This document shows, piece after piece, positions 1-64,000 of a DNA stretch of 64,000 bases (position 1 is the first letter of the stretch; each line of letters begins with the position of its first letter). Both the position numbers and the translations under genes were made by a program. Source of the DNA: Polaromonas vacuolata (lineage in GTDB: Bacteria > Pseudomonadota > Gammaproteobacteria > Burkholderiales > Burkholderiaceae_C). The DNA lies in assembly GCF_012584515.1 (NCBI RefSeq), contig NZ_CP051461.1, positions 1,410,001 through 1,474,000 of the forward strand. Direction: 5' to 3'. The notes beneath the pieces were generated by a model that saw only the letters and a program-made list of their open reading frames with translations, had not been told where the DNA came from and searched no databases.

Positions 1-663
1 GGCAGCGGGGCAGAGTCTGGCGCGCAGCTACAGTTTCACACTGCCCGATGGCTTGCGTGGTGTGGGCACTTGGGATATTAAGGTCGGCGCTGACCACTAC
101 AACAACATATTTGAAAACAACAATGCCGGCACGGCCGAGAGCAATAACACCGCGCAGCTAAGCGTAGTTTCGACCTCGAGAACATACCCCGATCTACAAG
201 TACAAAACCTAGCCGTAGACCAAAGCCTCATCCAATCAGGTGACAGCATCACCATTCGCTGGAATGACTTCAACAGCGGCAATGCTGCGGTAAAAAGCTA
301 TTACTACGATCGCGTCTATCTGCGCAACACCACGACCAACGAAACCTTGTTGAACACGTATGTTTATGCCGGTGAAGTCCCAATAGAAGCGGGACAGAGT
401 CAGGCGTACAGCTACAGCTTCACACTACCCGATGGTTTGCGTGGTGTGGGCACTTGGGATATTCAGGTCGGCGCTGACCCAAGCTTCTACATATTTGAAA
501 GCAACAATGCCGGCACGGCCGAGAGCAACAATACCGCGCAGTTAAGCGTAGTTTCGACCTTGAGGACATACCCCGATCTGCAAGTGCAGAACCTAGCCGT
601 AGACCAAAGCAGCGTGAATGTCGGCGACAGCATCACTATTCGATGGGACGACTTCAACAGCGG
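1..663 (+). repeat. 384-bp direct repeat within the CARDB region
   Basis: Two near-identical copies with an exact 384-bp offset can be followed: TTGCGTGGTGTGGGCAC at 53 and 437, AGCCGTAGACCAAAGC at 211 and 595, and GACAGCATCAC at about 242 and 626. The unit is 128 codons, one CARDB domain, so gain or loss keeps the frame. The array continues out of the window on the left. Confidence 0.85.
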
Positions 664-3600
664 TAACGGTTTGGTGGCCGGTGCGTTTTACGATTTGATT
701 GTTATTAAAAACAAAACTTCCGGTGAGCAGCTCAGCAAGACTACCGTCTACTATGACCCCGCGCTTTCGGGTAACGGCGCGATCAGCCCGGGACAGTTGC
801 TAGCGCGTTCATTTGTTTACCGATTACCGGACGGCACACGCGGCGCGGGTGAGATTGAAGTGACGGTGACAACCGATCAAAACCTCAATGCGCAAGGCAG
901 TGTGTTTGAAGCGAACCAGAGCAACACCGCCGAGATCAATAACTCAAGCATTGTTCAGCTTCAGTCCGCCCTCAAACCGTATGCAGACTTGCGTACTAGC
1001 GCACTGAATGTTCCGGCCAATGCCGCCTCAGGTAGCAATATTGAAGTTAGCTGGACGGTCGAGAATCTGGGGCCAGTTTCCACCGGTACAGGTTGGACAG
1101 ACCGCATCGTGCTGTCCAAAGACGGCGTCATCGGCAATGCGGATGATGTGGTCTTGGCCAACGTGCAGCGCAGCGGCGCATTAGGCGCTGGAGGCATTTA
1201 CACGCAGACTGCAAACCTACGCATGCCAATGCGGATTGACGGGTCCTACCGCATTGCCGTGATCGCCGATGCGACCAATTCAATATTGGAGCCCGACTCC
1301 CGATCCAATAACACCGGCATTTCCAGCGCGATTTCCATTCTTTCTACCAATGCAGATCTGGTTCCGGAAATCACGCTAGTGCCAGTCATTGCCAACGCAG
1401 GTCGCAGTGCGCGTATCGAATGGAAGGTCACCAATCGGGGAACAATTGCAACCGACGTCAGTTCCTGGGTAGACAGGGTCTACCTGTCAACCACGCCGGC
1501 CTTGGATATCAATGCAGTCAGCGTAATTTCTTTGACGCATACCGGTGCACTTGAAATTGGCGCCAGCTATAACGCAGCAGTCGATGCCATCTTGCCAGCT
1601 ACAGTAACTGGCGCGCGATACCTGATCGTTAAAACCGACGTGACTGGCAAAGTCTATGAACTCGGCAGTGCTACCAATAACAATATGATCGCTGCGGCGC
1701 AGACAACGCAGATTTTTCCCGAGCCCAAAGCCAATTTGCAAATCACAGATCTGCAAGTGCCGACTACTTGGAAAGTTGGTGATACGGTCAGCATGAGTTA
1801 CTCCGTGCAGAACAACGGCAACGAGATTGTCAGCACCACCCTGACAGACAGCATTCGTCTGGTCGATGTCAATAATTCTGCCAACGTGATGAGTCTTAAA
1901 ACTGTGCAGCAAAACCGTCTGCTTGGAGTGGGTGCTGCTTACTCACAAACGCTTAGCTTTGAGGCGCCTGCCGTTGCTACAGGCACTTGGCGGCTAGAGG
2001 TCATCACAGATTCACTCAATACCTCGAATGAACTCAACGAGACCGACAACACAAGAACTCAGCTGGTCAACGTCATTCACCCAGACCTACGGGTTGACGC
2101 CCTGAATGTTCAAGGCTTGCGCCAGGGCGGCGAAGCACTCAACGTGAGTTGGGTCACCAGCAACATCGGTTCTGCCGACGCAGCCGGCGTGAAAGATACC
2201 GTGTATTTGTCACGTGACGGTGAACTTGGTTTGAATGACATCAAGCTCGGTGAATTCACCCACGCAACGATTTCAATTGGCGGTAGTTTCTTGGCGAGTA
2301 TTGCAGTCACGTTGCCAATTGATGCCGCAGGTGCTTATCAGCTTTTGGTTGTAACAGACGCCGACAACCAGCTCAAAGAAACAGCGGCCGGAGAAATTAA
2401 TAATCAAACACTAGCACTGATAAACGTTGCGCAGGACTACTACGCCGATCTGGCCATTAGCGATGTGTCAGCGCCCACCCGCGTGATCGACGATCCTGCG
2501 CCTTTAGAGGTGCTCTGGACCGTCACCAACCAAGGAACTGGCGCGGGCCGCACCAGCAGTTGGATTGACCGCGTAGTGCTTTCTAGCGACGACATTTTAG
2601 GCAATGCGGACGACCGCATAGTGGGTGAATACCGCCACGACGGCGCGCTGGCACAAGCTGCTTCTTACAGCCGCAGCGAACGCATGTTGCTGCCTGCGGC
2701 CAGCGTGGGCCGCTACCAGCTGTTTGTTGTGACGGATGCGCGTGCCGAGGTGTTTGAGAAAGGCTCAGAAGCCAACAACATTGGCCGCATCAACCATGCT
2801 GTCGATGTCATGACCATCCCCTATGCTGATCTGCAAGTTGAGTCGGTCAGCACCAGTGGCACGCCAGCCAGTGGACGTCCGCTGCGTGTGACTTGGAGCG
2901 TGGTCAATACTGGCATTGGATTGACCAATGTTGCCGAATGGTCAGACAGCGTTTGGCTCAGTCGCAACGCCGACGGGTCTGGCGTCGTCAAGTCATTTGG
3001 CACAGCAAGCCACATCGGCCAGCTTGCGGTGAACGACCGTTACAGCCGCAGCCTTGAAGTGACTTTGCCCGAAGGCATAGAGGGCACCTTCTACATCAAT
3101 GTGCGCACCGGTGGTTCGTTTGAGTTTGTGTTTGACAACAACAACCAAGCCAGCTCTGGCGCCATTCCCGTGCTGCTGTCCCAATCACCGGACCTGAAAG
3201 TAGAGAGCATCACCTTGCCGACTACCGCGCTTGAGGGCGCGGTGATTGACGTGAGTTGGAGCGTAGTCAACCTTGGCCCAGCCAGCGCCGGTGGCGTGTG
3301 GACCGATACCGTGCAACTGGTCTCTGGGGGGGGCGGCGCTGCCGTGACCCTAGGTAGCTTTAGCTACGACCGTGGCCTAGAGTCCGGCATTCGCTACACG
3401 CGCACTGAACAGCTGCGCTTGCCGGCAAAAATTGAAGGTCTGTACCGCATCAAAGTCACCACCAATTCAGCGGGTCAGTTATATGAATACGGCGCTGCGG
3501 CTGGCAACAACGCGTTTGATTCGACAGACTTGACCGAAGTCAGTTTGAACGATCGCCCCGATCTGCGCGTTGGCACTATGACCGTGCCAGAGCATGTCAC

Positions 3601-6600
3601 GGCTGGCACCAGTGCTTCCATTCGCTACAGCGTGATAAACCAAGGGCCTGCAGCAGCCAGCGGCCGTTGGAAAGACAAGGTTTTCTTATCTCTAGACGCT
3701 ACCCTCAGTGGTGACGACTTGCTGGTGGGCCAATTTGACAACGCGAGTGCGCTCGCGCCGACCGAGGCTTATGCCAGCACCAGCGCAGCGGTGGATATTC
3801 CGATTCGCTACCGTGGTAATGCCTACCTAATAGTGGTGGCCGACGGCAACAACAACATTGATGAATACCCTAGCGAAGGCAACAACATCAAAGCGGTGCA
3901 GTTCTATGTAGACCCGATACCCTTTGGCGACTTGGTCACCAGCGACATCGTTGCGCCGGAGCAAGCTGTGCATGGCGCGAGTATTGAAGTGCGCTACAAG
4001 GTCAGTAACTTGGGCAGTGACACGACCCGTGGCGTCTCGGCTGCTATCAGTAGCTGGACCGACACGGTTTGGCTGGCACGCGACAAACGACGTCCGGGTG
4101 CTTATAAGGGCGATGTGATCATCGGCTCCATCACCCACAACGGCAACTTGGCCGTCGGTGCCGACTACCTAGGCACGGCGCAAGTCACGATTCCAGACAA
4201 CAGCTACTCGGGCAACTACTTCATTACAGTTTGGAGCGACGCCTACGACGTGATTTTGGAGGACACACTAGCGTCCAACATCAACCTAGACGATGCCAAC
4301 CAGCTGGACAACAACAACTACAAGTCACGTGCAATCAGCGTGATTGGCATTACGCCGCCTGCATTTGATTTGACGGTCATAGACGTTACTGCGCCAGTGG
4401 CTGCCGACGCCGGGGGTAATTACACGTTTAGCTACAGCGTGCAAAACAAGGGCGACGCGTTCAGCGGCTACTGGGATGACTTGGTTTACCTGACAGAGAA
4501 TGCCGACCCGAATTCAGAGCAAAACGTGTACTTCTTAGGCAGCTACAACCAGCAGCGCACTATTGGCAGTGGTGAACGCTACACCGTGACCCAAACCGTG
4601 CAACTCGCACCGTCTGTGAAGGGCCGACAAATTGTCGTCAAAACCGACGTTCCCAATCGCATCGGTGAGACCAACGAATCCAACAATCTGCGTGCGGCGG
4701 GCTCGGTCATTGCCTCACACCCGGCAGACTTGCAAGTGACTTCGCTAGAGACTCAGCTAGATAATTTTTCTGGCGAAGACAGCACCATCACCTGGACGGT
4801 CACCAACCAAGGCGAGGCTGTGTGGCCAGGCTCCCGAGACTGGGCCGATGTCGTTTATTTCAGCAAAGACCCCAGCTTTATTCCGAGCAGAGCTAGCCTC
4901 TTGGGAAGCTTTGTTCACTCCAATGTGGCGGGGCTGGCAGCCAACGCCAGCTACACCACCTCAGCGAAAATTAAACTGCCGCCTGGCACCGAGGGTGCTT
5001 ACTACCTCTACGTCATCACCGACGCAGTGCGCAGCCCTTTGTATTCGAGCCAATTCCGGTCTGAAACAGAGTATTTGGCTGGTGGCTACAACCCAAACTT
5101 GCGTGACTACAGCTACGCAAGCTCGGTTTTTGAAGGTGGACGCAACGATAACAATATGGCGGGCGCTGCACTCAACATCACCTACCGCGAACCCGATTTG
5201 CAGATAGACAGCATCAGCGTGTCCGATCCCGCGCCGTATTCGGGCCAGCAAATTAGCGTCAGCTGGACCGTCACCAACCGCGGCAGCCGCGACACCCGCA
5301 GCAGCAATTGGTTTGATGGCGTGTACTTGTCGCGTGATGATTCTCTAGACGGCAGCGACACCCCACTGGTTGATCGTGGCAATAATGCGGAAACCTACTA
5401 CCGTATTGCCTCAACAGTGCTGCTTGACGCCAATCAGCCCAAGTACTTAAAGCCGGGTCAGTCTTACACCAATACCGCCACCTTCAACCTGCCCGAATCC
5501 ATCAGCGGGAACTTCAACCTTATTGTTAAAGCTGACACCTCGGTCACCAAAGACTTCTACCCAAGAGAGCCCAGTACCATTCGCGACGGCCTGAGTACGA
5601 TCGCAGAAGGGTTCATTTTTGATGCCGTCAAAGAGTTCAAAGACGAAGGCAATAACGTCGCCTTTATCGCGCTACCCATCACCTTAGGCACGCCGCCAGA
5701 CTTGCAAGTGGCACAAGTTACTGCGCCCGCCAGCGTGCTGGCCGGGCAATCTGTCAGCATCAGTTACCGGGTTGTGAACGCGGGCGGCAACACCACCAGC
5801 GATCAAGGCAACTGGAACGACTTGGTCTACCTATCTAAAGACCGATTCTTAGACGTTAACCAAGACCGCTATGTGGGCTATGTAGGCCACGGCGGCGGTT
5901 TGGCAGCCGGCGCTACCTATGAGCGCAGCCTTAGCATTACTGCGCCGCGCGACCTAGAGGGTGCGTACTACGTCTTCGTCATCACCGACCCGGCGCGCAC
6001 CTGGGGCACGGGCGCTTTTGGCAGTGTGCGTGAGTTTGGCAAAGAGCAAAACAACGCCAGTGCTGCAGAGCAGCCCATCATCGTCAACACACCGCCCCCA
6101 GCCGATCTGAAAGTCACCAGCGTTGCAGTGCCTAGTTCAGGCATCGTGGGTGAAGCGGTGCAGATTAACTACAGCATCACTAACGATTCCATCAACCCAG
6201 CTTATGGACGTTGGACTGATGCGCTCTATCTTTCTAGCGACAACGCGTGGGACTTGGGCGACATCTTGCTAGGCAAGCTAGACCACGTGGGCGACTTGGG
6301 TGCGCAAGCTAGCTACAGCGGCTCGCTCACCGCCAAACTGCCGCCACTGAAAGACGGTAGCTGGCGCATCATCGTGCGGCCCGATCTGTACAACGAAGTC
6401 TTTGAAGGCAGGATTAGCTACACCGCCACTGGCTTGAACTTACCACCGGGCGAAGCCAATAACCGAGTGGCCTCTGGCGGCGTGCTTCAAGTACAAGTGC
6501 CCACGCTCACTGTGGCCAGCCCCTTGAACACCACGCTCGCAGCCGGGCAAACACGCCTTTATAAAGTCAGCGTCGCCAGCAGTGAGACACTGCGCGTGAC

Positions 6601-9600
6601 CTTGGATTCGTCCGCCGAAGAAGGGGCTAACGAGGTCTACATCCGCTACGGCGACATTCCAACCGGTTTTGCCTTTGATGCCGCTTATAGCAACCCGTCG
6701 GCTGCCGATCAAGAAGCACTCATACCAAGTACCCATGCGGGTGACTATTACATCTTGCTGCGCGCTAGACAAACCAATCAAAGCAACGACATCCCGGTCA
6801 CCCTGCGTGCCGATCTGCTGCCGCTAGCCATCACCAAGATCACGCCTGACCAAGGCGGCACAGGGGACGATAACCACCGTTGGGTGACTTTTGATATTGA
6901 CGGCGCCAGCTTTAAAGCTGGCGCGCTGGTCAAACTCTCACGCCCTGGGGTGTTTGAGATAGAGCCTGCGCGTTGGCAAGTGCTTGACGCCACGCACATC
7001 CGCGCGGTGTTTGATTTGCGCTTCGCCCCCCGCGGTCTGTACGACCTAATTGTCACCAACCCAGACGGCAAACGCGTGACTGAAGTCAACCGCTACTTGG
7101 TAGAGCGCGGCATTGAGGCTGACATCACCATCGGCATAGGTGGCCCACGCTCGCTCAACCCGGGCGACAGCGCACTTTACAGCGTGTCCTTGCAAAGCTT
7201 GACCAATGTCGACACGCCTTACGTGCGCTTTGATATTGGTGCTACCGAAATGGGTGACAGCGACGACGTGCTGGACGGCTTGAACCTTCCTTATGTCTTG
7301 TTTGGCTCAAACGTAGGTGGCGCGCCCGATGGCAAAACTGCCGACTCTGCTGGCAACACCCAAACCTACGGCGCAACACCCACGGCCGGACTTAGCCGGG
7401 CCGACATCCCTTGGGCACGCTTAGACGGTACGGTCAACGCCACTGGCATGAACTTAGCACCTGGTTACGCCTTTGATGTGGCCGCCGGTGGCTTCATCGG
7501 CATGAGCTTTAATTTGCAAACCTACCCGGGCTTAAAAGAATGGCTTGGTTACGATTTTGAAGGTCTTCGCGATAAGCTTTACGCCAGTCACCCCGACTGG
7601 AAGGCCAGCGGTTTGCTCGATGCTGGAGTCTCCTCGCTGGACAACATAGAGGCAGGCTTAACTGCCAAGTTTCTGCATGTCGATTCGGGCGACGACCGTG
7701 TCCACTACACCAAGCTGGAAGAGTTGGCCACGCCTTTTCGTTTTAATCTGACAGGTGCCGCAACGCCTTTGACGCGTGACGAATTCGTCGCCGATCAAAC
7801 CGCACACGCCAAACAACTGCGCAGCGCCATATTGGCGGACAACAGCGCTCCATCTAGTTTGGCGGTGTTGGCGGCTGATGAGCAGCAGTGGGTCAAGGGC
7901 TGGCTCGGTGCCTTAGAAGCGGCAGGCTTGCTGCGCCCCTTGACTGAGGCGCCGCCGATTCGCAACCAGCCCGAAGTGCTGAGCTTAAACGCCACGCTGG
8001 CCACCGGCATCTTGCTGGCCAAGGGCGGTGACAGCTACCGCACGCAGGCCGACTTGCTAGGCTTTTTTGCCAAAGTTCAGCAGTGGTATGGCGACACCGC
8101 CAAGTTTTCTAGCGACCCACAAGCCGCTAAAGCAGCAATTGAATATCAAGAGTACCGCAAGGATGGGGACGGCAACGAGGTCTATATTCCCGTGCCCTTT
8201 ATGGCCGACCCGGCCGCGTTTGACCAACAGGCCGCGCAAGACACCCACTTTATTAACTTCAACGTTTTTGCCGGTGGCCGCACCGAGCTAGAGTATTTGC
8301 GCCACATCGGCGTGCTTGACGCCGAATTCAATCCGGTGGCCGGCAAAACGCTCAATCTCACGCAATACCTGCAGCAAGCCGCACAAAAGTCTGCCGACGC
8401 ACAGGCGCTGATTAGCGTCACCGGCCCACTAGGCACAGCTACTGCGGCAGATGGCAGCAACTATGTGCCGGCAAACACACCCTTGCCCTATACCTTGTCA
8501 ATTAACAATCCGACCAACCATGCGGTGAGTCAGGTTCGCATAGTGACCGAGCTGGACGCAGACTTGGACGCACGTTCCCTGCGTTTGGGCGACCTCAAGT
8601 TAGGCGATATCAATATCCACGTACCGGCCGATAAAGCCGTCTTTCAAGGCGACTTTGACTTCACCGGCAGCAAGGGCTACATCTTGCGCGTAAGCGCTGG
8701 CATTGACGTAGCCAGCCGCACCGCCACTTGGCTGTTGCAAGCCATAGACCCCGACACCGGTGAAACCATGCGTGACAACAGCCGTGGTTTGTTAGCCCCT
8801 GCCGCAGACCCGAGCAAGCCCAACGCCGACAGCTTAAAGCGTGGCTTTGTCAGCTACAGCGTGCGTGCCGTGGACGGTGCGCTTAGCAACGCCAATATCA
8901 GTACTCAAGCGCGCGTGTTTCTGGGTGACGCACCGCCAGCGGACAGTGCTGTCAGTGCTTGTACCCTAGACGTCCATGCACCGGTGACCACCACCACAGT
9001 CAGCGCCTTGGGCAAAAACGCCCAAGGTGCGCCCGCCTACGACGTGAAGTGGAGCGCCACTGAAGACGCCAGCGGCGTTAAGTCCTATACCGTATACGTG
9101 GCCACAGACGGTGGCGATTTCAAAATTTGGCAGCGTCAAATTGCCCCTTCGCGTATCCAAGCCGTGTACAACGGCGAAGCCGGCAAAACCTACGAATTCT
9201 TGGCTGTCGCAGTGGATAACGCCGGCAACCGTGAAGCCGCATCGGTAGCCAACGCCGTGTTGCCCGATGACGGTACCCAACAAGCCGTTCTAGACGCATT
9301 AGGCGTCACAGACGGGCTGACTCAAACGCAAGAAATTCCATTCGCCGCACTGGGGCGTAGTTACGCCTCTAACGACTTGTTTGAGCAATCTACCCATAGA
9401 CTACCGGGCTCGGTAGCCCCGGCCCAACCGGGTGATCTTCAAACCGTGCTGGCACCGTTTTCGCTGCGTGGTTTGGCCGACGGCTTTGCCCAGAGCGATG
9501 GCGACGTGGGCGCGCTCGCTATGGTGGAACTGGTCGATCACTCCTTTTTGCTCAGCGCAGGCAAACTGCGTAACGAAGTATTCCAATACAGCAAAGACGG

Positions 9601-12600
9601 TGGCCACAACACCAGCCCCTTGTTTATCCTGCAAGAGCCAGTGCTCGACATGGCCGTAGACAGCGTGGGCCAACTCTGGGTGATGACGGGCTCAGAGCTG
9701 CTGCAGGTCGACGCCAGCAGCGGCGTCATCCTACGCCGCATGAGTGGCCCAGGCCAAGACCCACTCACCCACGCATTGGCGATTGAGCAAAGCAGCGGCA
9801 ACATCTTTGTGTCATCCGGCAACGGCATTGAAATTTTCCACCCCACCGAGACCAATCCCGCCAAAGTCTGGTCCCACTTTAGCAACCAGCGGGTAGCCGA
9901 TTTGGCCTTTGGCCCAGACCAGCGCCTATGGGCTGTGAGTTGGAGCGGCAGCAGCATTACTGCCGCGCAAGCCAATGGCCGCACCGATATCGTCAGCTTC
10001 CCCATGACCGGCCGTTTTGTGGGTCGCCCTGAACTGGAATACCGCTTGGGTGGTGTGATTGACAGCATCGCCTTTGGCGCTGCGGGCAGCGAGCTTGACG
10101 GCCTATTGCTCGCCTCTAGCCAGCCGCGCCAGCGTCCTGTGATCGATGGGCTCAGTGTTATCCCACACCAGAGCGCAGTCTGGATGATAGAGCTGGCTTC
10201 GCAACGCGTTTTGCAAGTCGCCACCGGCGGCACGGTAGGCGAAGCCATCATGACCACCTTTGACGGCCGCATACTCGTGGCGCAAAGCGGCCATGTGGAT
10301 GAAATTGCCCCCATCCACGCACCCAAGGTCACCGCCGTTAGCGTGGCTGATGGGGCTTTTCTACCGCTGCCTGTGGGTCAAATAGCGGTAGTCTTTGATC
10401 AGGCCATGTGGCTTGGTAGCGCTGGGGACAGGTCTGACGATGGCAGTGTGCTGAACCCGCAAAACTTCACCCTGACTGCGTTGGGTGCTAATGCTGGGCG
10501 CTCAATCACGCCCCAAAGCGTGCGCTGGGACGCTAGCCGCCGCACCGCCTACATTGACATCAGCCAACTGCCCGCCGGGCAATTCGAGCTAAATGTCAGC
10601 AACACCCTGCGCAGCCACAACCAGCAGCGCATGGCGCAAAGCTTCATCAGCACATTTACCGCCGTGCTCGACATGACGACCCAAGTCAAGGTCGAATTCA
10701 CCCACACGCGCTCTAACCGTGCGGACGGATCAGTCAGCTACGACGTCAGTCTGACCAACATTGGCAGCGACGACCTGAACGGGCCGCTGATGCTTTTGCT
10801 AGACCCCGGCGCCTACTTTGCTGACAGCATTGTGAGTGCCACTCTTGGTAGCGGTGACCAGTCAGATTTATGGATATTGGACCTCAGCGCTGGCCTGCAA
10901 ACCCCAGCCTTGGGTGGCAAGCTCAAAGTGGGCGCTACTCTTGCGAATCAAACCGTTAGCGTTGTATCTGCCAGCCGCTTTGCTACGCAAGCCGGTATGG
11001 CCAGCTTGGTTAAGTTCAACCTAGGCCACGGTATCTACGCCGTACCGCAAGAAAACCTTGCGCCCATACTCACGGTAGCCGGTGCCATCCAAGCCGACGG
11101 CATCACCCCCGACTTAGAAGCCGACACACTCAGCGCCGCCACTGTGGGCCAAGCGTGGACTGGCCAAGTAGAAGCAATTGACGTCGACGGCACCCAACTC
11201 TTTTGGTCGCTTGTGCAAGCGCCTCAGGGTCTGGTGCTCAGCACTTCTGCGGCCTACACCAGTGCAGCAGACGGCTACCACGCGCTGGCCAGCCTGAGCT
11301 GGACCCCCAGCGCACGCGACCTGGCCAATAGCGAAATTGTGCTGCGCGTGCAAGACAGCCGGGGCGGCGTGGCCACCAAGCGCTTTCAATTGCCGGTGAC
11401 CGGTGGCAACCATGCCCCCGTCGTTGACGCGATGTATGACCTGACTTTGGTAGAAGGCCAAACCTTGTCGCTTGCGCTCACCGCGGCAGATGCCGATGGC
11501 GACACCTTGACATTGACCGTGCGCAAGCTACCCGCAGGCGCCGTATTCAACGCCGCCACCGGCATCCTCAGCTGGACACCAGGCTACGACCAAGCCGGCA
11601 CTTATAACGATATCGTGGTCGTTGCCAGCGATGGCAAAGCCACCAGTACCCAACGCTTTAATCTCACGGTAGAGCAGGGCTACGCCAAGCCCAGTTTGGG
11701 CCTGGTGGCCCCGCAAACCCTGCGCGAGGGCGACGCCTTTGGCCTGCAACTTGCCGGTAACATGCCAGGCGGTCTGCCCGTCGCCGGGCCGCCCCAAGAC
11801 GGGAACGGCCCCCTCGGGGGGCAGCGCAGCGTGGGGGCTTGGGTCTCCCCCGTCGCCGGGCCGCCCCAAGACGGGAACGGCCCCCTTGGGGGACAGCGCA
11901 GCGTGGGGGCTTACTACATTCAATCTGATGGCACCCGCATCGTCTTGGAATACTCAGCCCCATGGCTGCCCGGAGGTGCAACACTTAATTCCGAAACCGG
12001 CTGGATCGAATGGACGCCCAGTTACGCCCAGCACGGCAGCTACACCGTGCCCGTTACCCTAAGCGCCAGCTACACCCCACCCGGCGATGGCGACAAGGTC
12101 ACTACTTCTGTTACCCGCAACTTGGTGTTCAATGTCCTCAACGCCAATGGCGCGCCGGTTTTTGACGCAGCTGAAGTATGGAATATCTTAGAAGGCCAGC
12201 CCCTGCGCATTAGCGTGTTTGCGTTTGATCCGGATAACCCAGGTTTCGAGCCCAAAATCCGCTTGACGCCCACAGGCCCGCTCAGTGCAGAACCATCTAC
12301 CGACGCAACCGTCAGCTACCAAGTTACCGGTCTGCCTGAAGGTGCTAGGTTCGACCCAGACACCTTAGAAATTGTCTGGACTCCCGGCTACGCCCAGGCC
12401 GGCAGCTACGCGGTAACGGTTACCGCCACCGACGACGGTGATGCTAAAAATGGCAGCAGTGGTACGCCCGCCGTCAGCAGCGTGACTCTGCCCATCATTG
12501 TCACCAATGCCAACCGGGCCCCCGATATTGGCGACGTATCTAACGCTTTTGTCGTTAAAGGCGCAGTTCTTGAGATCCCCGTCAGCGCGGTCGATGCCGA

Positions 12601-15600
12601 CGGCAATCCGGTGCAACTGACCTTCTCTGGTTTGCCGCGCTTTGCAAGCTATACCCAAAATCCGTCACCCCATAACGGCGCAGCTACCACCGGCACGCTA
12701 CGCTTTGCCCCGGGAGTGGGCGAACGTGGCGACTACGCTATCACCATCGTCGCGCAAGACAACGGCGACGGCAACGTCAACCAAGTGCTGACCCAAGCCA
12801 AGACTTTTGTGCTCACAGTGCAGAGCGCCACTGAAGCGCCCGTCATCAGCATGCCGCGCCAAGTAGCGGCAGTGGTGGGCCAAGCCCTATCCGTGCCGAT
12901 TTACGTGGGCGACTTAGACCAAGACGCACTCAGCTACAGCGCCGTCGGTTTGCCGATTGGCGCAGTCATCACACCGCAGGCACAGTACGGCCAAGCCGTG
13001 CTGACTTGGACCCCCAGCGCAGGCGACATAGGCGTGCGCGACATTGAAATTGCTGTCACCGACAGCGGCTTAGGGCCACAAGACGCTGGCTTCCAGCCGG
13101 GCAGCACTAGCCCAGTGCCTAACGTCACCAAACACACTCTGCGTGTGCTGGTTCGCGACAGCAACGCCAGCCCCGAATTGCTAGGCGTACAAGTCAACAG
13201 CATTCAGCTGCCTGACACGGGCAACGCCGCAACGCCAGTACATATCAGCGCCACCGAAGGCAGTCCCCTGACCATAGACCTGTTTGGCCGTGACAGCGAC
13301 ACAGACCTCATCAGCTGGAGCAGCGCCAATCTGCCACGCGGCATGACACTGGAAGTGCCCGCCGCGGGCAACGGCAACCGCGCCTTGCTGCGCTGGACAC
13401 CCGACCTATTTGCTGCGCAAGACAGCAACCTCACCCTAGGTGCCAGCGCCACCTCAGGCCTGTGGCGCTTTAGCGTGCAGGGCAGCGACGGCGTGGCCCA
13501 GTTTGCCCGCACTTTTGAAGTCAGCGTGGCCAACTTCAACCAAGCCCCGCGAATCTTACCCATGCCGCTGCAACTGGTCAGCGAAGGCGAGACCATAAGC
13601 TTTACCCTGCGCACTTTTGATGTCGACCAAGACTCGCTGCGCACCAGCTTGCTCGGCGACGCCGACACCCCAGCGGGCGTGTCCTTCGACAGTGCCACGG
13701 GTTACTTTGAGTGGACGCCTGACCAAGACACAGTCAACAACGCCGCGCAAAATGACCGCCCGTTTGTATTTACCTTCCAAAGTACCGACGGCACGGCTAC
13801 GGCTAGCCAAAGCGTGCAAGTGCGCGTGTTTGACGTCAACCGCGTGCCCCGCCTGAGCGCCAACAACCATGCGGTGCTGGTCGGCCAAACCTTGTCCATC
13901 CCAGTGCAACTGAGTATGAACTTGACCAACGGGGCTAACCAAAACGGCATAGTGGCCAATGATGACGACGGCGCTGCGCAAACCCAAGCGCTGACTGTGA
14001 GCTTTACCGGCCTGCCTGAAGGCGCCAGTTTTGATGCACAAACCAACCGTTTAAATTGGACGCCTGGCCCCGGTCAAATAGGCGACTTTGTGATCTTCGC
14101 CCGCGTGAGTGACGGCAAAAATACCACCACGCGCAGCTTTGCCGTGCGCAGCGTGGCCGATATTGAGGCCAACGCGCCCAAGATACTCGTCTCTACCACC
14201 CCCAGCACCCCCGTGCTGCCAGGTCAGACCATTGTTGCCACCGTGCGCGCCGACGCGTTCAGCGGCATTGCCACCCTTGCAGTGCAAATGCGCAGCATCA
14301 GCAGCAATACTGACATCAACAGCACCTCGGTAAGCCCATGGCAAACCGTGGCCTTGGACAGGGCAGGGCACTTGCAGCTAACGGCTAGCCTTCCCGGCTT
14401 GTTAGAGCTGCTGGTCACTGCCACCGACCGTGACGGCTTCACCAGCAGTCAAACCCACACCATCCGCGTCAAAGACCCGGCCGATACGCAAGCCCCGGTG
14501 CTGGCGTGGACAGGTGGCTTGGCCGGTGCCAGCCTAGCAACCCGCCCCGTCACTCTCACCGACCTCACCAGCTTGCAGATGAGCCTGCAAGAAGCCCAGC
14601 TCATGGGTTACCAGCTGGAAATTGCTCCGGCTAACAGTGGCTCGAACGGCGGCATGAACGGCAGCATAAATAACGCCGCTTGGACCACTCTGGCTCAGCA
14701 AACCGCAGCCGCTGCCAACAGCACTTTAGAACTTACTCTGGCCACGCTAGACCCAGCCCAACTCGCCAATGGCGCGTATCAGCTGCGCCTCTCGGCGTGG
14801 GACTTGATGGGCCGCACCACCACTATCGAGGCCAGAGTGGTTGTGGATACCGCGCAAAAATCCTTTTCTAGCACCGCCGCGGTAGACGCGCTCTACACCG
14901 TTGCTGGCCACAGCTTTGCCATGCTGCGCACACTGGACAACACCGCCGACTCCAACCCTGCAAACAACTCCGCACAAAAAGAGTTTGTAAAGGACTTTGG
15001 CAATTGGTGCATTCCCGCGTTGGATCTTGGCCTTACCCACGACCAGATGAGCACCACCGCCAGCGGCGCCACCGCAGCCTGGAGCGAAGGTGCCCAAGTA
15101 TGGCTAAGTGCACCCGATCTTGCTGCTATTAATTTGGTAGCTTCTAGTGCAAATTCTGCGGGTGCTAGCGGCACATTTAGTCCAAGCAGTCTGCGCTTTA
15201 AGCTAGCTACTACCGCTGAAACGCTGGGCAGCGTAATGGGCGCACCTAGCGTGCTACACCCCGTGTTTGCCGCCGATCAGGGCTGGACTTTAGAAGCCAC
15301 CAGCCGGTATGAAGATGGCGTGACCCAAGCCGAGAACACCAACACCCCCGAAATGCTGGTGCGCCAAGGCCGTCATCTGTACAGCCAGCTCACCGGCCTA
15401 CCTTGGGTGCCCACGGGTTTTATCCTCATAGGCCCGGATAGCACCCGCTACATACTAGACGGCGCAGGCAAAGTCACCAACGTGCGCTTTGCTGATGGTG
15501 GCCAGTGGTTGGTGTCTGACGCCGGCATAGCAGGCATCGCCGCGGATGTTTCTGGCAGTGCCGCAAACCGCAACCCAGCTGACCGGGTGGACTTCATCCG

Positions 15601-17560
15601 CGATACCCAAGGCCGCATTATCCGTATCACCGGTCTTGGCGAAAGCCAAAGCAGTGACGCCAACACCACCGTCTACCGCTATGACAGCCAAAGCCGCCTG
15701 ATTCTGGCGCGCAATCTCAGCGCTAGCGACCTTGGCACGCCCTACGGCTACGACGCGAATGACCAGCTTTTTACCGACCGCATCACCGCCAACCTAGGCG
15801 CGGCAGTGCACTGGACCAACGGTACTGACAACCAGTGGACCGGCATTCTGCAAAGCGGCCAAACCACCACCTTGGTGTTTGCCGTGCGTGACAGCGAGCT
15901 AGCTTCTAGCGTGCGCGCACCCGGCGCCGCTGGGGCGATCATCATCGCAATCGAGTCGCAATTGAGTGACCCAGCCGCCACCCTGCAAGTTACCGGTGCT
16001 ACCGTGCTGGGCAGCAACACCGTGACCGGCGTGCAGACCACGCTGGTGCGCGTTACCGAGGCTGGCCTCAAACTGATTCGCTTGCAAGGCACAGGCCAGA
16101 ACAACAGTAGCGCCCAAATCCGTGTCTCCGTCGCCGGCGACATCAACCGCGACGGTGTAGTAGACGGCGCCGACAGCGCCGCTTGGGTGCAAACTGCGGC
16201 TACTAACGCAGCCCTTGGCGACCTAAATGGCGACGCTGTGGTCAACAGCACCGACCGCCAAGTGCTCTACGCCAACTATGGTTTTAAAACCAACCAAGCC
16301 CCGGTGGCGGCGGCATTGCTGCCCACCACGCTGACCCATACCGACCTAGCCACCACAGTGGCGCTAGCCAGCGTGGCCCAAGACTTAGACGGCGACCAAG
16401 TGCTGTGGCGTGTTGTGGCTGCAACCCACGGCAGCGCGCGCCTAAGTAGCGACGGCCAAAGCATTAGCTTTACCCCCGACGCGCACTACAGCGGTGTGGC
16501 CAGTATCAGCGTGCAGGCCGATGATGGCTTTGCGGCGAGTAGCCCCATAGTCCTGAGCGTCAACGTCAGCGCGGCCAAACTGCTGCGCATACGCTTGACC
16601 AATTTAGAGCAACTCTCCAACCTGCGCATGGGCGAGGCCGTCACGCTGCAAGCCACTGGGGATTTTGAAGACCAAGCCGGCGTAGCATTGGCAGCAGGCA
16701 GCTACCTCACAGTGCAGTCCGCCAGTATTGCGGACATGGGCTACGTGGGCAGCTCCGCAGTCCAAGTGCAAGACGCTACCGACCGCATCCGCGCGACTGG
16801 CGTGGGCACAGCCCTAATCAGCGTTAGCCATAGCGACCCATTGGGTCAAACTGTGAGCGCGGTACTGGCACTCAACATCCATGCGGCACCGGCTGTGTCT
16901 CCCGCCAGCCTAGATACAACTGGAGCTACGGACGAAGGCGACGGTGATGACGCCGAACCCTTCATCGTCCGACCTGACGTGTACCCAGGCACCCTGGCTT
17001 TGATACCCGGCAGCACGCGCCAACTCAAGCTGCATTTGCTTGACCCCAATTCGGGTACAAAAGCTGATATTCACACTGCCAGCCAAACCGCTTTTGCGGG
17101 CGCGCAGGAACAAGTTCAAACCTATCTTGATCCCGCTACCCAAGACCCGCTAATCGATCCGATCACAGGCGAGTTAATGCTCGATGCCGACACCGGCGAA
17201 GTCCTTCTAGACCCCAACACGGGTGAGACCGTGCAAGTCATCATCCCCGCCGCAGCGCCGGTGTACAGCGGTACGCGCTATTTCAGCAGCGACGAGAACA
17301 TCGCCAGCGTCAGCGTAGATGGCCTGATCACCGCTTGGCGCGAAGGCAGAGTGACAGTGTCCATCGTCCACCTAGCCAGCGCGGTCGATGGCAGTGGCCA
17401 AATCAGCCAGCAAGTGCTTGGACAAACCGACATCACGCTGAATGTGCAAGCAGCACAGCTCACCGACAACGACGATGCCACATCCGCGCCGCGCCGCGCC
17501 GCATTGTGGTGGCCAAAGACATTGGCGGCGTGGTCGCCAGCGCAACCGGCGAGACGGTGA
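2..17560 (+). CDS. Giant CARDB/cadherin-repeat surface protein, N-terminal and central part (5'-partial)
   Basis: The frame is open to the first base, so the true start lies upstream of the window. About 17 CARDB-like repeats of ~110-130 residues run to about position 6480; each has a P-D-L start, a W-x-D-x-V-Y-L-S core and a terminal N-N. Then come a PPC-like domain (6500-6800), IPT/TIG-like (6820-7100), DUF11-like (8400-8950), Fn3-like (8970-9260), an NHL-type propeller region (9440-10310), SbsA-like Ig (10320-10660), cadherin/He_PIG repeats (11060-14160), a YD-like segment (15380-15760), a dockerin-like EF-hand pair (16138-16280) and Big-2-like domains (16580-17460). The last ~18 codons after 17500 look out of frame: the homologous continuation is in the +1 frame that starts the next entry. 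Such proteins are usually secreted adhesins or matrix proteins; no substrate can be named. The four downstream genes look like its export machinery. Confidence 0.9.
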   Translation, partial: AAGQSLARSYSFTLPDGLRGVGTWDIKVGADHYNNIFENNNAGTAESNNTAQLSVVSTSRTYPDLQVQNLAVDQSLIQSGDSITIRWNDFNSGNAAVKSYYYDRVYLRNTTTNETLLNTYVYAGEVPIEAGQSQAYSYSFTLPDGLRGVGTWDIQVGADPSFYIFESNNAGTAESNNTAQLSVVSTLRTYPDLQVQNLAVDQSSVNVGDSITIRWDDFNSGNGLVAGAFYDLIVIKNKTSGEQLSKTTVYYDPALSGNGAISPGQLLARSFVYRLPDGTRGAGEIEVTVTTDQNLNAQGSVFEANQSNTAEINNSSIVQLQSALKPYADLRTSALNVPANAASGSNIEVSWTVENLGPVSTGTGWTDRIVLSKDGVIGNADDVVLANVQRSGALGAGGIYTQTANLRMPMRIDGSYRIAVIADATNSILEPDSRSNNTGISSAISILSTNADLVPEITLVPVIANAGRSARIEWKVTNRGTIATDVSSWVDRVYLSTTPALDINAVSVISLTHTGALEIGASYNAAVDAILPATVTGARYLIVKTDVTGKVYELGSATNNNMIAAAQTTQIFPEPKANLQITDLQVPTTWKVGDTVSMSYSVQNNGNEIVSTTLTDSIRLVDVNNSANVMSLKTVQQNRLLGVGAAYSQTLSFEAPAVATGTWRLEVITDSLNTSNELNETDNTRTQLVNVIHPDLRVDALNVQGLRQGGEALNVSWVTSNIGSADAAGVKDTVYLSRDGELGLNDIKLGEFTHATISIGGSFLASIAVTLPIDAAGAYQLLVVTDADNQLKETAAGEINNQTLALINVAQDYYADLAISDVSAPTRVIDDPAPLEVLWTVTNQGTGAGRTSSWIDRVVLSSDDILGNADDRIVGEYRHDGALAQAASYSRSERMLLPAASVGRYQLFVVTDARAEVFEKGSEANNIGRINHAVDVMTIPYADLQVESVSTSGTPASGRPLRVTWSVVNTGIGLTNVAEWSDSVWLSRNADGSGVVKSFGTASHIGQLAVNDRYSRSLEVTLPEGIEGTFYINVRTGGSFEFVFDNNNQASSGAIPVLLSQSPDLKVESITLPTTALEGAVIDVSWSVVNLGPASAGGVWTDTVQLVSGGGGAAVTLGSFSYDRGLESGIRYTRTEQLRLPAKIEGLYRIKVTTNSAGQLYEYGAAAGNNAFDSTDLTEVSLNDRPDLRVGTMTVPEHVTAGTSASIRYSVINQGPAAASGRWKDKVFLSLDATLSGDDLLVGQFDNASALAPTEAYASTSAAVDIPIRYRGNAYLIVVADGNNNIDEYPSEGNNIKAVQFYVDPIPFGDLVTSDIVAPEQAVHGASIEVRYKVSNLGSDTTRGVSAAISSWTDTVWLARDKRRPGAYKGDVIIGSITHNGNLAVGADYLGTAQVTIPDNSYSGNYFITVWSDAYDVILEDTLASNINLDDANQLDNNNYKSRAISVIGITPPAFDLTVIDVTAPVAADAGGNYTFSYSVQNKGDAFSGYWDDLVYLTENADPNSEQNVYFLGSYNQQRTIGSGERYTVTQTVQLAPSVKGRQIVVKTDVPNRIGETNESNNLRAAGSVIASHPADLQVTSLETQLDNFSGEDSTITWTVTNQGEAVWPGSRDWADVVYFSKDPSFIPSRASLLGSFVHSNVAGLAANASYTTSAKIKLPPGTEGAYYLYVITDAVRSPLYSSQFRSETEYLAGGYNPNLRDYSYASSVFEGGRNDNNMAGAALNITYREPDLQIDSISVSDPAPYSGQQISVSWTVTNRGSRDTRSSNWFDGVYLSRDDSLDGSDTPLVDRGNNAETYYRIASTVLLDANQPKYLKPGQSYTNTATFNLPESISGNFNLIVKADTSVTKDFYPREPSTIRDGLSTIAEGFIFDAVKEFKDEGNNVAFIALPITLGTPPDLQVAQVTAPASVLAGQSVSISYRVVNAGGNTTSDQGNWNDLVYLSKDRFLDVNQDRYVGYVGHGGGLAAGATYERSLSITAPRDLEGAYYVFVITDPARTWGTGAFGSVREFGKEQNNASAAEQPIIVNTPPPADLKVTSVAVPSSGIVGEAVQINYSITNDSINPAYGRWTDALYLSSDNAWDLGDILLGKLDHVGDLGAQASYSGSLTAKLPPLKDGSWRIIVRPDLYNEVFEGRISYTATGLNLPPGEANNRVASGGVLQVQVPTLTVASPLNTTLAAGQTRLYKVSVASSETLRVTLDSSAEEGANEVYIRYGDIPTGFAFDAAYSNPSAADQEALIPSTHAGDYYILLRARQTNQSNDIPVTLRADLLPLAITKITPDQGGTGDDNHRWVTFDIDGASFKAGALVKLSRPGVFEIEPARWQVLDATHIRAVFDLRFAPRGLYDLIVTNPDGKRVTEVNRYLVERGIEADITIGIGGPRSLNPGDSALYSVSLQSLTNVDTPYVRFDIGATEMGDSDDVLDGLNLPYVLFGSNVGGAPDGKTADSAGNTQTYGATPTAGLSRADIPWARLDGTVNATGMNLAPGYAFDVAAGGFIGMSFNLQTYPGLKEWLGYDFEGLRDKLYASHPDWKASGLLDAGVSSLDNIEAGLTAKFLHVDSGDDRVHYTKLEELATPFRFNLTGAATPLTRDEFVADQTAHAKQLRSAILADNSAPSSLAVLAADEQQWVKGWLGALEAAGLLRPLTEAPPIRNQPEVLSLNATLATGILLAKGGDSYRTQADLLGFFAKVQQWYGDTAKFSSDPQAAKAAIEYQEYRKDGDGNEVYIPVPFMADPAAFDQQAAQDTHFINFNVFAGGRTELEYLRHIGVLDAEFNPVAGKTLNLTQYLQQAAQKSADAQALISVTGPLGTATAADGSNYVPANTPLPYTLSINNPTNHAVSQVRIVTELDADLDARSLRLGDLKLGDINIHVPADKAVFQGDFDFTGSKGYILRVSAGIDVASRTATWLLQAIDPDTGETMRDNSRGLLAPAADPSKPNADSLKRGFVSYSVRAVDGALSNANISTQARVFLGDAPPADSAVSACTLDVHAPVTTTTVSALGKNAQGAPAYDVKWSATEDASGVKSYTVYVATDGGDFKIWQRQIAPSRIQAVYNGEAGKTYEFLAVAVDNAGNREAASVANAVLPDDGTQQAVLDALGVTDGLTQTQEIPFAALGRSYASNDLFEQSTHRLPGSVAPAQPGDLQTVLAPFSLRGLADGFAQSDGDVGALAMVELVDHSFLLSAGKLRNEVFQYSKDGGHNTSPLFILQEPVLDMAVDSVGQLWVMTGSELLQVDASSGVILRRMSGPGQDPLTHALAIEQSSGNIFVSSGNGIEIFHPTETNPAKVWSHFSNQRVADLAFGPDQRLWAVSWSGSSITAAQANGRTDIVSFPMTGRFVGRPELEYRLGGVIDSIAFGAAGSELDGLLLASSQPRQRPVIDGLSVIPHQSAVWMIELASQRVLQVATGGTVGEAIMTTFDGRILVAQSGHVDEIAPIHAPKVTAVSVADGAFLPLPVGQIAVVFDQAMWLGSAGDRSDDGSVLNPQNFTLTALGANAGRSITPQSVRWDASRRTAYIDISQLPAGQFELNVSNTLRSHNQQRMAQSFISTFTAVLDMTTQVKVEFTHTRSNRADGSVSYDVSLTNIGSDDLNGPLMLLLDPGAYFADSIVSATLGSGDQSDLWILDLSAGLQTPALGGKLKVGATLANQTVSVVSASRFATQAGMASLVKFNLGHGIYAVPQENLAPILTVAGAIQADGITPDLEADTLSAATVGQAWTGQVEAIDVDGTQLFWSLVQAPQGLVLSTSAAYTSAADGYHALASLSWTPSARDLANSEIVLRVQDSRGGVATKRFQLPVTGGNHAPVVDAMYDLTLVEGQTLSLALTAADADGDTLTLTVRKLPAGAVFNAATGILSWTPGYDQAGTYNDIVVVASDGKATSTQRFNLTVEQGYAKPSLGLVAPQTLREGDAFGLQLAGNMPGGLPVAGPPQDGNGPLGGQRSVGAWVSPVAGPPQDGNGPLGGQRSVGAYYIQSDGTRIVLEYSAPWLPGGATLNSETGWIEWTPSYAQHGSYTVPVTLSASYTPPGDGDKVTTSVTRNLVFNVLNANGAPVFDAAEVWNILEGQPLRISVFAFDPDNPGFEPKIRLTPTGPLSAEPSTDATVSYQVTGLPEGARFDPDTLEIVWTPGYAQAGSYAVTVTATDDGDAKNGSSGTPAVSSVTLPIIVTNANRAPDIGDVSNAFVVKGAVLEIPVSAVDADGNPVQLTFSGLPRFASYTQNPSPHNGAATTGTLRFAPGVGERGDYAITIVAQDNGDGNVNQVLTQAKTFVLTVQSATEAPVISMPRQVAAVVGQALSVPIYVGDLDQDALSYSAVGLPIGAVITPQAQYGQAVLTWTPSAGDIGVRDIEIAVTDSGLGPQDAGFQPGSTSPVPNVTKHTLRVLVRDSNASPELLGVQVNSIQLPDTGNAATPVHISATEGSPLTIDLFGRDSDTDLISWSSANLPRGMTLEVPAAGNGNRALLRWTPDLFAAQDSNLTLGASATSGLWRFSVQGSDGVAQFARTFEVSVANFNQAPRILPMPLQLVSEGETISFTLRTFDVDQDSLRTSLLGDADTPAGVSFDSATGYFEWTPDQDTVNNAAQNDRPFVFTFQSTDGTATASQSVQVRVFDVNRVPRLSANNHAVLVGQTLSIPVQLSMNLTNGANQNGIVANDDDGAAQTQALTVSFTGLPEGASFDAQTNRLNWTPGPGQIGDFVIFARVSDGKNTTTRSFAVRSVADIEANAPKILVSTTPSTPVLPGQTIVATVRADAFSGIATLAVQMRSISSNTDINSTSVSPWQTVALDRAGHLQLTASLPGLLELLVTATDRDGFTSSQTHTIRVKDPADTQAPVLAWTGGLAGASLATRPVTLTDLTSLQMSLQEAQLMGYQLEIAPANSGSNGGMNGSINNAAWTTLAQQTAAAANSTLELTLATLDPAQLANGAYQLRLSAWDLMGRTTTIEARVVVDTAQKSFSSTAAVDALYTVAGHSFAMLRTLDNTADSNPANNSAQKEFVKDFGNWCIPALDLGLTHDQMSTTASGATAAWSEGAQVWLSAPDLAAINLVASSANSAGASGTFSPSSLRFKLATTAETLGSVMGAPSVLHPVFAADQGWTLEATSRYEDGVTQAENTNTPEMLVRQGRHLYSQLTGLPWVPTGFILIGPDSTRYILDGAGKVTNVRFADGGQWLVSDAGIAGIAADVSGSAANRNPADRVDFIRDTQGRIIRITGLGESQSSDANTTVYRYDSQSRLILARNLSASDLGTPYGYDANDQLFTDRITANLGAAVHWTNGTDNQWTGILQSGQTTTLVFAVRDSELASSVRAPGAAGAIIIAIESQLSDPAATLQVTGATVLGSNTVTGVQTTLVRVTEAGLKLIRLQGTGQNNSSAQIRVSVAGDINRDGVVDGADSAAWVQTAATNAALGDLNGDAVVNSTDRQVLYANYGFKTNQAPVAAALLPTTLTHTDLATTVALASVAQDLDGDQVLWRVVAATHGSARLSSDGQSISFTPDAHYSGVASISVQADDGFAASSPIVLSVNVSAAKLLRIRLTNLEQLSNLRMGEAVTLQATGDFEDQAGVALAAGSYLTVQSASIADMGYVGSSAVQVQDATDRIRATGVGTALISVSHSDPLGQTVSAVLALNIHAAPAVSPASLDTTGATDEGDGDDAEPFIVRPDVYPGTLALIPGSTRQLKLHLLDPNSGTKADIHTASQTAFAGAQEQVQTYLDPATQDPLIDPITGELMLDADTGEVLLDPNTGETVQVIIPAAAPVYSGTRYFSSDENIASVSVDGLITAWREGRVTVSIVHLASAVDGSGQISQQVLGQTDITLNVQAAQLTDNDDATSAPRRAALWWPKTLAAWSPAQPARR
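3326..3333 (+). repeat. G8 homopolymer inside the giant reading frame
   Basis: Eight consecutive G bases lie in codons for S-G-G-G-G-A within a CARDB repeat. The tract is in frame at its present length; a change of one base would truncate the protein about 14 kb before its present first stop. Confidence 0.8.
11777..11912 (+). repeat. Two tandem copies of a G+C-rich palindromic repeat, translated in frame
   Basis: A 64-bp unit occurs at 11777-11840 and again at 11849-11912, a 72-bp period with only a few differences. Each copy contains a C5/G5-6 palindrome (CCCCCTCGGGGGG in copy 1, CCCCCTTGGGGG in copy 2) followed by CAGCGCAGCGTGGGGGCTT. It resembles intergenic REP-like repeats I associate with Comamonadaceae. 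Here it sits inside a cadherin-like module and encodes two copies of VAGPPQDGNGPLGGQRSVGA, unlike any flanking repeat. Confidence 0.85.
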
Positions 17561-20500
17561 TGATTGGCGCAGGCGCCTTGCCGGCAGATACGGCGGTCTC
17601 CATTACCCGTATCGAATTGGCTGACATGGCGTCGCTGCCGGGGCTGGCCATTCCTGGAGCCGGCGTATTGCAATTGGCGGGTGCTTTCAAACTTGACTTG
17701 GGCCGCACCGCGAGCAGCTTTCCCGTGCAATTGGCGGTTCCACTGCAAGCCGGCATTACAGCCGAGGCGGGTACTGAAGTCTTGTTCTTTCGCAAGGGCC
17801 AAGTCATCACCGCCGACGGCAGCTTCAAACCCACCTGGTGGTTGGTCGACAACGGCTTTGTGGGTGCCGACGGCGTCGCCCGTACCGCCAGCCCACCTTA
17901 CGGCGGCGTTGACACCTCTGGCGAATACATGGTCTGCCGCCGCTTACCGGGTGTGATTGGAGGTGTGTTTAACCTAGGTATCGGCGGCGGTGGCTGGGCC
18001 GACTTTGGCAACTTCTGCTTGGGTGGCGGCTTGTCTGGCGTGAACATTCAGTCCGAAGTCATAGGCATTCTTGCCAGTCAATCTAGCGCTATAAGCGGCG
18101 GTAGCTACAAATTTGGTGTGCCGCAGTTCTCTCAAAACATTGTTATTCCCACGATTGCCGTGGGCGATACTTTCACGCTGAATTTGCAAGACTTCATGCC
18201 GCCAGTCGCTAGCCCCTACGGCAACGTAGTGCTGCCCAACGTTTCTGACGCGTCAGTTAACGATGCTGGCGAAATGCACATCAGCATCGACAACCCCAAT
18301 CCTGGCCAATTCACAGGCAGCATCGTTTTGCGGATGCGACTACCCGATGGTTCTACGCAAGACGTGCAAACCTTTGCGGGCGATAAGACCGGCGACGTCA
18401 TCATCACCCCACCCCCGGGCATTGCGGTGGGCAGCGTCGGCTGGCAATTGGTACGCCTTGTGCCTCAAGAGGTGTTCACCGGCTCAGGCGAGCTCAGCGG
18501 CGAGCCGCCCGCCGAATTTGCAGGCAACACGCTGCGCATCAGCCCCAAACCGCTGATGGTGCAGGTACTCAACCGCACCGGTGTCGCCTTCTTCCGCGAA
18601 AACAAACCCGTGGGCAGCACCACGCTGGTTGGCACACTGGGTCAGCCGAACAACTTTGATGAGCAAACTATCACTGGCACCAAAGTGCAACCCGTCACCT
18701 ATTCAGACGACCTTACACGCGTCTATGTAGCCGGCAATGGCGTGATCTACGTCATTGACACACTCACCTACAAACTGCTGGACCCTATCTATACCTACGG
18801 CGGCAACATCGTCAGCCTGGCAAGCACGGGCGGCTTGCTGTTTATTGGTGAGGGCAACAGCTACGGCAGCGGTGCGTCTAACGCCCGCCTGATGGTCATG
18901 AGTACCATCCCCGGTAGCAAGAGCTACAACAAACCCATCACCCTCAAAGGCACGGGCATAGAAGCCACGCCGCTGGGCATAGCCGGCATGGCCGTCGGGC
19001 CAGACGGCAAAAATTTGGTGGTGGCTGTGCCCAAGCAGCGCAACAGCGTGACCTTGGGCGACCCCAATAAACGCGGCGACGTGCTGGTGTTTAACATTGA
19101 CAGCCTGGACCTGAAGACTGGCAAGATAGATGCCCCGGTCAAAGCCCAACTGCCGGCCGACAGCAGCGGCAAAGCGCCGCAAACCATCACCGCCACCGAA
19201 GACCCCAGCCACTTCCTAGTGGCCGATGTGGCCGACTACAACAAAGGCCTAGCCACCTTGGTGCTGACCCGGGACAAAGACGGCAGCACCAGCGCCGCCA
19301 AAATGACCGCCATCCCCCTGAGCCAGCCCGGCGGCGCAGTGCGGCTCGACCGGCTAGACATTCAGCGCGCCCAAAGCGCGGTGCTGGTGACCTACCAGGG
19401 TGAGGAATACGCCATCGTGGCGGACGACAACTACAACTTCCTAGACCCGTACTGGCGGGCCATGTTCGAGGCCCCCATGTTCAGCCAACTCAGCCCCTCT
19501 GGCCCACCCACGGCAATCGGCGGCAGCGCCAGTGCCAAAAAAGTCAATGTAGGCGGCAAACTCGGGATTGTGAAAGACCCGTTTGGTGCTAACCCCCAGT
19601 TCATGGGCGCCACCTTGCCGCTAGACGGCTATGGCATCGTCAACCTGAGCCTGTCCCCAGACAACAGCGTGCTAATAGGCCAGCTCAAAGGTAGCTACGG
19701 CACGGATGACCCGTTTCACCAGAAGGACAACCAAAACCACGCTTGGAGCGTAGGGCTTCTCCTACAAGCCGCCATAGACCTGCCCGAGCAAGACCGCATG
19801 AGCAAGCACATTGCACTGCCCGCCAGTGCAGAGCTGCTGCTGCCAAGCAGCAACGCCAATGCAGGCGGTTATTTGGGTGCGCCTGTGGGGACTTTCTTTG
19901 ATGACGAGCCCAAAATATCTAGCATTCAAGGCAATATGGGCGACATCATCGAAGTCGACCTGCGCGAGCAAGCCGCCCGCGCCATGTTGGGTTACAGCGC
20001 CACCACTGCGTTTGCCAAGCTGACCAAACAACAGCAAGAAAACGTGATTATCACCAAGGCTGGTTTGAGCGAATTCACCATCAGCAAAGCCACCCAGGAT
20101 TCTTTATCTCTGGACAACGGGCTAGCCGATAACAACGCATTGAAACTGGTGATGGGGAAAGCTGCCAATGGCGGTAGCGAAATCTATTCGCGCACGCAGC
20201 CAGGCGGCCTTGCCAAGGGCGACTTCAAAGACTCGGGTATTTTGTATTTGCGGCCTAACCTGACGCAACCAGACGAAGATAAGCTGCGCCAAGGCATGCA
20301 CCTAGATGCTGACAAGAGCGTCACCTTCAGCTACGAGTTCAAAGAAACGTCTGACGACAAGGTGTCGTTCGAATGGAAAAAAGGCCTGATCACCGTTACC
20401 GCCAAAGACTTCATTAACTCCGGCGCGCGCGTGTTTTTTGGGGACAGGCCACTGGAGAATCCGGGCTATAGCGCCTTTACCCTCAGCGGCGAAGTGAGCT

Positions 20501-23500
20501 TGGCCGCTGCCAATGCGAAGACTATTGATTCACTGGATGTGTATCGGGTGGAGCAGCGGTTGCGGTATTTGGGCTATGGTCTGGCTCCCGCAGCTATTAC
20601 TGGCGCTGGTGAAGTCACGGTGGATGGCAACTTCAGTAAAGAGGAAGCTGCCGACCTTCAGCTATTTGAAAAAATCATTCGCTATGGCACAGGTGCCGCC
20701 ACCGGAAAAGGCGATGGAACCGGAAGCGCTAGTGACACTGATAAAGCATCGCTAGCCACCGCCAGTGGTAAAGCCAGTGTCCAGTACACTGGAGCTACTG
20801 ATATTTACACGATTTTGAGCGGGGGTGCCACCACATCCAGTTTGACCGCTGCCGGCAAAAAACTAAGCACAGCCGAACAGGCGCAAGCCTTGGCTCAAGC
20901 CGAAGCGGCTGCCACCATCAAAGCTATTAACAGCGCCAAAATAAAGGCCAAGGCTGGCTATGACAAACAAGTAGAAGAAACTAAGCAATTTGCCCCCGCC
21001 AAGTTTGGAGCCGATGGTCTCATTGAGGCTGGAAACGTGGGCGACGCCAAACTCACCAAAGACTGGCTCAATGCCTACAACGCACCCCACTGGATGCAGT
21101 ATGCAGGTGAGTTGAGTAAAAAATTAACCGGCTGGACAGATAAAACCGGTGGTGGTGTCAAGAGCATGGGCACCAGTTGGGTGTACGACTTGATGTCGGC
21201 TGCACAAAAGACCAACGGGGCGCAGGAGCGTGGCAAGACGGTTGACACGAGGCTTTGGTTCAATGGCGCAGGTTCCTTGGGGGGCGTGCTGAATTTGGGT
21301 GTCAATAATAAGTTTGTGTCCAAGGGCAATCAAGACCAAGTCAATGGCAAAGACGTTGTGCTTGGGGTATTACCCCAGTCTGCCAATGGCGCAACTCCAG
21401 TTTGGAATTTTGCAAAAGCACAAGCCCTCGCGGCGCGCTTGCACAACCCGAATCTCAACAACTATGTCCTTGCACTCAATGGCTTTGGAACGACGTCTAC
21501 CAACGTGCCGTACCAAGAGAACCAACAAGACCAAGCGCTACTTGATTTCTACTCCGTCTACTTGGCCAGTTTGAAGGGTGGGGTGGGTTCAACCGCATGG
21601 TCGAACGAGCAACTGGGGTTAATCAGTGCTGCCCCAGGGGCTGACCGAATCACGATTCAGGAGGCGTTGTTTGGCGACGGTTCGGCAACGGGCGGGGTGG
21701 TTAACAATCAGAACATCCTCATTGGAGGTGCGGCCGCTCCGTTAGGGGCGGCGATGACTGCGGAGTCGTTACGCAGCTTTATGGCTGATTCGCCAGATTC
21801 GCAAGTAAATTTTGGTGAATGGGTTGAACCGTTGCAAAAAGCCATGATTGAGTTTGATATTAAAACTCCGCAAAGAATCGTCGCGTTTTTGGCACAGGTG
21901 AAAGCAGAGGGGAATTTGTTACCTAAGCCAGAGTCCTTTATTTACGCAACTAATACTGCGAGCAGGTTGGCCTCGATATTCAAAAGTGCGTTCAGTTATC
22001 AGTTCAACTACGACAACCACACGAGCGCGGCATACAGAAACAAGCTTGCGCATGACCGCTATAACGATGACAGCCGTACTAGAGAACAAAATGCACAGCT
22101 TTTTTATGACGAAATTTTAAGTCCAGCACTAACCACCGCTGGCGGTACGTGGGCGGATAGCGTGCAAGCGCTTATCGCTAATCGAGTTTACTCAAGTGAC
22201 TATGGCACTGGTATGGACCGCGACCCACAAGCAGGGGATCAAGCTTCTGGCGACGGTTGGACTTACCGAGGACATGGACAATTGCAGCTAACCGGCAAGT
22301 CGGTTATCACGCAGTTTGCGGACTATGTCCGCGACAATTACGCTAAAGCAGGTCAAACACAACAGGAGGCAGCTGCACTGCGACTACGCATCATTAACAC
22401 CCCAGATATTCTGGACACCGACAAAGCCCTTGCCGCCCGATCGGCGGGGTGGGAATGGGGCGTCAAAAAGAATGTGAACCCCAGTGCGGATCAACTGAAT
22501 GAGGCACTTGTGCCGTGGTCACCCAACAACATCTTTACCACCACGGTGACAAAACGCATTGCGACTGCTACAGAATCTTTTGAGAGCAGATATGAAAATT
22601 GGCAGCGCAACGTAAGGTTTGCCTACAAAGTTGGTAACCCTTACGAAGATATGCAGGCAGTACTTGCCGGGTTGGGTATCAGGTCAGCCACCCTTAAGGG
22701 TTATGAGTCGCAGTTTGGTATTTCATTACGAACCCCAAAACTGGCGGAGATTAGCAGCGCAAAGCAATTGCTGACACCCAGCACCGTTGACTCTGCGATA
22801 ACGCCTTCGGTTGCAAATCAGTCGCCAAATGCGCTTTTGCAGGATTTGTTGACTACCGCAAAACAAACCCTCAATCTAAATGAAGGAGAGTTCACCATGT
22901 TGATCACCGATCAGTTGGATTTACCAGATTTTCCCCCTGCAGTGGCCATCATTGCGAAGGCGGATGGTAGTGAGTCCAGCAGCGGCAAGGCAGTCAGGTC
23001 TGTAGGGGTTTGCGGCATATTGCAATTGACTAGGCGCGATGCCTATTCGGTTGATGCCGAAATTACCGCGCGATCAATCGACAAAACAACTGGGAAGTTA
23101 TTTATCGATCCATACAATGCGCTGATAAAAGTTGTACAACAACCGAAGCATGGAAAATTGTGGGCACCTGACGGTGAGATTTGGACTAGTTCAAAAATCA
23201 TTAGCCAAGTTGGTAGCGGTGGATATGTTCCTGATGCTGACTTTACAGGCAAGGACTCCTTCATCATGCAAGTGGAAGGGGGTGGGCATAAAGTCAATGT
23301 GTATTATTTTATTGCTGTTACTTCGGACGATGGATACATCCCCGGTGAGCATTGCAAAATACTGGGAAGTTACAAAATCTCCCAATCCAATTTCAATCCC
23401 GGCAGCCAAGACTACGCCGCCTGGCAACGTGCCAGCCAGCTATCTACACTACTCGCCACCGCCAGCCAATCGCTCGTAGGCTTCCAAGACTTAGCTGGAT

Positions 23501-26500
23501 TTGCGGTCGGTCAAACGACCGGCCAAGGCGCCAACGCCCAAATCACCCTAGACCCTACAGCCGCAGGCCACAACTGGTTCATAGACCCCACCCCACTAGA
23601 CAACCAAGACGACTTCCTCCCCACCAGCAACCCCAACATCTGGCAAGCCAAGGCAAACACAGACGCCGCCGGCAAGATGGACTTGCTATCAGTGCTGCTG
23701 CACGAATACGGCCACGCTTTGGATCTAGAGCACAGCGCAGATGCTGACGACTTCATGGCCACCACCTTGCAGCCTGGTGAGCGCCGCCTGCCGAGTAGCC
23801 AAGAGCTAAACCTCATGGCTCAGCTGGTAGCCCAGCTTAAAACGCCCGACACCGGCAACAACCCACAGACCCCTAAAGACCCCAGCGTACCCAAAAGTCC
23901 GTTCGGCCCCTTGGGTGCAGGCTTGGGCTTTATGGCCGTAGGCCGCTTGCGCCGCAGCAGTGCGGACAGCGCAAGGGCAGGCAGCACAACCGCTGCTGAC
24001 TTTGCCCAATACGACACCGTCGCCAACCCCAGCTTGGTGAATGGTCAATTTAATAGCCAGTTCAACGCTGCTAGCACCGGCTGGTCTACCCAAGGCAAAG
24101 TCACCATAGGCAGCCTCAGCTTAGGCGCAGCCGCAGCCGCAGCCACCCTAGCCGAGTCCAACACCAGCCAAACTCGGCTAAACCAAGTCTTTATGGTCGG
24201 CCCACAAGACCGCTTCCTCAGCTTCACCCTCAGCAACTTAGCGCTAGACGACGCCACCACCGGCCCCGACGATGCGTTTGAAGTTGGCTTGCTCAACGCC
24301 AACACTGGCGCAGCACTAAGCGGCAGCATAGGCCTGAGCAACTCCGACGCTTTGCTCAACCTACAACCCGGTAGCACAGGCCTAGAAGAACTCGCCGCCC
24401 AAGGCGTCACCCATGTCAGCCATGCAGACGGCAGTCGCACTTACTTGGTCGACCTCTCCGGCATTGCGCGCGACGCCAACGGCAAGGTCGCTGTTAACCT
24501 CTCATTCGATTTGATCGGCTTTGGCGCCACCGCAGCCAGCATGGGCAGCCAGGTACAAGTGAGCGACGTGCGCTTGCTGGGCTTGCCGCAAACCCGCGAC
24601 GACAGCGCCAGCGGTGCCGAAGACAGCACGCCCAGCATCGCCGTTTTAAGCAACGACATAGACGCCGCTCAACCCGGTTTTGCGCCCTTAGTGGTCGCTG
24701 GCCCAGTTCACGGCACGCTTAACCTAAATGCCGATGGCAGCTTTGCCTACACGCCGCAGGCCAACTACTTCGGTGTCGATAGCTTCACCTACCAAGTCAC
24801 GAATGCGCGGGACAGTAGCAGCGTTAGTAGCGCAGTGCGTTCCAACATTTCTACCGTCAACCTGGTGATCTCCCCGGTAAACGACGCACCAGTTGCGGCC
24901 GATCTGTCACTGCGCACCGCAGAAGACACACCTGTGGTGATTGAGCTTCTCGCCACTGACATCGATAGCGACGCTTCTAGCGTGGCATACCGCATACAGA
25001 CGCAACCGCAGCACGGTACGTTGACGCTCAACCCAGACGGCAGCTATAGCTATTTGGCCAATACCGACTTCAACGGCAGCGACAGCTTCACCTACCAAGT
25101 CGGCGATGGTGAATTGGACTCCAACTTGGCCACCGTCTTTATCACCGTCACCCCAGTCAACGACGCGCCCTCGCTGGGCGAGCAAACACTGGCCACGCTT
25201 GAGGACAACGTACTCACCGGCACTCTGCTGGCCAGTGCCGCTGATGCGGACAGCACTGTGCTGACTGCGGCTATCGTGGCTGGTCCGCAGCATGGCACGC
25301 TGACAGTCAACGCAGACGGAAGCTTCAGCTTTGCTGCAGATGCCAACTACTTCGGCACCGACAGCTTTACCTACAAAGTAAATGATGGTGAGTTGGATTC
25401 TGGTCTTGCCACGGTGAGCTTGACTATCACTGCCGTCAACGACGTGCCAGTAGCAACAGATGCCACAGCAACCATCAACGAAGACACCGCACTCACCATA
25501 GACCTGCGCAACTTGGGCGTTGATGTGGAAGACGCTGCGCTAAGCCCAGTCATAGTCAGTGCACCGATTCACGGACTATTGACGCTGAACCCAGACGGCC
25601 GCTACACCTACGCACCAGACGCAGACTTCAACGGCCTAGATAACATCCGCTTCGCGCTGCGCGACAGCGAAGGCGCGCTCAGCAACGAAGCTACGCTGAA
25701 CATTACGGTCACAGCAGTCAACGACGCGCCGACCTTGGGCAACCAAAGTTTGACGACGGCGGAAGACACAGCGGTCATCGGCAACTTGCTGGTTAGCGCA
25801 AACGATGTAGACAGCCAAGTGCTAACAGCCGCCATCGTGGCTGGCCCACTGCACGGTGCGTTGACAGTCAATGCAGACGGCACGTTCATCTACTTAGCCA
25901 ACGCCAACTACTTCGGCACCGACAGCTTCACCTACAAAGTGAACGACGGTGCGCTGGATTCTGGACTTGCCACGGTGAGCTTGACCATCACTGCCGTCAA
26001 CGACGTGCCAGTAGCAGCAGATGCCACAGCAAGCACCAACGAAGACACCGCACTCACCATAGACCTGCGCAACTTGGGCGTTGATGTGGAGGACGCAACG
26101 CTAACTCCAGTCATAGTCAGCGCCCCTGTAAATGGACAATTGACGCTGAACCCAGACGGCAGCTACACCTACGCACCAGACGCAGACTTCAACGGCCTAG
26201 ATAACATTCGCTTCGCCCTGCGCGACAGCCAAGGCGCTTTGAGCAACGAAGCCACGCTGAACATTTCGGTCACAGCAGTCAACGACGCGCCAACCTTGGG
26301 CAACCAAACTTTGACAACGGCGGAAGACACCGCGCTCAACGGCAACTTGCTGGCAATTGCTGCGGATGTAGACAGCCGAGTACTCACAGCCGCCATCGTG
26401 GCCGGCCCTAAGCATGGCAATGTTGCTGTCAATGCAGACGGCACGTTTAGCTACCGCGCCAATGCCAACTACTTCGGCACCGACAGCTTCACCTACAAAG

Positions 26501-27828
26501 TGAACGACGGTGCACTGGATTCGGGTCTTGCCACGGTGAGCTTGACGATAACGGCCATCAACGACGTGCCAGTAGCAACAGATGCCACAGCAAGCACCAA
26601 CGAAGACACCGCACTCACCATAGACCTGCGCAACTTGGGCGTTGATGTGGAAGACGCTGCGCTAACCCCAGTCATAGTCAGCGCACCAATTCACGGACTA
26701 TTGACGCTGAACCCAGACGGCAGCTACACCTATGCACCAGCCGCAGACTTCAACGGCCTAGATAACATCTGCTTCGCCCTGCGCGATAGCGAAGGCGCTT
26801 TGAGCAACGAAGCCACGCTGAACATTACTGTGAATGCCGTGAACGATGCACCCACCTTGGGCAACCAAATTTTGACGACGGCGGAAGATTTCGAGCTCAC
26901 CGGCAACTTGCTGGTTAGTGCAGACGATGTAGACAGCCAAGTGCTGACAGCCGCCATCGTGGCCGGCCCACTGCACGGCAGTGTTGCTGTCAATGCAGAC
27001 GGCACGTTTAGCTACTTAGCCAATGCCAACTACTTCGGCACCGACAGCTTCACCTACAAAGTGAACGACGGTGCATTGGATTCTGGTCTTGCCACGGTGA
27101 GTTTGACGATAACAGCCATCAACGACGTGCCAGTAGCAACAGATGCCACAGCAAGCACCAACGAAGACACCACACTCACCATAGACCTGCGCGACTTTGG
27201 CCTTGATGTGGAAGACGCTGCGCTAAGCCCAGTCATAGTCAGCGCACCAACGCACGGACTATTAACGCTGAACCCAGACGGCAGCTACACCTACGCACCA
27301 GACGCAGACTTCAACGGCCTAGATAACATTCGCTTCGCGCTGCGCGACAGCCAAGGCGCGCTCAGCAACGAAGCGACCTTGAACATCACCGTCACAGCCG
27401 TGAACGACGCACCTCGGGCCAATGCGGTAAGCGCCAGCTTGGCAGAGGATGGCAGCGTTGTCCTTAATCTGTTGGCTGCGGCCACGGATGTGGATGGTGA
27501 TGTGCTGACAGTCGCTGTGACCTCCGCGCAATCTGGCACTTTGCTTAAAAACGCCAACGGCAGTTATAGCTACACACCAAGGGCTAACTTCAACGGCGCT
27601 GACAACTTCAGCTACACGGTGAGTGACGGCCAGCTCAGCCGAATAGGCTTGGTGCAACTTACCATCACTGCTGTCAACGATGTCGCGCTGGCTGTGAACG
27701 ATAGCGCTCAGACCAAACAGGCTCAAGCTGTGCGCATTGATGTGCTGGCCAACGACAGCGATGTGGATAACGCCACCGGTCCACCGGTGTCAACGCAGCC
27801 ATGCCCAAGTCCGCCAACGCCGGCCTGA
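17335..27828 (+). CDS. Giant surface protein, second segment (GH19-like, metalloprotease-like, tandem-95 repeats)
   Basis: This frame continues the giant protein. Meaningful coding begins near 17500; the first ~55 codons overlap the upstream gene in another frame and look like noise. In order it has a propeller-like region (18680-19800), a peptidoglycan-binding-like helical motif (20530-20690) and a GH19 chitinase/lysozyme-like domain (21830-22660). The GH19-like domain has Glu at 21907 in QVKAEGN, then ANRVYSS and a YRGHGQLQLTG signature. A zinc-protease motif HEYGHALDLEH follows at 23701, and a tandem-95/cadherin-like array runs from 24600 to 27700. The part between about 21650 and 23350 is clearly more A+T rich than its flanks. 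The frame ends prematurely just after an 8-bp duplication at 27773-27788; removing one copy joins it to the next segment. It could be a separate protein only if it had its own start, and no convincing one was seen near 17500. Confidence 0.85.
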   Translation: MARRQSDSVHRPPSQRGRWQWPNQPASAWTNRHHAECASSTAHRQRRCHIRAAPRRIVVAKDIGGVVASATGETVMIGAGALPADTAVSITRIELADMASLPGLAIPGAGVLQLAGAFKLDLGRTASSFPVQLAVPLQAGITAEAGTEVLFFRKGQVITADGSFKPTWWLVDNGFVGADGVARTASPPYGGVDTSGEYMVCRRLPGVIGGVFNLGIGGGGWADFGNFCLGGGLSGVNIQSEVIGILASQSSAISGGSYKFGVPQFSQNIVIPTIAVGDTFTLNLQDFMPPVASPYGNVVLPNVSDASVNDAGEMHISIDNPNPGQFTGSIVLRMRLPDGSTQDVQTFAGDKTGDVIITPPPGIAVGSVGWQLVRLVPQEVFTGSGELSGEPPAEFAGNTLRISPKPLMVQVLNRTGVAFFRENKPVGSTTLVGTLGQPNNFDEQTITGTKVQPVTYSDDLTRVYVAGNGVIYVIDTLTYKLLDPIYTYGGNIVSLASTGGLLFIGEGNSYGSGASNARLMVMSTIPGSKSYNKPITLKGTGIEATPLGIAGMAVGPDGKNLVVAVPKQRNSVTLGDPNKRGDVLVFNIDSLDLKTGKIDAPVKAQLPADSSGKAPQTITATEDPSHFLVADVADYNKGLATLVLTRDKDGSTSAAKMTAIPLSQPGGAVRLDRLDIQRAQSAVLVTYQGEEYAIVADDNYNFLDPYWRAMFEAPMFSQLSPSGPPTAIGGSASAKKVNVGGKLGIVKDPFGANPQFMGATLPLDGYGIVNLSLSPDNSVLIGQLKGSYGTDDPFHQKDNQNHAWSVGLLLQAAIDLPEQDRMSKHIALPASAELLLPSSNANAGGYLGAPVGTFFDDEPKISSIQGNMGDIIEVDLREQAARAMLGYSATTAFAKLTKQQQENVIITKAGLSEFTISKATQDSLSLDNGLADNNALKLVMGKAANGGSEIYSRTQPGGLAKGDFKDSGILYLRPNLTQPDEDKLRQGMHLDADKSVTFSYEFKETSDDKVSFEWKKGLITVTAKDFINSGARVFFGDRPLENPGYSAFTLSGEVSLAAANAKTIDSLDVYRVEQRLRYLGYGLAPAAITGAGEVTVDGNFSKEEAADLQLFEKIIRYGTGAATGKGDGTGSASDTDKASLATASGKASVQYTGATDIYTILSGGATTSSLTAAGKKLSTAEQAQALAQAEAAATIKAINSAKIKAKAGYDKQVEETKQFAPAKFGADGLIEAGNVGDAKLTKDWLNAYNAPHWMQYAGELSKKLTGWTDKTGGGVKSMGTSWVYDLMSAAQKTNGAQERGKTVDTRLWFNGAGSLGGVLNLGVNNKFVSKGNQDQVNGKDVVLGVLPQSANGATPVWNFAKAQALAARLHNPNLNNYVLALNGFGTTSTNVPYQENQQDQALLDFYSVYLASLKGGVGSTAWSNEQLGLISAAPGADRITIQEALFGDGSATGGVVNNQNILIGGAAAPLGAAMTAESLRSFMADSPDSQVNFGEWVEPLQKAMIEFDIKTPQRIVAFLAQVKAEGNLLPKPESFIYATNTASRLASIFKSAFSYQFNYDNHTSAAYRNKLAHDRYNDDSRTREQNAQLFYDEILSPALTTAGGTWADSVQALIANRVYSSDYGTGMDRDPQAGDQASGDGWTYRGHGQLQLTGKSVITQFADYVRDNYAKAGQTQQEAAALRLRIINTPDILDTDKALAARSAGWEWGVKKNVNPSADQLNEALVPWSPNNIFTTTVTKRIATATESFESRYENWQRNVRFAYKVGNPYEDMQAVLAGLGIRSATLKGYESQFGISLRTPKLAEISSAKQLLTPSTVDSAITPSVANQSPNALLQDLLTTAKQTLNLNEGEFTMLITDQLDLPDFPPAVAIIAKADGSESSSGKAVRSVGVCGILQLTRRDAYSVDAEITARSIDKTTGKLFIDPYNALIKVVQQPKHGKLWAPDGEIWTSSKIISQVGSGGYVPDADFTGKDSFIMQVEGGGHKVNVYYFIAVTSDDGYIPGEHCKILGSYKISQSNFNPGSQDYAAWQRASQLSTLLATASQSLVGFQDLAGFAVGQTTGQGANAQITLDPTAAGHNWFIDPTPLDNQDDFLPTSNPNIWQAKANTDAAGKMDLLSVLLHEYGHALDLEHSADADDFMATTLQPGERRLPSSQELNLMAQLVAQLKTPDTGNNPQTPKDPSVPKSPFGPLGAGLGFMAVGRLRRSSADSARAGSTTAADFAQYDTVANPSLVNGQFNSQFNAASTGWSTQGKVTIGSLSLGAAAAAATLAESNTSQTRLNQVFMVGPQDRFLSFTLSNLALDDATTGPDDAFEVGLLNANTGAALSGSIGLSNSDALLNLQPGSTGLEELAAQGVTHVSHADGSRTYLVDLSGIARDANGKVAVNLSFDLIGFGATAASMGSQVQVSDVRLLGLPQTRDDSASGAEDSTPSIAVLSNDIDAAQPGFAPLVVAGPVHGTLNLNADGSFAYTPQANYFGVDSFTYQVTNARDSSSVSSAVRSNISTVNLVISPVNDAPVAADLSLRTAEDTPVVIELLATDIDSDASSVAYRIQTQPQHGTLTLNPDGSYSYLANTDFNGSDSFTYQVGDGELDSNLATVFITVTPVNDAPSLGEQTLATLEDNVLTGTLLASAADADSTVLTAAIVAGPQHGTLTVNADGSFSFAADANYFGTDSFTYKVNDGELDSGLATVSLTITAVNDVPVATDATATINEDTALTIDLRNLGVDVEDAALSPVIVSAPIHGLLTLNPDGRYTYAPDADFNGLDNIRFALRDSEGALSNEATLNITVTAVNDAPTLGNQSLTTAEDTAVIGNLLVSANDVDSQVLTAAIVAGPLHGALTVNADGTFIYLANANYFGTDSFTYKVNDGALDSGLATVSLTITAVNDVPVAADATASTNEDTALTIDLRNLGVDVEDATLTPVIVSAPVNGQLTLNPDGSYTYAPDADFNGLDNIRFALRDSQGALSNEATLNISVTAVNDAPTLGNQTLTTAEDTALNGNLLAIAADVDSRVLTAAIVAGPKHGNVAVNADGTFSYRANANYFGTDSFTYKVNDGALDSGLATVSLTITAINDVPVATDATASTNEDTALTIDLRNLGVDVEDAALTPVIVSAPIHGLLTLNPDGSYTYAPAADFNGLDNICFALRDSEGALSNEATLNITVNAVNDAPTLGNQILTTAEDFELTGNLLVSADDVDSQVLTAAIVAGPLHGSVAVNADGTFSYLANANYFGTDSFTYKVNDGALDSGLATVSLTITAINDVPVATDATASTNEDTTLTIDLRDFGLDVEDAALSPVIVSAPTHGLLTLNPDGSYTYAPDADFNGLDNIRFALRDSQGALSNEATLNITVTAVNDAPRANAVSASLAEDGSVVLNLLAAATDVDGDVLTVAVTSAQSGTLLKNANGSYSYTPRANFNGADNFSYTVSDGQLSRIGLVQLTITAVNDVALAVNDSAQTKQAQAVRIDVLANDSDVDNATGPPVSTQPCPSPPTPA
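17485..17502 (+). repeat. CGCGC pentanucleotide tandem repeat at the first frame break
   Basis: Three full CGCGC units plus CGC lie exactly where the first giant frame loses its homology and the second gains it. Deleting one unit (5 bp) yields the continuous reading T-S-A-P-R-R-I-V-V-A-K-D. The tract therefore either carries a slippage mutation or acts as an on/off switch. Confidence 0.85.
25170..27416 (+). repeat. 561-bp tandem repeats encoding paired tandem-95 domains
   Basis: Four copies of a 561-bp (187-codon) unit were located from TTGACGCTGAAC landmarks at 25579, 26140 and 26701, and TTAACGCTGAAC at 27262. Each unit encodes two cadherin-like domains, one with GNQTLTTAED-type and one with TASTNEDTALTIDL-type starts. 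The first copy is the most diverged; later copies are nearly identical, implying recent duplication or gene conversion. Such arrays are prone to assembly collapse. Confidence 0.9.
27773..27788 (+). repeat. 8-bp tandem duplication at the second frame break
   Basis: CCACCGGT occurs twice in direct succession. Removing one copy reads N-A-T-G-V-N-A-A-M-P-K-S and fuses the second and third segments in frame. Confidence 0.85.
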
Positions 27829-29780
27829 GTGTGCGCGTGGTCGCCGCAGCTGCGCATGGCACGCTTAGCAGCAACACGGATGGTTCGCTCAACTACACAC
27901 CTGATGCCGGCTTTGTCGGGGTTGACAGCTTTAGCTATGTGGCCAATGACGGCCAAGCCGACTCCAATCTGGCCAGCGTGAGCGTCACCGTCACTGCCAG
28001 CAACCACCCACCGGTGGCTGTGGACGATAGCGCCAGCTTGAATGAGGACGGCAGTATCACGCTAACTTTGCTGGCCAACGACAGCGACGCCGATGGCGAT
28101 GCCTTGACACTCACGCTGCAAAGCCAACCCGCCCACGGCACTTTGCTGAAGAACGCTGTCGGCCAATACATCTACACACCGGTGGCTAATTGGAGTGGTG
28201 AGGACCGCTTTACTTACGCGCTGTTTGACGGCAAAGCCTGGTCCAACTTGACCACAGTGCGTCTGCTGGTCAGCGCCGTGGCCGACGCACCCCGGTTGGT
28301 TCTGACCGACATAGCTGCAAGCCCTCATGAACTGTTCCGAACCGGTTGGGAAAGCGTTGCCAATCAAAACACCAGCTCCAGCCTGCTGCAGCAGCGCACT
28401 TTGGAGGGCTGGACCTTGGTCACCTCGCTGGACAACAGCGCTTGTGCCAACAACGGTTTTGAGATCTGGAGTAGCGGTGACAAGATGGCGGACGCTAGCA
28501 ACAAGCTACGCACGGTCAATGCCGCCAGCAATAACGGCAATAGCGGCAATAACTGGATGGAGCTCAACAACGCCAGTGGCAACATGCCTCAGACCCTAGG
28601 GATTGAACGCAGCCTCAGCACGCTGGCTGGCGCCCGCTACACGCTGAGTTTGGATGCAGCCGGTCGCATGGGCTACAGCGCAGACTACACCCGCATCGGC
28701 ATTTATGTGGACGGTCAGCGCATAGGCGGCTGGGACGGCACCAGCGGTTCAGCGGCTTTGAACTGGCAGACATTGAGTTTTCAGTTTGTCGGCAAGGGCG
28801 GCCAGCAAACTATTCGGATTGCCACAGAAGCCAGCAAGTTAGACCCTAACGGCCGCGGCATGATGATTGACAATATCGCGCTGAACGAAGCCTTGGGCGC
28901 CAATACTGGCCTAGAAGATCAAGCGATTCGTCTGTCCAACATCAGCGCCGCGCTGAGCGATACGGACGGCTCAGAAATACTCTCTGTCAGCTTAGAAGCC
29001 CTGCCTATAGGCGCTACCCTAAGCGACGGCACACGCAGTTTTACCGCCAGGTCTGGCAACACCACAGCGGATATCAGCGGCTGGAATATGGCTTGCCTGA
29101 GCCTGCTGCCGCCAGCTGACTTCAACGGCACACTCAATTTACGCGTGGTGGCAACGGCGAGTGAAAAGGTCGGTGGCAGTCGCAGCAGCACCAGCGCCTC
29201 ATTGGTGGTGACGGTGCTGGCGGTAAACGATGCACCGCGGGTGTTGAATGCAAGTTATCAGTTGCTAAAAGACGGCACGGTGAGAATTGACTTCAGCGCT
29301 TTGATTCGCGACGTGGACGGCGACGCCCTAAGTTTGAGTTTCACCAGACCCGCCCATGGCACCCTTACGCGTAATTCGGATGCCAGCTACACCTATAGAC
29401 CAAACCGAAACTACATTGGCAGCGATGCTTTCAACTACACCATTAGCGATGGTCAACTCGCTAGCAGCGGCGCGATTTCTTTGTCTGTTGGACAAGCGAG
29501 CGTGGCAATTGCGGTAGTGGGTGCGGCACCGCTACAAGACAGCTGCGCCAGCATTGTGCTGCGCTCTAACTACGCCCTTGCGGCGAATTCAGGCTCGGCT
29601 AACGCCAACGCCAACGCAAACCCGCAAGGCAGCAGTAGCCAGTTTGTCGATTGGTCTAGCAACGCCGTGCCCATCAGCACACTGGGCAATCTCGCTTGGG
29701 TAAGAGACTTTTTGGGCGCTACACAGGACCAACGCAGCCTAGCGGAGAGGACGGGACTGAGTGTTAGGGCTAGCTTGTGA
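27801..29780 (+). CDS. Giant surface protein, C-terminal segment
   Basis: This is the C-terminal continuation of the giant protein in a third frame. Homologous sequence starts at about 27780, slightly before the first ATG. It has two or three tandem-95/cadherin-like domains (27830-28300), a DUF642-like galactose-binding-type domain (28330-28890) ending in MMIDNIALNE, two further cadherin-like domains (28900-29500), and a C-terminal tail containing FVDWSSNAV and WVRDFL. A conserved tail at the extreme C terminus is where type I-type substrates carry their export signal, so this tail is the best candidate for one; that is inference. The TGA stop overlaps the GTG start of the next gene by 4 bases. 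Confidence 0.8.
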   Translation: MPKSANAGLSVRVVAAAAHGTLSSNTDGSLNYTPDAGFVGVDSFSYVANDGQADSNLASVSVTVTASNHPPVAVDDSASLNEDGSITLTLLANDSDADGDALTLTLQSQPAHGTLLKNAVGQYIYTPVANWSGEDRFTYALFDGKAWSNLTTVRLLVSAVADAPRLVLTDIAASPHELFRTGWESVANQNTSSSLLQQRTLEGWTLVTSLDNSACANNGFEIWSSGDKMADASNKLRTVNAASNNGNSGNNWMELNNASGNMPQTLGIERSLSTLAGARYTLSLDAAGRMGYSADYTRIGIYVDGQRIGGWDGTSGSAALNWQTLSFQFVGKGGQQTIRIATEASKLDPNGRGMMIDNIALNEALGANTGLEDQAIRLSNISAALSDTDGSEILSVSLEALPIGATLSDGTRSFTARSGNTTADISGWNMACLSLLPPADFNGTLNLRVVATASEKVGGSRSSTSASLVVTVLAVNDAPRVLNASYQLLKDGTVRIDFSALIRDVDGDALSLSFTRPAHGTLTRNSDASYTYRPNRNYIGSDAFNYTISDGQLASSGAISLSVGQASVAIAVVGAAPLQDSCASIVLRSNYALAANSGSANANANANPQGSSSQFVDWSSNAVPISTLGNLAWVRDFLGATQDQRSLAERTGLSVRASL

Positions 29781-29809
29781 GAGTCGCTGGCCTGGGCGCT
29801 AGCCCTAAC
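29763..29809 (+). promoter_or_regulatory. 12-bp perfect inverted repeat spanning the giant-gene stop and the next start
   Basis: GTTAGGGCTAGC at 29763-29774 is the exact reverse complement of 29798-29809. The 23-base loop contains the TGA of the giant gene and the GTG start of the GAF-HlyD gene. There is no T tract, so it is not a usual terminator. In mRNA it would present the coupled stop/start in a loop and might tune translation of the export genes relative to the giant protein. Confidence 0.6.
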
Positions 29810-31693
29810 CCTAACGCCACCGCCGCAACACAGACACCCGGGCAAAGTAGCGGCGAGCCAGCCGGCGTGAGCGCTGAGGTTTCACCTTGGGAAAGCTTTG
29901 TACTGGCAAAAAGTTCGGACGAGTTTTGCCGCGCTTGGCTGGCGCTGATATGCACTCAAATTGTGGGCGTTTGCGCCGCTGCGGTTTTGGTCGAGGATGG
30001 GCTAGCGCAGCGCTTTGTGCCGCTCGCAGCTTGGCCCGAAACTGCACCCGACATGGCTCGCTTGAGCGCAGTCGTGCAGCGGGCGTTGACCGAGAAGCGC
30101 GGCATTGTGCAGCCCGAGGTTAAGGACGCCGTGCGCTCCACGCATATTGCTTACCCCGTGTTGATGGGGTCCCGGGTGGGGGCTGTGGTGGCGCTGGATA
30201 TGAGCGGCCTTGATGAGGACGTGCAACTTGCCTTGCGGCATATTCATTGGGCCAGTGCTTGGTTAACGAATATGTTTTCTCAGCGCGAATTAGATCTGGC
30301 TACCCAAGGTCAGGAACGTCTGGGGTCAGTGCTGGAGATCGTGGTCTCAGCCTTACGCCATGCCAAGTTTCAGCAGGCCTTGTTTGAAGTCGCCAACCAG
30401 TTGCGCCAGCGTTTTAAAGCCTCGCGCGTAGCCATTGGCTTGGCCGAGCATGCGCTGGTCAAGGTCACGGCGCTCTCAGAAGCCGCCACTTTTGAGCGCC
30501 ACAGTCCCATGGTCAAAGCCTATAGCCGCGCAATGGATGAGGCGTTTGATCACGGTGCGCCGCTGTCTGCCAGCGCGCTAATTCGCACTCCGACAGAGGC
30601 TACTTCGCAGCAAGCCGCGTCGCCGCAGCATCACGCTTTGCTGGCTTGCTCGGGCGCTAGCCATGTGCTGTCTTATCCTTTGCTATTGGGCGCGCGCTGC
30701 CTCGGCGTGTTGCTCATTGAGCAGGACGGTGACGGTTTTACGGCCGCTGACATGATTTGGTTAGATGCTTTTGCGGCGCTGCTCACGCCCATCATTGCGC
30801 AGCGCAAAGCGGCAGAGGCCGGCGTGCTCGCCCGTCTGTCGGCGCAAAGTCAAAGCCTACTAGAAAAACTATTTGGCCCACGGCATCTGGTGTGGAAAGC
30901 TTCGGCTAGTTTGATGCTGCTGATATTTTCCCTGCTGCTACTGGTATCGCTGCCCTATCGGGTCACCGCTAAAACCGTGATCGAAGGCGAAGTTCAGCGC
31001 GTCAGCGCAGCGCCATTTGAGGGCTTTATTGCGGCCAGTTTTGTGCGCGCGGGCGACAGCGTCAAAACCGGGCAGTTGCTCGCCCAACTAGACGATCGCG
31101 ATCTCAAAATCGAGCAACTGCGCTGGGCCAGCGAAGGTGAGCAGTACGACAACAAACTGCGCGAAGCCATGGCCAACGGAGATATGACTGGCGTGCAAGT
31201 CATAGGCGCTCAGCTCAGGCAATCACAGGCGCAACTCGCGCTGGTATCCGCAAAAATAGAGCGTGCGCAGTTGATAGCGCCTTACGCTGGCTTGGTGGTG
31301 TCGGGCGATCTGAGTCAGCAAATCGGCGCGCCGGTTGAGACCGGGAAAAAACTCTTTGAAATCGCACCATTGCAGCGTTACCGAATTATTTTGCAGGTCG
31401 ATGAGCGCGAGATTCGGCATGTCAGCGTGGGCCAAGTGGGGCAGATTGTGATGACCGGTATTGCCAGCGATGCTATGCCCTTGAGCGTACTCAAGGTGAC
31501 CCCGGTAGCCAGCGCGCAAGACGGTAAAAACTTTTTTCGCGTCGAGGCAAGTCTGGACCGTGTGCCTGACCATTTGCGGCCTGGCATGGAGGGCGTGGGC
31601 AAAATTGAAGTCGGTAGCCGACGCCTGTGGTGGATCTTGACGCACTCATTGACCGACTGGTTGAGTTTGTCTTTGTGGACTTGGATGCTGTAG
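29777..31693 (+). CDS. GAF-GAF-TM-HlyD fusion adaptor of the putative giant-protein exporter
   Basis: The 638-residue protein begins at GTG in a 4-base overlap with the giant gene, implying coupled translation. Residues ~40-180 and ~195-350 resemble GAF-type sensory domains. A transmembrane helix follows at ~374-392 (ASLMLLIFSLLLLVSLPYR), then a HlyD-like periplasmic part with a lipoyl half-motif (APFEGFIAASFVRAGDSV), a short coiled hairpin and a beta barrel. HlyD-type adaptors bridge an inner-membrane pump to TolC. A cytoplasmic GAF sensory module on such an adaptor is unusual and suggests ligand- or redox-gated export; no ligand is indicated. Start choice rests on the overlap; no strong Shine-Dalgarno sequence lies close by. 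Confidence 0.8.
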   Translation: MRVAGLGASPNPNATAATQTPGQSSGEPAGVSAEVSPWESFVLAKSSDEFCRAWLALICTQIVGVCAAAVLVEDGLAQRFVPLAAWPETAPDMARLSAVVQRALTEKRGIVQPEVKDAVRSTHIAYPVLMGSRVGAVVALDMSGLDEDVQLALRHIHWASAWLTNMFSQRELDLATQGQERLGSVLEIVVSALRHAKFQQALFEVANQLRQRFKASRVAIGLAEHALVKVTALSEAATFERHSPMVKAYSRAMDEAFDHGAPLSASALIRTPTEATSQQAASPQHHALLACSGASHVLSYPLLLGARCLGVLLIEQDGDGFTAADMIWLDAFAALLTPIIAQRKAAEAGVLARLSAQSQSLLEKLFGPRHLVWKASASLMLLIFSLLLLVSLPYRVTAKTVIEGEVQRVSAAPFEGFIAASFVRAGDSVKTGQLLAQLDDRDLKIEQLRWASEGEQYDNKLREAMANGDMTGVQVIGAQLRQSQAQLALVSAKIERAQLIAPYAGLVVSGDLSQQIGAPVETGKKLFEIAPLQRYRIILQVDEREIRHVSVGQVGQIVMTGIASDAMPLSVLKVTPVASAQDGKNFFRVEASLDRVPDHLRPGMEGVGKIEVGSRRLWWILTHSLTDWLSLSLWTWML

Positions 31694-31697
31694 TTTT

Positions 31698-33851
31698 ATG
31701 CAGCGCAGCATTTTTAGCCAATCTTGGTTTAGCGTTGCCGATTTAAAGCCACGATTAATCCCGCAAGCACGGATTAATCGCCATGTTTACCGCCAGCAAG
31801 TGTGGTTTGTGGTGCAGGATTTGTCAGGCGGGCGCTTTCACCGTTTGTCACCAGGCGCCCACGCGTTGGTGATGAAAATGGATGGGACGCAAACGCTACA
31901 AACTTTGTGGGAGCAGGCAAACCAATCCGCCAGTGCTGATCTGTGCACCCAAAATGAAATCGTCGAATTGCTGGTGCAACTGCATGCGGCGAACTTGCTG
32001 CAAGCCGATTCCACGCCAGACTCGGCAGCTTTGTTTGAGCGCTTTAAGCGTCAGCGCCAGCAAAAGTTCAAGCAATGGCTTTTTAATCCCATGAGTTTGA
32101 AACTGCCTTTGCTAGACCCAGACGGCTTTCTCAACCGCTGTATGCCGCAACTGGCTTGGTGCTTTGGCTGGTCTGGCTTGCTGCTGTGGTTGGCCGTGGT
32201 GTTGCCGGCGCTGGTTTGCGCCGGCCAAAACTGGGGCGAGTTGACGCTCAACCTTTCTGACCGCGTCCTGTCGGCAAGCAACTTGTTGGTGATTGCCTTG
32301 GTCTATCCAGTGGTCAAAACTTTGCATGAATTGGGCCACGCTTTTGCGACCAAGCATTGGGGCGGTGCGGTGCATGAAATGGGTTTGATGTTTCTCGTCT
32401 TCGCGCCGGTTCCCTATGTCGACGCGTCGTCGTCGTCCTCTTTTTCTTCTAAATATCAACGCGCAGTAGTGGCCGCCGCCGGTATGTTGGTAGAGCTGTT
32501 TGTCGCCTCTTTAGCCATGTATGTCTGGTTGCTAACTGAGCCTGGCGTGGTGCGCGCAATTGCTTTTAATGTGATGTTGATTGCCGGAGTGTCGACTTTG
32601 GTGGTGAACGGCAATCCGCTGCTGCGCTACGACGCTTATTACATTCTCACCGACTTAGTCGAGCTGCCAAACTTGGCCCAGCGTGGGCCTAAGTACCTGA
32701 CTTATCTGTGGGATAAATACCTGTTTGGCGTGCATGATTCAGAGACTGCGCCACCGACCGAATCCGCCGCCGAGCGGCGTTTGTTGCTGCTCTACACGCC
32801 ATTGGCTTGGTGCTACCGGACCTTTGTCACGCTATCGATTACTTTGTTTATCGCGGGCGAATTTTTCATCATTGGCATTGTGCTGGCTTTATGGGGCGCT
32901 TTTACGCTGGTTGGTATGCCTTTGTGGAAGGCTTACCAACATGTGGCGACCAGTCCTTTGCTGCAACGCCGGCGCGCCCAGGCGGTGAAAGTCTCGCTGC
33001 TGTTAATGCTGGCTTTGCTGTTGTTTGGCTTTACGTTTCCCATGCCTTTGCACACCCGTGCACAGGGCGTGGTGTGGCTGCCGGACGAATCGATTTTGCA
33101 TGCCCAGGGCAGTGGCTTTTTCTTGCCTTGGATGCAAACACCGGGGGCCGAGGTCAAGCGCGGCACGGCACTGTATTTGCTAGAGGACGCGTTACTTGCG
33201 AGCGAGTTGGAAGTCAGTCGTGCCAAGCTTGCCGAGCTGCAAGCTAAATACCGCGCCGAACAGTTCACCAATACTGCCAAGGCGGCACTGAGCTTTTCGC
33301 AGCTTGAACAGGAGCGTAAAGTTTTGCTGCGAATAGAAGATCGCGCCAGCAAAATGCTAGGCCGCGCACAAGTCGCTGGCACGCTGGTGGCCAGCAAAGC
33401 GCAGGACATGCCAGGCCAGTATTACAAAAAAGGCGATTTGCTCGGCTATGTGTTGGATACCAAAGAGTTGATGGTGCGTGTGGTGGTGCAGCAAGACGAT
33501 ATTGATTTGGTGCGCAACCATTGGCGCTCAGCGCATTTGCGCTTGGCCCGACGGGTTGAACAAATCCACGAGGCCACACTTGTGCGCGAGGTCTCGGGCA
33601 GTGTCGATGAGTTACCTAGCCCCGCGCTTGGTTTGTCCGGTGGTGGCTTGATTCCCACTTCGCCGAATGATCCGAATGGCATCAAGACCATAGGCCGCGT
33701 ATTTTTAATTGATTTGAAATTGCCACCCGACACATTGCCACCCGCTTTTGGTGAACGCGTGCACGTGCGTTTTGAACATGGTTTTGAGCCGCCTGCGATT
33801 CAGGGTTTACGCCGCTTGCGGCAATTGTTCTTGAGTCGTTTTGGTGTCTGA
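31698..33851 (+). CDS. PqqD-like / M50 site-2-type protease / HlyD fusion membrane protein
   Basis: The 717-residue protein starts 4 bases after the previous stop. Residues ~30-110 resemble a PqqD-like peptide-binding fold ([20 protein letters not shown]). Several membrane helices follow, with an M50 zinc motif HELGH at residues 210-214 and a downstream [12 protein letters not shown] segment equivalent to the family's third zinc ligand region. A helix near 430-450 leads into a HlyD-like lipoyl/barrel part (about 470-700). Proteins with this layout (M50 plus HlyD) are known beside peptide and protein exporters. It probably forms part of the membrane pump and may process its substrate. Whether the protease is active cannot be judged beyond the intact motif. 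Confidence 0.8.
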
Positions 33852-34482
33852 CATACGAGCGCTGATTGCCAATCGCCGTCTTGAGGTGAGTGATGGCGCC
33901 TACCATGAGCGCGCTGTGACAGCGCCCGCACCGCTGGAAGAATGGCTGCGCGCTTGGGCTGCGTGTTTATCCGTGACTGGGCGCGGTAATAAACGCAGCA
34001 AAGCATTTTTAAAGCACAGCAACTCGCTCGAAGCTAATTTACGCAGCAGCGATGATTTGACCTTGCGACAAGGTTTGAAAGCGGTGGCCAAGCAAATGCA
34101 ACAACAAGGCTTTTGTGATGCCTTGCTAGCGCAAGCCTTTGCAATTGTGCGGGAAGCTTCGCGCCGCGTGCTGGGAATGCGCCACCATGATGTGCAGTTG
34201 CTAGCGGCCTACGTACTGCTGCAAGGCAAGATTGCAGAGATGGCGACAGGTGAGGGTAAAACCTTGGCCGCCACGCTCGCGGTGTGCACGGCTGCTGCAT
34301 GCGGCGCGGCAGTGCATGTGGTGACGGTGAATGATTATCTCGCCCAGCGTGACGCTGAAAAAATACCCTACTTTTCAAATATTTTTCCTTCACTCTTGGG
34401 GTGGTTAAACAAGATATGTCGCTCGAAGAGCGGCGCTCGCAATACGCTTGCGACATTGTTTATGTGTCGAATAAAGAGCTGA
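33844..34482 (+). CDS. SecA-like ATPase, N-terminal fragment (frameshifted)
   Basis: This starts at GTG 33844 (TTG 33841 is possible), overlapping the M50 gene by 8 bases. It contains the SecA Walker A region [10 protein letters not shown] (residues ~132-141) and [11 protein letters not shown]. After that it loses homology and stops. The homologous continuation is one frame back. Adding one A to the A6 run at 34358-34363 gives [19 protein letters not shown], which aligns without gaps to the canonical SecA segment after [11 protein letters not shown]. The last ~40 residues of this fragment are therefore probably not native. It belongs with the next entry. Confidence 0.8.
34358..34363 (+). repeat. 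A6 tract at the SecA-like frame break
   Basis: Six A bases (GCTGAAAAAATAC). A seventh A would restore one frame across 33844-35837. Loss of one base from a homopolymer is the simplest explanation; a sequencing error is an alternative. Confidence 0.6.
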
Positions 34483-35837
34483 CTTTTGATTACCTAAAAG
34501 ACCGAATTGCGCTGGGCGCTACGCTGCAAACACATCAAAAATTGCGCCAGCTCTACCGTCCCGGTGCGCAAGTCGTCACGCTTTTACGCGGCTTACATGT
34601 GGCGATTGTGGATGAGGCGGACAGCGTTTTAATTGACGAGGCCAGAACACCGTTAATCATCTCTGAAACCTTGGCGGATGATTTAGATGAGCAGGTTTAT
34701 GCGCAAGGCATTGTGATCGCCCAAAGCCTGGTCGCAATTGAAGACTATGTGATCAGCCAGCACCGGGATATTTGGCTGTCGCCAGCTGGCCTTGCGCGAA
34801 TTAGCGCTGCGGCCTCTAGCTTGGCCAGTGTTTGGAGCTCCTTGCTGTGGCAAAAAGAATTGCTACAAAAAGCGCTGATGGCACTGCATCTATTTCATCT
34901 CAATGAGCACTACATAGTGCTTGAAAACAAGGTTCAGATAGTCGATGAATTCACCGGCCGTGTGATGCAAGACCGTACATGGGAGCGTGGACTGCATCAG
35001 ATGATTGAGGCAAAAGAAGGTTGTGAAATTACCGGCCAGCGCAAAACCTTGCAGCAAATTACCTATCAACGGTTTTTCTCTCGTTATCTGCTTTTAGCCG
35101 GAATGACCGGAACGGCCAAAGAGGTGGAGCCGGAAATAAAACGCGTGTACGACCTGTCCGCAGTTCGTATTCCCACCCACAAACCGAACCAGCGCTTGCG
35201 ACTGGCCGATCAAGTGTTTGCCAGCACACAAGAGCGCTGGCAGGCGATCGCCTTGCAGGCGACTGAGCTGGCTGCGCAAGGTCGATCTGTATTGGTTGGT
35301 ACGCGCTCGGTAGAGGCCTCGGAAACGCTAGGGCGGCTTTTGCAGGCATTTAGCGTGCCGCACACCGTGCTCAATGCAAAGCAAGATAAAGCCGAATCAG
35401 AGGCAGTTGAAATGGCCGGGCAGCCGGGGCAGATAACGGTTGCAACCAATATGGCCGGACGCGGCACAGACATCAAACTGTCGGAAAAAGTCAAAGCCAA
35501 TGGCGGCCTGCATGTGATATTGACAGAGTTTCACGAAAGCGCGCGCGTCGACCGTCAGCTGTTTGGTCGGGCCGCACGCCAAGGCGACCCGGGTACGACA
35601 AAAGCCATCGTGTGTTTGCAAGATGAGTTGTTCCGGTTGCACGCACCAGTTTTGAGTCGTTTGCTGGCCCAGTGGTGTGTTGACTCTAGGCCTTTGGGCC
35701 GCGCCGTTTTCAGGCTTTTGGTGACGCTGGCGCAATTTAAAGCCGAGAGACGCAATCGGCAGATTCGACTCGCTACCATCAAGCGCGATCGTCAGTGGCA
35801 AACCTCTTTGGGATTTATTGGTAGCCATAAAAAGTGA
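34401..35837 (+). CDS. SecA-like ATPase, C-terminal fragment (frameshifted)
   Basis: This carries SecA hallmarks in order: [15 protein letters not shown], Walker B/DEAD-like [19 protein letters not shown] (~69-87), [46 protein letters not shown] and [10 protein letters not shown]. It ends soon after the second ATPase fold. A full-length helical wing and the C-terminal zinc-binding tail of housekeeping SecA are absent. Joined with the N fragment it would be about 664 residues, against 830-930 for ordinary SecA. It is a dedicated paralog, not the essential secA, and is the only recognisable energy-coupling protein in the export cluster. If the frame break is real, no complete ATPase is made unless expression involves slippage. 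Confidence 0.85.
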
Positions 35838-35902
35838 TGCGCGTTTTTTTATAGCAGTAATCGTGTTTGCAATTAAGGCGTCAATTTTTCTCGCATTTTT
35901 CC

Positions 35903-35940
35903 GAATTAATTTTGAATTAATTTGGAATTAATTTGGAATA
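35903..35940. repeat. 11-bp tandem repeat over the tolC stop codon
   Basis: GAATTAATTT(T/G) occurs three times in a row (35903, 35914, 35925) with a partial fourth copy. The third copy supplies the tolC TAA stop on the minus strand. Eleven is not a multiple of three, so copy-number change would alter only the last residues of TolC. Confidence 0.8.
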
Positions 35941-37316
35941 AACCAAGGCTCCAACGCCGTCAAATCAGTGTCTGTGAGTTCCCCTTGCGTAGATTTAAGT
36001 TTTAAATAATTCGTGATCATGTCGTAACGAGATTTTTGCAAATCTTTCAGTGCATTGGACAATTGTTGTTGGGCCTGCAATACATCAAGCTCGGTCTTTA
36101 CACCCGACGTCTTGCCCTTGCGTGCCGCTTGCAGCGCCAGTGTTGTAAATTTATGCGACTGCAATGCAGCGGTTTGTCGCGCGAAACCGGCGTGCCATGC
36201 AAACCAAGCTTGTTTAAGGCTTAACTTAGTATTGCGTCTGGCGGCTTCAACATCGTGCATGGCTTTGTCGCGTAAAGCCTCAGCTTCCCCGACTTTTGCT
36301 TTTTGAGTGCCGCCGGAATAAAGCGGAATTGTCAGTTGCAGTCCAATAGTCCATTGACGAATTAAATAGCCGTTTTGACCCGGAAATGAACCGACATTTT
36401 GTGCATTGCGGGCGTAACTGGCAGTCGCTTCCAAGGTCGGTTCGTGGCCGGCTGATTGTTTGTTAACTTCTTCATTTGCCGCCTCTAAACCGTTGCTGGC
36501 GGCGAGTATTGCGGGGTGGTTTAAGTCGGCTTTTTCAAGCCATTGTTCCAAGCTTTGGCTGCGTGGGTCGGGTGCTGGGTAGTCTGTGCTAAAAGCCATA
36601 GGCGGGCTGGATGGGAGCCATCCTGTGATTTGTTCTAAAGCCGCAAGTTTGCTGCGCAGCTCATTTTCTGCGCTGCTCTGATCGGCCACAGCTTGGTCGT
36701 ATTTTGTGCGGGCTTCTTCCAAAACAGGAATTGACACAAGACCATTGCCCGCAGCTCGGCGGGCTTGCTCCCACTGATTTTTATTGGCATTTGTTTGCTG
36801 CAAACTAAATGCATTCACGTCTTGCGCATGCATAACGTCAAACCACGCAATAGCCAGGCGAAGGCGTAAATCCTGCTCAGCCAAAGCTAATTGAAAAGCT
36901 GCTTGCGCGGCTGCTGCGTTGGCTTGATTAACCGCCACACGACTAGCACTGTGCCAGACATGCTGGGTTAAATTTAATTGCCGGCTGTTGCTGCTATAGC
37001 TGTCGTCGGCAGAATCTGACGTGGCTTTTTTAGTTTCATAGTTGCGTTGGTTGGCGCCCTTGTTGATGGACGCGGATAGCTGCGGTAACAAAGCGCCAAA
37101 TACTTGCTTAGATCTTTCTAACGATGCAACGTATATGGCCTGTGCAGACAGAAATTGCGGATCAGTTTGACGGGCTAAACGCACACTTTCTTGTAGCGTC
37201 AATGAGTGTGCTGGCAGTGTTATTGTTATCGCGATAAAACAGATAACGCTGCGTACTACGCGATTAAAAAAAGGCAATTTTTGAGTTCTTGCCGTTAGAT
37301 TTTTAGGCGAATTCAT
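35928..37316 (-). CDS. tolC: TolC-family outer-membrane channel protein
   Basis: 462 residues, the usual length for TolC-type factors, with a signal peptide ending about ITLPAHS and then LTLQESVRLARQTDPQFLSA, typical of the family start. Two internally related halves are rich in alternating A/Q/L helices, with a conserved LTIPLYSGG strand motif before the second coiled region. TolC forms the outer-membrane trimer of type I and RND systems. It converges on the SecA-like gene and is divergent from a periplasmic adaptor gene, so it is the natural exit channel for the neighbouring exporter. No ABC or RND pump gene accompanies it. Confidence 0.88.
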   Translation of the reverse strand: MNSPKNLTARTQKLPFFNRVVRSVICFIAITITLPAHSLTLQESVRLARQTDPQFLSAQAIYVASLERSKQVFGALLPQLSASINKGANQRNYETKKATSDSADDSYSSNSRQLNLTQHVWHSASRVAVNQANAAAAQAAFQLALAEQDLRLRLAIAWFDVMHAQDVNAFSLQQTNANKNQWEQARRAAGNGLVSIPVLEEARTKYDQAVADQSSAENELRSKLAALEQITGWLPSSPPMAFSTDYPAPDPRSQSLEQWLEKADLNHPAILAASNGLEAANEEVNKQSAGHEPTLEATASYARNAQNVGSFPGQNGYLIRQWTIGLQLTIPLYSGGTQKAKVGEAEALRDKAMHDVEAARRNTKLSLKQAWFAWHAGFARQTAALQSHKFTTLALQAARKGKTSGVKTELDVLQAQQQLSNALKDLQKSRYDMITNYLKLKSTQGELTDTDLTALEPWFIPN

Positions 37317-37540
37317 AAATAAATAAAAAAGATAAGTGCAGTTCTGTCAAGGAAGGCTGCATTCGCGATGATCAATTTAGGTCGAAAATTTTGAGTATAT
37401 CTACGGCTTTTAATTTGGGATAAACGCACCAAGAAAAAAGGCGGATTGACTTTTATATTTTTCGAAAGTAATTTACTTATCTTAGAAAAATATTTTTAAT
37501 ACATCTCGTTATTTGATGCCATTTCATCCAACTTCACACC
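37317..37540. promoter_or_regulatory. A+T-rich divergent promoter region of tolC and adaptor gene
   Basis: The 224-bp spacer is markedly A+T rich and must hold promoters for both flanking divergent genes. No single -35/-10 pair or operator could be assigned with confidence. Confidence 0.4.
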
Positions 37541-38383
37541 ATGTCAATTAAATACGCACAAAGATTTTTTAGCCTTTTTTTTTATTTGCAATGTTCAAGC
37601 TTTGCTTATGCAGAAAATATTTTTGATTGCCTTATCGAACCCAGTCAAACTGTTGACGTCAGCAGTCCTGTCGTGGGTTTACTTGACAAGGTTTTAGTTA
37701 AACGCGGTGATTCTGTAATAAAGGGTCAAGTAGTCGCCAGTCTAGACTCGCACGCAGAAGTTGCCGCTACTGCGCTCGCGCTTTATAAATCAGAAATGCT
37801 TGCTCCCGTAGAAGCTGCGCAAACCAAGATTGAATTTTCAAATAAAAAATTTATTCGAAAGAGCGATATGCATGCCAATAATTTCATGTCAGAACAAGAA
37901 AAAGATGAGGCGCAATCAGAGCTTAATTTGGCACAAGCCGAGTTAAATTTAGCGCGTGAAAATAAGCAGTTGGCAAAATTAGAATGGCAGCAGCAAAGTA
38001 GCTTGCTTAAGCTGCGTACCTTAGTCAGTCCATTTAATGGTGTCGTGGTCGAACAACTGTTGTATCCGGGTGAAATCGTGGAGCCGAGTGGGCAAAAGAA
38101 AGTAATTCTCCGGCTTGCCAAACTCGATCCTCTGCGTGTGCGTGTGATTTTGCCTATGCGGATATTTGGAAACATCAACTCCAGCACGCAAGTTGAGGTG
38201 AGTCCTGAGCTGCCAATTGGTGGCCATTACGCGGGTCGCGTTAAAGTGGTTGACCGTCTTGTCGATGCAGCTAGCGCTACATTCAGCGTGTATTTGGAAA
38301 TTCCGAATCCAAAATTAGACATTTCTGTTGGCGTGAAATGTCGTGCGCAGTTTTTAAGTACGGTGGATTTACCAAGAAAATAG
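37541..38383 (+). CDS. Small periplasmic adaptor (membrane fusion) protein
   Basis: 280 residues with a signal peptide (about 1-24, ending SFAYA), a split lipoyl-like motif (VVGLLDKVLVKRGDSVIKGQ and LVSPFNGVVVEQLLYPGE), a coiled hairpin between them rich in E/A/L/N, and a beta-barrel part. It lacks a membrane anchor and is shorter than usual RND or HlyD adaptors. It is divergent from tolC, so it probably works with TolC and the export cluster, giving three adaptor-like proteins in total. The cognate pump cannot be assigned. Its A+T content is higher than in the mfd side of the window. Confidence 0.8.
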   Translation: MSIKYAQRFFSLFFYLQCSSFAYAENIFDCLIEPSQTVDVSSPVVGLLDKVLVKRGDSVIKGQVVASLDSHAEVAATALALYKSEMLAPVEAAQTKIEFSNKKFIRKSDMHANNFMSEQEKDEAQSELNLAQAELNLARENKQLAKLEWQQQSSLLKLRTLVSPFNGVVVEQLLYPGEIVEPSGQKKVILRLAKLDPLRVRVILPMRIFGNINSSTQVEVSPELPIGGHYAGRVKVVDRLVDAASATFSVYLEIPNPKLDISVGVKCRAQFLSTVDLPRK

Positions 38384-38506
38384 ATTTTCTTGATGTCCGA
38401 AGTCGATTTATATTTTTCGCTAGACTATTTTCACGCTAAATACTGATTCGTTAGCGCCACTTTTAAAACTACCAATGGCCTAAAGTGCTGCGTAGGAGAA
38501 CCGTGA

Positions 38507-38529
38507 CAGTGCCCACATGTTGGGCACTG
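38507..38529. terminator. Stem-loop between convergent adaptor and mfd genes
   Basis: CAGTGCCCA (38507-38515) pairs perfectly with TGGGCACTG (38521-38529) around a 5-base loop. No clear U tract follows in either direction, so function as a bidirectional terminator is only suggested by its position. Confidence 0.4.
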
Positions 38530-38575
38530 GCCGCACCGTGTTAAATGCCAGCGATTAACATTGATTAAGGCTCAA

Positions 38576-41500
38576 TTAAACCGCTGCGATCTCCACCGGT
38601 TTACCCAAACTGCGCAGCACATCTCTGACCATTTGCGCTCTGTCTTTGGCTTCTGGCAGTTCGCGTTCAATGCGCAGTTTGTCATTGCCAGCGAGTTTGA
38701 TGTGGCGGTTTTTTTGTATCAAATGCATGATGGCTAGCGGCTCAATTGGCGGCTCTTTCTTAAACGTGATGTTGATCACGCCCGGTGCTGCATCGACTTT
38801 GAGCACGCCGTAGTTTCGCGCAATCACGCGCAGCCTATGTACGTCTATTAAGGTTTGGGCTTGTGCAGGAAGTTTTCCAAAGCGGTCGACGATTTCTTCT
38901 AACAGTGAATCGATTTGCGCCGTGGTTTTGGCCGTTGCCAGCTTTTTGTAAAAGCTCAAACGCAGTTGCACATCGCCGCAATAGTCGCTTGGCAGCAAGG
39001 CTGGTGCGTGAAGATTGATCTCGGTTGTGACATTGAATGGCGATAGCAGGTCTGGCTCGCGTCCGGCTTTGAGTGATGCCACGGCTTCGTTTAGCATCTC
39101 GTTATAAAGCTGAAAGCCAATCTCCATCATGTTGCCGGATTGGTTCTCGCCAAGCACTTCGCCAGTGCCGCGAATTTCTAAATCGTGCATGGCTAAGTAA
39201 AAGCCTGATCCCAACTCTTCCATTTGCTGAATGGCGTCTAACCGCTGGCTAGCCCGCTTGGTCAAGCTCTCTATATCGGGCACCATCAAATAAGCATAGG
39301 CTTGGTGATGGCTGCGACCAACTCGGCCGCGCAATTGGTGTAGCTGGGCTAGGCCGAATTTATCGGCGCGGCTCATGACGATGGTGTTGGCGGTAGGCAC
39401 GTCGATACCGGTTTCGATAATCGTTGAGCACAACAGCAGGTTGTAGCGTTGGGCGACGAAGTCTTTCATCACACGTTCGAGTTCGCGTTCTGGCATTTGG
39501 CCGTGGGCTACTGCGATGCGGGCTTCGGGTAGCAACACTTCAAGCATTTCGCGGCGGTTTTGAATTGTCTCGACTTCGTTGTGCAAAAAGTAAACTTGCC
39601 CACCGCGTTTGAGTTCGCGCAGCACGGCTTCGCGAATCACGCCGCGGCTTTCGCTGCGCACAAAGGTTTTGATGGCCAAGCGCCGCTGTGGTGCGGTGGC
39701 GATTATGCTTAAGTCTCTGAGTCCTTCTAAGGCCATGCCCAAGGTGCGCGGAATCGGTGTGGCAGTTAGCGTGAGCACATCGACTTCGGCGCGCATGGAT
39801 TTCATGGCCTCTTTGTGGCGCACGCCAAAGCGGTGTTCTTCGTCGATGATGAGCAAGCCTAGGCGTTCAAACTTCACATCTTTGCTGAGCAGTTTGTGCG
39901 TGCCCACGACTATGTCTATGGTGCCGTCCGCAATGCCTTTAATCGCCGCAGTGATTTCTTTGGCTGATCGAAAACGGCTTAACTCAGCGACTTTTACCGG
40001 CCACTTGGCAAACCGGTCTACCAAGGTTTGGTAATGCTGCTCGGCGAGTAATGTGGTGGGTGCTAAAAGAGCGACTTGTTTGCCGCCTGTGATGGCGATA
40101 AACGCGGCCCGTAAGGCAACTTCAGTTTTACCAAAACCCACATCGCCGCAGACCAGTCTGTCCATTGGGCGCGGGCTAATCATGTCTTGAATCACTGCAT
40201 GAATGGCGGCGCTTTGGTCGGCTGTTTCATCAAAGCCAAAGTCGTTGGCAAAGGTTTCATAGTCGCCCGGTGAGTAGCGAAATGCATGGCCTTGGCGGGC
40301 CGCGCGGCGCGCATAAATATTCAGTAATTCAGCAGCTGAGTCGCGCACTTGTTCTGCGGCTTTGCGTTTGGCTTTTTCCCACTGGCCGCTGCCTAAGCGG
40401 TGCAATGGTGCTTCTTCAGCGCTGACGCCGGTGTAGCGGCTGATGTGGTGGAGTTGGCTGACCGGCACATAAAGGGTGGCGGCGTCAGCGTATTCCAAGT
40501 GCAAAAACTCTTGCATCACGGGCGAGCCATCGGGATTTTTTCCCATACCTAAATCAAGATTGATCAGGCCTACATAGCGGCCAATGCCGTGGGCGCTGTG
40601 CACGACTGGATCGCCCAAATTGAGTTCGGACAAGTCCTTGATCAAGGCCTCTACATCGCTGACTTGCTCTTGCTTTTTATTGCGTCTGCGCACGCTGATG
40701 CCGGCGGCAAATAATTCGGTTTCAGTGACGAAATCGATGTCGCCTTCAAGCCAGCTAAAGCCTTGACCCATGGCGGAAGTGGCAATGCCTAGCTTTTCGC
40801 TGCTGGTTTGAAAATCAATCAGTGAGTCAAAAGCGGGTGGACTAACGCCGCTGGCGCGTAAAAAGTCCAGCAGACTTTCGCGCCGGCCATCGCTTTCGGC
40901 CAGCAGCAGCACACGCTGCGGTGTGTTGCGAATATGGCTTTTGAGTTTTGCCAGAGGGTCTTCTGCGCCGCGCACCACGGCCATTTCGCCGAGTTTTTGA
41001 AACTGTGCGTTATCGGCTACGTCTTCAATGCCGGACTTGAGGGCTAGTTGCGCATATGCATTGGCGCGCGCGTAAAACTGCTCGGCGCTAAGGAATAAGG
41101 ATTCGGGCGGCAGGGCTGGGCGGTCAGGCGCATCTTTGACTAAGCGGTAACGGTCTTTGGTATCTTGCCAAAAGCGTTGAAAAGCCGGTTCTAAGTCGCC
41201 GTGTAATACGACGGTTGCGTCGCTGCCGAGGTAGTCAAAAACTGTGGCCGTGTCATCGAAAAACAGTGGCAAGTAATACTCGATACCGGCTGTCGCTACG
41301 CCATTGCCAATATCTTTGTAGATACGACTTTTGGTCGGATCTCCTTCAAGCAACTCGCGCCAGCGGCTGCGAAAACGGGTGCGGGCATCGTTGTCCATGG
41401 GGAACTCTCGGCCCGGTAACAAACGAATTTCTGGCACTGGGTAAAGGCTGCGCTGGCTGTCTGGGTCGAAGGTTCGTATCGAGTCGATTTCATCGTCAAA

Positions 41501-42061
41501 CAGGTCAACGCGAAACGGCACCAACGAGCCCATGGGAAATAAGTCTATTAAGCCGCCGCGCACCGCATACTCGCCCGGACTCACAACTTGGGTCACGTGG
41601 CTGTATCCCGCCAGCGTTAGCTGGGCTTTAAGACGGGCTTCATCTAACTTTTGTTTGACCTTAAATTCAAACGTATAGCCGGCCAAAAAGCTGGGCGGTG
41701 CAAGCCGGTAAAGCGCGGTGGTGGCGGGGACAATAATCAAGTCGGCGCCGAGTTCGCGGTCGCGCTGCGAGATGCGCCAGAGCGTCGCTAGGCGCTCGCT
41801 AATCAGGTCTTGGTGCGGCGAGAAACTGTCGTAGGGCAGGGTCTCCCAATCAGGGAACAACGCGCAGCGCAGATCGGGTGCGAAAAAAGCGATCTCAGCT
41901 AGCAGGCGCTGGGCGGTTGCGGCGTCTGAGGTGATGACTGCTGTTGGCCTTCCGGCGGCTTTCTCGCGCAGGCCAAGTTTGGCAATTAGCAAGGTATCGG
42001 CTGAACCCACAGGCTGTGGCAGGGTGTAGCGTTTGCCGGGGGTGAGTTTTGGAATCTCCAT
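38576..42061 (-). CDS. mfd: Transcription-repair coupling factor Mfd
   Basis: Mfd displaces RNA polymerase stalled at lesions and recruits UvrA. The protein has an N-terminal UvrB-like part, an RNA-polymerase-interacting domain (LGDPVVHSAHGIGRYVGL), helicase Walker A GDVGFGKTEVALRAAF, the DEEH box IDEEHRFGVRHKE, QLRGRVGRS motif VI and a C-terminal TRCF domain. I chose the start at MEIPKLTPGKRY (42061), giving 1161 residues. MRNKHL at 42109 is an alternative, and the longest frame to 42181 would run into the ispD promoter. It is divergent from ispD. Confidence 0.95.
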   Translation of the reverse strand: MEIPKLTPGKRYTLPQPVGSADTLLIAKLGLREKAAGRPTAVITSDAATAQRLLAEIAFFAPDLRCALFPDWETLPYDSFSPHQDLISERLATLWRISQRDRELGADLIIVPATTALYRLAPPSFLAGYTFEFKVKQKLDEARLKAQLTLAGYSHVTQVVSPGEYAVRGGLIDLFPMGSLVPFRVDLFDDEIDSIRTFDPDSQRSLYPVPEIRLLPGREFPMDNDARTRFRSRWRELLEGDPTKSRIYKDIGNGVATAGIEYYLPLFFDDTATVFDYLGSDATVVLHGDLEPAFQRFWQDTKDRYRLVKDAPDRPALPPESLFLSAEQFYARANAYAQLALKSGIEDVADNAQFQKLGEMAVVRGAEDPLAKLKSHIRNTPQRVLLLAESDGRRESLLDFLRASGVSPPAFDSLIDFQTSSEKLGIATSAMGQGFSWLEGDIDFVTETELFAAGISVRRRNKKQEQVSDVEALIKDLSELNLGDPVVHSAHGIGRYVGLINLDLGMGKNPDGSPVMQEFLHLEYADAATLYVPVSQLHHISRYTGVSAEEAPLHRLGSGQWEKAKRKAAEQVRDSAAELLNIYARRAARQGHAFRYSPGDYETFANDFGFDETADQSAAIHAVIQDMISPRPMDRLVCGDVGFGKTEVALRAAFIAITGGKQVALLAPTTLLAEQHYQTLVDRFAKWPVKVAELSRFRSAKEITAAIKGIADGTIDIVVGTHKLLSKDVKFERLGLLIIDEEHRFGVRHKEAMKSMRAEVDVLTLTATPIPRTLGMALEGLRDLSIIATAPQRRLAIKTFVRSESRGVIREAVLRELKRGGQVYFLHNEVETIQNRREMLEVLLPEARIAVAHGQMPERELERVMKDFVAQRYNLLLCSTIIETGIDVPTANTIVMSRADKFGLAQLHQLRGRVGRSHHQAYAYLMVPDIESLTKRASQRLDAIQQMEELGSGFYLAMHDLEIRGTGEVLGENQSGNMMEIGFQLYNEMLNEAVASLKAGREPDLLSPFNVTTEINLHAPALLPSDYCGDVQLRLSFYKKLATAKTTAQIDSLLEEIVDRFGKLPAQAQTLIDVHRLRVIARNYGVLKVDAAPGVINITFKKEPPIEPLAIMHLIQKNRHIKLAGNDKLRIERELPEAKDRAQMVRDVLRSLGKPVEIAAV

Positions 42062-42171
42062 GTGGTCTTGTTGTCCCGATGTCTTAGTGACTAAGTGTTT
42101 GTTGCGCATTGCGTTAAAAAGCCTTGAGTCCCATGCAAAACACCCCCAAGCCTGAGGCGGTGGGGGGATGG

Positions 42172-42199
42172 TTGGCGTCAATAGTATGTATTTTAGAAT
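42172..42199 (+). promoter_or_regulatory. Candidate sigma-70 promoter of ispD-ispF
   Basis: TTGGCG at 42172-42177 and TAGAAT at 42194-42199 are separated by 16 bases, just upstream of the ispD ATG at 42213. The leader would be very short. Assigned by eye only. Confidence 0.35.
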
Positions 42200-42212
42200 C
42201 TATGATGCTGGC

Positions 42213-43025
42213 ATGACGCTAGACGCACCAAAATCCCTTCAGCCCAAGGCCAATCGCCATGCAACCGAGCTGGCTGAGCCGCCACTGACGCCCTCATTGT
42301 CGTCATTGCAGTCGGCGCAAGCAGCGCCTGAGTCCGCGCAGTTTTTTGTATTGATACCCTGCGCGGGTCACGGCAGTCGCGCCGGCAGAGACGGCCCGAA
42401 ACAATATCAACACTTGTTGGGCAAAGCCATGGTTTGGCATACGCTGCAGGCGTTTCGCCAGCTCGGTGCTGCGCTGAGTGCTGTTGCGGTGGTGGTGGCG
42501 CCAGATGACACAGGCTTTGAGATTGCCTGTCCCGATTTCGGCCAGTCCAACGAGCGGCGCTTTTGTGTTGGCGGTGCGACTCGTGCCGATTCCGTGCTGG
42601 CTGGTTTGCGTGAACTTGAGCTGTCTGGTGCGAGTCAGGATGACTGGGTGTTAGTCCATGATGCGGCCCGCTGTTTGATTGAGCCGGCGCAAATTTTGGC
42701 GTTGATCGCCGCTTGCCGCAATGATGCAGTCGGTGGCCTGTTGGCGCTGCCTTTGGCCGATACGCTGAAAACTGCAATCAACGGCCGAATTGCAACGACC
42801 TTAAACCGAGATGGCAAATGGTTGGCGCAAACCCCGCAAATGTTTCGTCTTGGCCCCTTGATTCAGGCCATGCTAAGTGCCGGAACTTTGGTGACGGACG
42901 AGTCCAGTGCGATGGAGTTTGTTGGCTTGTCTCCTTTACTAGTAGCGGGCAGCGCGCAAAATTTCAAGGTCACTTATCCAGCGGATTTTGCGCTGGCTGA
43001 GGCGGTTCTCTCGAGTCGGATTTAA
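42213..43025 (+). CDS. ispD: 2-C-methyl-D-erythritol 4-phosphate cytidylyltransferase IspD
   Basis: Catalyses CTP + MEP to CDP-ME in the MEP isoprenoid pathway. The nucleotide-binding start is seen as IPCAGHGSRAGRDGPKQYQ, followed by VHDAARCLI and TPQMF motifs. ATG 42213 is preferred; an upstream ATG at 42168 overlaps the promoter. The protein has an unusual ~45-residue N-terminal extension before the conserved start, so a later non-ATG start is possible. It is followed 18 bases later by ispF, the third-next enzyme of the pathway. Confidence 0.92.
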   Translation: MTLDAPKSLQPKANRHATELAEPPLTPSLSSLQSAQAAPESAQFFVLIPCAGHGSRAGRDGPKQYQHLLGKAMVWHTLQAFRQLGAALSAVAVVVAPDDTGFEIACPDFGQSNERRFCVGGATRADSVLAGLRELELSGASQDDWVLVHDAARCLIEPAQILALIAACRNDAVGGLLALPLADTLKTAINGRIATTLNRDGKWLAQTPQMFRLGPLIQAMLSAGTLVTDESSAMEFVGLSPLLVAGSAQNFKVTYPADFALAEAVLSSRI

Positions 43026-43043
43026 TTTTTAAAAGGTAGTTTT

Positions 43044-43538
43044 ATGAGCGTAGATTTTCGGATTGGTGAGGGCTGGGACACGCACGCTCTGGTGCCGGGG
43101 CGCAAGCTAATATTGGGCGGTGTTGAAGTGCCGCACAGCACCGGATTGCTGGGCCATTCAGACGCTGATGTTTTGGTTCATGCTGTGATTGATGCACTAC
43201 TGGGTGCCACTGGCATGGGCGATATTGGACGCATGTTTCCAGACACCGATATAAATTTTAAGGGCGCTGACTCTATGCTGCTGCTCAAAGAAGCGGGACG
43301 CCGATTGGCCGCTGCAGGCTTTCAGATTGGCAATATAGACAGCACCGTAATCGCTCAGGCGCCCAAACTAGCAACGCATATTCCGGCTATGCAGCAAGGC
43401 ATTGCAGCGGCCTTGGGTTTGGCGATTGGGCGGGTTAATGTGAAGGCCAAGACAGCCGAAAAACTCGGGCCTGTAGGGCAGGGCTTGAGTATGGAGGCGC
43501 GGGCAGTGGCACTGGTTTTCTATGCGACGGCTGTTTGA
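43044..43538 (+). CDS. ispF: 2-C-methyl-D-erythritol 2,4-cyclodiphosphate synthase IspF
   Basis: 164 residues, the standard length. GEGWDTHAL and [19 protein letters not shown] carry the Asp/His metal ligands, and [12 protein letters not shown] is the C-terminal signature. A good ribosome-binding site (AAAAGGTAG) precedes the ATG. It converts CDP-ME-2-phosphate to MEcPP and is co-transcribed with ispD. It converges on the sensor kinase gene. Confidence 0.97.
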
Positions 43539-43595
43539 GCTTGGCTTTTACTCATTGGTTAAGCACCAAGCTACTTTGCTGACTTCTATACCCGC

Positions 43596-44972
43596 TTAAC
43601 CCCGGGGTAGCTTGATGTGCGCCACCAGCCCGCCGGTCGCAGTGTTTGCTAATACAAACATTCCGCCCATGCGCTGAATAGTTCTCTCGACAATGGCTAA
43701 ACCCAGACCAGCGCCAGTGGCCGACGTGCGTGCTGCATCGCCGCGAAAAAACGGCCGAGTGAGCTTGGGTAGGGTCTCGCTAGAAACCCCCATGCCGTGG
43801 TCACGCAGCTTAATCTGAACCCATTTGTCTCGCGCTGTGGCGACTATCTCAACCATGGCAACGCCTGTTTCTGGTGTTTTTCCATAACGGCGCGCATTCT
43901 CGACCAAGTTTGAAATCACTCGTAGCAGCTCGATTTCATCGGCCAGTACATCAATATCCTGGGTAATTTTTACACTGATGCGCAGGTCGTCGTATTCCTT
44001 AACGCCATAGACCGCCGCTTCTATGACCGCATTTAACGAGATAGGGGAAAGTTGTACTGGGTCTAGTCTTGCGTAGTCTAAAAACTTGTCAATGATGGCA
44101 TCTAACTGGGTGATGTCGGCAGCCATGTGGGCGCGCGCCTCTTCGTCGCTTACGCTCATTTCAGTTTCTAATCGCAGCCGCGCCAAAGGGGTTCGTAAAT
44201 CGTGTGAAATGCCGGCGAGCATGATGACTCTGTCTTGCTCAACCTTGGATAGCTGTTCTGCCATGCGGTTAAAGCCGATATTGACTTCACGTATTTCGCT
44301 AGTGGCAACGTGCTCGTCAAGACGGCTGGCATCGAAGTCGCCGTCTCGCATACGGCTGGCCGCAAACGACAACTCTTTGAGCGGTTTGTTAATTAAGCGT
44401 GCAATGAATGCTGCACCTGTGAGTGATAAAGCCGCTGCTGTAATTAACCAGATGATCCAAGTCGAGCTGTGTGAAGGTCCGACGCGGGATTGATCGGTGA
44501 GCAGCCAGTATTTGTCGCCATCAATGTCAAACCCGACCCAGAAGCCAGTTTCGCCATTGACTGATTTCGCCACTATGGTGTTGCTACCCAGTCGGGTGAT
44601 AAGCGCTTCGCTGATGCGCTCGCCTAATTCATTTTTAGAGAACAGCACATAACTGTCTTTGGCTTCGCGCGCGCTGATGTTGACTTGCTCTTCATCTGCC
44701 AATGTTTTGATAAGTGCCAAGCGTGCTATCGAGTCTGAATAGCGTAATGCAGCGCGGCTCAAGTTAACCAATGAGGTGAGTTGCTGCGCGCTTTGTAAGG
44801 CGCGCGGTTCAGATTCAAGCGAGCGAAAGGTTTGCAGCCAAGCAATGCTTGAGCCCAGCAAAAGCAATGCGAGAAAGAAAAAAGTTCGCCAGAACAGGCT
44901 TATGCCGTGACCAGTATGTGACTCTATTGCCGTTGGTAATGCTTCTTCGGTGAAGTGTTTGGAGTGCTCCAT
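43596..44972 (-). CDS. envZ: EnvZ-like sensor histidine kinase
   Basis: 458 residues. Two transmembrane helices (~27-47 and ~170-192) flank a periplasmic sensor region; a HAMP domain, the phospho-acceptor motif GISHDLRTPLARLR and HATPase motifs (NLVENARRYG, GAGLGLAIVERT) follow. It lies 151 bases downstream of the OmpR-like regulator on the same strand and is its likely partner. The assignment to EnvZ rests on domain layout and pairing; RisS-type naming in Burkholderiales would be equally fair. Confidence 0.88.
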   Translation of the reverse strand: MEHSKHFTEEALPTAIESHTGHGISLFWRTFFFLALLLLGSSIAWLQTFRSLESEPRALQSAQQLTSLVNLSRAALRYSDSIARLALIKTLADEEQVNISAREAKDSYVLFSKNELGERISEALITRLGSNTIVAKSVNGETGFWVGFDIDGDKYWLLTDQSRVGPSHSSTWIIWLITAAALSLTGAAFIARLINKPLKELSFAASRMRDGDFDASRLDEHVATSEIREVNIGFNRMAEQLSKVEQDRVIMLAGISHDLRTPLARLRLETEMSVSDEEARAHMAADITQLDAIIDKFLDYARLDPVQLSPISLNAVIEAAVYGVKEYDDLRISVKITQDIDVLADEIELLRVISNLVENARRYGKTPETGVAMVEIVATARDKWVQIKLRDHGMGVSSETLPKLTRPFFRGDAARTSATGAGLGLAIVERTIQRMGGMFVLANTATGGLVAHIKLPRG

Positions 44973-45087
44973 AAATGAATAATACCTACCGTATGAACTC
45001 AGGGATTAACATGAAGATTTAACGATGTACATCATGTTGCATAGTTGCAAAGTACTATTCTTAATAAAATCTGCGAGTAGCTACATA

Positions 45088-45104
45088 ACTCACCAGCGGT
45101 GAGT
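45088..45104 (-). other. Small stem-loop between ompR-like and envZ-like genes
   Basis: ACTCACC and GGTGAGT form 7-bp arms around AGC, within the 151-bp gap. It may attenuate read-through from the regulator into the kinase; no T run supports full termination. Confidence 0.35.
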
Positions 45105-45123
45105 CTCTTGCATGTGTTCGCCT

Positions 45124-45861
45124 TTAGTTTGTGCCGTCCGGCACGAATACATAACCGACGCCCCAGACAGTTTGTATGTAGCGTGGAACTGCGGCATCGA
45201 CTTCGATTAGTTTGCGCAGACGTGATACCTGCACGTCAAGACTTCTGTCAAAAGGTTCGAACTCGCGACCACGCGCAAGTTGAGCCAGCTTTTCACGCGA
45301 CAAAGGTTGGCGTGGATGGCGTACCAAAGTTTTAAGCATGGCGAATTCGCCAGTCGTCAAAGGCAATTCATCGCCATTTTTGTGCAATGTCCGCAGGCCC
45401 ATATCGAACGAGAAGGGACCAAAAGTAATGATTTCTTGGTCAATGGATGGCGCACCAGGCACTTCAACCGTAGGCCGACGCCGTAGAACGGCGTGTATAC
45501 GAGCTAGCAACTCACGTGGGTTGAACGGTTTGGATAGATAGTCGTCAGCGCCTACCTCTAAGCCTACGATGCGGTCTACATCTTCGCCCTTGGCGGTCAG
45601 CATGATGATGGGAGTGCGGTCGTTGGCGGCGCGCAGGCGGCGGCAAATCGACAAACCATCTTCGCCTGGCATCATCAAGTCCAACACGATCAGGTCAACT
45701 GCATCGCGCAACATAATTCTGTTGAGCGCTTTACTGTCTTCTGCTGCCAGAACTTCAAAGCCTTCTTGGGCCAGATAACGGCGAAGCAAGTCGCGAATCC
45801 TAGCATCGTCATCTAGGATAAGAATTTTGTCGGGGCGAGAAGAAGTGGAAACTTGATTCAT
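45124..45861 (-). CDS. ompR: OmpR-family response regulator
   Basis: 245 residues. The receiver domain has DDD near the start, the phospho-acceptor LIVLDLMMPGEDG and the KPF motif. A winged-helix DNA-binding domain follows, with SREKLAQLARGR and DVQVSRLRKLIE typical of OmpR. The partner kinase is downstream. It probably controls outer-membrane protein genes; an OmpX-type barrel gene lies 1.1 kb away. TTGTAAC motifs in its own promoter suggest autoregulation. Confidence 0.92.
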   Translation of the reverse strand: MNQVSTSSRPDKILILDDDARIRDLLRRYLAQEGFEVLAAEDSKALNRIMLRDAVDLIVLDLMMPGEDGLSICRRLRAANDRTPIIMLTAKGEDVDRIVGLEVGADDYLSKPFNPRELLARIHAVLRRRPTVEVPGAPSIDQEIITFGPFSFDMGLRTLHKNGDELPLTTGEFAMLKTLVRHPRQPLSREKLAQLARGREFEPFDRSLDVQVSRLRKLIEVDAAVPRYIQTVWGVGYVFVPDGTN

Positions 45862-46192
45862 ATTTATTTACTAATTTGTAACAGATCTATTTTGCAGTCT
45901 TAATTTGCTCATTACCGTTTATTTTTGTAACTTTGACATACTGTTACAAGACTAACGGGCTTGTATCTGTGGAGTGTTAGCCTTGCAAATGCGGTCTTGC
46001 GCACTTGTTTTTCGTATTTTGGGAATTTTTAGAGTTTTTCCACAAGATTTAATTAGCGCTATGCGAAGCTTTTTTTATTCGTTTATTGCAGATTTAATTT
46101 TCGGATTTATGATTATTTATTCAGGGTTTTATCTAATTCGCAACTAGCGTTTAAGTGAAGTTTTATTTTGAGATAAAAGGAAAATCCTTGTT
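45862..46192. promoter_or_regulatory. Divergent ompR/SIMPL promoter region with TTGTAAC motifs
   Basis: A 331-bp A+T-rich spacer without a gene. It has TTGTAAC at 45876-45882 and 45925-45931 and its complement GTTACAA at 45943-45949; the last two form an inverted pair with an 11-base gap. A TTGACA hexamer sits at 45933-45938 between them. The arrangement looks like response-regulator half-sites in the ompR promoter. A ribosome-binding site (AAAAGGAAAA) precedes the SIMPL gene. Confidence 0.45.
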
Positions 46193-46894
46193 ATGTATAA
46201 AAATATTTTTCTATCCTTTGCTTTTCTAGCTTGCGTCAATGGGCTTCATGCGCAAACCAGTTCAGACGTTGTTATTCAAAACGTCGCCAAATTCTCTGCG
46301 ACCAGCACAGTAGAAGTCCAACAGGATTTGCTGACGATTGTTATGAATACCGCCCGTGAAGGGCTTGATGCTGAGGTGGTTCAAGCACAGCTAAAGCAGG
46401 CGCTTAACAGTGCATTAAAAATTGCAAAGTCAGCAGTTGTTGGCGGACAAATGGAGGTCAGTACCGGCAGCTTCAGTCTCTACCCTCGCTATAGCAAAGA
46501 AGGCAAGATTAATGGCTGGCAAGGTACGGTAGAGTTGCTGTTAGAAGGTCGAGATTTCTCATTGATTACGGCTACAAGCGGAAAAATTCAGACGTTAACC
46601 ATAGGCAATATTAGTTTCTCATTGAGTCGCGAGCAGCGCTTACGTGTGGAATCTGATGCACAAGCTGCAGCCATTGCAGGATTTAGAACTAAGGCAGAAC
46701 AAGTTAGCAAAAGCTTTGGTTTTAATACCTACACTTTGCGTGAAATATCTGTCAACGCTAACAACCAAGGCAGTAATTCGCCGCAACGAATGACTGCAAT
46801 GGCGGTGTCTTCTAGCCCCTCAGAGTCAGTGCCGGTAGAGGCCGGCAAAAGTACTGTGAGTGTGACGGCCAGTGGTTCGGTTCAAATGCGCTAA
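46193..46894 (+). CDS. SIMPL-domain (DUF541) periplasmic protein
   Basis: 233 residues with a signal peptide ending about LHAQ. The SIMPL fold is indicated by the early FSATSTVEVQQDLLTIVMNT strand, the GWQGTVELLLEGRD middle part and the C-terminal VSVTASGSVQM strand. DUF541 proteins are periplasmic, often stress-linked, and of unclear molecular role. It is divergent from the OmpR-like gene and converges on the barrel gene. Confidence 0.85.
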   Translation: MYKNIFLSFAFLACVNGLHAQTSSDVVIQNVAKFSATSTVEVQQDLLTIVMNTAREGLDAEVVQAQLKQALNSALKIAKSAVVGGQMEVSTGSFSLYPRYSKEGKINGWQGTVELLLEGRDFSLITATSGKIQTLTIGNISFSLSREQRLRVESDAQAAAIAGFRTKAEQVSKSFGFNTYTLREISVNANNQGSNSPQRMTAMAVSSSPSESVPVEAGKSTVSVTASGSVQMR

Positions 46895-46915
46895 AGCTCT
46901 TGCGATCTTTAGCGC
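46888..46915. terminator. Stem-loop over the stop of the SIMPL gene
   Basis: GCGCTAAAG and CTTTAGCGC are perfect 9-bp arms around a 10-base loop; the left arm contains the TAA stop. It sits between convergent genes and could end transcripts from both sides, though no U run is evident. Confidence 0.4.
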
Positions 46916-46939
46916 CAATGGCCGTGGTCCTTTAAGTTA

Positions 46940-47566
46940 TTAAAACTTGTACTTCAAACCTATGCTGGTATTGCCAATGGTTTCTTTGTTGCCGCCGGCA
47001 AACTTTAGCTTGTGTTCGTCGTAACGCACAACTGCTGACCAGTTGGTGTTGATTGCGTATTCAGCGCCAACGCCGTAACTGATGCCCAGACCGCTTTCGG
47101 TGCCGGTCGCAATACCAGCTGCTGCATTAGCTGTCGTATCGGTATGGCCGTAAATAGCACCAACACGGCCTGTGACAGCAAACACGTCGTTGACTGGGAG
47201 CTTGCCAACCAGGCTCAAATCAATGCCGTAAGCTTTTGTGTTGCCGCCGGCGCGCTCAATGCGGCCGAAGTCGGTGTAACCCAATTCCATGCCGAAGTTC
47301 TTGTTGAAGTAACCGCCGCCATAAATACTGTATGAAGTGTCGTTCTTTTCAGAGTTGAAACGACCAAAGCCGCCGTTGGGCGCTTTGAAATTGGACTCAC
47401 CGACGTTAAAACCAATATAACTAGTGCCTGGCACGTAGTAAGAGTTTTTAGCCATTGCTGAGGTCTGCGCCTGTGCAGCGCCCATGGCCAAGGTTAGACC
47501 CGCGGCTAGCAGAACTAAACGTGGAAATGCAGCGCGCGACTTTGTTGAGATAATTTGAGTTTTCAC
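46940..47566 (-). CDS. OmpX/OmpA-type outer-membrane beta-barrel protein
   Basis: An outer-membrane barrel of about 208 residues from GTG 47566, which has AAAGGA ten bases upstream; an ATG at 47617 would give 225 residues with an odd hydrophilic lead. The signal peptide ends about AAQAQ. The mature part shows alternating aromatic/glycine strands (SYIGFNVGESNF, YSIYGGGYFNKNFGMELGY) and ends in Y-K-F, the usual C-terminal barrel signature with terminal Phe. Function is structural or adhesive in the family; no specific ligand is indicated. Confidence 0.85.
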   Translation of the reverse strand: MKTQIISTKSRAAFPRLVLLAAGLTLAMGAAQAQTSAMAKNSYYVPGTSYIGFNVGESNFKAPNGGFGRFNSEKNDTSYSIYGGGYFNKNFGMELGYTDFGRIERAGGNTKAYGIDLSLVGKLPVNDVFAVTGRVGAIYGHTDTTANAAAGIATGTESGLGISYGVGAEYAINTNWSAVVRYDEHKLKFAGGNKETIGNTSIGLKYKF

Positions 47567-47717
47567 TTGACTGAAGTCCTTTGAATTTTTTGTGCTTTTG
47601 GCATTGCTGCCGCACAATGGGTAGATAGATCTCTAACTATAAGTAGCGCAAACACCTCAATCTGTAGGATGGTGTTGATAGCATCTGTAGGCGTCAGATT
47701 TATCGTGTTTCCATCTG

Positions 47718-47757
47718 GTAAAGAAGTCTAAATTTCATTAAATTTAGACTTCTTTAC
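47718..47757. other. Perfect 18-bp inverted repeat in a divergent promoter region
   Basis: Positions 47718-47735 are the exact reverse complement of 47740-47757, with a CATT loop. It is flanked by the 5' ends of two divergent genes, so it cannot terminate either of them in the usual way. It could be an operator, a small-RNA terminator or a mobile repeat. Confidence 0.6.
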
Positions 47758-47848
47758 ACGTATTTTGGGGAACTTTTTTGCTTCATTCATCAATTTTCGA
47801 CGACTCGTCAATGCTTAAACAAGTCCTCAAACACGCGCAATTAAAACC

Positions 47849-48709
47849 ATGAATTTATCCATTTCATCTTTTGTGCGCAGCCTAGCGGGCAGTTCTGCGC
47901 TGGTGCTTGACTCGCCACATAGCGGCACGCAATACCCTGGGGATTTCGGTTTCGTTTGCGCTTACGAATTGCTGCGCACAGCAGAGGATTCACACGTCGA
48001 AAAGCTCTATGACTTTGCGCCTGACTTGGGCGCTCACTGGGTCGAGGCACTTTTTCCGCGCAGCTATCTCGACGCCAATCGCAATCTGACCGAGATCGAT
48101 ATCAGTATGTTGGACGCACCCTGGCCGCTGCCGGTTGAGACTGATCCCGTGATCATGTCCAAAGTTCGTTTAGGCAAAGGCTTAATTTGGCGTGCTACCG
48201 ATGATGGTCAGCCAATTTATGCGCGCAAACTTTCGGTGGCTGAAGTTAGGCTCCGGATTCGCAATTGCTGGCAGCCTTACCATGATGCGGTTGGGCAGGC
48301 GATTGCTGCTGCACACCAGCAACATGGTTTTAGCATTCATATCAACTGTCACTCTATGCCATCCGTGGCCGCGAGTGCAGCAACCGATTTTCCGGGTGAA
48401 GTTCATCCCGATTTTGTGATTGGCGACAGGGATGGCAGTACTGCCAACCCGGCGTTATCCGATCTGATTGCCAAACACTTGCGCGCTCTGGGTTATCAAG
48501 TCGCCTACAACCACCCTTATAAAGGTGTCGAGTTGGTCAGACGCTATGGCGAGCCAGCCCAGCAGCGTCACAGTATTCAGTTAGAAATCAATCGCAATCT
48601 TTATATGAACGAGAAAAGCTTTGCGCTCACCGAAGGCTTTGCTCAGCTCAAGTTGTCGCTGCATTCTTTGCTGTCTATGTTGCTAGCAATAGACACGCGC
48701 AAACTTTAA
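47849..48709 (+). CDS. hutG: N-formylglutamate amidohydrolase
   Basis: 286 residues. SALVLDSPHSGTQYP, the SYLDANRN motif, HINCHSMPS and the late LEINRNLYM segment are diagnostic of the FGase family (zinc-dependent hydrolysis of N-formylglutamate to formate and glutamate). No other histidine-utilisation gene adjoins, so the hutG symbol describes the activity rather than an operon. It is followed by a terminator. Confidence 0.88.
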   Translation: MNLSISSFVRSLAGSSALVLDSPHSGTQYPGDFGFVCAYELLRTAEDSHVEKLYDFAPDLGAHWVEALFPRSYLDANRNLTEIDISMLDAPWPLPVETDPVIMSKVRLGKGLIWRATDDGQPIYARKLSVAEVRLRIRNCWQPYHDAVGQAIAAAHQQHGFSIHINCHSMPSVAASAATDFPGEVHPDFVIGDRDGSTANPALSDLIAKHLRALGYQVAYNHPYKGVELVRRYGEPAQQRHSIQLEINRNLYMNEKSFALTEGFAQLKLSLHSLLSMLLAIDTRKL

Positions 48710-48743
48710 TTGCTAACACCCGAATACGCCGATCCTCGAATAT

Positions 48744-48768
48744 GCCGATTCTCCGGTCGGCGGTTTTT
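48744..48768 (+). terminator. Intrinsic terminator after the N-formylglutamate amidohydrolase gene
   Basis: GCCGA/TCGGC arms around an 8-base loop, followed by GG and five T bases. Confidence 0.6.
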
Positions 48769-48824
48769 CGGCTTAACCGCTTGCTGCGCAGTGTCGGCCA
48801 AATCTAGCCATTGCTATCATTCGT

Positions 48825-49946
48825 ATGATGAATACAAAAGAAACAATAGATAGCGTTGATTGCGTGGTGATTGGCGCTGGCGTGGTTGGTTTGGCTGTCG
48901 CTAGAGCGTTGGCGTTAGCTGGCCGCGAGGTAATTGTTCTCGAAGCGGCGGATGCTATCGGCACGGGCACCAGTTCACGTAATAGCGAAGTAATTCATGC
49001 CGGCATTTATTACCCAAAGGACTCGCTTAAAGCCAAGCTGTGCGTAGAAGGCAGCCGCATGCTGTATGCGTATTGCCAAGAGCGCGGTGTGGGTCATAGC
49101 CGCTGCGGCAAGTTAATTGTGGCGACTACCCAAGCGCAAAGCGCGCAGCTGCAAATCATTTTGGACAAGGCTATCAACAATGGTGTGCAGGGCATGGTGC
49201 TGCTAGGGCGTGAGGAGGCAAGAATGCTAGAGCCGCAGCTAGAATGCGTGGCTGCGCTGCATTCACCCAATACGGGCATCGTCGACAGCCACGCTTTTAT
49301 GCTCAGTTTGCAGGGGGATCTTGAAAACGCTGGCGGCGCTGTGGTTCTCAATACCATCGTTGACAGTGTTGATCTTGGCATGCCTGGTCGCCTATTGGTG
49401 CAAACCGCTGACGGCACGCGCTTATCCACCAACACCTTAATCAATGCTGCGGGGCTTTATGCGCCGACTTTGGCAGCGCGCTTTGCGGGACTTGATGCGC
49501 GTTTTGTGCCGCCCGCTTTTTATGCCAAGGGCAATTACTTCACGCTGGCCGGCCGTTCGCCTTTTTCACGCTTGATTTATCCGGTGCCCGAGTCAGCCGG
49601 ATTAGGCGTGCATTTAACTATCGATTTAGGCGGTCAAGCTAAGTTTGGACCGGATGTGGAGTGGGTAGCAACGCCCACAGACTTGGTTGTCGATGCCGCG
49701 CGCGGTGACGCGTTTTATGCTGAAGTGCGTAAATACTGGCCGGCCTTGCCCGACGGTGCGCTGCAGGCAGGTTATGCCGGCATTCGGCCGAAAATTAACG
49801 GGCCAGACGATGCGGCAAGTGACTTTCTGATTCAAGGCCCTAGCGAACATGGTGTGGCAGGTTTGGTCAACTTATTTGGTATTGAGTCTCCTGGTTTGAC
49901 TAGTGCTTTGGCACTGGCTGAGCATGTTAGAAAAAAGTTTGAATAA
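48825..49946 (+). CDS. lhgO: FAD-dependent oxidoreductase, L-2-hydroxyglutarate oxidase-like
   Basis: 373 residues. The N-terminal dinucleotide-binding motif is [16 protein letters not shown]; the LhgO/DAO-family signature [16 protein letters not shown] and a C-terminal GYAGIRPKI complete the fold. The family oxidises L-2-hydroxyglutarate or related 2-hydroxy acids. A second ATG lies one codon later. Substrate is inferred from family only. Confidence 0.85.
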
Positions 49947-50156
49947 TCAGGAGCTAATTTGTAACTGCCTTTAATTTAAACAATGAAGACATTTTTTTGG
50001 TTTTTCTTTCCTCGGGATACCCCTAGTTAAAAATCACTCTTTAGCCTGTTCTGCTCGTGCTGACGGCGTTACAGTGATACGGGTACATTTCTTGCGTCTG
50101 AGTTTTTAGTGCATCTGCGAGCGATTTGCTCTGTGTATTTTATGAATGGAGAAACC

Positions 50157-51194
50157 ATGTTGAAACTGTTGAAAAAATCCGGCCTAGCTTGTGCGGCTCT
50201 GGCAACGTTGGCAATTGTCTCAATGCCCGCCCACGCTGGCAAAACGTTAGACGCCATTAAGGCCAGAGGTCAAGTGATTTGCGGCGTGAATGTTGGGTTA
50301 GCCGGCTTTTCTGGTGCTGACAGTAATGGCGTATGGACGGGATTAGATGTCGACGTTTGCAAAGCAATCGCCGCCGCCACGCTGGGAGACGCTAACAAAG
50401 TTAAGTGGGTACCACTCAACGCCCAGCAGCGCTTTACCGCATTGCAGTCTGGTGAGATCGACATTTTGTCGCGCAATACTACTTTTTCACTGAGTCGCGA
50501 TGCGTCTCTCGGCTTGTCAATTACCGCTGTGACCTACTACGACGGCCAAGGTTTTATGGTCCCGGCGAAAAGCAAAGTCACCAGCGCCAAGCAGTTAAAA
50601 GGTGCGACGGTATGTGTGCAATCCGGCACGACGACTGAGAAAAATCTCTCGGACTACAGCCGCGCCAATAATTTGTCACTCAAGCCTATCGTGTTTGAAA
50701 AACAAGAAGCTGTTAACGCCGCTTATTTTTCGGGCCGTTGCCAGGCTTATACAACTGATGCATCTGGCTTAGCATCCGTGCGTAACAAAGAAGCGCGTGT
50801 TCCAACCGATCACATCATCTTGCCAGATCTCATCTCCAAAGAGCCATTAGGCCCAATGGTTAGGCGTGGTGATGACGAATGGGCAGCTATTGCCAAGTGG
50901 GTGATTTACGGTCTGGTTGAAGCCGAAGAGTATGGAATCACTCAAGCCAATGTAGATGCTATGCAAAAAGATAGCAAAGACCCAGTGGTCTCACGCTTGA
51001 CGGGTAGCGGTGAAGACATTGGTAAGCTGCTTGGTTTGGATAAAGACTGGCTGGTTCGATCCATCAAGGCTGTGGGTAATTACGGCGAAATTTTCGAACG
51101 TAACGTTGGCCCTAAAACTGCGTTGGCCTTGCCGCGCGGTGCCAATAACCAGTGGAACAAGGGCGGTCAGATGTACGCCTACCCGCTGCGTTAA
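50157..51194 (+). CDS. aapJ: General L-amino-acid ABC transporter, periplasmic binding protein
   Basis: 345 residues from ATG 50157, which has GGAG seven bases upstream. The signal peptide ends AHAG. KTLDAIKARGQVICGVN and the WTGLDVDVCKAIAAA region are typical of AapJ/BztA binding proteins. It heads aapJ-aapQ-aapM-aapP, an importer of broad L-amino-acid range. Confidence 0.93.
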   Translation: MLKLLKKSGLACAALATLAIVSMPAHAGKTLDAIKARGQVICGVNVGLAGFSGADSNGVWTGLDVDVCKAIAAATLGDANKVKWVPLNAQQRFTALQSGEIDILSRNTTFSLSRDASLGLSITAVTYYDGQGFMVPAKSKVTSAKQLKGATVCVQSGTTTEKNLSDYSRANNLSLKPIVFEKQEAVNAAYFSGRCQAYTTDASGLASVRNKEARVPTDHIILPDLISKEPLGPMVRRGDDEWAAIAKWVIYGLVEAEEYGITQANVDAMQKDSKDPVVSRLTGSGEDIGKLLGLDKDWLVRSIKAVGNYGEIFERNVGPKTALALPRGANNQWNKGGQMYAYPLR

Positions 51195-51251
51195 GCCGGT
51201 ATTCAATTAGCTCTAAAGCTGCTTTTGAAACGACTTTTACACTAACTGCCT

Positions 51252-51300
51252 AACGGGCCAATCCGCGTATCAGTGCGCAGGTATGGCCCGTTTTACTTTT
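51252..51300 (+). terminator. Partial terminator/attenuator between aapJ and aapQ
   Basis: AACGGGCCA (51252-51260) pairs with TGGCCCGTT (51284-51292) and is followed by TTTTACTTTT. Such a hairpin lets more binding protein than permease be made. Confidence 0.6.
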
Positions 51301-51327
51301 TCAGTCCACCCTCTTGAGGCCCATCGA

Positions 51328-52536
51328 ATGGCAGACACATCACAAGAATTGATTCCATCAAGAACTGCTCCACCGCCCCAGCGCAGCCATTTTTCTTGGC
51401 GTAGCAAGCAAGCGCGCGGTCTGGTCTACCAGTTGATCACTGTGCTGGTCATCAGTTTCTTGATTTGGCTTTTGGTGAGCAACACGCTTGCCAATATGAA
51501 GCTGCGCGGCATTCAAAGCGGCTTTGACTTTTTGACCGGCCGCGCGGGTTTTGATATTGGCGAGCAAATGATTGGATTCGACGCCAGTCAGCCCTATTGG
51601 CGTGCTTTTTTGGCCGGCTTTGTCAACACGCTGCGGGTTGCAATAGTCGGCATTGTGTTCTGTACTGTCTTGGGTACTTTATTGGGCATAGGCCGGTTTT
51701 CGCGCAACGCGTTGGTGCGTGGTCTTTGCTATGGCTATGTGGAATGCTTTCGCAATATTCCGGTTTTGTTGCAACTACTGATGTGGTATTTAATTTTTAC
51801 CGAATACTTGCCGGTGGTCTCCGAGGCTTTGCATATTGGAAACTGGTTTTACCTGAGTAAAAACGGTATATCTTTTCCGCAGCCGGTTTGGGGACTCGGT
51901 CAGGGCTTGGCTGCTGTGGGTATTTTTCTGGGCGCTATTGCCGCATGGATTTATTCACATTGGGCGCGCAAACAATTCGAAGTAACTGGCAAGCCCAAAC
52001 CTTTACTTTTTATCTGGATAGTTGCGCTGATTAGCGGCGGCTTGCTCGGCTGGTTTGTGGGCGGTGCGCCAACTGCTTGGAATATGCCGCAACTCGGTGC
52101 TTTTCGCGTCGAAGGTGGCGGCGCGCTTTCGCCTGAATATTTGGCGGTGCTACTTGGACTGGTTTTTTATACCTCGGCCTTTGTGGCCGAAGTTGTGCGC
52201 GGTGGTATTGCTTCTGTCTCGCACGGCCAGCATGAGGCCAGTGCTTCCCTAGGTCTTTCGCAGTCGCTGTCAATGCGCTTAGTGGTGTTGCCGCAGGCGC
52301 TGCGCGTGATCATTCCGCCTATGACTAATCAGTACTTAAATCTGACCAAAAACTCTTCGTTGGCAGTCGCCGTGGGTTACCCCGATGTGGTGTCAATTGC
52401 CAATACTTCGTTGAACCAGACCGGGCGTGCGGTTGAATGCATTGTTGTCATCATGGCCATCTACCTCACACTCTCGCTGCTTACCTCTAGTTTTATGAAC
52501 TGGTTTAATGCGCGTGCCGCTATCAAGGAAAGGTAA
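51328..52536 (+). CDS. aapQ: General L-amino-acid ABC transporter permease AapQ
   Basis: About 402 residues from ATG 51328. Several membrane segments, the long insert typical of AapQ/BztB, and the permease EAA-type loop HGQHEASASLGLSQSLSMRL are seen. It is followed 7 bases later by aapM. Confidence 0.92.
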   Translation: MADTSQELIPSRTAPPPQRSHFSWRSKQARGLVYQLITVLVISFLIWLLVSNTLANMKLRGIQSGFDFLTGRAGFDIGEQMIGFDASQPYWRAFLAGFVNTLRVAIVGIVFCTVLGTLLGIGRFSRNALVRGLCYGYVECFRNIPVLLQLLMWYLIFTEYLPVVSEALHIGNWFYLSKNGISFPQPVWGLGQGLAAVGIFLGAIAAWIYSHWARKQFEVTGKPKPLLFIWIVALISGGLLGWFVGGAPTAWNMPQLGAFRVEGGGALSPEYLAVLLGLVFYTSAFVAEVVRGGIASVSHGQHEASASLGLSQSLSMRLVVLPQALRVIIPPMTNQYLNLTKNSSLAVAVGYPDVVSIANTSLNQTGRAVECIVVIMAIYLTLSLLTSSFMNWFNARAAIKER

Positions 52537-52543
52537 GCCAATC

Positions 52544-53647
52544 ATGACTGAAATTTATGTTGTCAAGCCTGCGCGTATTGCGCCAATCCGTACCCAAGGC
52601 CTTATGCCTTGGCTTAAAGCTAACTTGTTCGCAAGCGCTCCTAACGCCTTGCTCTCAACATTGCTTATGGCTATGTTGGTCTACGTCATCTCTAATGCCT
52701 TGGGTTGGGGTGTCTTTAATGCGGTGTTTGCCGCTGACCCCGACAGTTGCCAAGCCGCACGCGGACTGGGCGCTTGTTGGGGCGTGATTCATGAAAAAGG
52801 CCGGCTTATTGTGATGGGTCGCTACCCGCAAGATGAACATTGGCGGGCCGTGTTGGCTACGCTGTTAATGCTCAGTTTAGTAGTGGCGAGTTGCATGCAG
52901 TTTTTCTGGAAGCCTTGGTTGGTGTTGCTTTGGGTTGCCGTATTGGCAGCATTTTTCATACTAATGAGTGGCGGCGTGTTGGGACTGTCTAAGGTCGATA
53001 CCGACCAATGGGGTGGTTTGCCTTTGACCATCATGCTCACCGTGATTTCTATGACGGCTGCTTTTCCGCTGGCAGTTGCAGTGGCGCTGGGCCGGCGCTC
53101 TAACATGCCGGCGATTAAAAGCCTGTGCGTGATCTATGTCGAGTTGGTGCGCGGCGTGCCACTGATCTCAGTGCTGTTCATGGCTTCGTTTATGTTTCCG
53201 CTGTTCATGCCGATTGGTAAGTCGCCCGATGTGTTGATACGCGTCATCGTCGGCATTACCTTGTTTGCTGCCGCGTACATGGCTGAGATTATTCGCGGTG
53301 GCCTGCAGTCTTTGCCCAAGGGTCAGTTGGAAGCTGCCGCCAGTTTGGGATTGGGTTACTGGCAGACACAAATCAAGATTGTGTTGCCGCAGGCTATGGG
53401 TGCGGTGGTGCCTAGCATTATGAACAACTTTATTTCACTGTTTAAGGACACCTCTTTGGTGACCATAGTGTCCTTGTATGAGTTGACTGGCGCCTTGAGT
53501 TTGGCGGTGGGATCAGACCCTAATTGGCGACCGTTTAAGGTCGAGGCTTATTTGTTCATCGCGGCGATTTACTTTATCTGCTGCTTTTCAATGTCGCGCT
53601 ACAGCTTGTGGATAGAAAAGCGCCTTGCCGTTGGTAAGGCCAGTTAA
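52544..53647 (+). CDS. aapM: General L-amino-acid ABC transporter permease AapM
   Basis: About 367 residues from ATG 52544, preceded by AAGGAAAGG. The EAA-loop KGQLEAAASLGLGYWQTQ and the VELVRGVPLISVLFM segment identify a His/Glu/Gln-type permease. It pairs with AapQ to form the heterodimeric channel. Confidence 0.93.
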   Translation: MTEIYVVKPARIAPIRTQGLMPWLKANLFASAPNALLSTLLMAMLVYVISNALGWGVFNAVFAADPDSCQAARGLGACWGVIHEKGRLIVMGRYPQDEHWRAVLATLLMLSLVVASCMQFFWKPWLVLLWVAVLAAFFILMSGGVLGLSKVDTDQWGGLPLTIMLTVISMTAAFPLAVAVALGRRSNMPAIKSLCVIYVELVRGVPLISVLFMASFMFPLFMPIGKSPDVLIRVIVGITLFAAAYMAEIIRGGLQSLPKGQLEAAASLGLGYWQTQIKIVLPQAMGAVVPSIMNNFISLFKDTSLVTIVSLYELTGALSLAVGSDPNWRPFKVEAYLFIAAIYFICCFSMSRYSLWIEKRLAVGKAS

Positions 53648-53722
53648 TGATGCCAGTTGATCAATAAATTATTAAACATCATCCATTGAGTAAAAGCATT
53701 TCAAAAGTTTCAAGGAATAAAA

Positions 53723-54466
53723 ATGAGCGAACCCATCATCAACTTTGAAAAAGTTAACAAATGGTATGGCAACGATTTTCATGTGCTGCGTGACATTAAT
53801 TTGCAGGTCGCGCAGGGCGAGAGACTGGTTATTTGTGGTCCATCGGGATCTGGGAAATCTACCCTGATCCGCTGCATTAACGCGCTTGAAGAATACCAAG
53901 AGGGAAAGTTGACAGTCGTCGATCAGCTCTTAGGCGACGACCTTAAAGCGGTTGATGCGGTGCGCCGTCAAGTCGGCATGGTGTTTCAGCAGTTCAATCT
54001 TTTCCCGCATCTCTCAGTGCTTGAAAACCTCACACTGTCGCCGACATGGGTTGCGGGTATGCCTAAAAAAGAAGCGATTGAAAAAGCCATGCATCAGTTA
54101 GAGCGCGTACAAATTGCTGAACAAGCAAATAAATATCCGCTGCAGTTATCCGGTGGTCAGCAGCAGCGCGTAGCGATTGCGCGTGCGCTTTGTCTAACGC
54201 CCAAAATTATGCTGTTTGATGAGCCGACCTCAGCGTTAGATCCAGAGATGATTAAGGAAGTGTTAGATGTCATCATGGAGTTAGCCGATGGCGGCATGAC
54301 CATGTTGTGCGTGACCCACGAAATGGGTTTTGCTAAAGCTGTGGCCAATCGTGTGATTTTTATGGATCAAGGGCAAATCGTCGAAGAAAATAATCCTGAA
54401 GAATTTTTTAACAATCCGCGTACCGACAGAAGTAAAGACTTTCTCTCCAAGATACTGGGTCACTGA
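53723..54466 (+). CDS. aapP: General L-amino-acid ABC transporter ATPase AapP
   Basis: 247 residues. Walker [29 protein letters not shown] signature, Walker [13 protein letters not shown] and the switch His in VTHEMGFA are all intact. It ends the operon 64 bases before the IS30 element. Confidence 0.95.
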
Positions 54467-54530
54467 TGGTGCTTGGATTGTTGGTTGCGGTTGATAGTGG
54501 TTTTTTGAGATTTATTCGTCGAATTGACAG

Positions 54531-55617
54531 GCGGATTCAAGCTTGAAGTGCAACCGTATGCTGATAGGACTCTAACTGTTCCATAAAAACCTGATGCGGC
54601 GTTCGATACCCTAAACATTTTCTAGGACGATGATTGAGCCTGTGCATCGCTAAAGCAATGTCATCGTCGGTGATGCAATTAAAGCGCATCCCCTTTGGGA
54701 AAAACTGGCGAATCAAACCGTTCATATTCTCGTTCGCCCCACGCTCCCACGAGGCGTATGGATGGGCGAAAAAGAAATCTGCACTCAGCGCAGAAGCTAT
54801 TCGTTCATGCTGGGCAAATTCCTTGCCGTTATCAGTCGTGAGAGTGTGCACGCAATGAGCGAACGGTTTGAGTAAAGTGATTAACGCGTCCCCTACGGCT
54901 TGCGCTGTTTTGAATGGCACGTGGAAAATTATTGAATAGCGAGAGACACGCTCATTAATCGTCACTAGTGCTTGCTTCTGCCCGGCACCAATCACCAGAT
55001 CAGCCTCCCAGTCGCCAAAGCGCGCACGCTCAAGCACGATGTCGGGTCGCAGTTCTATTGAGACCTGGCGAGAGATGGTGCCGCGCCGTTCACGGCCACT
55101 GCTGCGTTTTTTTCGCGTCTTCTGGCAACGCAGTGTTTTATGCAAGGTGCCGCCCGCGCGTTTGTCAGCGTAGATGTACTGGTAAATGCTCTCATAGCTA
55201 ACACCGGGTTGGTGGCTAGCTTCGAGGTGGCCGCTGATTTGCTCGGGGCTCCAAGCCTCAGCCAACTTTTCCTCCACTACAGCCCATGTCGAGTCAGCAA
55301 CTCTAGGACTATTGGCGCAGGCAAGTCTACGTTCTTGGGCTTTGTCATTTGCCTGCTTAGGGCGATAGCCTCGTAGACCGCGGTTACGACGCAACTCACG
55401 GCTGATGCTCGATTTATCACGGTCCATCATTTTTGCAATTTCACTTTGATTGAAGTTTGCTTTGACGAGGATTGCAATCTGGTAACGTTCGTCACGGGTG
55501 AGGTGTGTGTAAATCATTCTGGGCAACTTTGACTTGGTAGTCGGGAAGCTTGGATGCTCTCACATCTCACCCACCCGTACGGTTAATTTCAAAGTTGCAC
55601 TTCAGACTTGAATCCGC
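54531..55617 (-). mobile_element. IS30-family insertion sequence
   Basis: The 1087-bp element is bounded by 24-bp terminal inverted repeats matching at 22 of 24 positions (54531-54554 and 55594-55617). It contains one transposase gene. Flanking target duplication could not be defined. It lies between aapP and a 5'-truncated dctM gene. Confidence 0.88.
54537..55526 (-). CDS. IS30-family transposase
   Basis: 329 residues. The N-terminal helix-turn-helix (LTRDERYQIAILVKANFNQS) is followed by the DDE core: Asp in DWEADLVIG, Asp in TTDNGKEF and Glu in GANENMNGLIRQFFPKG. No frame damage was seen, so it is probably active. Its reading frame ends inside the left inverted repeat. Confidence 0.95.
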   Translation of the reverse strand: MPRMIYTHLTRDERYQIAILVKANFNQSEIAKMMDRDKSSISRELRRNRGLRGYRPKQANDKAQERRLACANSPRVADSTWAVVEEKLAEAWSPEQISGHLEASHQPGVSYESIYQYIYADKRAGGTLHKTLRCQKTRKKRSSGRERRGTISRQVSIELRPDIVLERARFGDWEADLVIGAGQKQALVTINERVSRYSIIFHVPFKTAQAVGDALITLLKPFAHCVHTLTTDNGKEFAQHERIASALSADFFFAHPYASWERGANENMNGLIRQFFPKGMRFNCITDDDIALAMHRLNHRPRKCLGYRTPHQVFMEQLESYQHTVALQA

Positions 55618-56818
55618 GGTTGTATTTGACGGTTGGCAAAGCGTTCATTTTTTGCCAGAAACAATCTTTTCTGGCCTGAACGACTTCACGCTGGTGTCGC
55701 TTCCCATGTTTGTCATCATGGGTGCTGCTGTGGCTTCATCGCGTGCTGGAAGTGACTTGTACGAAGCCTTGGCGCGTTTGCTGCACAAGGTTCCGGGCTC
55801 ATTGGTGATTTCTAATATCGGCGCCTGCGCATTGTTCTCGGCACTCACAGGTTCTTCGCCAGCGACTTGCGCGGCGATTGGAAAAATGGGTATTCCTGAG
55901 ATGCGTAAGCGCGGCTATGACGCTGACTTGGCAACCGGTGCGATCGCGGCGGGCGGAACGCTGGGGATTTTGATTCCACCCAGCGTGACCATGATTTTGT
56001 ACGGCATTGCCTCCGAGACATCAATCGGTCGCTTATTCATTGCAGGCATTATTCCTGGCTTGCTGTTGACCGGTTTATTCATGGCTTGGGCTTTGTTTTT
56101 GAGTTGGAAACGCGGCACGGTTTTAATTGATAAGGACCGCATTTATTCCCTCAAAGAAAAAGTAGAGCTGTTGCCTCGCCTGCTGCCATTTATTGCCGTC
56201 ATCGTGGGTGTTGTATATGCCCTTTATGGCGGTATTGCCACGCCTTCTGAAGCGGCAGGCGTAGGCGCCATGCTATGTTTGCTCATGGTCGCTGTGATTT
56301 ATCGTGTGTGGCGGCCACGCGATCTCTGGCTTATTTTGCGTGATGGTTTACGTGAGTCCGGCATGCTACTCATGATTATTGGCGCGTCCATTTTGTTTGG
56401 CTACATGATGTCGTCATTGCAGGTGACGCAATCGGTAGCCGAGGCGATTGGCGAAATGAATGCGAATAAATGGGTGGTACTCGGCGCTATCAATTTGATG
56501 CTGTTAGCTGCGGGTTGTTTTTTACCACCGGCTGCAATTATTTTGATGACAACGCCGATTTTGATGCCGGTCATTTTGGCTGCTGGATTTGATCCGATCT
56601 GGTTCGGTGTCATTTTGACTATCAATATGGAACTGGGATTAATTACCCCGCCAGTAGGTTTAAACCTGTTTGTGATTAACGGTATTACGCCAGATGTGAA
56701 ACTGCAAACTATTTTAAAAGGGGCGTTTCCCTTTATGCTTTGCATGGTTTTAGCGATATTGATTTTGTGCATTTTTCCAGAACTTGCGACTTGGTTGCCT
56801 AACAAGGTCATGGGTTAA
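55550..56818 (+). pseudogene. dctM: TRAP transporter large permease DctM, 5'-truncated by IS30
   Basis: Native sequence starts at about 55618, immediately after the IS end, and enters the family near PETIFSGLNDFTLVSLPMF. The normal first ~50-60 residues, with the first membrane helices, are missing. An open frame from ATG 55550 uses about 22 IS-encoded codons before dctM, so a chimeric protein is possible. The rest is intact: LTGSSPATCAAIGKMGIPEM, GGTLGILIPPSVTMI, NMELGLITPPVGLNLFVI. No dctP or dctQ gene lies nearby, so an IS-linked deletion is likely. Confidence 0.85.
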
Positions 56819-56903
56819 AAATACCATTTGGTAAATTGACTAAGCATTCTGGAGGCATACGCCAGATTGCTTTTTTTTAACCTTACGGTAAGTTGCGCGA
56901 TTT

Positions 56904-57482
56904 TTAAAACCCCAGTCTTGCACCTGCACCTAAGAGTGTTGCAACACCCAGCAAAGCAAAGATAGCAGCGGCTATTGAATGGATTAACTTCATGGGAATT
57001 TTATTTGCCATCTTGCGACCAATAAAAACCGCAGGCACATCGGCAATTAGTATGCCCATTGTTGTGCCCAGTACCACCCATATCGGACTGGCGTAATGGG
57101 CGGCTAAAGCAATCGTTGCGATTTGGGTTTTGTCACCCATTTCAGCAAGAAAAAATGTCACAAATGTGGCGCCAAAAACGCCTAGTTTTTTAGCGATTTT
57201 GGTGTCTTCGTCATCTATCTTGTCGGGTATCAATGTCCATATTGCCATGCCAATAAAGGATGCACCCAAAATCCAGCGCAAGCTCCCGGCACTGATGTTG
57301 GCAGTGATCCATGCACCTAGTGCTCCCGCTAACCCATGGTTGATGACGGTGGCGCAAAGTATGCCGGCGATGATAGGCCAAGGCTTTTTAAATCTTGCCG
57401 CAAGAATGAATGCTAAGAGCTGAGTTTTATCGCCGATTTCCGCGAGTGCGACGACACCGGTCGAGACTAAAAGCGCTTCCAT
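56904..57482 (-). CDS. TMEM165/GDT1-family membrane protein, probable Mn2+ exporter
   Basis: About 192 residues from ATG 57482; the longer frame to 57566 lies in the riboswitch leader. Two E-x-G-D-K-T motifs (LAEIGDKTQLLAF and LAEMGDKTQIATI) are the family signature of two UPF0016 repeats, each with about three helices. Bacterial members export Mn2+. The yybP-ykoY riboswitch upstream, which binds Mn2+, strongly supports that role. Confidence 0.92.
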   Translation of the reverse strand: MEALLVSTGVVALAEIGDKTQLLAFILAARFKKPWPIIAGILCATVINHGLAGALGAWITANISAGSLRWILGASFIGMAIWTLIPDKIDDEDTKIAKKLGVFGATFVTFFLAEMGDKTQIATIALAAHYASPIWVVLGTTMGILIADVPAVFIGRKMANKIPMKLIHSIAAAIFALLGVATLLGAGARLGF

Positions 57483-57547
57483 GAGAAATTCCGAGGCCGG
57501 TTTAAAACGATTGACCACGTGCGTCCCCAGCCAATGCGGAAGCACAG

Positions 57548-57660
57548 TGATCAAAGGTCTTGCCAAGCGGTGTTACCGCTCACGCCATGACCAGTGTGTG
57601 GTCAAGTATGTTGACGTGAGCCAATTCTTGCGAAAAGCGGCTACTCCCCAATGAGTGTGC
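57548..57660 (-). ncRNA. yybP-ykoY manganese riboswitch
   Basis: Read on the minus strand, the leader has the conserved GGGGAGTAG-C block (near 57640-57650), the CAACATACTTG segment and GGCAAGACCTTTGA (57552-57565), the hallmarks of the yybP-ykoY aptamer. It precedes the TMEM165 gene, a typical target. A TATGAT -10-like hexamer lies at 57663-57668 on the minus strand. Confidence 0.88.
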
Positions 57661-57863
57661 ACATCATAACTTAGTAAACCACTGTTTTATCCGATTTTCC
57701 GGTGCGCGCAATACTGTGTATTGGCGTCAAAAAAGAACGGTTATGCGGCGTCGTGGCCTACTTTTATGTGTGCTTCGCCACGCTAAGATATTTAATCGTT
57801 CTATCTTTTTCTTACTGCCTATTTAGACTGGGTCGGTAATTAATCACCATACTAGGAGTCAAT

Positions 57864-58079
57864 ATGTTTGCAGAACACCGGGAATTAATTTCTCAACTCA
57901 AGTCCAGTGACCAACACTTTAGTCGGCTGTTTGATGAGCACAATGATCTCGATAAAAAGCTGATTAATCTTGATGCGGCATTGGTTCCCGCCACACACGT
58001 CGAAGTGGAAAATCTTAAAAAAGAAAAGCTGCTGTTAAAAGACCAAATCTTGGTCATTCTCAAAAAAGCGGGTGCTTAA
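57864..58079 (+). CDS. YdcH-like (DUF465) small protein
   Basis: 71 residues. HRELISQLKSSDQHFSRLFDE, HNDLDKKLINL and VENLKKEKLLLKDQI match the short coiled-coil YdcH family. AGGAG lies 6 bases before the ATG. Function of the family is not established. Confidence 0.9.
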   Translation: MFAEHRELISQLKSSDQHFSRLFDEHNDLDKKLINLDAALVPATHVEVENLKKEKLLLKDQILVILKKAGA

Positions 58080-58096
58080 ATCAAGCTCGATTTGTA

Positions 58097-59668
58097 TTAA
58101 GCAAAAAGATCACCCTGCATAATTTGCACGGTGATTTTTTTTGCTCGCACACTCGGTTTTCTACTTGGCGGCAAACCACTTTTACGCGATCCATGTTTGT
58201 TTTGTACCAACCCTGCTTGTTGCTTGGCTTCTGGGCTTTCGCGTAGCGTGTAAAGCTTGTCTTTAGCGTGCTTAACCGCTAGTTTTTCATCCACGATGGG
58301 CGCCGGGTAGTCAATGCCAATGATGCAGTTCGACATCTGCTGCACCGCCGTCTCCATAGTCCAAGGTTTGGCTAAATACGGCAGAGGAACACGGGCTAGC
58401 TCTGGTACCCATTGGCGAATAAAAATACCTTCTGGATCTTGGTCTTGCGCTTGCTTGGCTGGTGAGTAAATGCGCAAGGTGTTGATGCCAGTTGTGCCAC
58501 TTTGCATCTGCATCTGGCTCCAGTGAATGCCGGGCTCGAAGTCCAAAAACTGCCGCGCTAAAAACTCGCCCGTTCTGCGCCAGTGCAACCACAAGTGACA
58601 CGATGCAAAGCTCACCAACATGGCGCGCATACGAAAGTTTAGCCAACCTGTGGCGACTAATGAGCGCATGCAGGCATCCACCATGGGGTAGCCTGTATGT
58701 CCCGTACACCAAGCTTGAAAATTGATTTCGTCTTGCACACTAAAAGGCGTTGCGCCGCCCTTGATATCGCCGGGTCTGAGGCCATCGCAGGCGCGCGAGA
58801 AATTTGCAAACTCTATGGCCGGTTCGCTTTCGAGTTTTTGCATGAAGTGACAGTGCCAACGTAGCCGGCCCGCAAAGCTACTCAGTGCGAAGGCCAGTTC
58901 TCTGTCATCGGTTTTGTTAATACAAGCGTCTATCGCCTGATGCAGCGTGCGCATAGACAGTGTGCCAAAGGCTAGATGTGGACTTAATCGACTGCAACCA
59001 TCTTGCGCGCTGAGTGGGCTAGAGATGGCTTTGCGGTAGTTGCGCCCACGGCCTTGCAAAAAGCTTCGCAGACATTGGCGTGCTGCGCGCTCGCCCGCCG
59101 CCTGCAGTGTTTTGTTGTGCTGGGGCAGACCTAATGTTGCCAAGTCTGGAATATCGCCTAACGCTACATCTGTTTGACCGGCGAAGCGTTGGCTGAGTAC
59201 TGCTAATGGCGTGGACATGCGCGCTTGCCAATTTTGGGCCCAGCCATTGCGCGAGGCTAGGGCGCGTATCACCCCAGTTTGGGTAAATTCTTGCCACACA
59301 ATCTGCTCTTTTCTACACCAAGAGCCAACTGCTAAATCACGTTGGTAAGACCAGCCAGAGCCAGTTTCTTCATGACTAAGCAGATGCGTGAAGTGATATT
59401 TAGCGCGCAATTCTGTCAGTATTTTTTCAGCATTTCCAACGCGCACCAGCAGTGGTAACCCGCGCTTGTCTAGGTCTTGCCTTAGCTCTGTTAGACAGGC
59501 TAAGGCAAAGTCCACATGACTCGCGTCGCAGTCTGGGCTGTCTAGCCATTCAGGTTCAATGACAAAAAGGCCAAGTGCTGCTGCAAACGATTGTGCCGCT
59601 GCCAATGGTGCGTGATCGTGGACTCGCAGATCGCGTTTAAACCAAACTAGGGCAGAGGGCAAAGACAT
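58097..59668 (-). CDS. phrB: Photolyase/cryptochrome-family protein
   Basis: 523 residues. The N-terminal photolyase domain starts SALVWFKRDLRVHDHAPL; the C-terminal FAD-binding part has RLSPHLAFGTLS, RLRWHCHFMQ, the TGYPMVDACMRSL segment and HWRRTGEFLARQFLDFEPG. A basic C-terminal tail (SGLPPSRKPSVRAKK) follows. Light-driven repair of cyclobutane dimers is the default role. Trp residues sit in the expected C-terminal motifs, but enzyme against signalling cryptochrome cannot be decided here. Confidence 0.9.
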   Translation of the reverse strand: MSLPSALVWFKRDLRVHDHAPLAAAQSFAAALGLFVIEPEWLDSPDCDASHVDFALACLTELRQDLDKRGLPLLVRVGNAEKILTELRAKYHFTHLLSHEETGSGWSYQRDLAVGSWCRKEQIVWQEFTQTGVIRALASRNGWAQNWQARMSTPLAVLSQRFAGQTDVALGDIPDLATLGLPQHNKTLQAAGERAARQCLRSFLQGRGRNYRKAISSPLSAQDGCSRLSPHLAFGTLSMRTLHQAIDACINKTDDRELAFALSSFAGRLRWHCHFMQKLESEPAIEFANFSRACDGLRPGDIKGGATPFSVQDEINFQAWCTGHTGYPMVDACMRSLVATGWLNFRMRAMLVSFASCHLWLHWRRTGEFLARQFLDFEPGIHWSQMQMQSGTTGINTLRIYSPAKQAQDQDPEGIFIRQWVPELARVPLPYLAKPWTMETAVQQMSNCIIGIDYPAPIVDEKLAVKHAKDKLYTLRESPEAKQQAGLVQNKHGSRKSGLPPSRKPSVRAKKITVQIMQGDLFA

Positions 59669-59788
59669 ATTTAGTACTTTAGCGATGACTCGCTGGCTGC
59701 GTTTTGGCGCCGGTTTTGTCCCCCAGTGAGCATGGGACTTTGATGTTTTGGCGAGGTTTAATAAACCTTTGATTAAGCAAAAAAAATT

Positions 59789-59833
59789 AGCGATCGTTTT
59801 AGTTTGTCCGTGTGGAAAACTAAAACGATCGCT
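59789..59833 (-). terminator. Strong intrinsic terminator of the grpE-dnaK-dnaJ operon
   Basis: Perfect 17-bp arms (59789-59805 and 59817-59833) around an 11-base loop. In the minus direction the stem is followed by AATTTTTT. Confidence 0.85.
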
Positions 59834-59838
59834 TACTA

Positions 59839-59903
59839 GAGGCTTTAATAACGCCTCAATTTATTCGTCGGTTAATCGGTTAAGAGTGTCAACCGATTAA
59901 CCG
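59839..59903 (-). other. Two further stem-loops downstream of dnaJ
   Basis: GAGGC (59839-59843) pairs with GCCTC (59853-59857). CGGTTAATCGGTT (59869-59881) pairs perfectly with 59891-59903. With the terminator at 59789 they make three stem-loops in series after dnaJ; a role in mRNA 3'-end stability or back-up termination is plausible. Confidence 0.55.
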
Positions 59904-59916
59904 GCATAACTAAGTT

Positions 59917-61077
59917 TTAAGCACTGAAGAAATTCTTCAGTTTGTCCGTCCAACCTTCTTCGCCGGGTGAATGCTTGGCGCCACCTTTTTTAAGCGACTC
60001 ATCAAACTCTTTAAGTAGCTTGCGCTGATGCTCTGTGAGTTTGACGGGTGTCTCGACACTGACATGGCAGTACAGGTCGCCTGGGTAGCTTGAGCGCACA
60101 CCCTTGATACCTTTGCCGCGTAGGCGGAACTGTTTGCCCGCTTGCGTGCCTTCGGGTATGTCTATGGCGGCTTTGCCCGCTAGAGTGGGGACTTCGATCT
60201 CGCCGCCCAATGCTGCAGTGGTGAAACTAATCGGCACGGAGCAGTGCAGGTCATCACCGTCACGTTCATAGATGTCGTGCTTTTTGACGCGAATTTCTAT
60301 ATAAAGATCGCCCGGTGGACCGCCGTTGGTGCCTGGCTCGCCGTTACCGGTTGAGCGAATTCGCATGCCATCATCAATACCGGCTGGAATTTTTACTTCC
60401 AGAGTTTTATTGGTTTTGGTCTTGCCTACGCCGTGGCAGGACACGCATGGTTCAGGAATCAGCTTGCCAGTTCCTTTGCACTGCGGGCAGGTTTGCTGGA
60501 CGCTGAAAAAGCCTTGGCGCATCTGCACCACGCCGTGACCGTGACAGGTTGTGCAACTGACTACTTTGGTGCCTGGCTTTGCGCCCGCGCCTTGGCATAT
60601 GCCGCAATTGTCCCAGCTTGGAATTCGGATTTGTGCGTCTTTGCCGTGGGCTGCTTCTTCTAGCGTGACTTCCATCGCGTAGCTCAAATCGCCGCCACGG
60701 TAAACCTGGCGTCCAGCGCCGCCGCCGCCACGCTGAGGTCCGCCGCGCTGACCGTTAAATACATCACCGAAGATGTCGCCGAAAGCTTCGGCAAAACCGC
60801 CAAAGCCTTCTGCACCTGGACCGCCGCCGCCGCCGCGCATATTCGGGTCCACGCCGGCATGGCCATACTGGTCATAAGCCGCACGTTTTTGACCGTCGGA
60901 AAGCATCTCGTAGGCTTCTTTGCCTTCCTTGAATTTTTCTTCTGCACCCTTGCTATTGCCGCCTTGGTTGCGGTCTGGGTGATGCTTCATCGCTAATTTG
61001 CGATAGGCTTTCTTGATGTCTTCGTCACTGGCGTTTTTGGCAACACCAAGCGTCTCGTAATAATCTTTTTTTGGCAT
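59917..61077 (-). CDS. dnaJ: Chaperone protein DnaJ (Hsp40)
   Basis: 386 residues from ATG 61077 ([20 protein letters not shown] follows). The HPD motif lies in KHHPDRN, a Gly-rich linker follows, four zinc motifs are present ([32 protein letters not shown]), and the substrate-binding C-terminal domain is complete. An ATG further up (61164) would add 29 unrelated residues. It works with DnaK and GrpE, encoded just upstream. Confidence 0.96.
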
Positions 61078-61213
61078 GGACGTGATGGCTTTAATCGTTA
61101 CTTTAATTTCGTTTTTTGCGGTTGAGAGCTTAGTTTGATAAGAGTCTGCCGCCTGATAGGCCAAAAGCCGCGAGAAGTATTTCCTAGGAAATGACTTCAG
61201 CGCGGCGTTGTGC

Positions 61214-61232
61214 CCGGCTTTATAACAGCCGG
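61214..61232 (-). other. Stem-loop in the dnaK-dnaJ spacer
   Basis: CCGGCT (61214-61219) pairs with AGCCGG (61227-61232) around a 7-base loop, 19 bases after the dnaK stop in the direction of transcription. No U run follows, so partial attenuation or mRNA processing is more likely than termination. Confidence 0.4.
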
Positions 61233-61250
61233 ACTTGGTACTTTAAAAAG

Positions 61251-63182
61251 TTAAGCTTTTTTGGCTTCTTTAACTTCTGCATCAATCACATTGTCGTCAG
61301 CCGGTTTAGCTTTTGAGTCTTGCGCTGCTTCGCCCGCTGCGCCTGACTCTTTCGACGCTTGCATGTCGGCATACATTTTCTCGCCTAGCTTCTGGCTCGC
61401 TTCCATCAATGCAGCGTTCTTAGAATCAATGGCTTCTTTGTCTTCGCCTTTGAGCGCTTCTTCCATGTCTTTGATCGCGGTTTCGATTTTTTCTTTCTCG
61501 CCAGCGTCAAGCTTGTCACCGTACTCGCCCAATGATTTCTTCACGCTGTGAACCATGGCTTCAGCATTATTTTTGGCTTGCACGAATTCGACTTTTTTCT
61601 TGTCGTCTTCTGCGTTCATTTCAGCATCTTTAACCATTTGCTGAATTTCGGCTTCTGACAAACCAGAGTTGGCTTTAATCGTGATCTTGTTTTCTTTGCC
61701 CGTGCCCTTGTCTTTAGCGCCTACGTGCAAGATGCCGTTTGCGTCGATGTCAAATGAGACTTCGATTTGCGGTGTGCCGCGTGACGATGGTGGGATGCCT
61801 TCGAGGTTGAATTCGCCCAAGGCTTTGTTGCCCGATGCGATCTCACGCTCGCCTTGGAAAACTTTGATCGTCACTGCTGGCTGATTGTCTTCGGCAGTCG
61901 AGAAAGTTTGTGCAAACTTGGTTGGAATGGTCGTGTTCTTTTTGATCATTTTTGTCATCACACCGCCCATGGTTTCAATACCAAGTGACAGTGGGGTGAC
62001 GTCAAGCAGCAGCACGTCAGTGCGATCGCCGGACAAAACTTGACCTTGAATTGCAGCACCAACTGCAACCGCTTCGTCAGGGTTGATGTCTTTGCGTGGC
62101 TCGCGGCCAAAGAACTCTTTAACTTTTTCCTGCACCTTTGGCATGCGCGTCATACCGCCGACCAAGATCACGTCTTGAATGTCGCTGACATTGAGACCCG
62201 CATCTTTCATAGCGACGCGGCACGGTGCAATCGTGCGCTCGATTAACTCATCAACCAGCGACTCAAGCTTGGCGCGCGTCATCTTCAGGCTCAGGTGTTT
62301 TGGACCGGAAGCATCGGCTGTGATGTAAGGCAGGTTGATGTCGGTTTGTGCGCTGTTCGAGAGTTCGATCTTGGCTTTTTCTGCGGCTTCTTTGAGGCGT
62401 TGCAGAGCCAACACGTCTTTACCTAAATCAACGCCTTGCTCTTTCTTGAATTCAGCAATGATGAAGTCAATGATGCGCTGGTCGAAATCTTCGCCGCCTA
62501 AGAATGTGTCACCGTTGGTGGACAGCACTTCGAATTGTTTTTCACCATCGACATCGGCGATTTCAATAATCGAGACGTCAAACGTGCCGCCGCCCAAGTC
62601 ATAAACGGCGATCTTGCGGTCGCCCTTATCTTGTTTGTCCAGACCAAAAGCCAGCGCTGCAGCGGTTGGCTCATTGATGATGCGTTTGACGTCCAGACCC
62701 GCGATGCGGCCAGCGTCTTTGGTGGCTTGGCGCTGCGCGTCATTGAAGTAAGCGGGGACAGTGATCACGGCTTCTGTGACTGGCTCACCGAGATAGTCTT
62801 CGGCGGTTTTTTTCATTTTGCGCAGAATGTCGGCGCTCACTTGCTGAGCCGACATTTTTTTGCCGCGAACTTCAACCCATGCGTCACCGTTGTCGGCGCC
62901 GACGATTTTGTAAGGCATCAAGTCGATGTCTTTTTGAACTTCTTTTTCGCTGAATTTACGGCCAATCAAGCGCTTGACAGCATACAAAGTGTTGCGTGGA
63001 TTAGTAACGGCTTGGCGCTTGGCCGATGCGCCGACCAATACTTCGCCGTCTTCTTGGTATGCCACGATGGAAGGTGTTGTGCGGGCGCCTTCTGAGTTTT
63101 CAATGACGCGGGGCGTGTTGCCCTCCATCACGGAGACGCAGCTGTTGGTTGTGCCTAAATCGATGCCAATAATTCTACCCAT
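61251..63182 (-). CDS. dnaK: Chaperone protein DnaK (Hsp70)
   Basis: 643 residues from ATG 63182, which has GGAG eight bases upstream. The nucleotide-binding domain starts [35 protein letters not shown] and [13 protein letters not shown] follow. The substrate domain and a helical lid end in an acidic tail. It is the second gene of the heat-shock operon. Confidence 0.98.
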
Positions 63183-63360
63183 GATGAACTCCTGCTTAAT
63201 TTGTTGATTTGAATTTTGGAAGCCGGCGGTCTTGTATCGACTCAACCGGCGTTAAAGCTTGTTTTCTTGCTTTAACTAACTGTGGTTTGATTTGGCAACT
63301 TCAAGTACTGACCCAAGGATTTAAGCCACTTAGGTAGTCGTTTTAGGTATCAATCCGAAT

Positions 63361-63954
63361 TTATTTAGGTGCAGCTACCGTCACCAGTGCGGGGCGCAAC
63401 ACGCGGTCGGCAATTAAGTAGCCTTTTTGCAGCACGCTCACAACCGTATTGGCTTCTTGCTCGGACGGCACCATGGAAATGGCTTGATGCTGGTGGGGAT
63501 CAAACCTGTTGCTGGCTGTTGGATTGATCTCAACCACTTTGTTGCGCTCAAGCGCACTTTTGAGCTGGTTTAGCGTGGCTTGTGCACCTTCGCGAATTTG
63601 CTCAGGCGACGCGTCTTTAATGCCTAGACTGGCTTCTAGACTGTCGGCGACCGGCAGCAAACTCTCAGCAAAGCTCTCAAGTGCAAACTTGCGCGCTTTG
63701 CTGATTTCTTCATCGGCGCGGCGACGGGCGTTCTCTGAGTCGGCTTTGGCGCGCAGATAGCTGTCGGCAAGTTCGGCGTTTTTAGCCTTGAGTGTTGCAA
63801 GTTCAGCTAACGCCGAGGTTGACTCGTCAAACTCGTTAGCCGCTTGCGCTGCTTCGAGTTCTTCTGGACTGGCAGTGCCACTTAAAGTAGCGCCGTCAGC
63901 GTTGTTAGAACCGTTTTGGGATTGTTTGTTGTCGAGTGGTGTGTTGTCTTGCAT
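63361..63954 (-). CDS. grpE: Nucleotide-exchange factor GrpE
   Basis: 197 residues. The acidic, low-complexity N terminus is followed by a long coiled coil ([20 protein letters not shown]) and the C-terminal GrpE signature with DPHQHQAI and [18 protein letters not shown]. It releases ADP from DnaK. It lies 178 bases upstream of dnaK; the operon promoter must lie at or beyond the window edge, as only 46 bases remain. Confidence 0.96.
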
Positions 63955-64000
63955 GCTTCGCAGAAAAAAAGTAAATCAGTAGATAAATTAGCTGGGGTTG

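Follow-up and report, generated by a model that had tools for sequence, protein, structure and literature searches.

The locus studied here raises the question of how a bacterium exports a protein of many thousand residues when the neighbouring genes encode adaptors and an outer-membrane channel and no pump. It lies in a window of 64,000 nucleotides from Polaromonas vacuolata (NZ_CP051461.1, positions 1,410,001 to 1,474,000). A preliminary description of this window proposed a dedicated, ABC-less export system for a giant protein and, further, a type I-like secretion powered by a SecA-like ATPase. The dedicated system is supported by comparison, with the same genes recurring in 80 named loci, while the role of SecA holds only in part. 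Judging from sequence, we think it reasonably probable that the module serves as an ABC-less export system dedicated to LEPR-XLL giant proteins, and that its core is probably an M50-HlyD adaptor-protease acting on LEPR-led giants.

The giant gene has its start at G000:C1:1404962, some 5 kb ahead of the window, and it is about 34.8 kb long (about 11,600 codons), more than the 9,900 or so residues first given for it. Nor is it the single open frame first described: in the assembly it is spread over three frames of the forward strand. The first frame in the window (2..17560; ORF list and profile matches) carries CARDB and He_PIG/Big_9 repeats, the second (17335..27828) has a matrixin-like stretch and tandem-95 / cadherin-like repeats, and the third (27801..29780; ORF list) includes the C-terminus. 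The switch from the first to the second frame falls near 17480-17520, so the first 50 or so residues of the ORF at 17335..27828 do not belong to the giant. The second frame gives way to the third near 27775-27790, where a short stretch is duplicated in tandem. The N-terminus of the giant is basic, with LEPRVLLSAD from residue 62, and scores above the cut-off of the LEPR-XLL model NF012209 (28.8 bits, cut-off 17); the same leader scored 34.7 bits in the genome search.

As the preliminary description stated, the giant gene runs tightly into the genes that follow. Its stop overlaps by 4 bp the start of a GAF-HlyD adaptor gene (29777..31693, forward strand), a gap of 4 bp separates the latter from the M50-HlyD gene (31698..33851, forward), and the junction between M50-HlyD and SecA is an overlap of 8-11 bp, depending on the SecA start chosen. 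Profile matches and a predicted model give the GAF-HlyD adaptor two tandem GAF-like domains (residues about 35-350), a transmembrane helix (371-389) and a MacA/MexA-like adaptor region (391-616). The SecA-like gene, taken earlier as one gene, is split into two pieces on the forward strand that are out of frame with each other: an N-terminal piece with part of NBD1 (33841..34482) and a second piece with the rest of NBD1, PPXD and NBD2 (34401..35837). A gene for a TolC-family outer-membrane channel (35928..37316; TIGR01844 260.7 bits, cut-off 225) and one for a third adaptor of the RND_mfp/HlyD type (MFP3; 37541..38383, forward, by profile matches) are adjacent as reported, but the TolC gene lies on the reverse strand and is divergent from the adaptor gene. 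The N-terminus of the third adaptor reads by eye as signal-peptide-like. Profile matches reveal no ABC or RND pump among the module genes from 29777 to 38383, in agreement with the preliminary description.

M50-HlyD combines a PqqD-like N-terminal domain, a multi-TM S2P-type M50 core and a HlyD-like C-terminal half, as judged from profile matches, its active site, homologues and a predicted model. The active site consists of HELGH at 210-214 and a distal Asp at 312, and the ligands H210, E211, H214 and D312 are invariant across 72 sequences. The window protein scores below the Pfam cut-off for Peptidase_M50 (23.0 bits, cut-off 27.2) and just above that for HlyD_3 (22.7 bits, cut-off 22.2); its M50 identity is therefore drawn from the HExxH site and from close homologues with a precomputed PF02163 match. 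Residues 26-395 match the daptide M50 model NF041824 with 128.7 bits, below the curated cut-off of 300. The earlier designation PqqD/M50-HlyD is upheld for M50-HlyD, whereas the PqqD profile did not match the protein of the window itself; a precomputed PF05402 (PqqD) match exists for some homologues, and the predicted model has a beta3-alpha3 arrangement in the N-terminal domain that is consistent with a PqqD-like fold. The AF2 models used here have a mean pLDDT of 86 and 90. Fold relatives of the M50 membrane core were also sought, and since the match lists were occupied by the adaptor half, we make no claim on the fold of that core.

Across the 80 named loci with the module, GAF-HlyD was found in 78, the short SecA in 75 (68 of the 71 with more than 2.5 kb of downstream sequence available), an MFP in 59 and TolC in 10. 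An ABC exporter in all homologous clusters, which the preliminary description had named as evidence against its reading, is not what these loci contain. Using the LSGGQ motif (which gave L066 and L084) and phmmer with one LssB ABC protein, we found an ABC-like frame in 6 of the 80 named branch-A loci, in 0 of 20 further branch-A loci and in 2 of 21 branch-B loci (L319 and L174). In all six named cases the distance to M50-HlyD exceeds 4 kb, and the module gene closest to the frame is 1.3-6.2 kb away; the shortest of these distances is in L084, where the frame follows the last adaptor by 1.3 kb on the same strand, compared with 2.4-6.2 kb in the other five. We rejected an operon-encoded ABC exporter on these counts.

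A co-occurrence search covered the 299 genomes of the phylum sample. A long LEPR frame was defined as at least 17 bits in a frame of at least 800 aa, and M50-HlyD and LssB were each scored on the top three candidates of a genome. Long LEPR frames occur in 54 genomes, and M50-HlyD is present in 53 of them, leaving 1 in the 226 genomes without M50-HlyD (Fisher 7.6e-41). Collapsed to genera, the comparison is 34/43 against 0/138 (p 8e-29); the Fisher tests take genomes as independent, and the collapse reduces the effect of kinship without removing it. The sole exception, G313, has no LEPR-like leader when read and is thus probably a false match, although it is still counted as LEPR-positive in these totals. 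LssB-type ABC proteins are far less closely tied to long LEPR frames than M50-HlyD is (odds ratio 3.7 compared with 596). With any frame length allowed, 46 of the 48 named branch-A genomes searched are LEPR-positive, including Omnitrophota, Nitrospirota and Rokubacteria records. The pairing is not complete: no LEPR match at 17 bits was detected in 14 of the 73 M50-positive genomes and none on a long frame in 20, and two genomes (G126 and G249) have convincing LEPR leaders and no detected M50-HlyD. More than a third of the long LEPR frames of the phylum sample (27/75) exceed 5,000 residues, the longest reaching 19,427.

M50-HlyD falls into two branches, split by profile score at 350 bits (gap from 373 to 323) and not by a tree. 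The count covers 128 M50-HlyD rows including fragments, 43 from branch A and 85 from branch B, with one row excluded (G443, 79 bits, adaptor region only); a LEPR gene is on the same contig for 23 of the A rows and 27 of the B rows. Leaders were typed by positions 8-10 as S (LEPRxLLSA) or F (LEPRxxFDGA), and as the leader pattern fixes positions 2 and 4, constancy there is partly built in. Within 20 kb of a leader, branch-A genes are paired with 20 S leaders (4 of them read by eye), 1 F, 1 LNSD and 1 unread, and branch-B genes with 26 F and 0 S. Three genomes that have both branches (G296, G525 and G378) keep this pairing. The exceptions are a branch-B-like M50 with a type S leader at a distance of 1.7 kb (G023, contig C133), a leader LEDRILLDAN in G219, where M50-HlyD has the lowest score among the branch-A members of the class sample, and LEPRVLLDGT beside branch A in G497. 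The match of branch and leader could stem from one old split.

The relatives of the short SecA are mostly a single frame of about 662 aa, and one of them is 98 % identical to the second SecA piece of the window. The protein has NBD1, PPXD and NBD2 (matches to PF07517, PF01043 and PF21090), and the intact relative L059 aligns to the solved B. subtilis SecA with the ATPase motifs kept (best match spanning residues 84-601 of 665). SecA_SW, the wing-scaffold region, has no match in the window pieces, L059 or L069. We take the two-helix finger to belong to this helical wing/scaffold region. With the region missing, the short SecA should not pair with SecYEG in the textbook manner.

A second SecA was looked for in two hand-picked sets. 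The first comprised 40 genomes, of which 25 have branch A, 5 have branch B alone and 10 are without M50-HlyD. The second comprised 50 of the 73 M50-positive genomes, 21 of them with branch A and 29 with branch B alone. A second SecA is present in 35 of the 46 branch-A genomes and absent in 11, some of which are incomplete drafts; it was found in 0 of 34 branch-B-only genomes, which still keep LEPR giants, and in 0 of 10 M50-negative genomes. With these absences, SecA cannot be the universal motor. The preliminary description stands for ABC-less export and only partly for SecA as the defining engine; on sequence evidence the short SecA appears to be a frequent branch-A addition rather than part of the module core. 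The near-exclusive co-occurrence, the leader type that tracks the branch, and a second SecA that comes only with branch A point to M50-HlyD and LEPR giants as that core.

We hypothesize that the leader is bound by the cytosolic PqqD-like domain of M50-HlyD and that the M50 core cuts the leader, gates entry, or both. The adaptors and TolC would form a single tunnel across the envelope. The short SecA of branch A may power export by feeding the unfolded chain into the tunnel using ATP, and the tandem GAF domains may switch the assembly upon a cytosolic ligand. Branch B would export without a second SecA and would therefore have to draw its energy from the housekeeping Sec machinery, from the proton motive force or from extracellular folding. 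A precedent is the M50 protease EpeP, for which both cleavage and export of its peptide have been proposed (PMC10885120). Taken together, these steps would define a class of exporters that handle the largest bacterial proteins under the guidance of a leader: the PqqD-like domain reads the LEPR leader in a RiPP-like manner, the M50 core cuts it, and the chain passes out through adaptors and TolC with no ABC protein, branch A often using a SecA motor for LEPRxLLSA cargo and branch B handling LEPRxxFDGA cargo without an ATPase of its own. We advance this complete scheme tentatively and with some doubt.

It is conceivable that housekeeping SecYEG/SecA carries the giant over the inner membrane, leaving the module to act in the periplasm and outer membrane only, with the short SecA as a regulator or targeting factor. 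That branch-B-only genomes keep their giants with housekeeping SecA alone would fit, as would the missing wing-scaffold region and the lack of a second SecY in 25 genomes (one SecY in 23, zero detected in 2 drafts). We nevertheless consider this route unlikely: the leader, read by eye, is unlike a classical signal peptide, having an acidic residue within its hydrophobic stretch, and this route offers no explanation for the PqqD-like domain or for the catalytic M50 core. Regulated proteolysis or sensing of the S2P kind, tied to the giants by genetic linkage alone, would account for the conserved M50 active site and the tandem GAF domains, yet it gives the HlyD adaptors and TolC no role and does not explain why leader type tracks the M50-HlyD branch even within one genome; we regard it as highly improbable.

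Alternatively, the giant may be exported by a conventional type I system whose genes lie elsewhere, with the SecA, M50 and GAF genes having a role in its regulation or processing. Adaptors and TolC belong to the type I repertoire, the giant piece P0002 exceeds the cut-off of the BapA/LapF adhesin model NF045619 (210.6 bits, cut-off 180), M50-positive genomes show a mild enrichment of LssB-type ABC proteins (odds ratio 3.2), and the ABC-like frame of L084 lies close by. Such a system seems quite unlikely, however, given that 20 of the 53 genomes that combine M50-HlyD with a long LEPR frame, including the genome of the window, lack an LssB ABC above the cut-off (three ABC candidates scored per genome), that a long LEPR frame occurs in 0 of 65 LssB-positive, M50-negative genomes, and that ABC-like frames are so rare beside the module. 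When 22 C-termini of long frames next to the module were read, no sequence common to all emerged, a [VI]DW...WxxDF pattern being present in a few.

The dedicated ABC-less exporter remains our preferred reading, although the frame splits of the giant and of SecA in this genome count against it. Its layout is not new, contrary to the preliminary description. The available parts of Kamneva, Poudel and Ward (2015, PMC4452313) already describe a module of SecA_DEAD, M50-HlyD, GAF-HlyD and HlyD, sometimes with OEP, and propose SecA as a substitute for the ABC ATPase and M50 as a possible pore; the operon META1p2399-2402 of Methylobacterium extorquens AM1 is named among the examples. In the literature searched we found no link between LEPR-XLL and this module, no export route for LEPR giants, and no measured secretion, leader binding or cleavage for either. 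What appears new here is the candidate cargo, LEPR-XLL giants, with leaders whose type follows the nearby M50-HlyD branch. The nearly one-to-one pairing would explain both the 2015 module and the LEPR-XLL domain, and the LEPR tag offers a defined leader for mutation, which makes the export idea easy to test. Environmental bacteria commonly encode giant proteins, and branch B poses the question of what drives the export of a giant chain without a dedicated ATPase.

The 2015 module, as far as its available description goes, shares with ours a SecA_DEAD without wing-scaffold adjoining M50-HlyD, GAF-HlyD and HlyD, and no ABC protein; its substrate is unnamed there, whereas LEPR-XLL giants with an N-terminal leader are proposed here, together with a sister branch that lacks SecA and has a distinct leader type, an intact M50 site and tandem GAF domains. 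Type I secretion (HlyB/HlyD/TolC; LapB/SiiE-type) likewise has HlyD-like adaptors, TolC and giant repetitive adhesin-like cargo; our module differs by lacking an ABC transporter, by having three adaptors, one of them fused to an M50 protease, and by an N-terminal leader, with no shared C-terminal signal among the 22 ends read. SecA2 and accessory Sec systems also place a second SecA paralogue beside the presumed cargo gene, but here that SecA lacks the wing-scaffold, comes with no second SecY in the 25 genomes tested and adjoins an adaptor/TolC path. RiPP M50 leader proteases (EpeP of epipeptides, daptide M50) have the same multi-TM M50 with HExxH and short N-terminal cargo leader, and a PqqD domain is shared with some M50-HlyD homologues; here a HlyD adaptor is fused and the cargo has thousands of residues instead of being a peptide. 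For LEPR-XLL domain proteins, NF012209 has so far supplied a name only, to which our analysis adds a likely exporter.

The module genes occupy the left 38 kb of the window (contig positions 1,410,001-1,474,000), in a genome that is one contig of 3.84 Mb, and are followed on the right by mfd, ispD and ispF. GAF-HlyD (29777-31693), M50-HlyD (31698-33851), a SecA-like gene (33841-34482 and 34401-35837), TolC (35928-37316, minus strand) and a small adaptor (37541-38383) are in place as given in the preliminary description, but the SecA-like gene lies in two frames and the giant gene is split over three within the window. The giant had been put at about 9,900 residues; its gene starts at contig position 1,404,962, 5 kb upstream of the window, and, at about 11,600 codons, measures 34.8 kb from start to stop. 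Genes for a RisS-type sensor kinase and its response regulator, a two-component pair (43596-45861), are found 5 kb past the module.

Three frame changes fall in one operon, near 17480-17520, 27775-27790 and 34385-34400; the second coincides with a short tandem duplication, and another falls within a GC-rich repeat. Assembly errors, damage to the strain or slippage could account for them. Intact SecA copies exist, because a relative 98% identical to the window's second SecA piece is a single frame of 664 aa.

The repeats of the giant are of the CARDB, He_PIG, Big_9/tandem-95 and cadherin-like types, and a matrixin-like metalloprotease stretch is found at residues 2103-2147 of its second frame, P0002 (17335-27828). 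The stretch at 21931-22296 has no Pfam match and may resemble a GH19 chitinase motif. The segment VAGPPQDGNGPLGGQRSVGA is duplicated in-frame (11780-11839 and 11852-11911), and a run of NAT units forms a short in-frame tandem repeat near the N-terminus of the giant (L004, 11123-11176). A few branch-A giants, among them those of loci L177 and L325 and of the window (29600-29780), carry the C-terminal pattern [VI]DW then WxxDF, which is not universal and may serve for anchoring or as a second site of recognition; RNPNAGLR is additionally present at the C-terminal ends in L177 and L325.

The N-terminus of the giant begins with basic residues, does not resemble a classical signal peptide and includes, from residue 62, LEPRVLLSAD, which scores above the cut-off (17 bits) of the LEPR-XLL leader model NF012209 of NCBIfam. 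Among 77 script-typed leaders, LEPR is positioned behind a basic stretch and within 100 residues of the most upstream start (median 39). The preliminary description had proposed a check for co-occurrence across genomes, and the module does recur. In the phylum sample of 299 genomes, M50-HlyD is found in 73, LEPR above 17 bits in 70 and both in 59; when only frames of at least 800 aa are counted, 53 of the 54 LEPR genomes have M50-HlyD and LEPR is present in 1 of 226 genomes lacking it. Counted by genus, LEPR is found in 34/43 with M50-HlyD versus 0/138 without. The control family, LssB-type ABC exporters, shows a weak association with long LEPR frames in the same sample (odds ratio 3.7), and none of 65 LssB-positive, M50-negative genomes has a long LEPR frame.

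We separated the M50-HlyD proteins by score against alignment A1 into branch A (above 370 bits) and branch B (below 325 bits). In the class sample (232 genomes), 17 of the 18 branch-A genomes have LEPR above the cut-off, G288 being the miss; the 32 LEPR-positive genomes comprise these 17, 4 with branch B and 11 with neither. These 11 mostly have short frames, yet two (G126 and G249) carry convincing leaders. Among 61 relatives LEPR exceeds the cut-off in 10 genomes, 9 of them belonging to the 13 with an M50-HlyD match and the tenth (G038) having a short frame. LEPR was found in 46 of the 48 named branch-A genomes searched (drawn from 80 and including Omnitrophota, Nitrospirota and Rokubacteria records), the misses being L096 and L126. 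One of 14 control genomes, Deinobacterium chartae, from outside the sampled phylum, has LEPR-XLL above the cut-off.

The two branches differ in their leaders. Where an M50-HlyD gene in the phylum sample has a LEPR gene at most 20 kb away, branch A is paired with 20 LEPRxLLSA/G leaders (LEDR or LEER in some of them), single cases of LEPRVLLDGT and LEPRVLLNSD and one unread leader, and branch B with 26 of the LEPRxxFDGA/LDAA type and none of the LEPRxLLSA/G kind. Three genomes (G296, G525 and G378) contain both branches, each with its own leader type adjacent. Two exceptions come from outside this sample: G023 contig C133, where an LEPRxLLSA leader and a branch-B-like M50 are 1.7 kb apart, and G219, which scores lowest among the branch-A genomes of the class sample and has the leader LEDRILLDAN.

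The idea that SecA would power the proposed ABC-less export finds partial support. SecA is found in 75/80 named loci (68/71 of those with enough downstream DNA) and in 17/20 further branch-A loci versus 0/21 branch-B loci, where M50-HlyD is accompanied by HlyD (18), the small adaptor (19) and TolC (14). Genome-wide, a second SecA is present in 35 of 46 branch-A genomes; none was found in the 34 branch-B-only genomes (5 + 29) or in 10 M50-negative genomes. The 35 comprise 17/25, counting G130 where it lies on a different contig, and 18/21; it is missing from G108, G141, G219, G225, G230, G244, G003 and G006 in the former set, several being incomplete drafts, and from G443, G552 and G299 in the latter. 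SecA is therefore a frequent branch-A component and not part of the core, and the best explanation treats it as dispensable. The short SecA keeps NBD1, PPXD and NBD2 and lacks the wing-scaffold region; no second SecY was found in the 25 genomes tested. In L109 (12055-13845) and L131 (11826-14078) the place of SecA is taken by a highly divergent SecA-like protein (36 and 46 bits to SecA_DEAD), possibly without ATPase function.

In RiPP pathways, PqqD-like domains serve to bind the leader peptide. We infer leader recognition, cleavage and the driving force of export as follows: the PqqD-like domain would recognise the LEPR leader, the chain would enter or the leader be cleaved at the M50 core, and the chain would then pass via the adaptors and TolC; in branch A the putative motor that feeds it would be the short SecA. 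The nearest precedent is the M50 protease EpeP, which the portion of PMC10885120 available describes as thought responsible for epipeptide cleavage and export.

LEPR-XLL is mentioned in passing in the accessible text of PMC10868602 and PMC9611531, and a term search of the searchable text of PMC8277102 and PMC11573180 found no link to the module. Our literature search returned no linking paper; since it covered a minority of subscription journals and no bioRxiv preprints, this is no proof of absence. The preliminary description held that a SecA-powered system of this kind would be a distinct secretion layout. Kamneva, Poudel and Ward (PLoS One 2015, PMC4452313), in the sections available, report secondary SecA_DEAD proteins without a wing-scaffold domain, in conserved loci that also encode M50-HlyD, GAF-HlyD, HlyD proteins and sometimes OEP, with no ABC transporter; they propose the SecA_DEAD protein as the ATPase and the M50 protein as a possible pore, and name no substrate there. 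The preliminary observation thus stands with corrections and its interpretation in part. The gene layout of the window is the module known since 2015; added by the present analysis are the class of substrate, its leader and a branch that lacks SecA.
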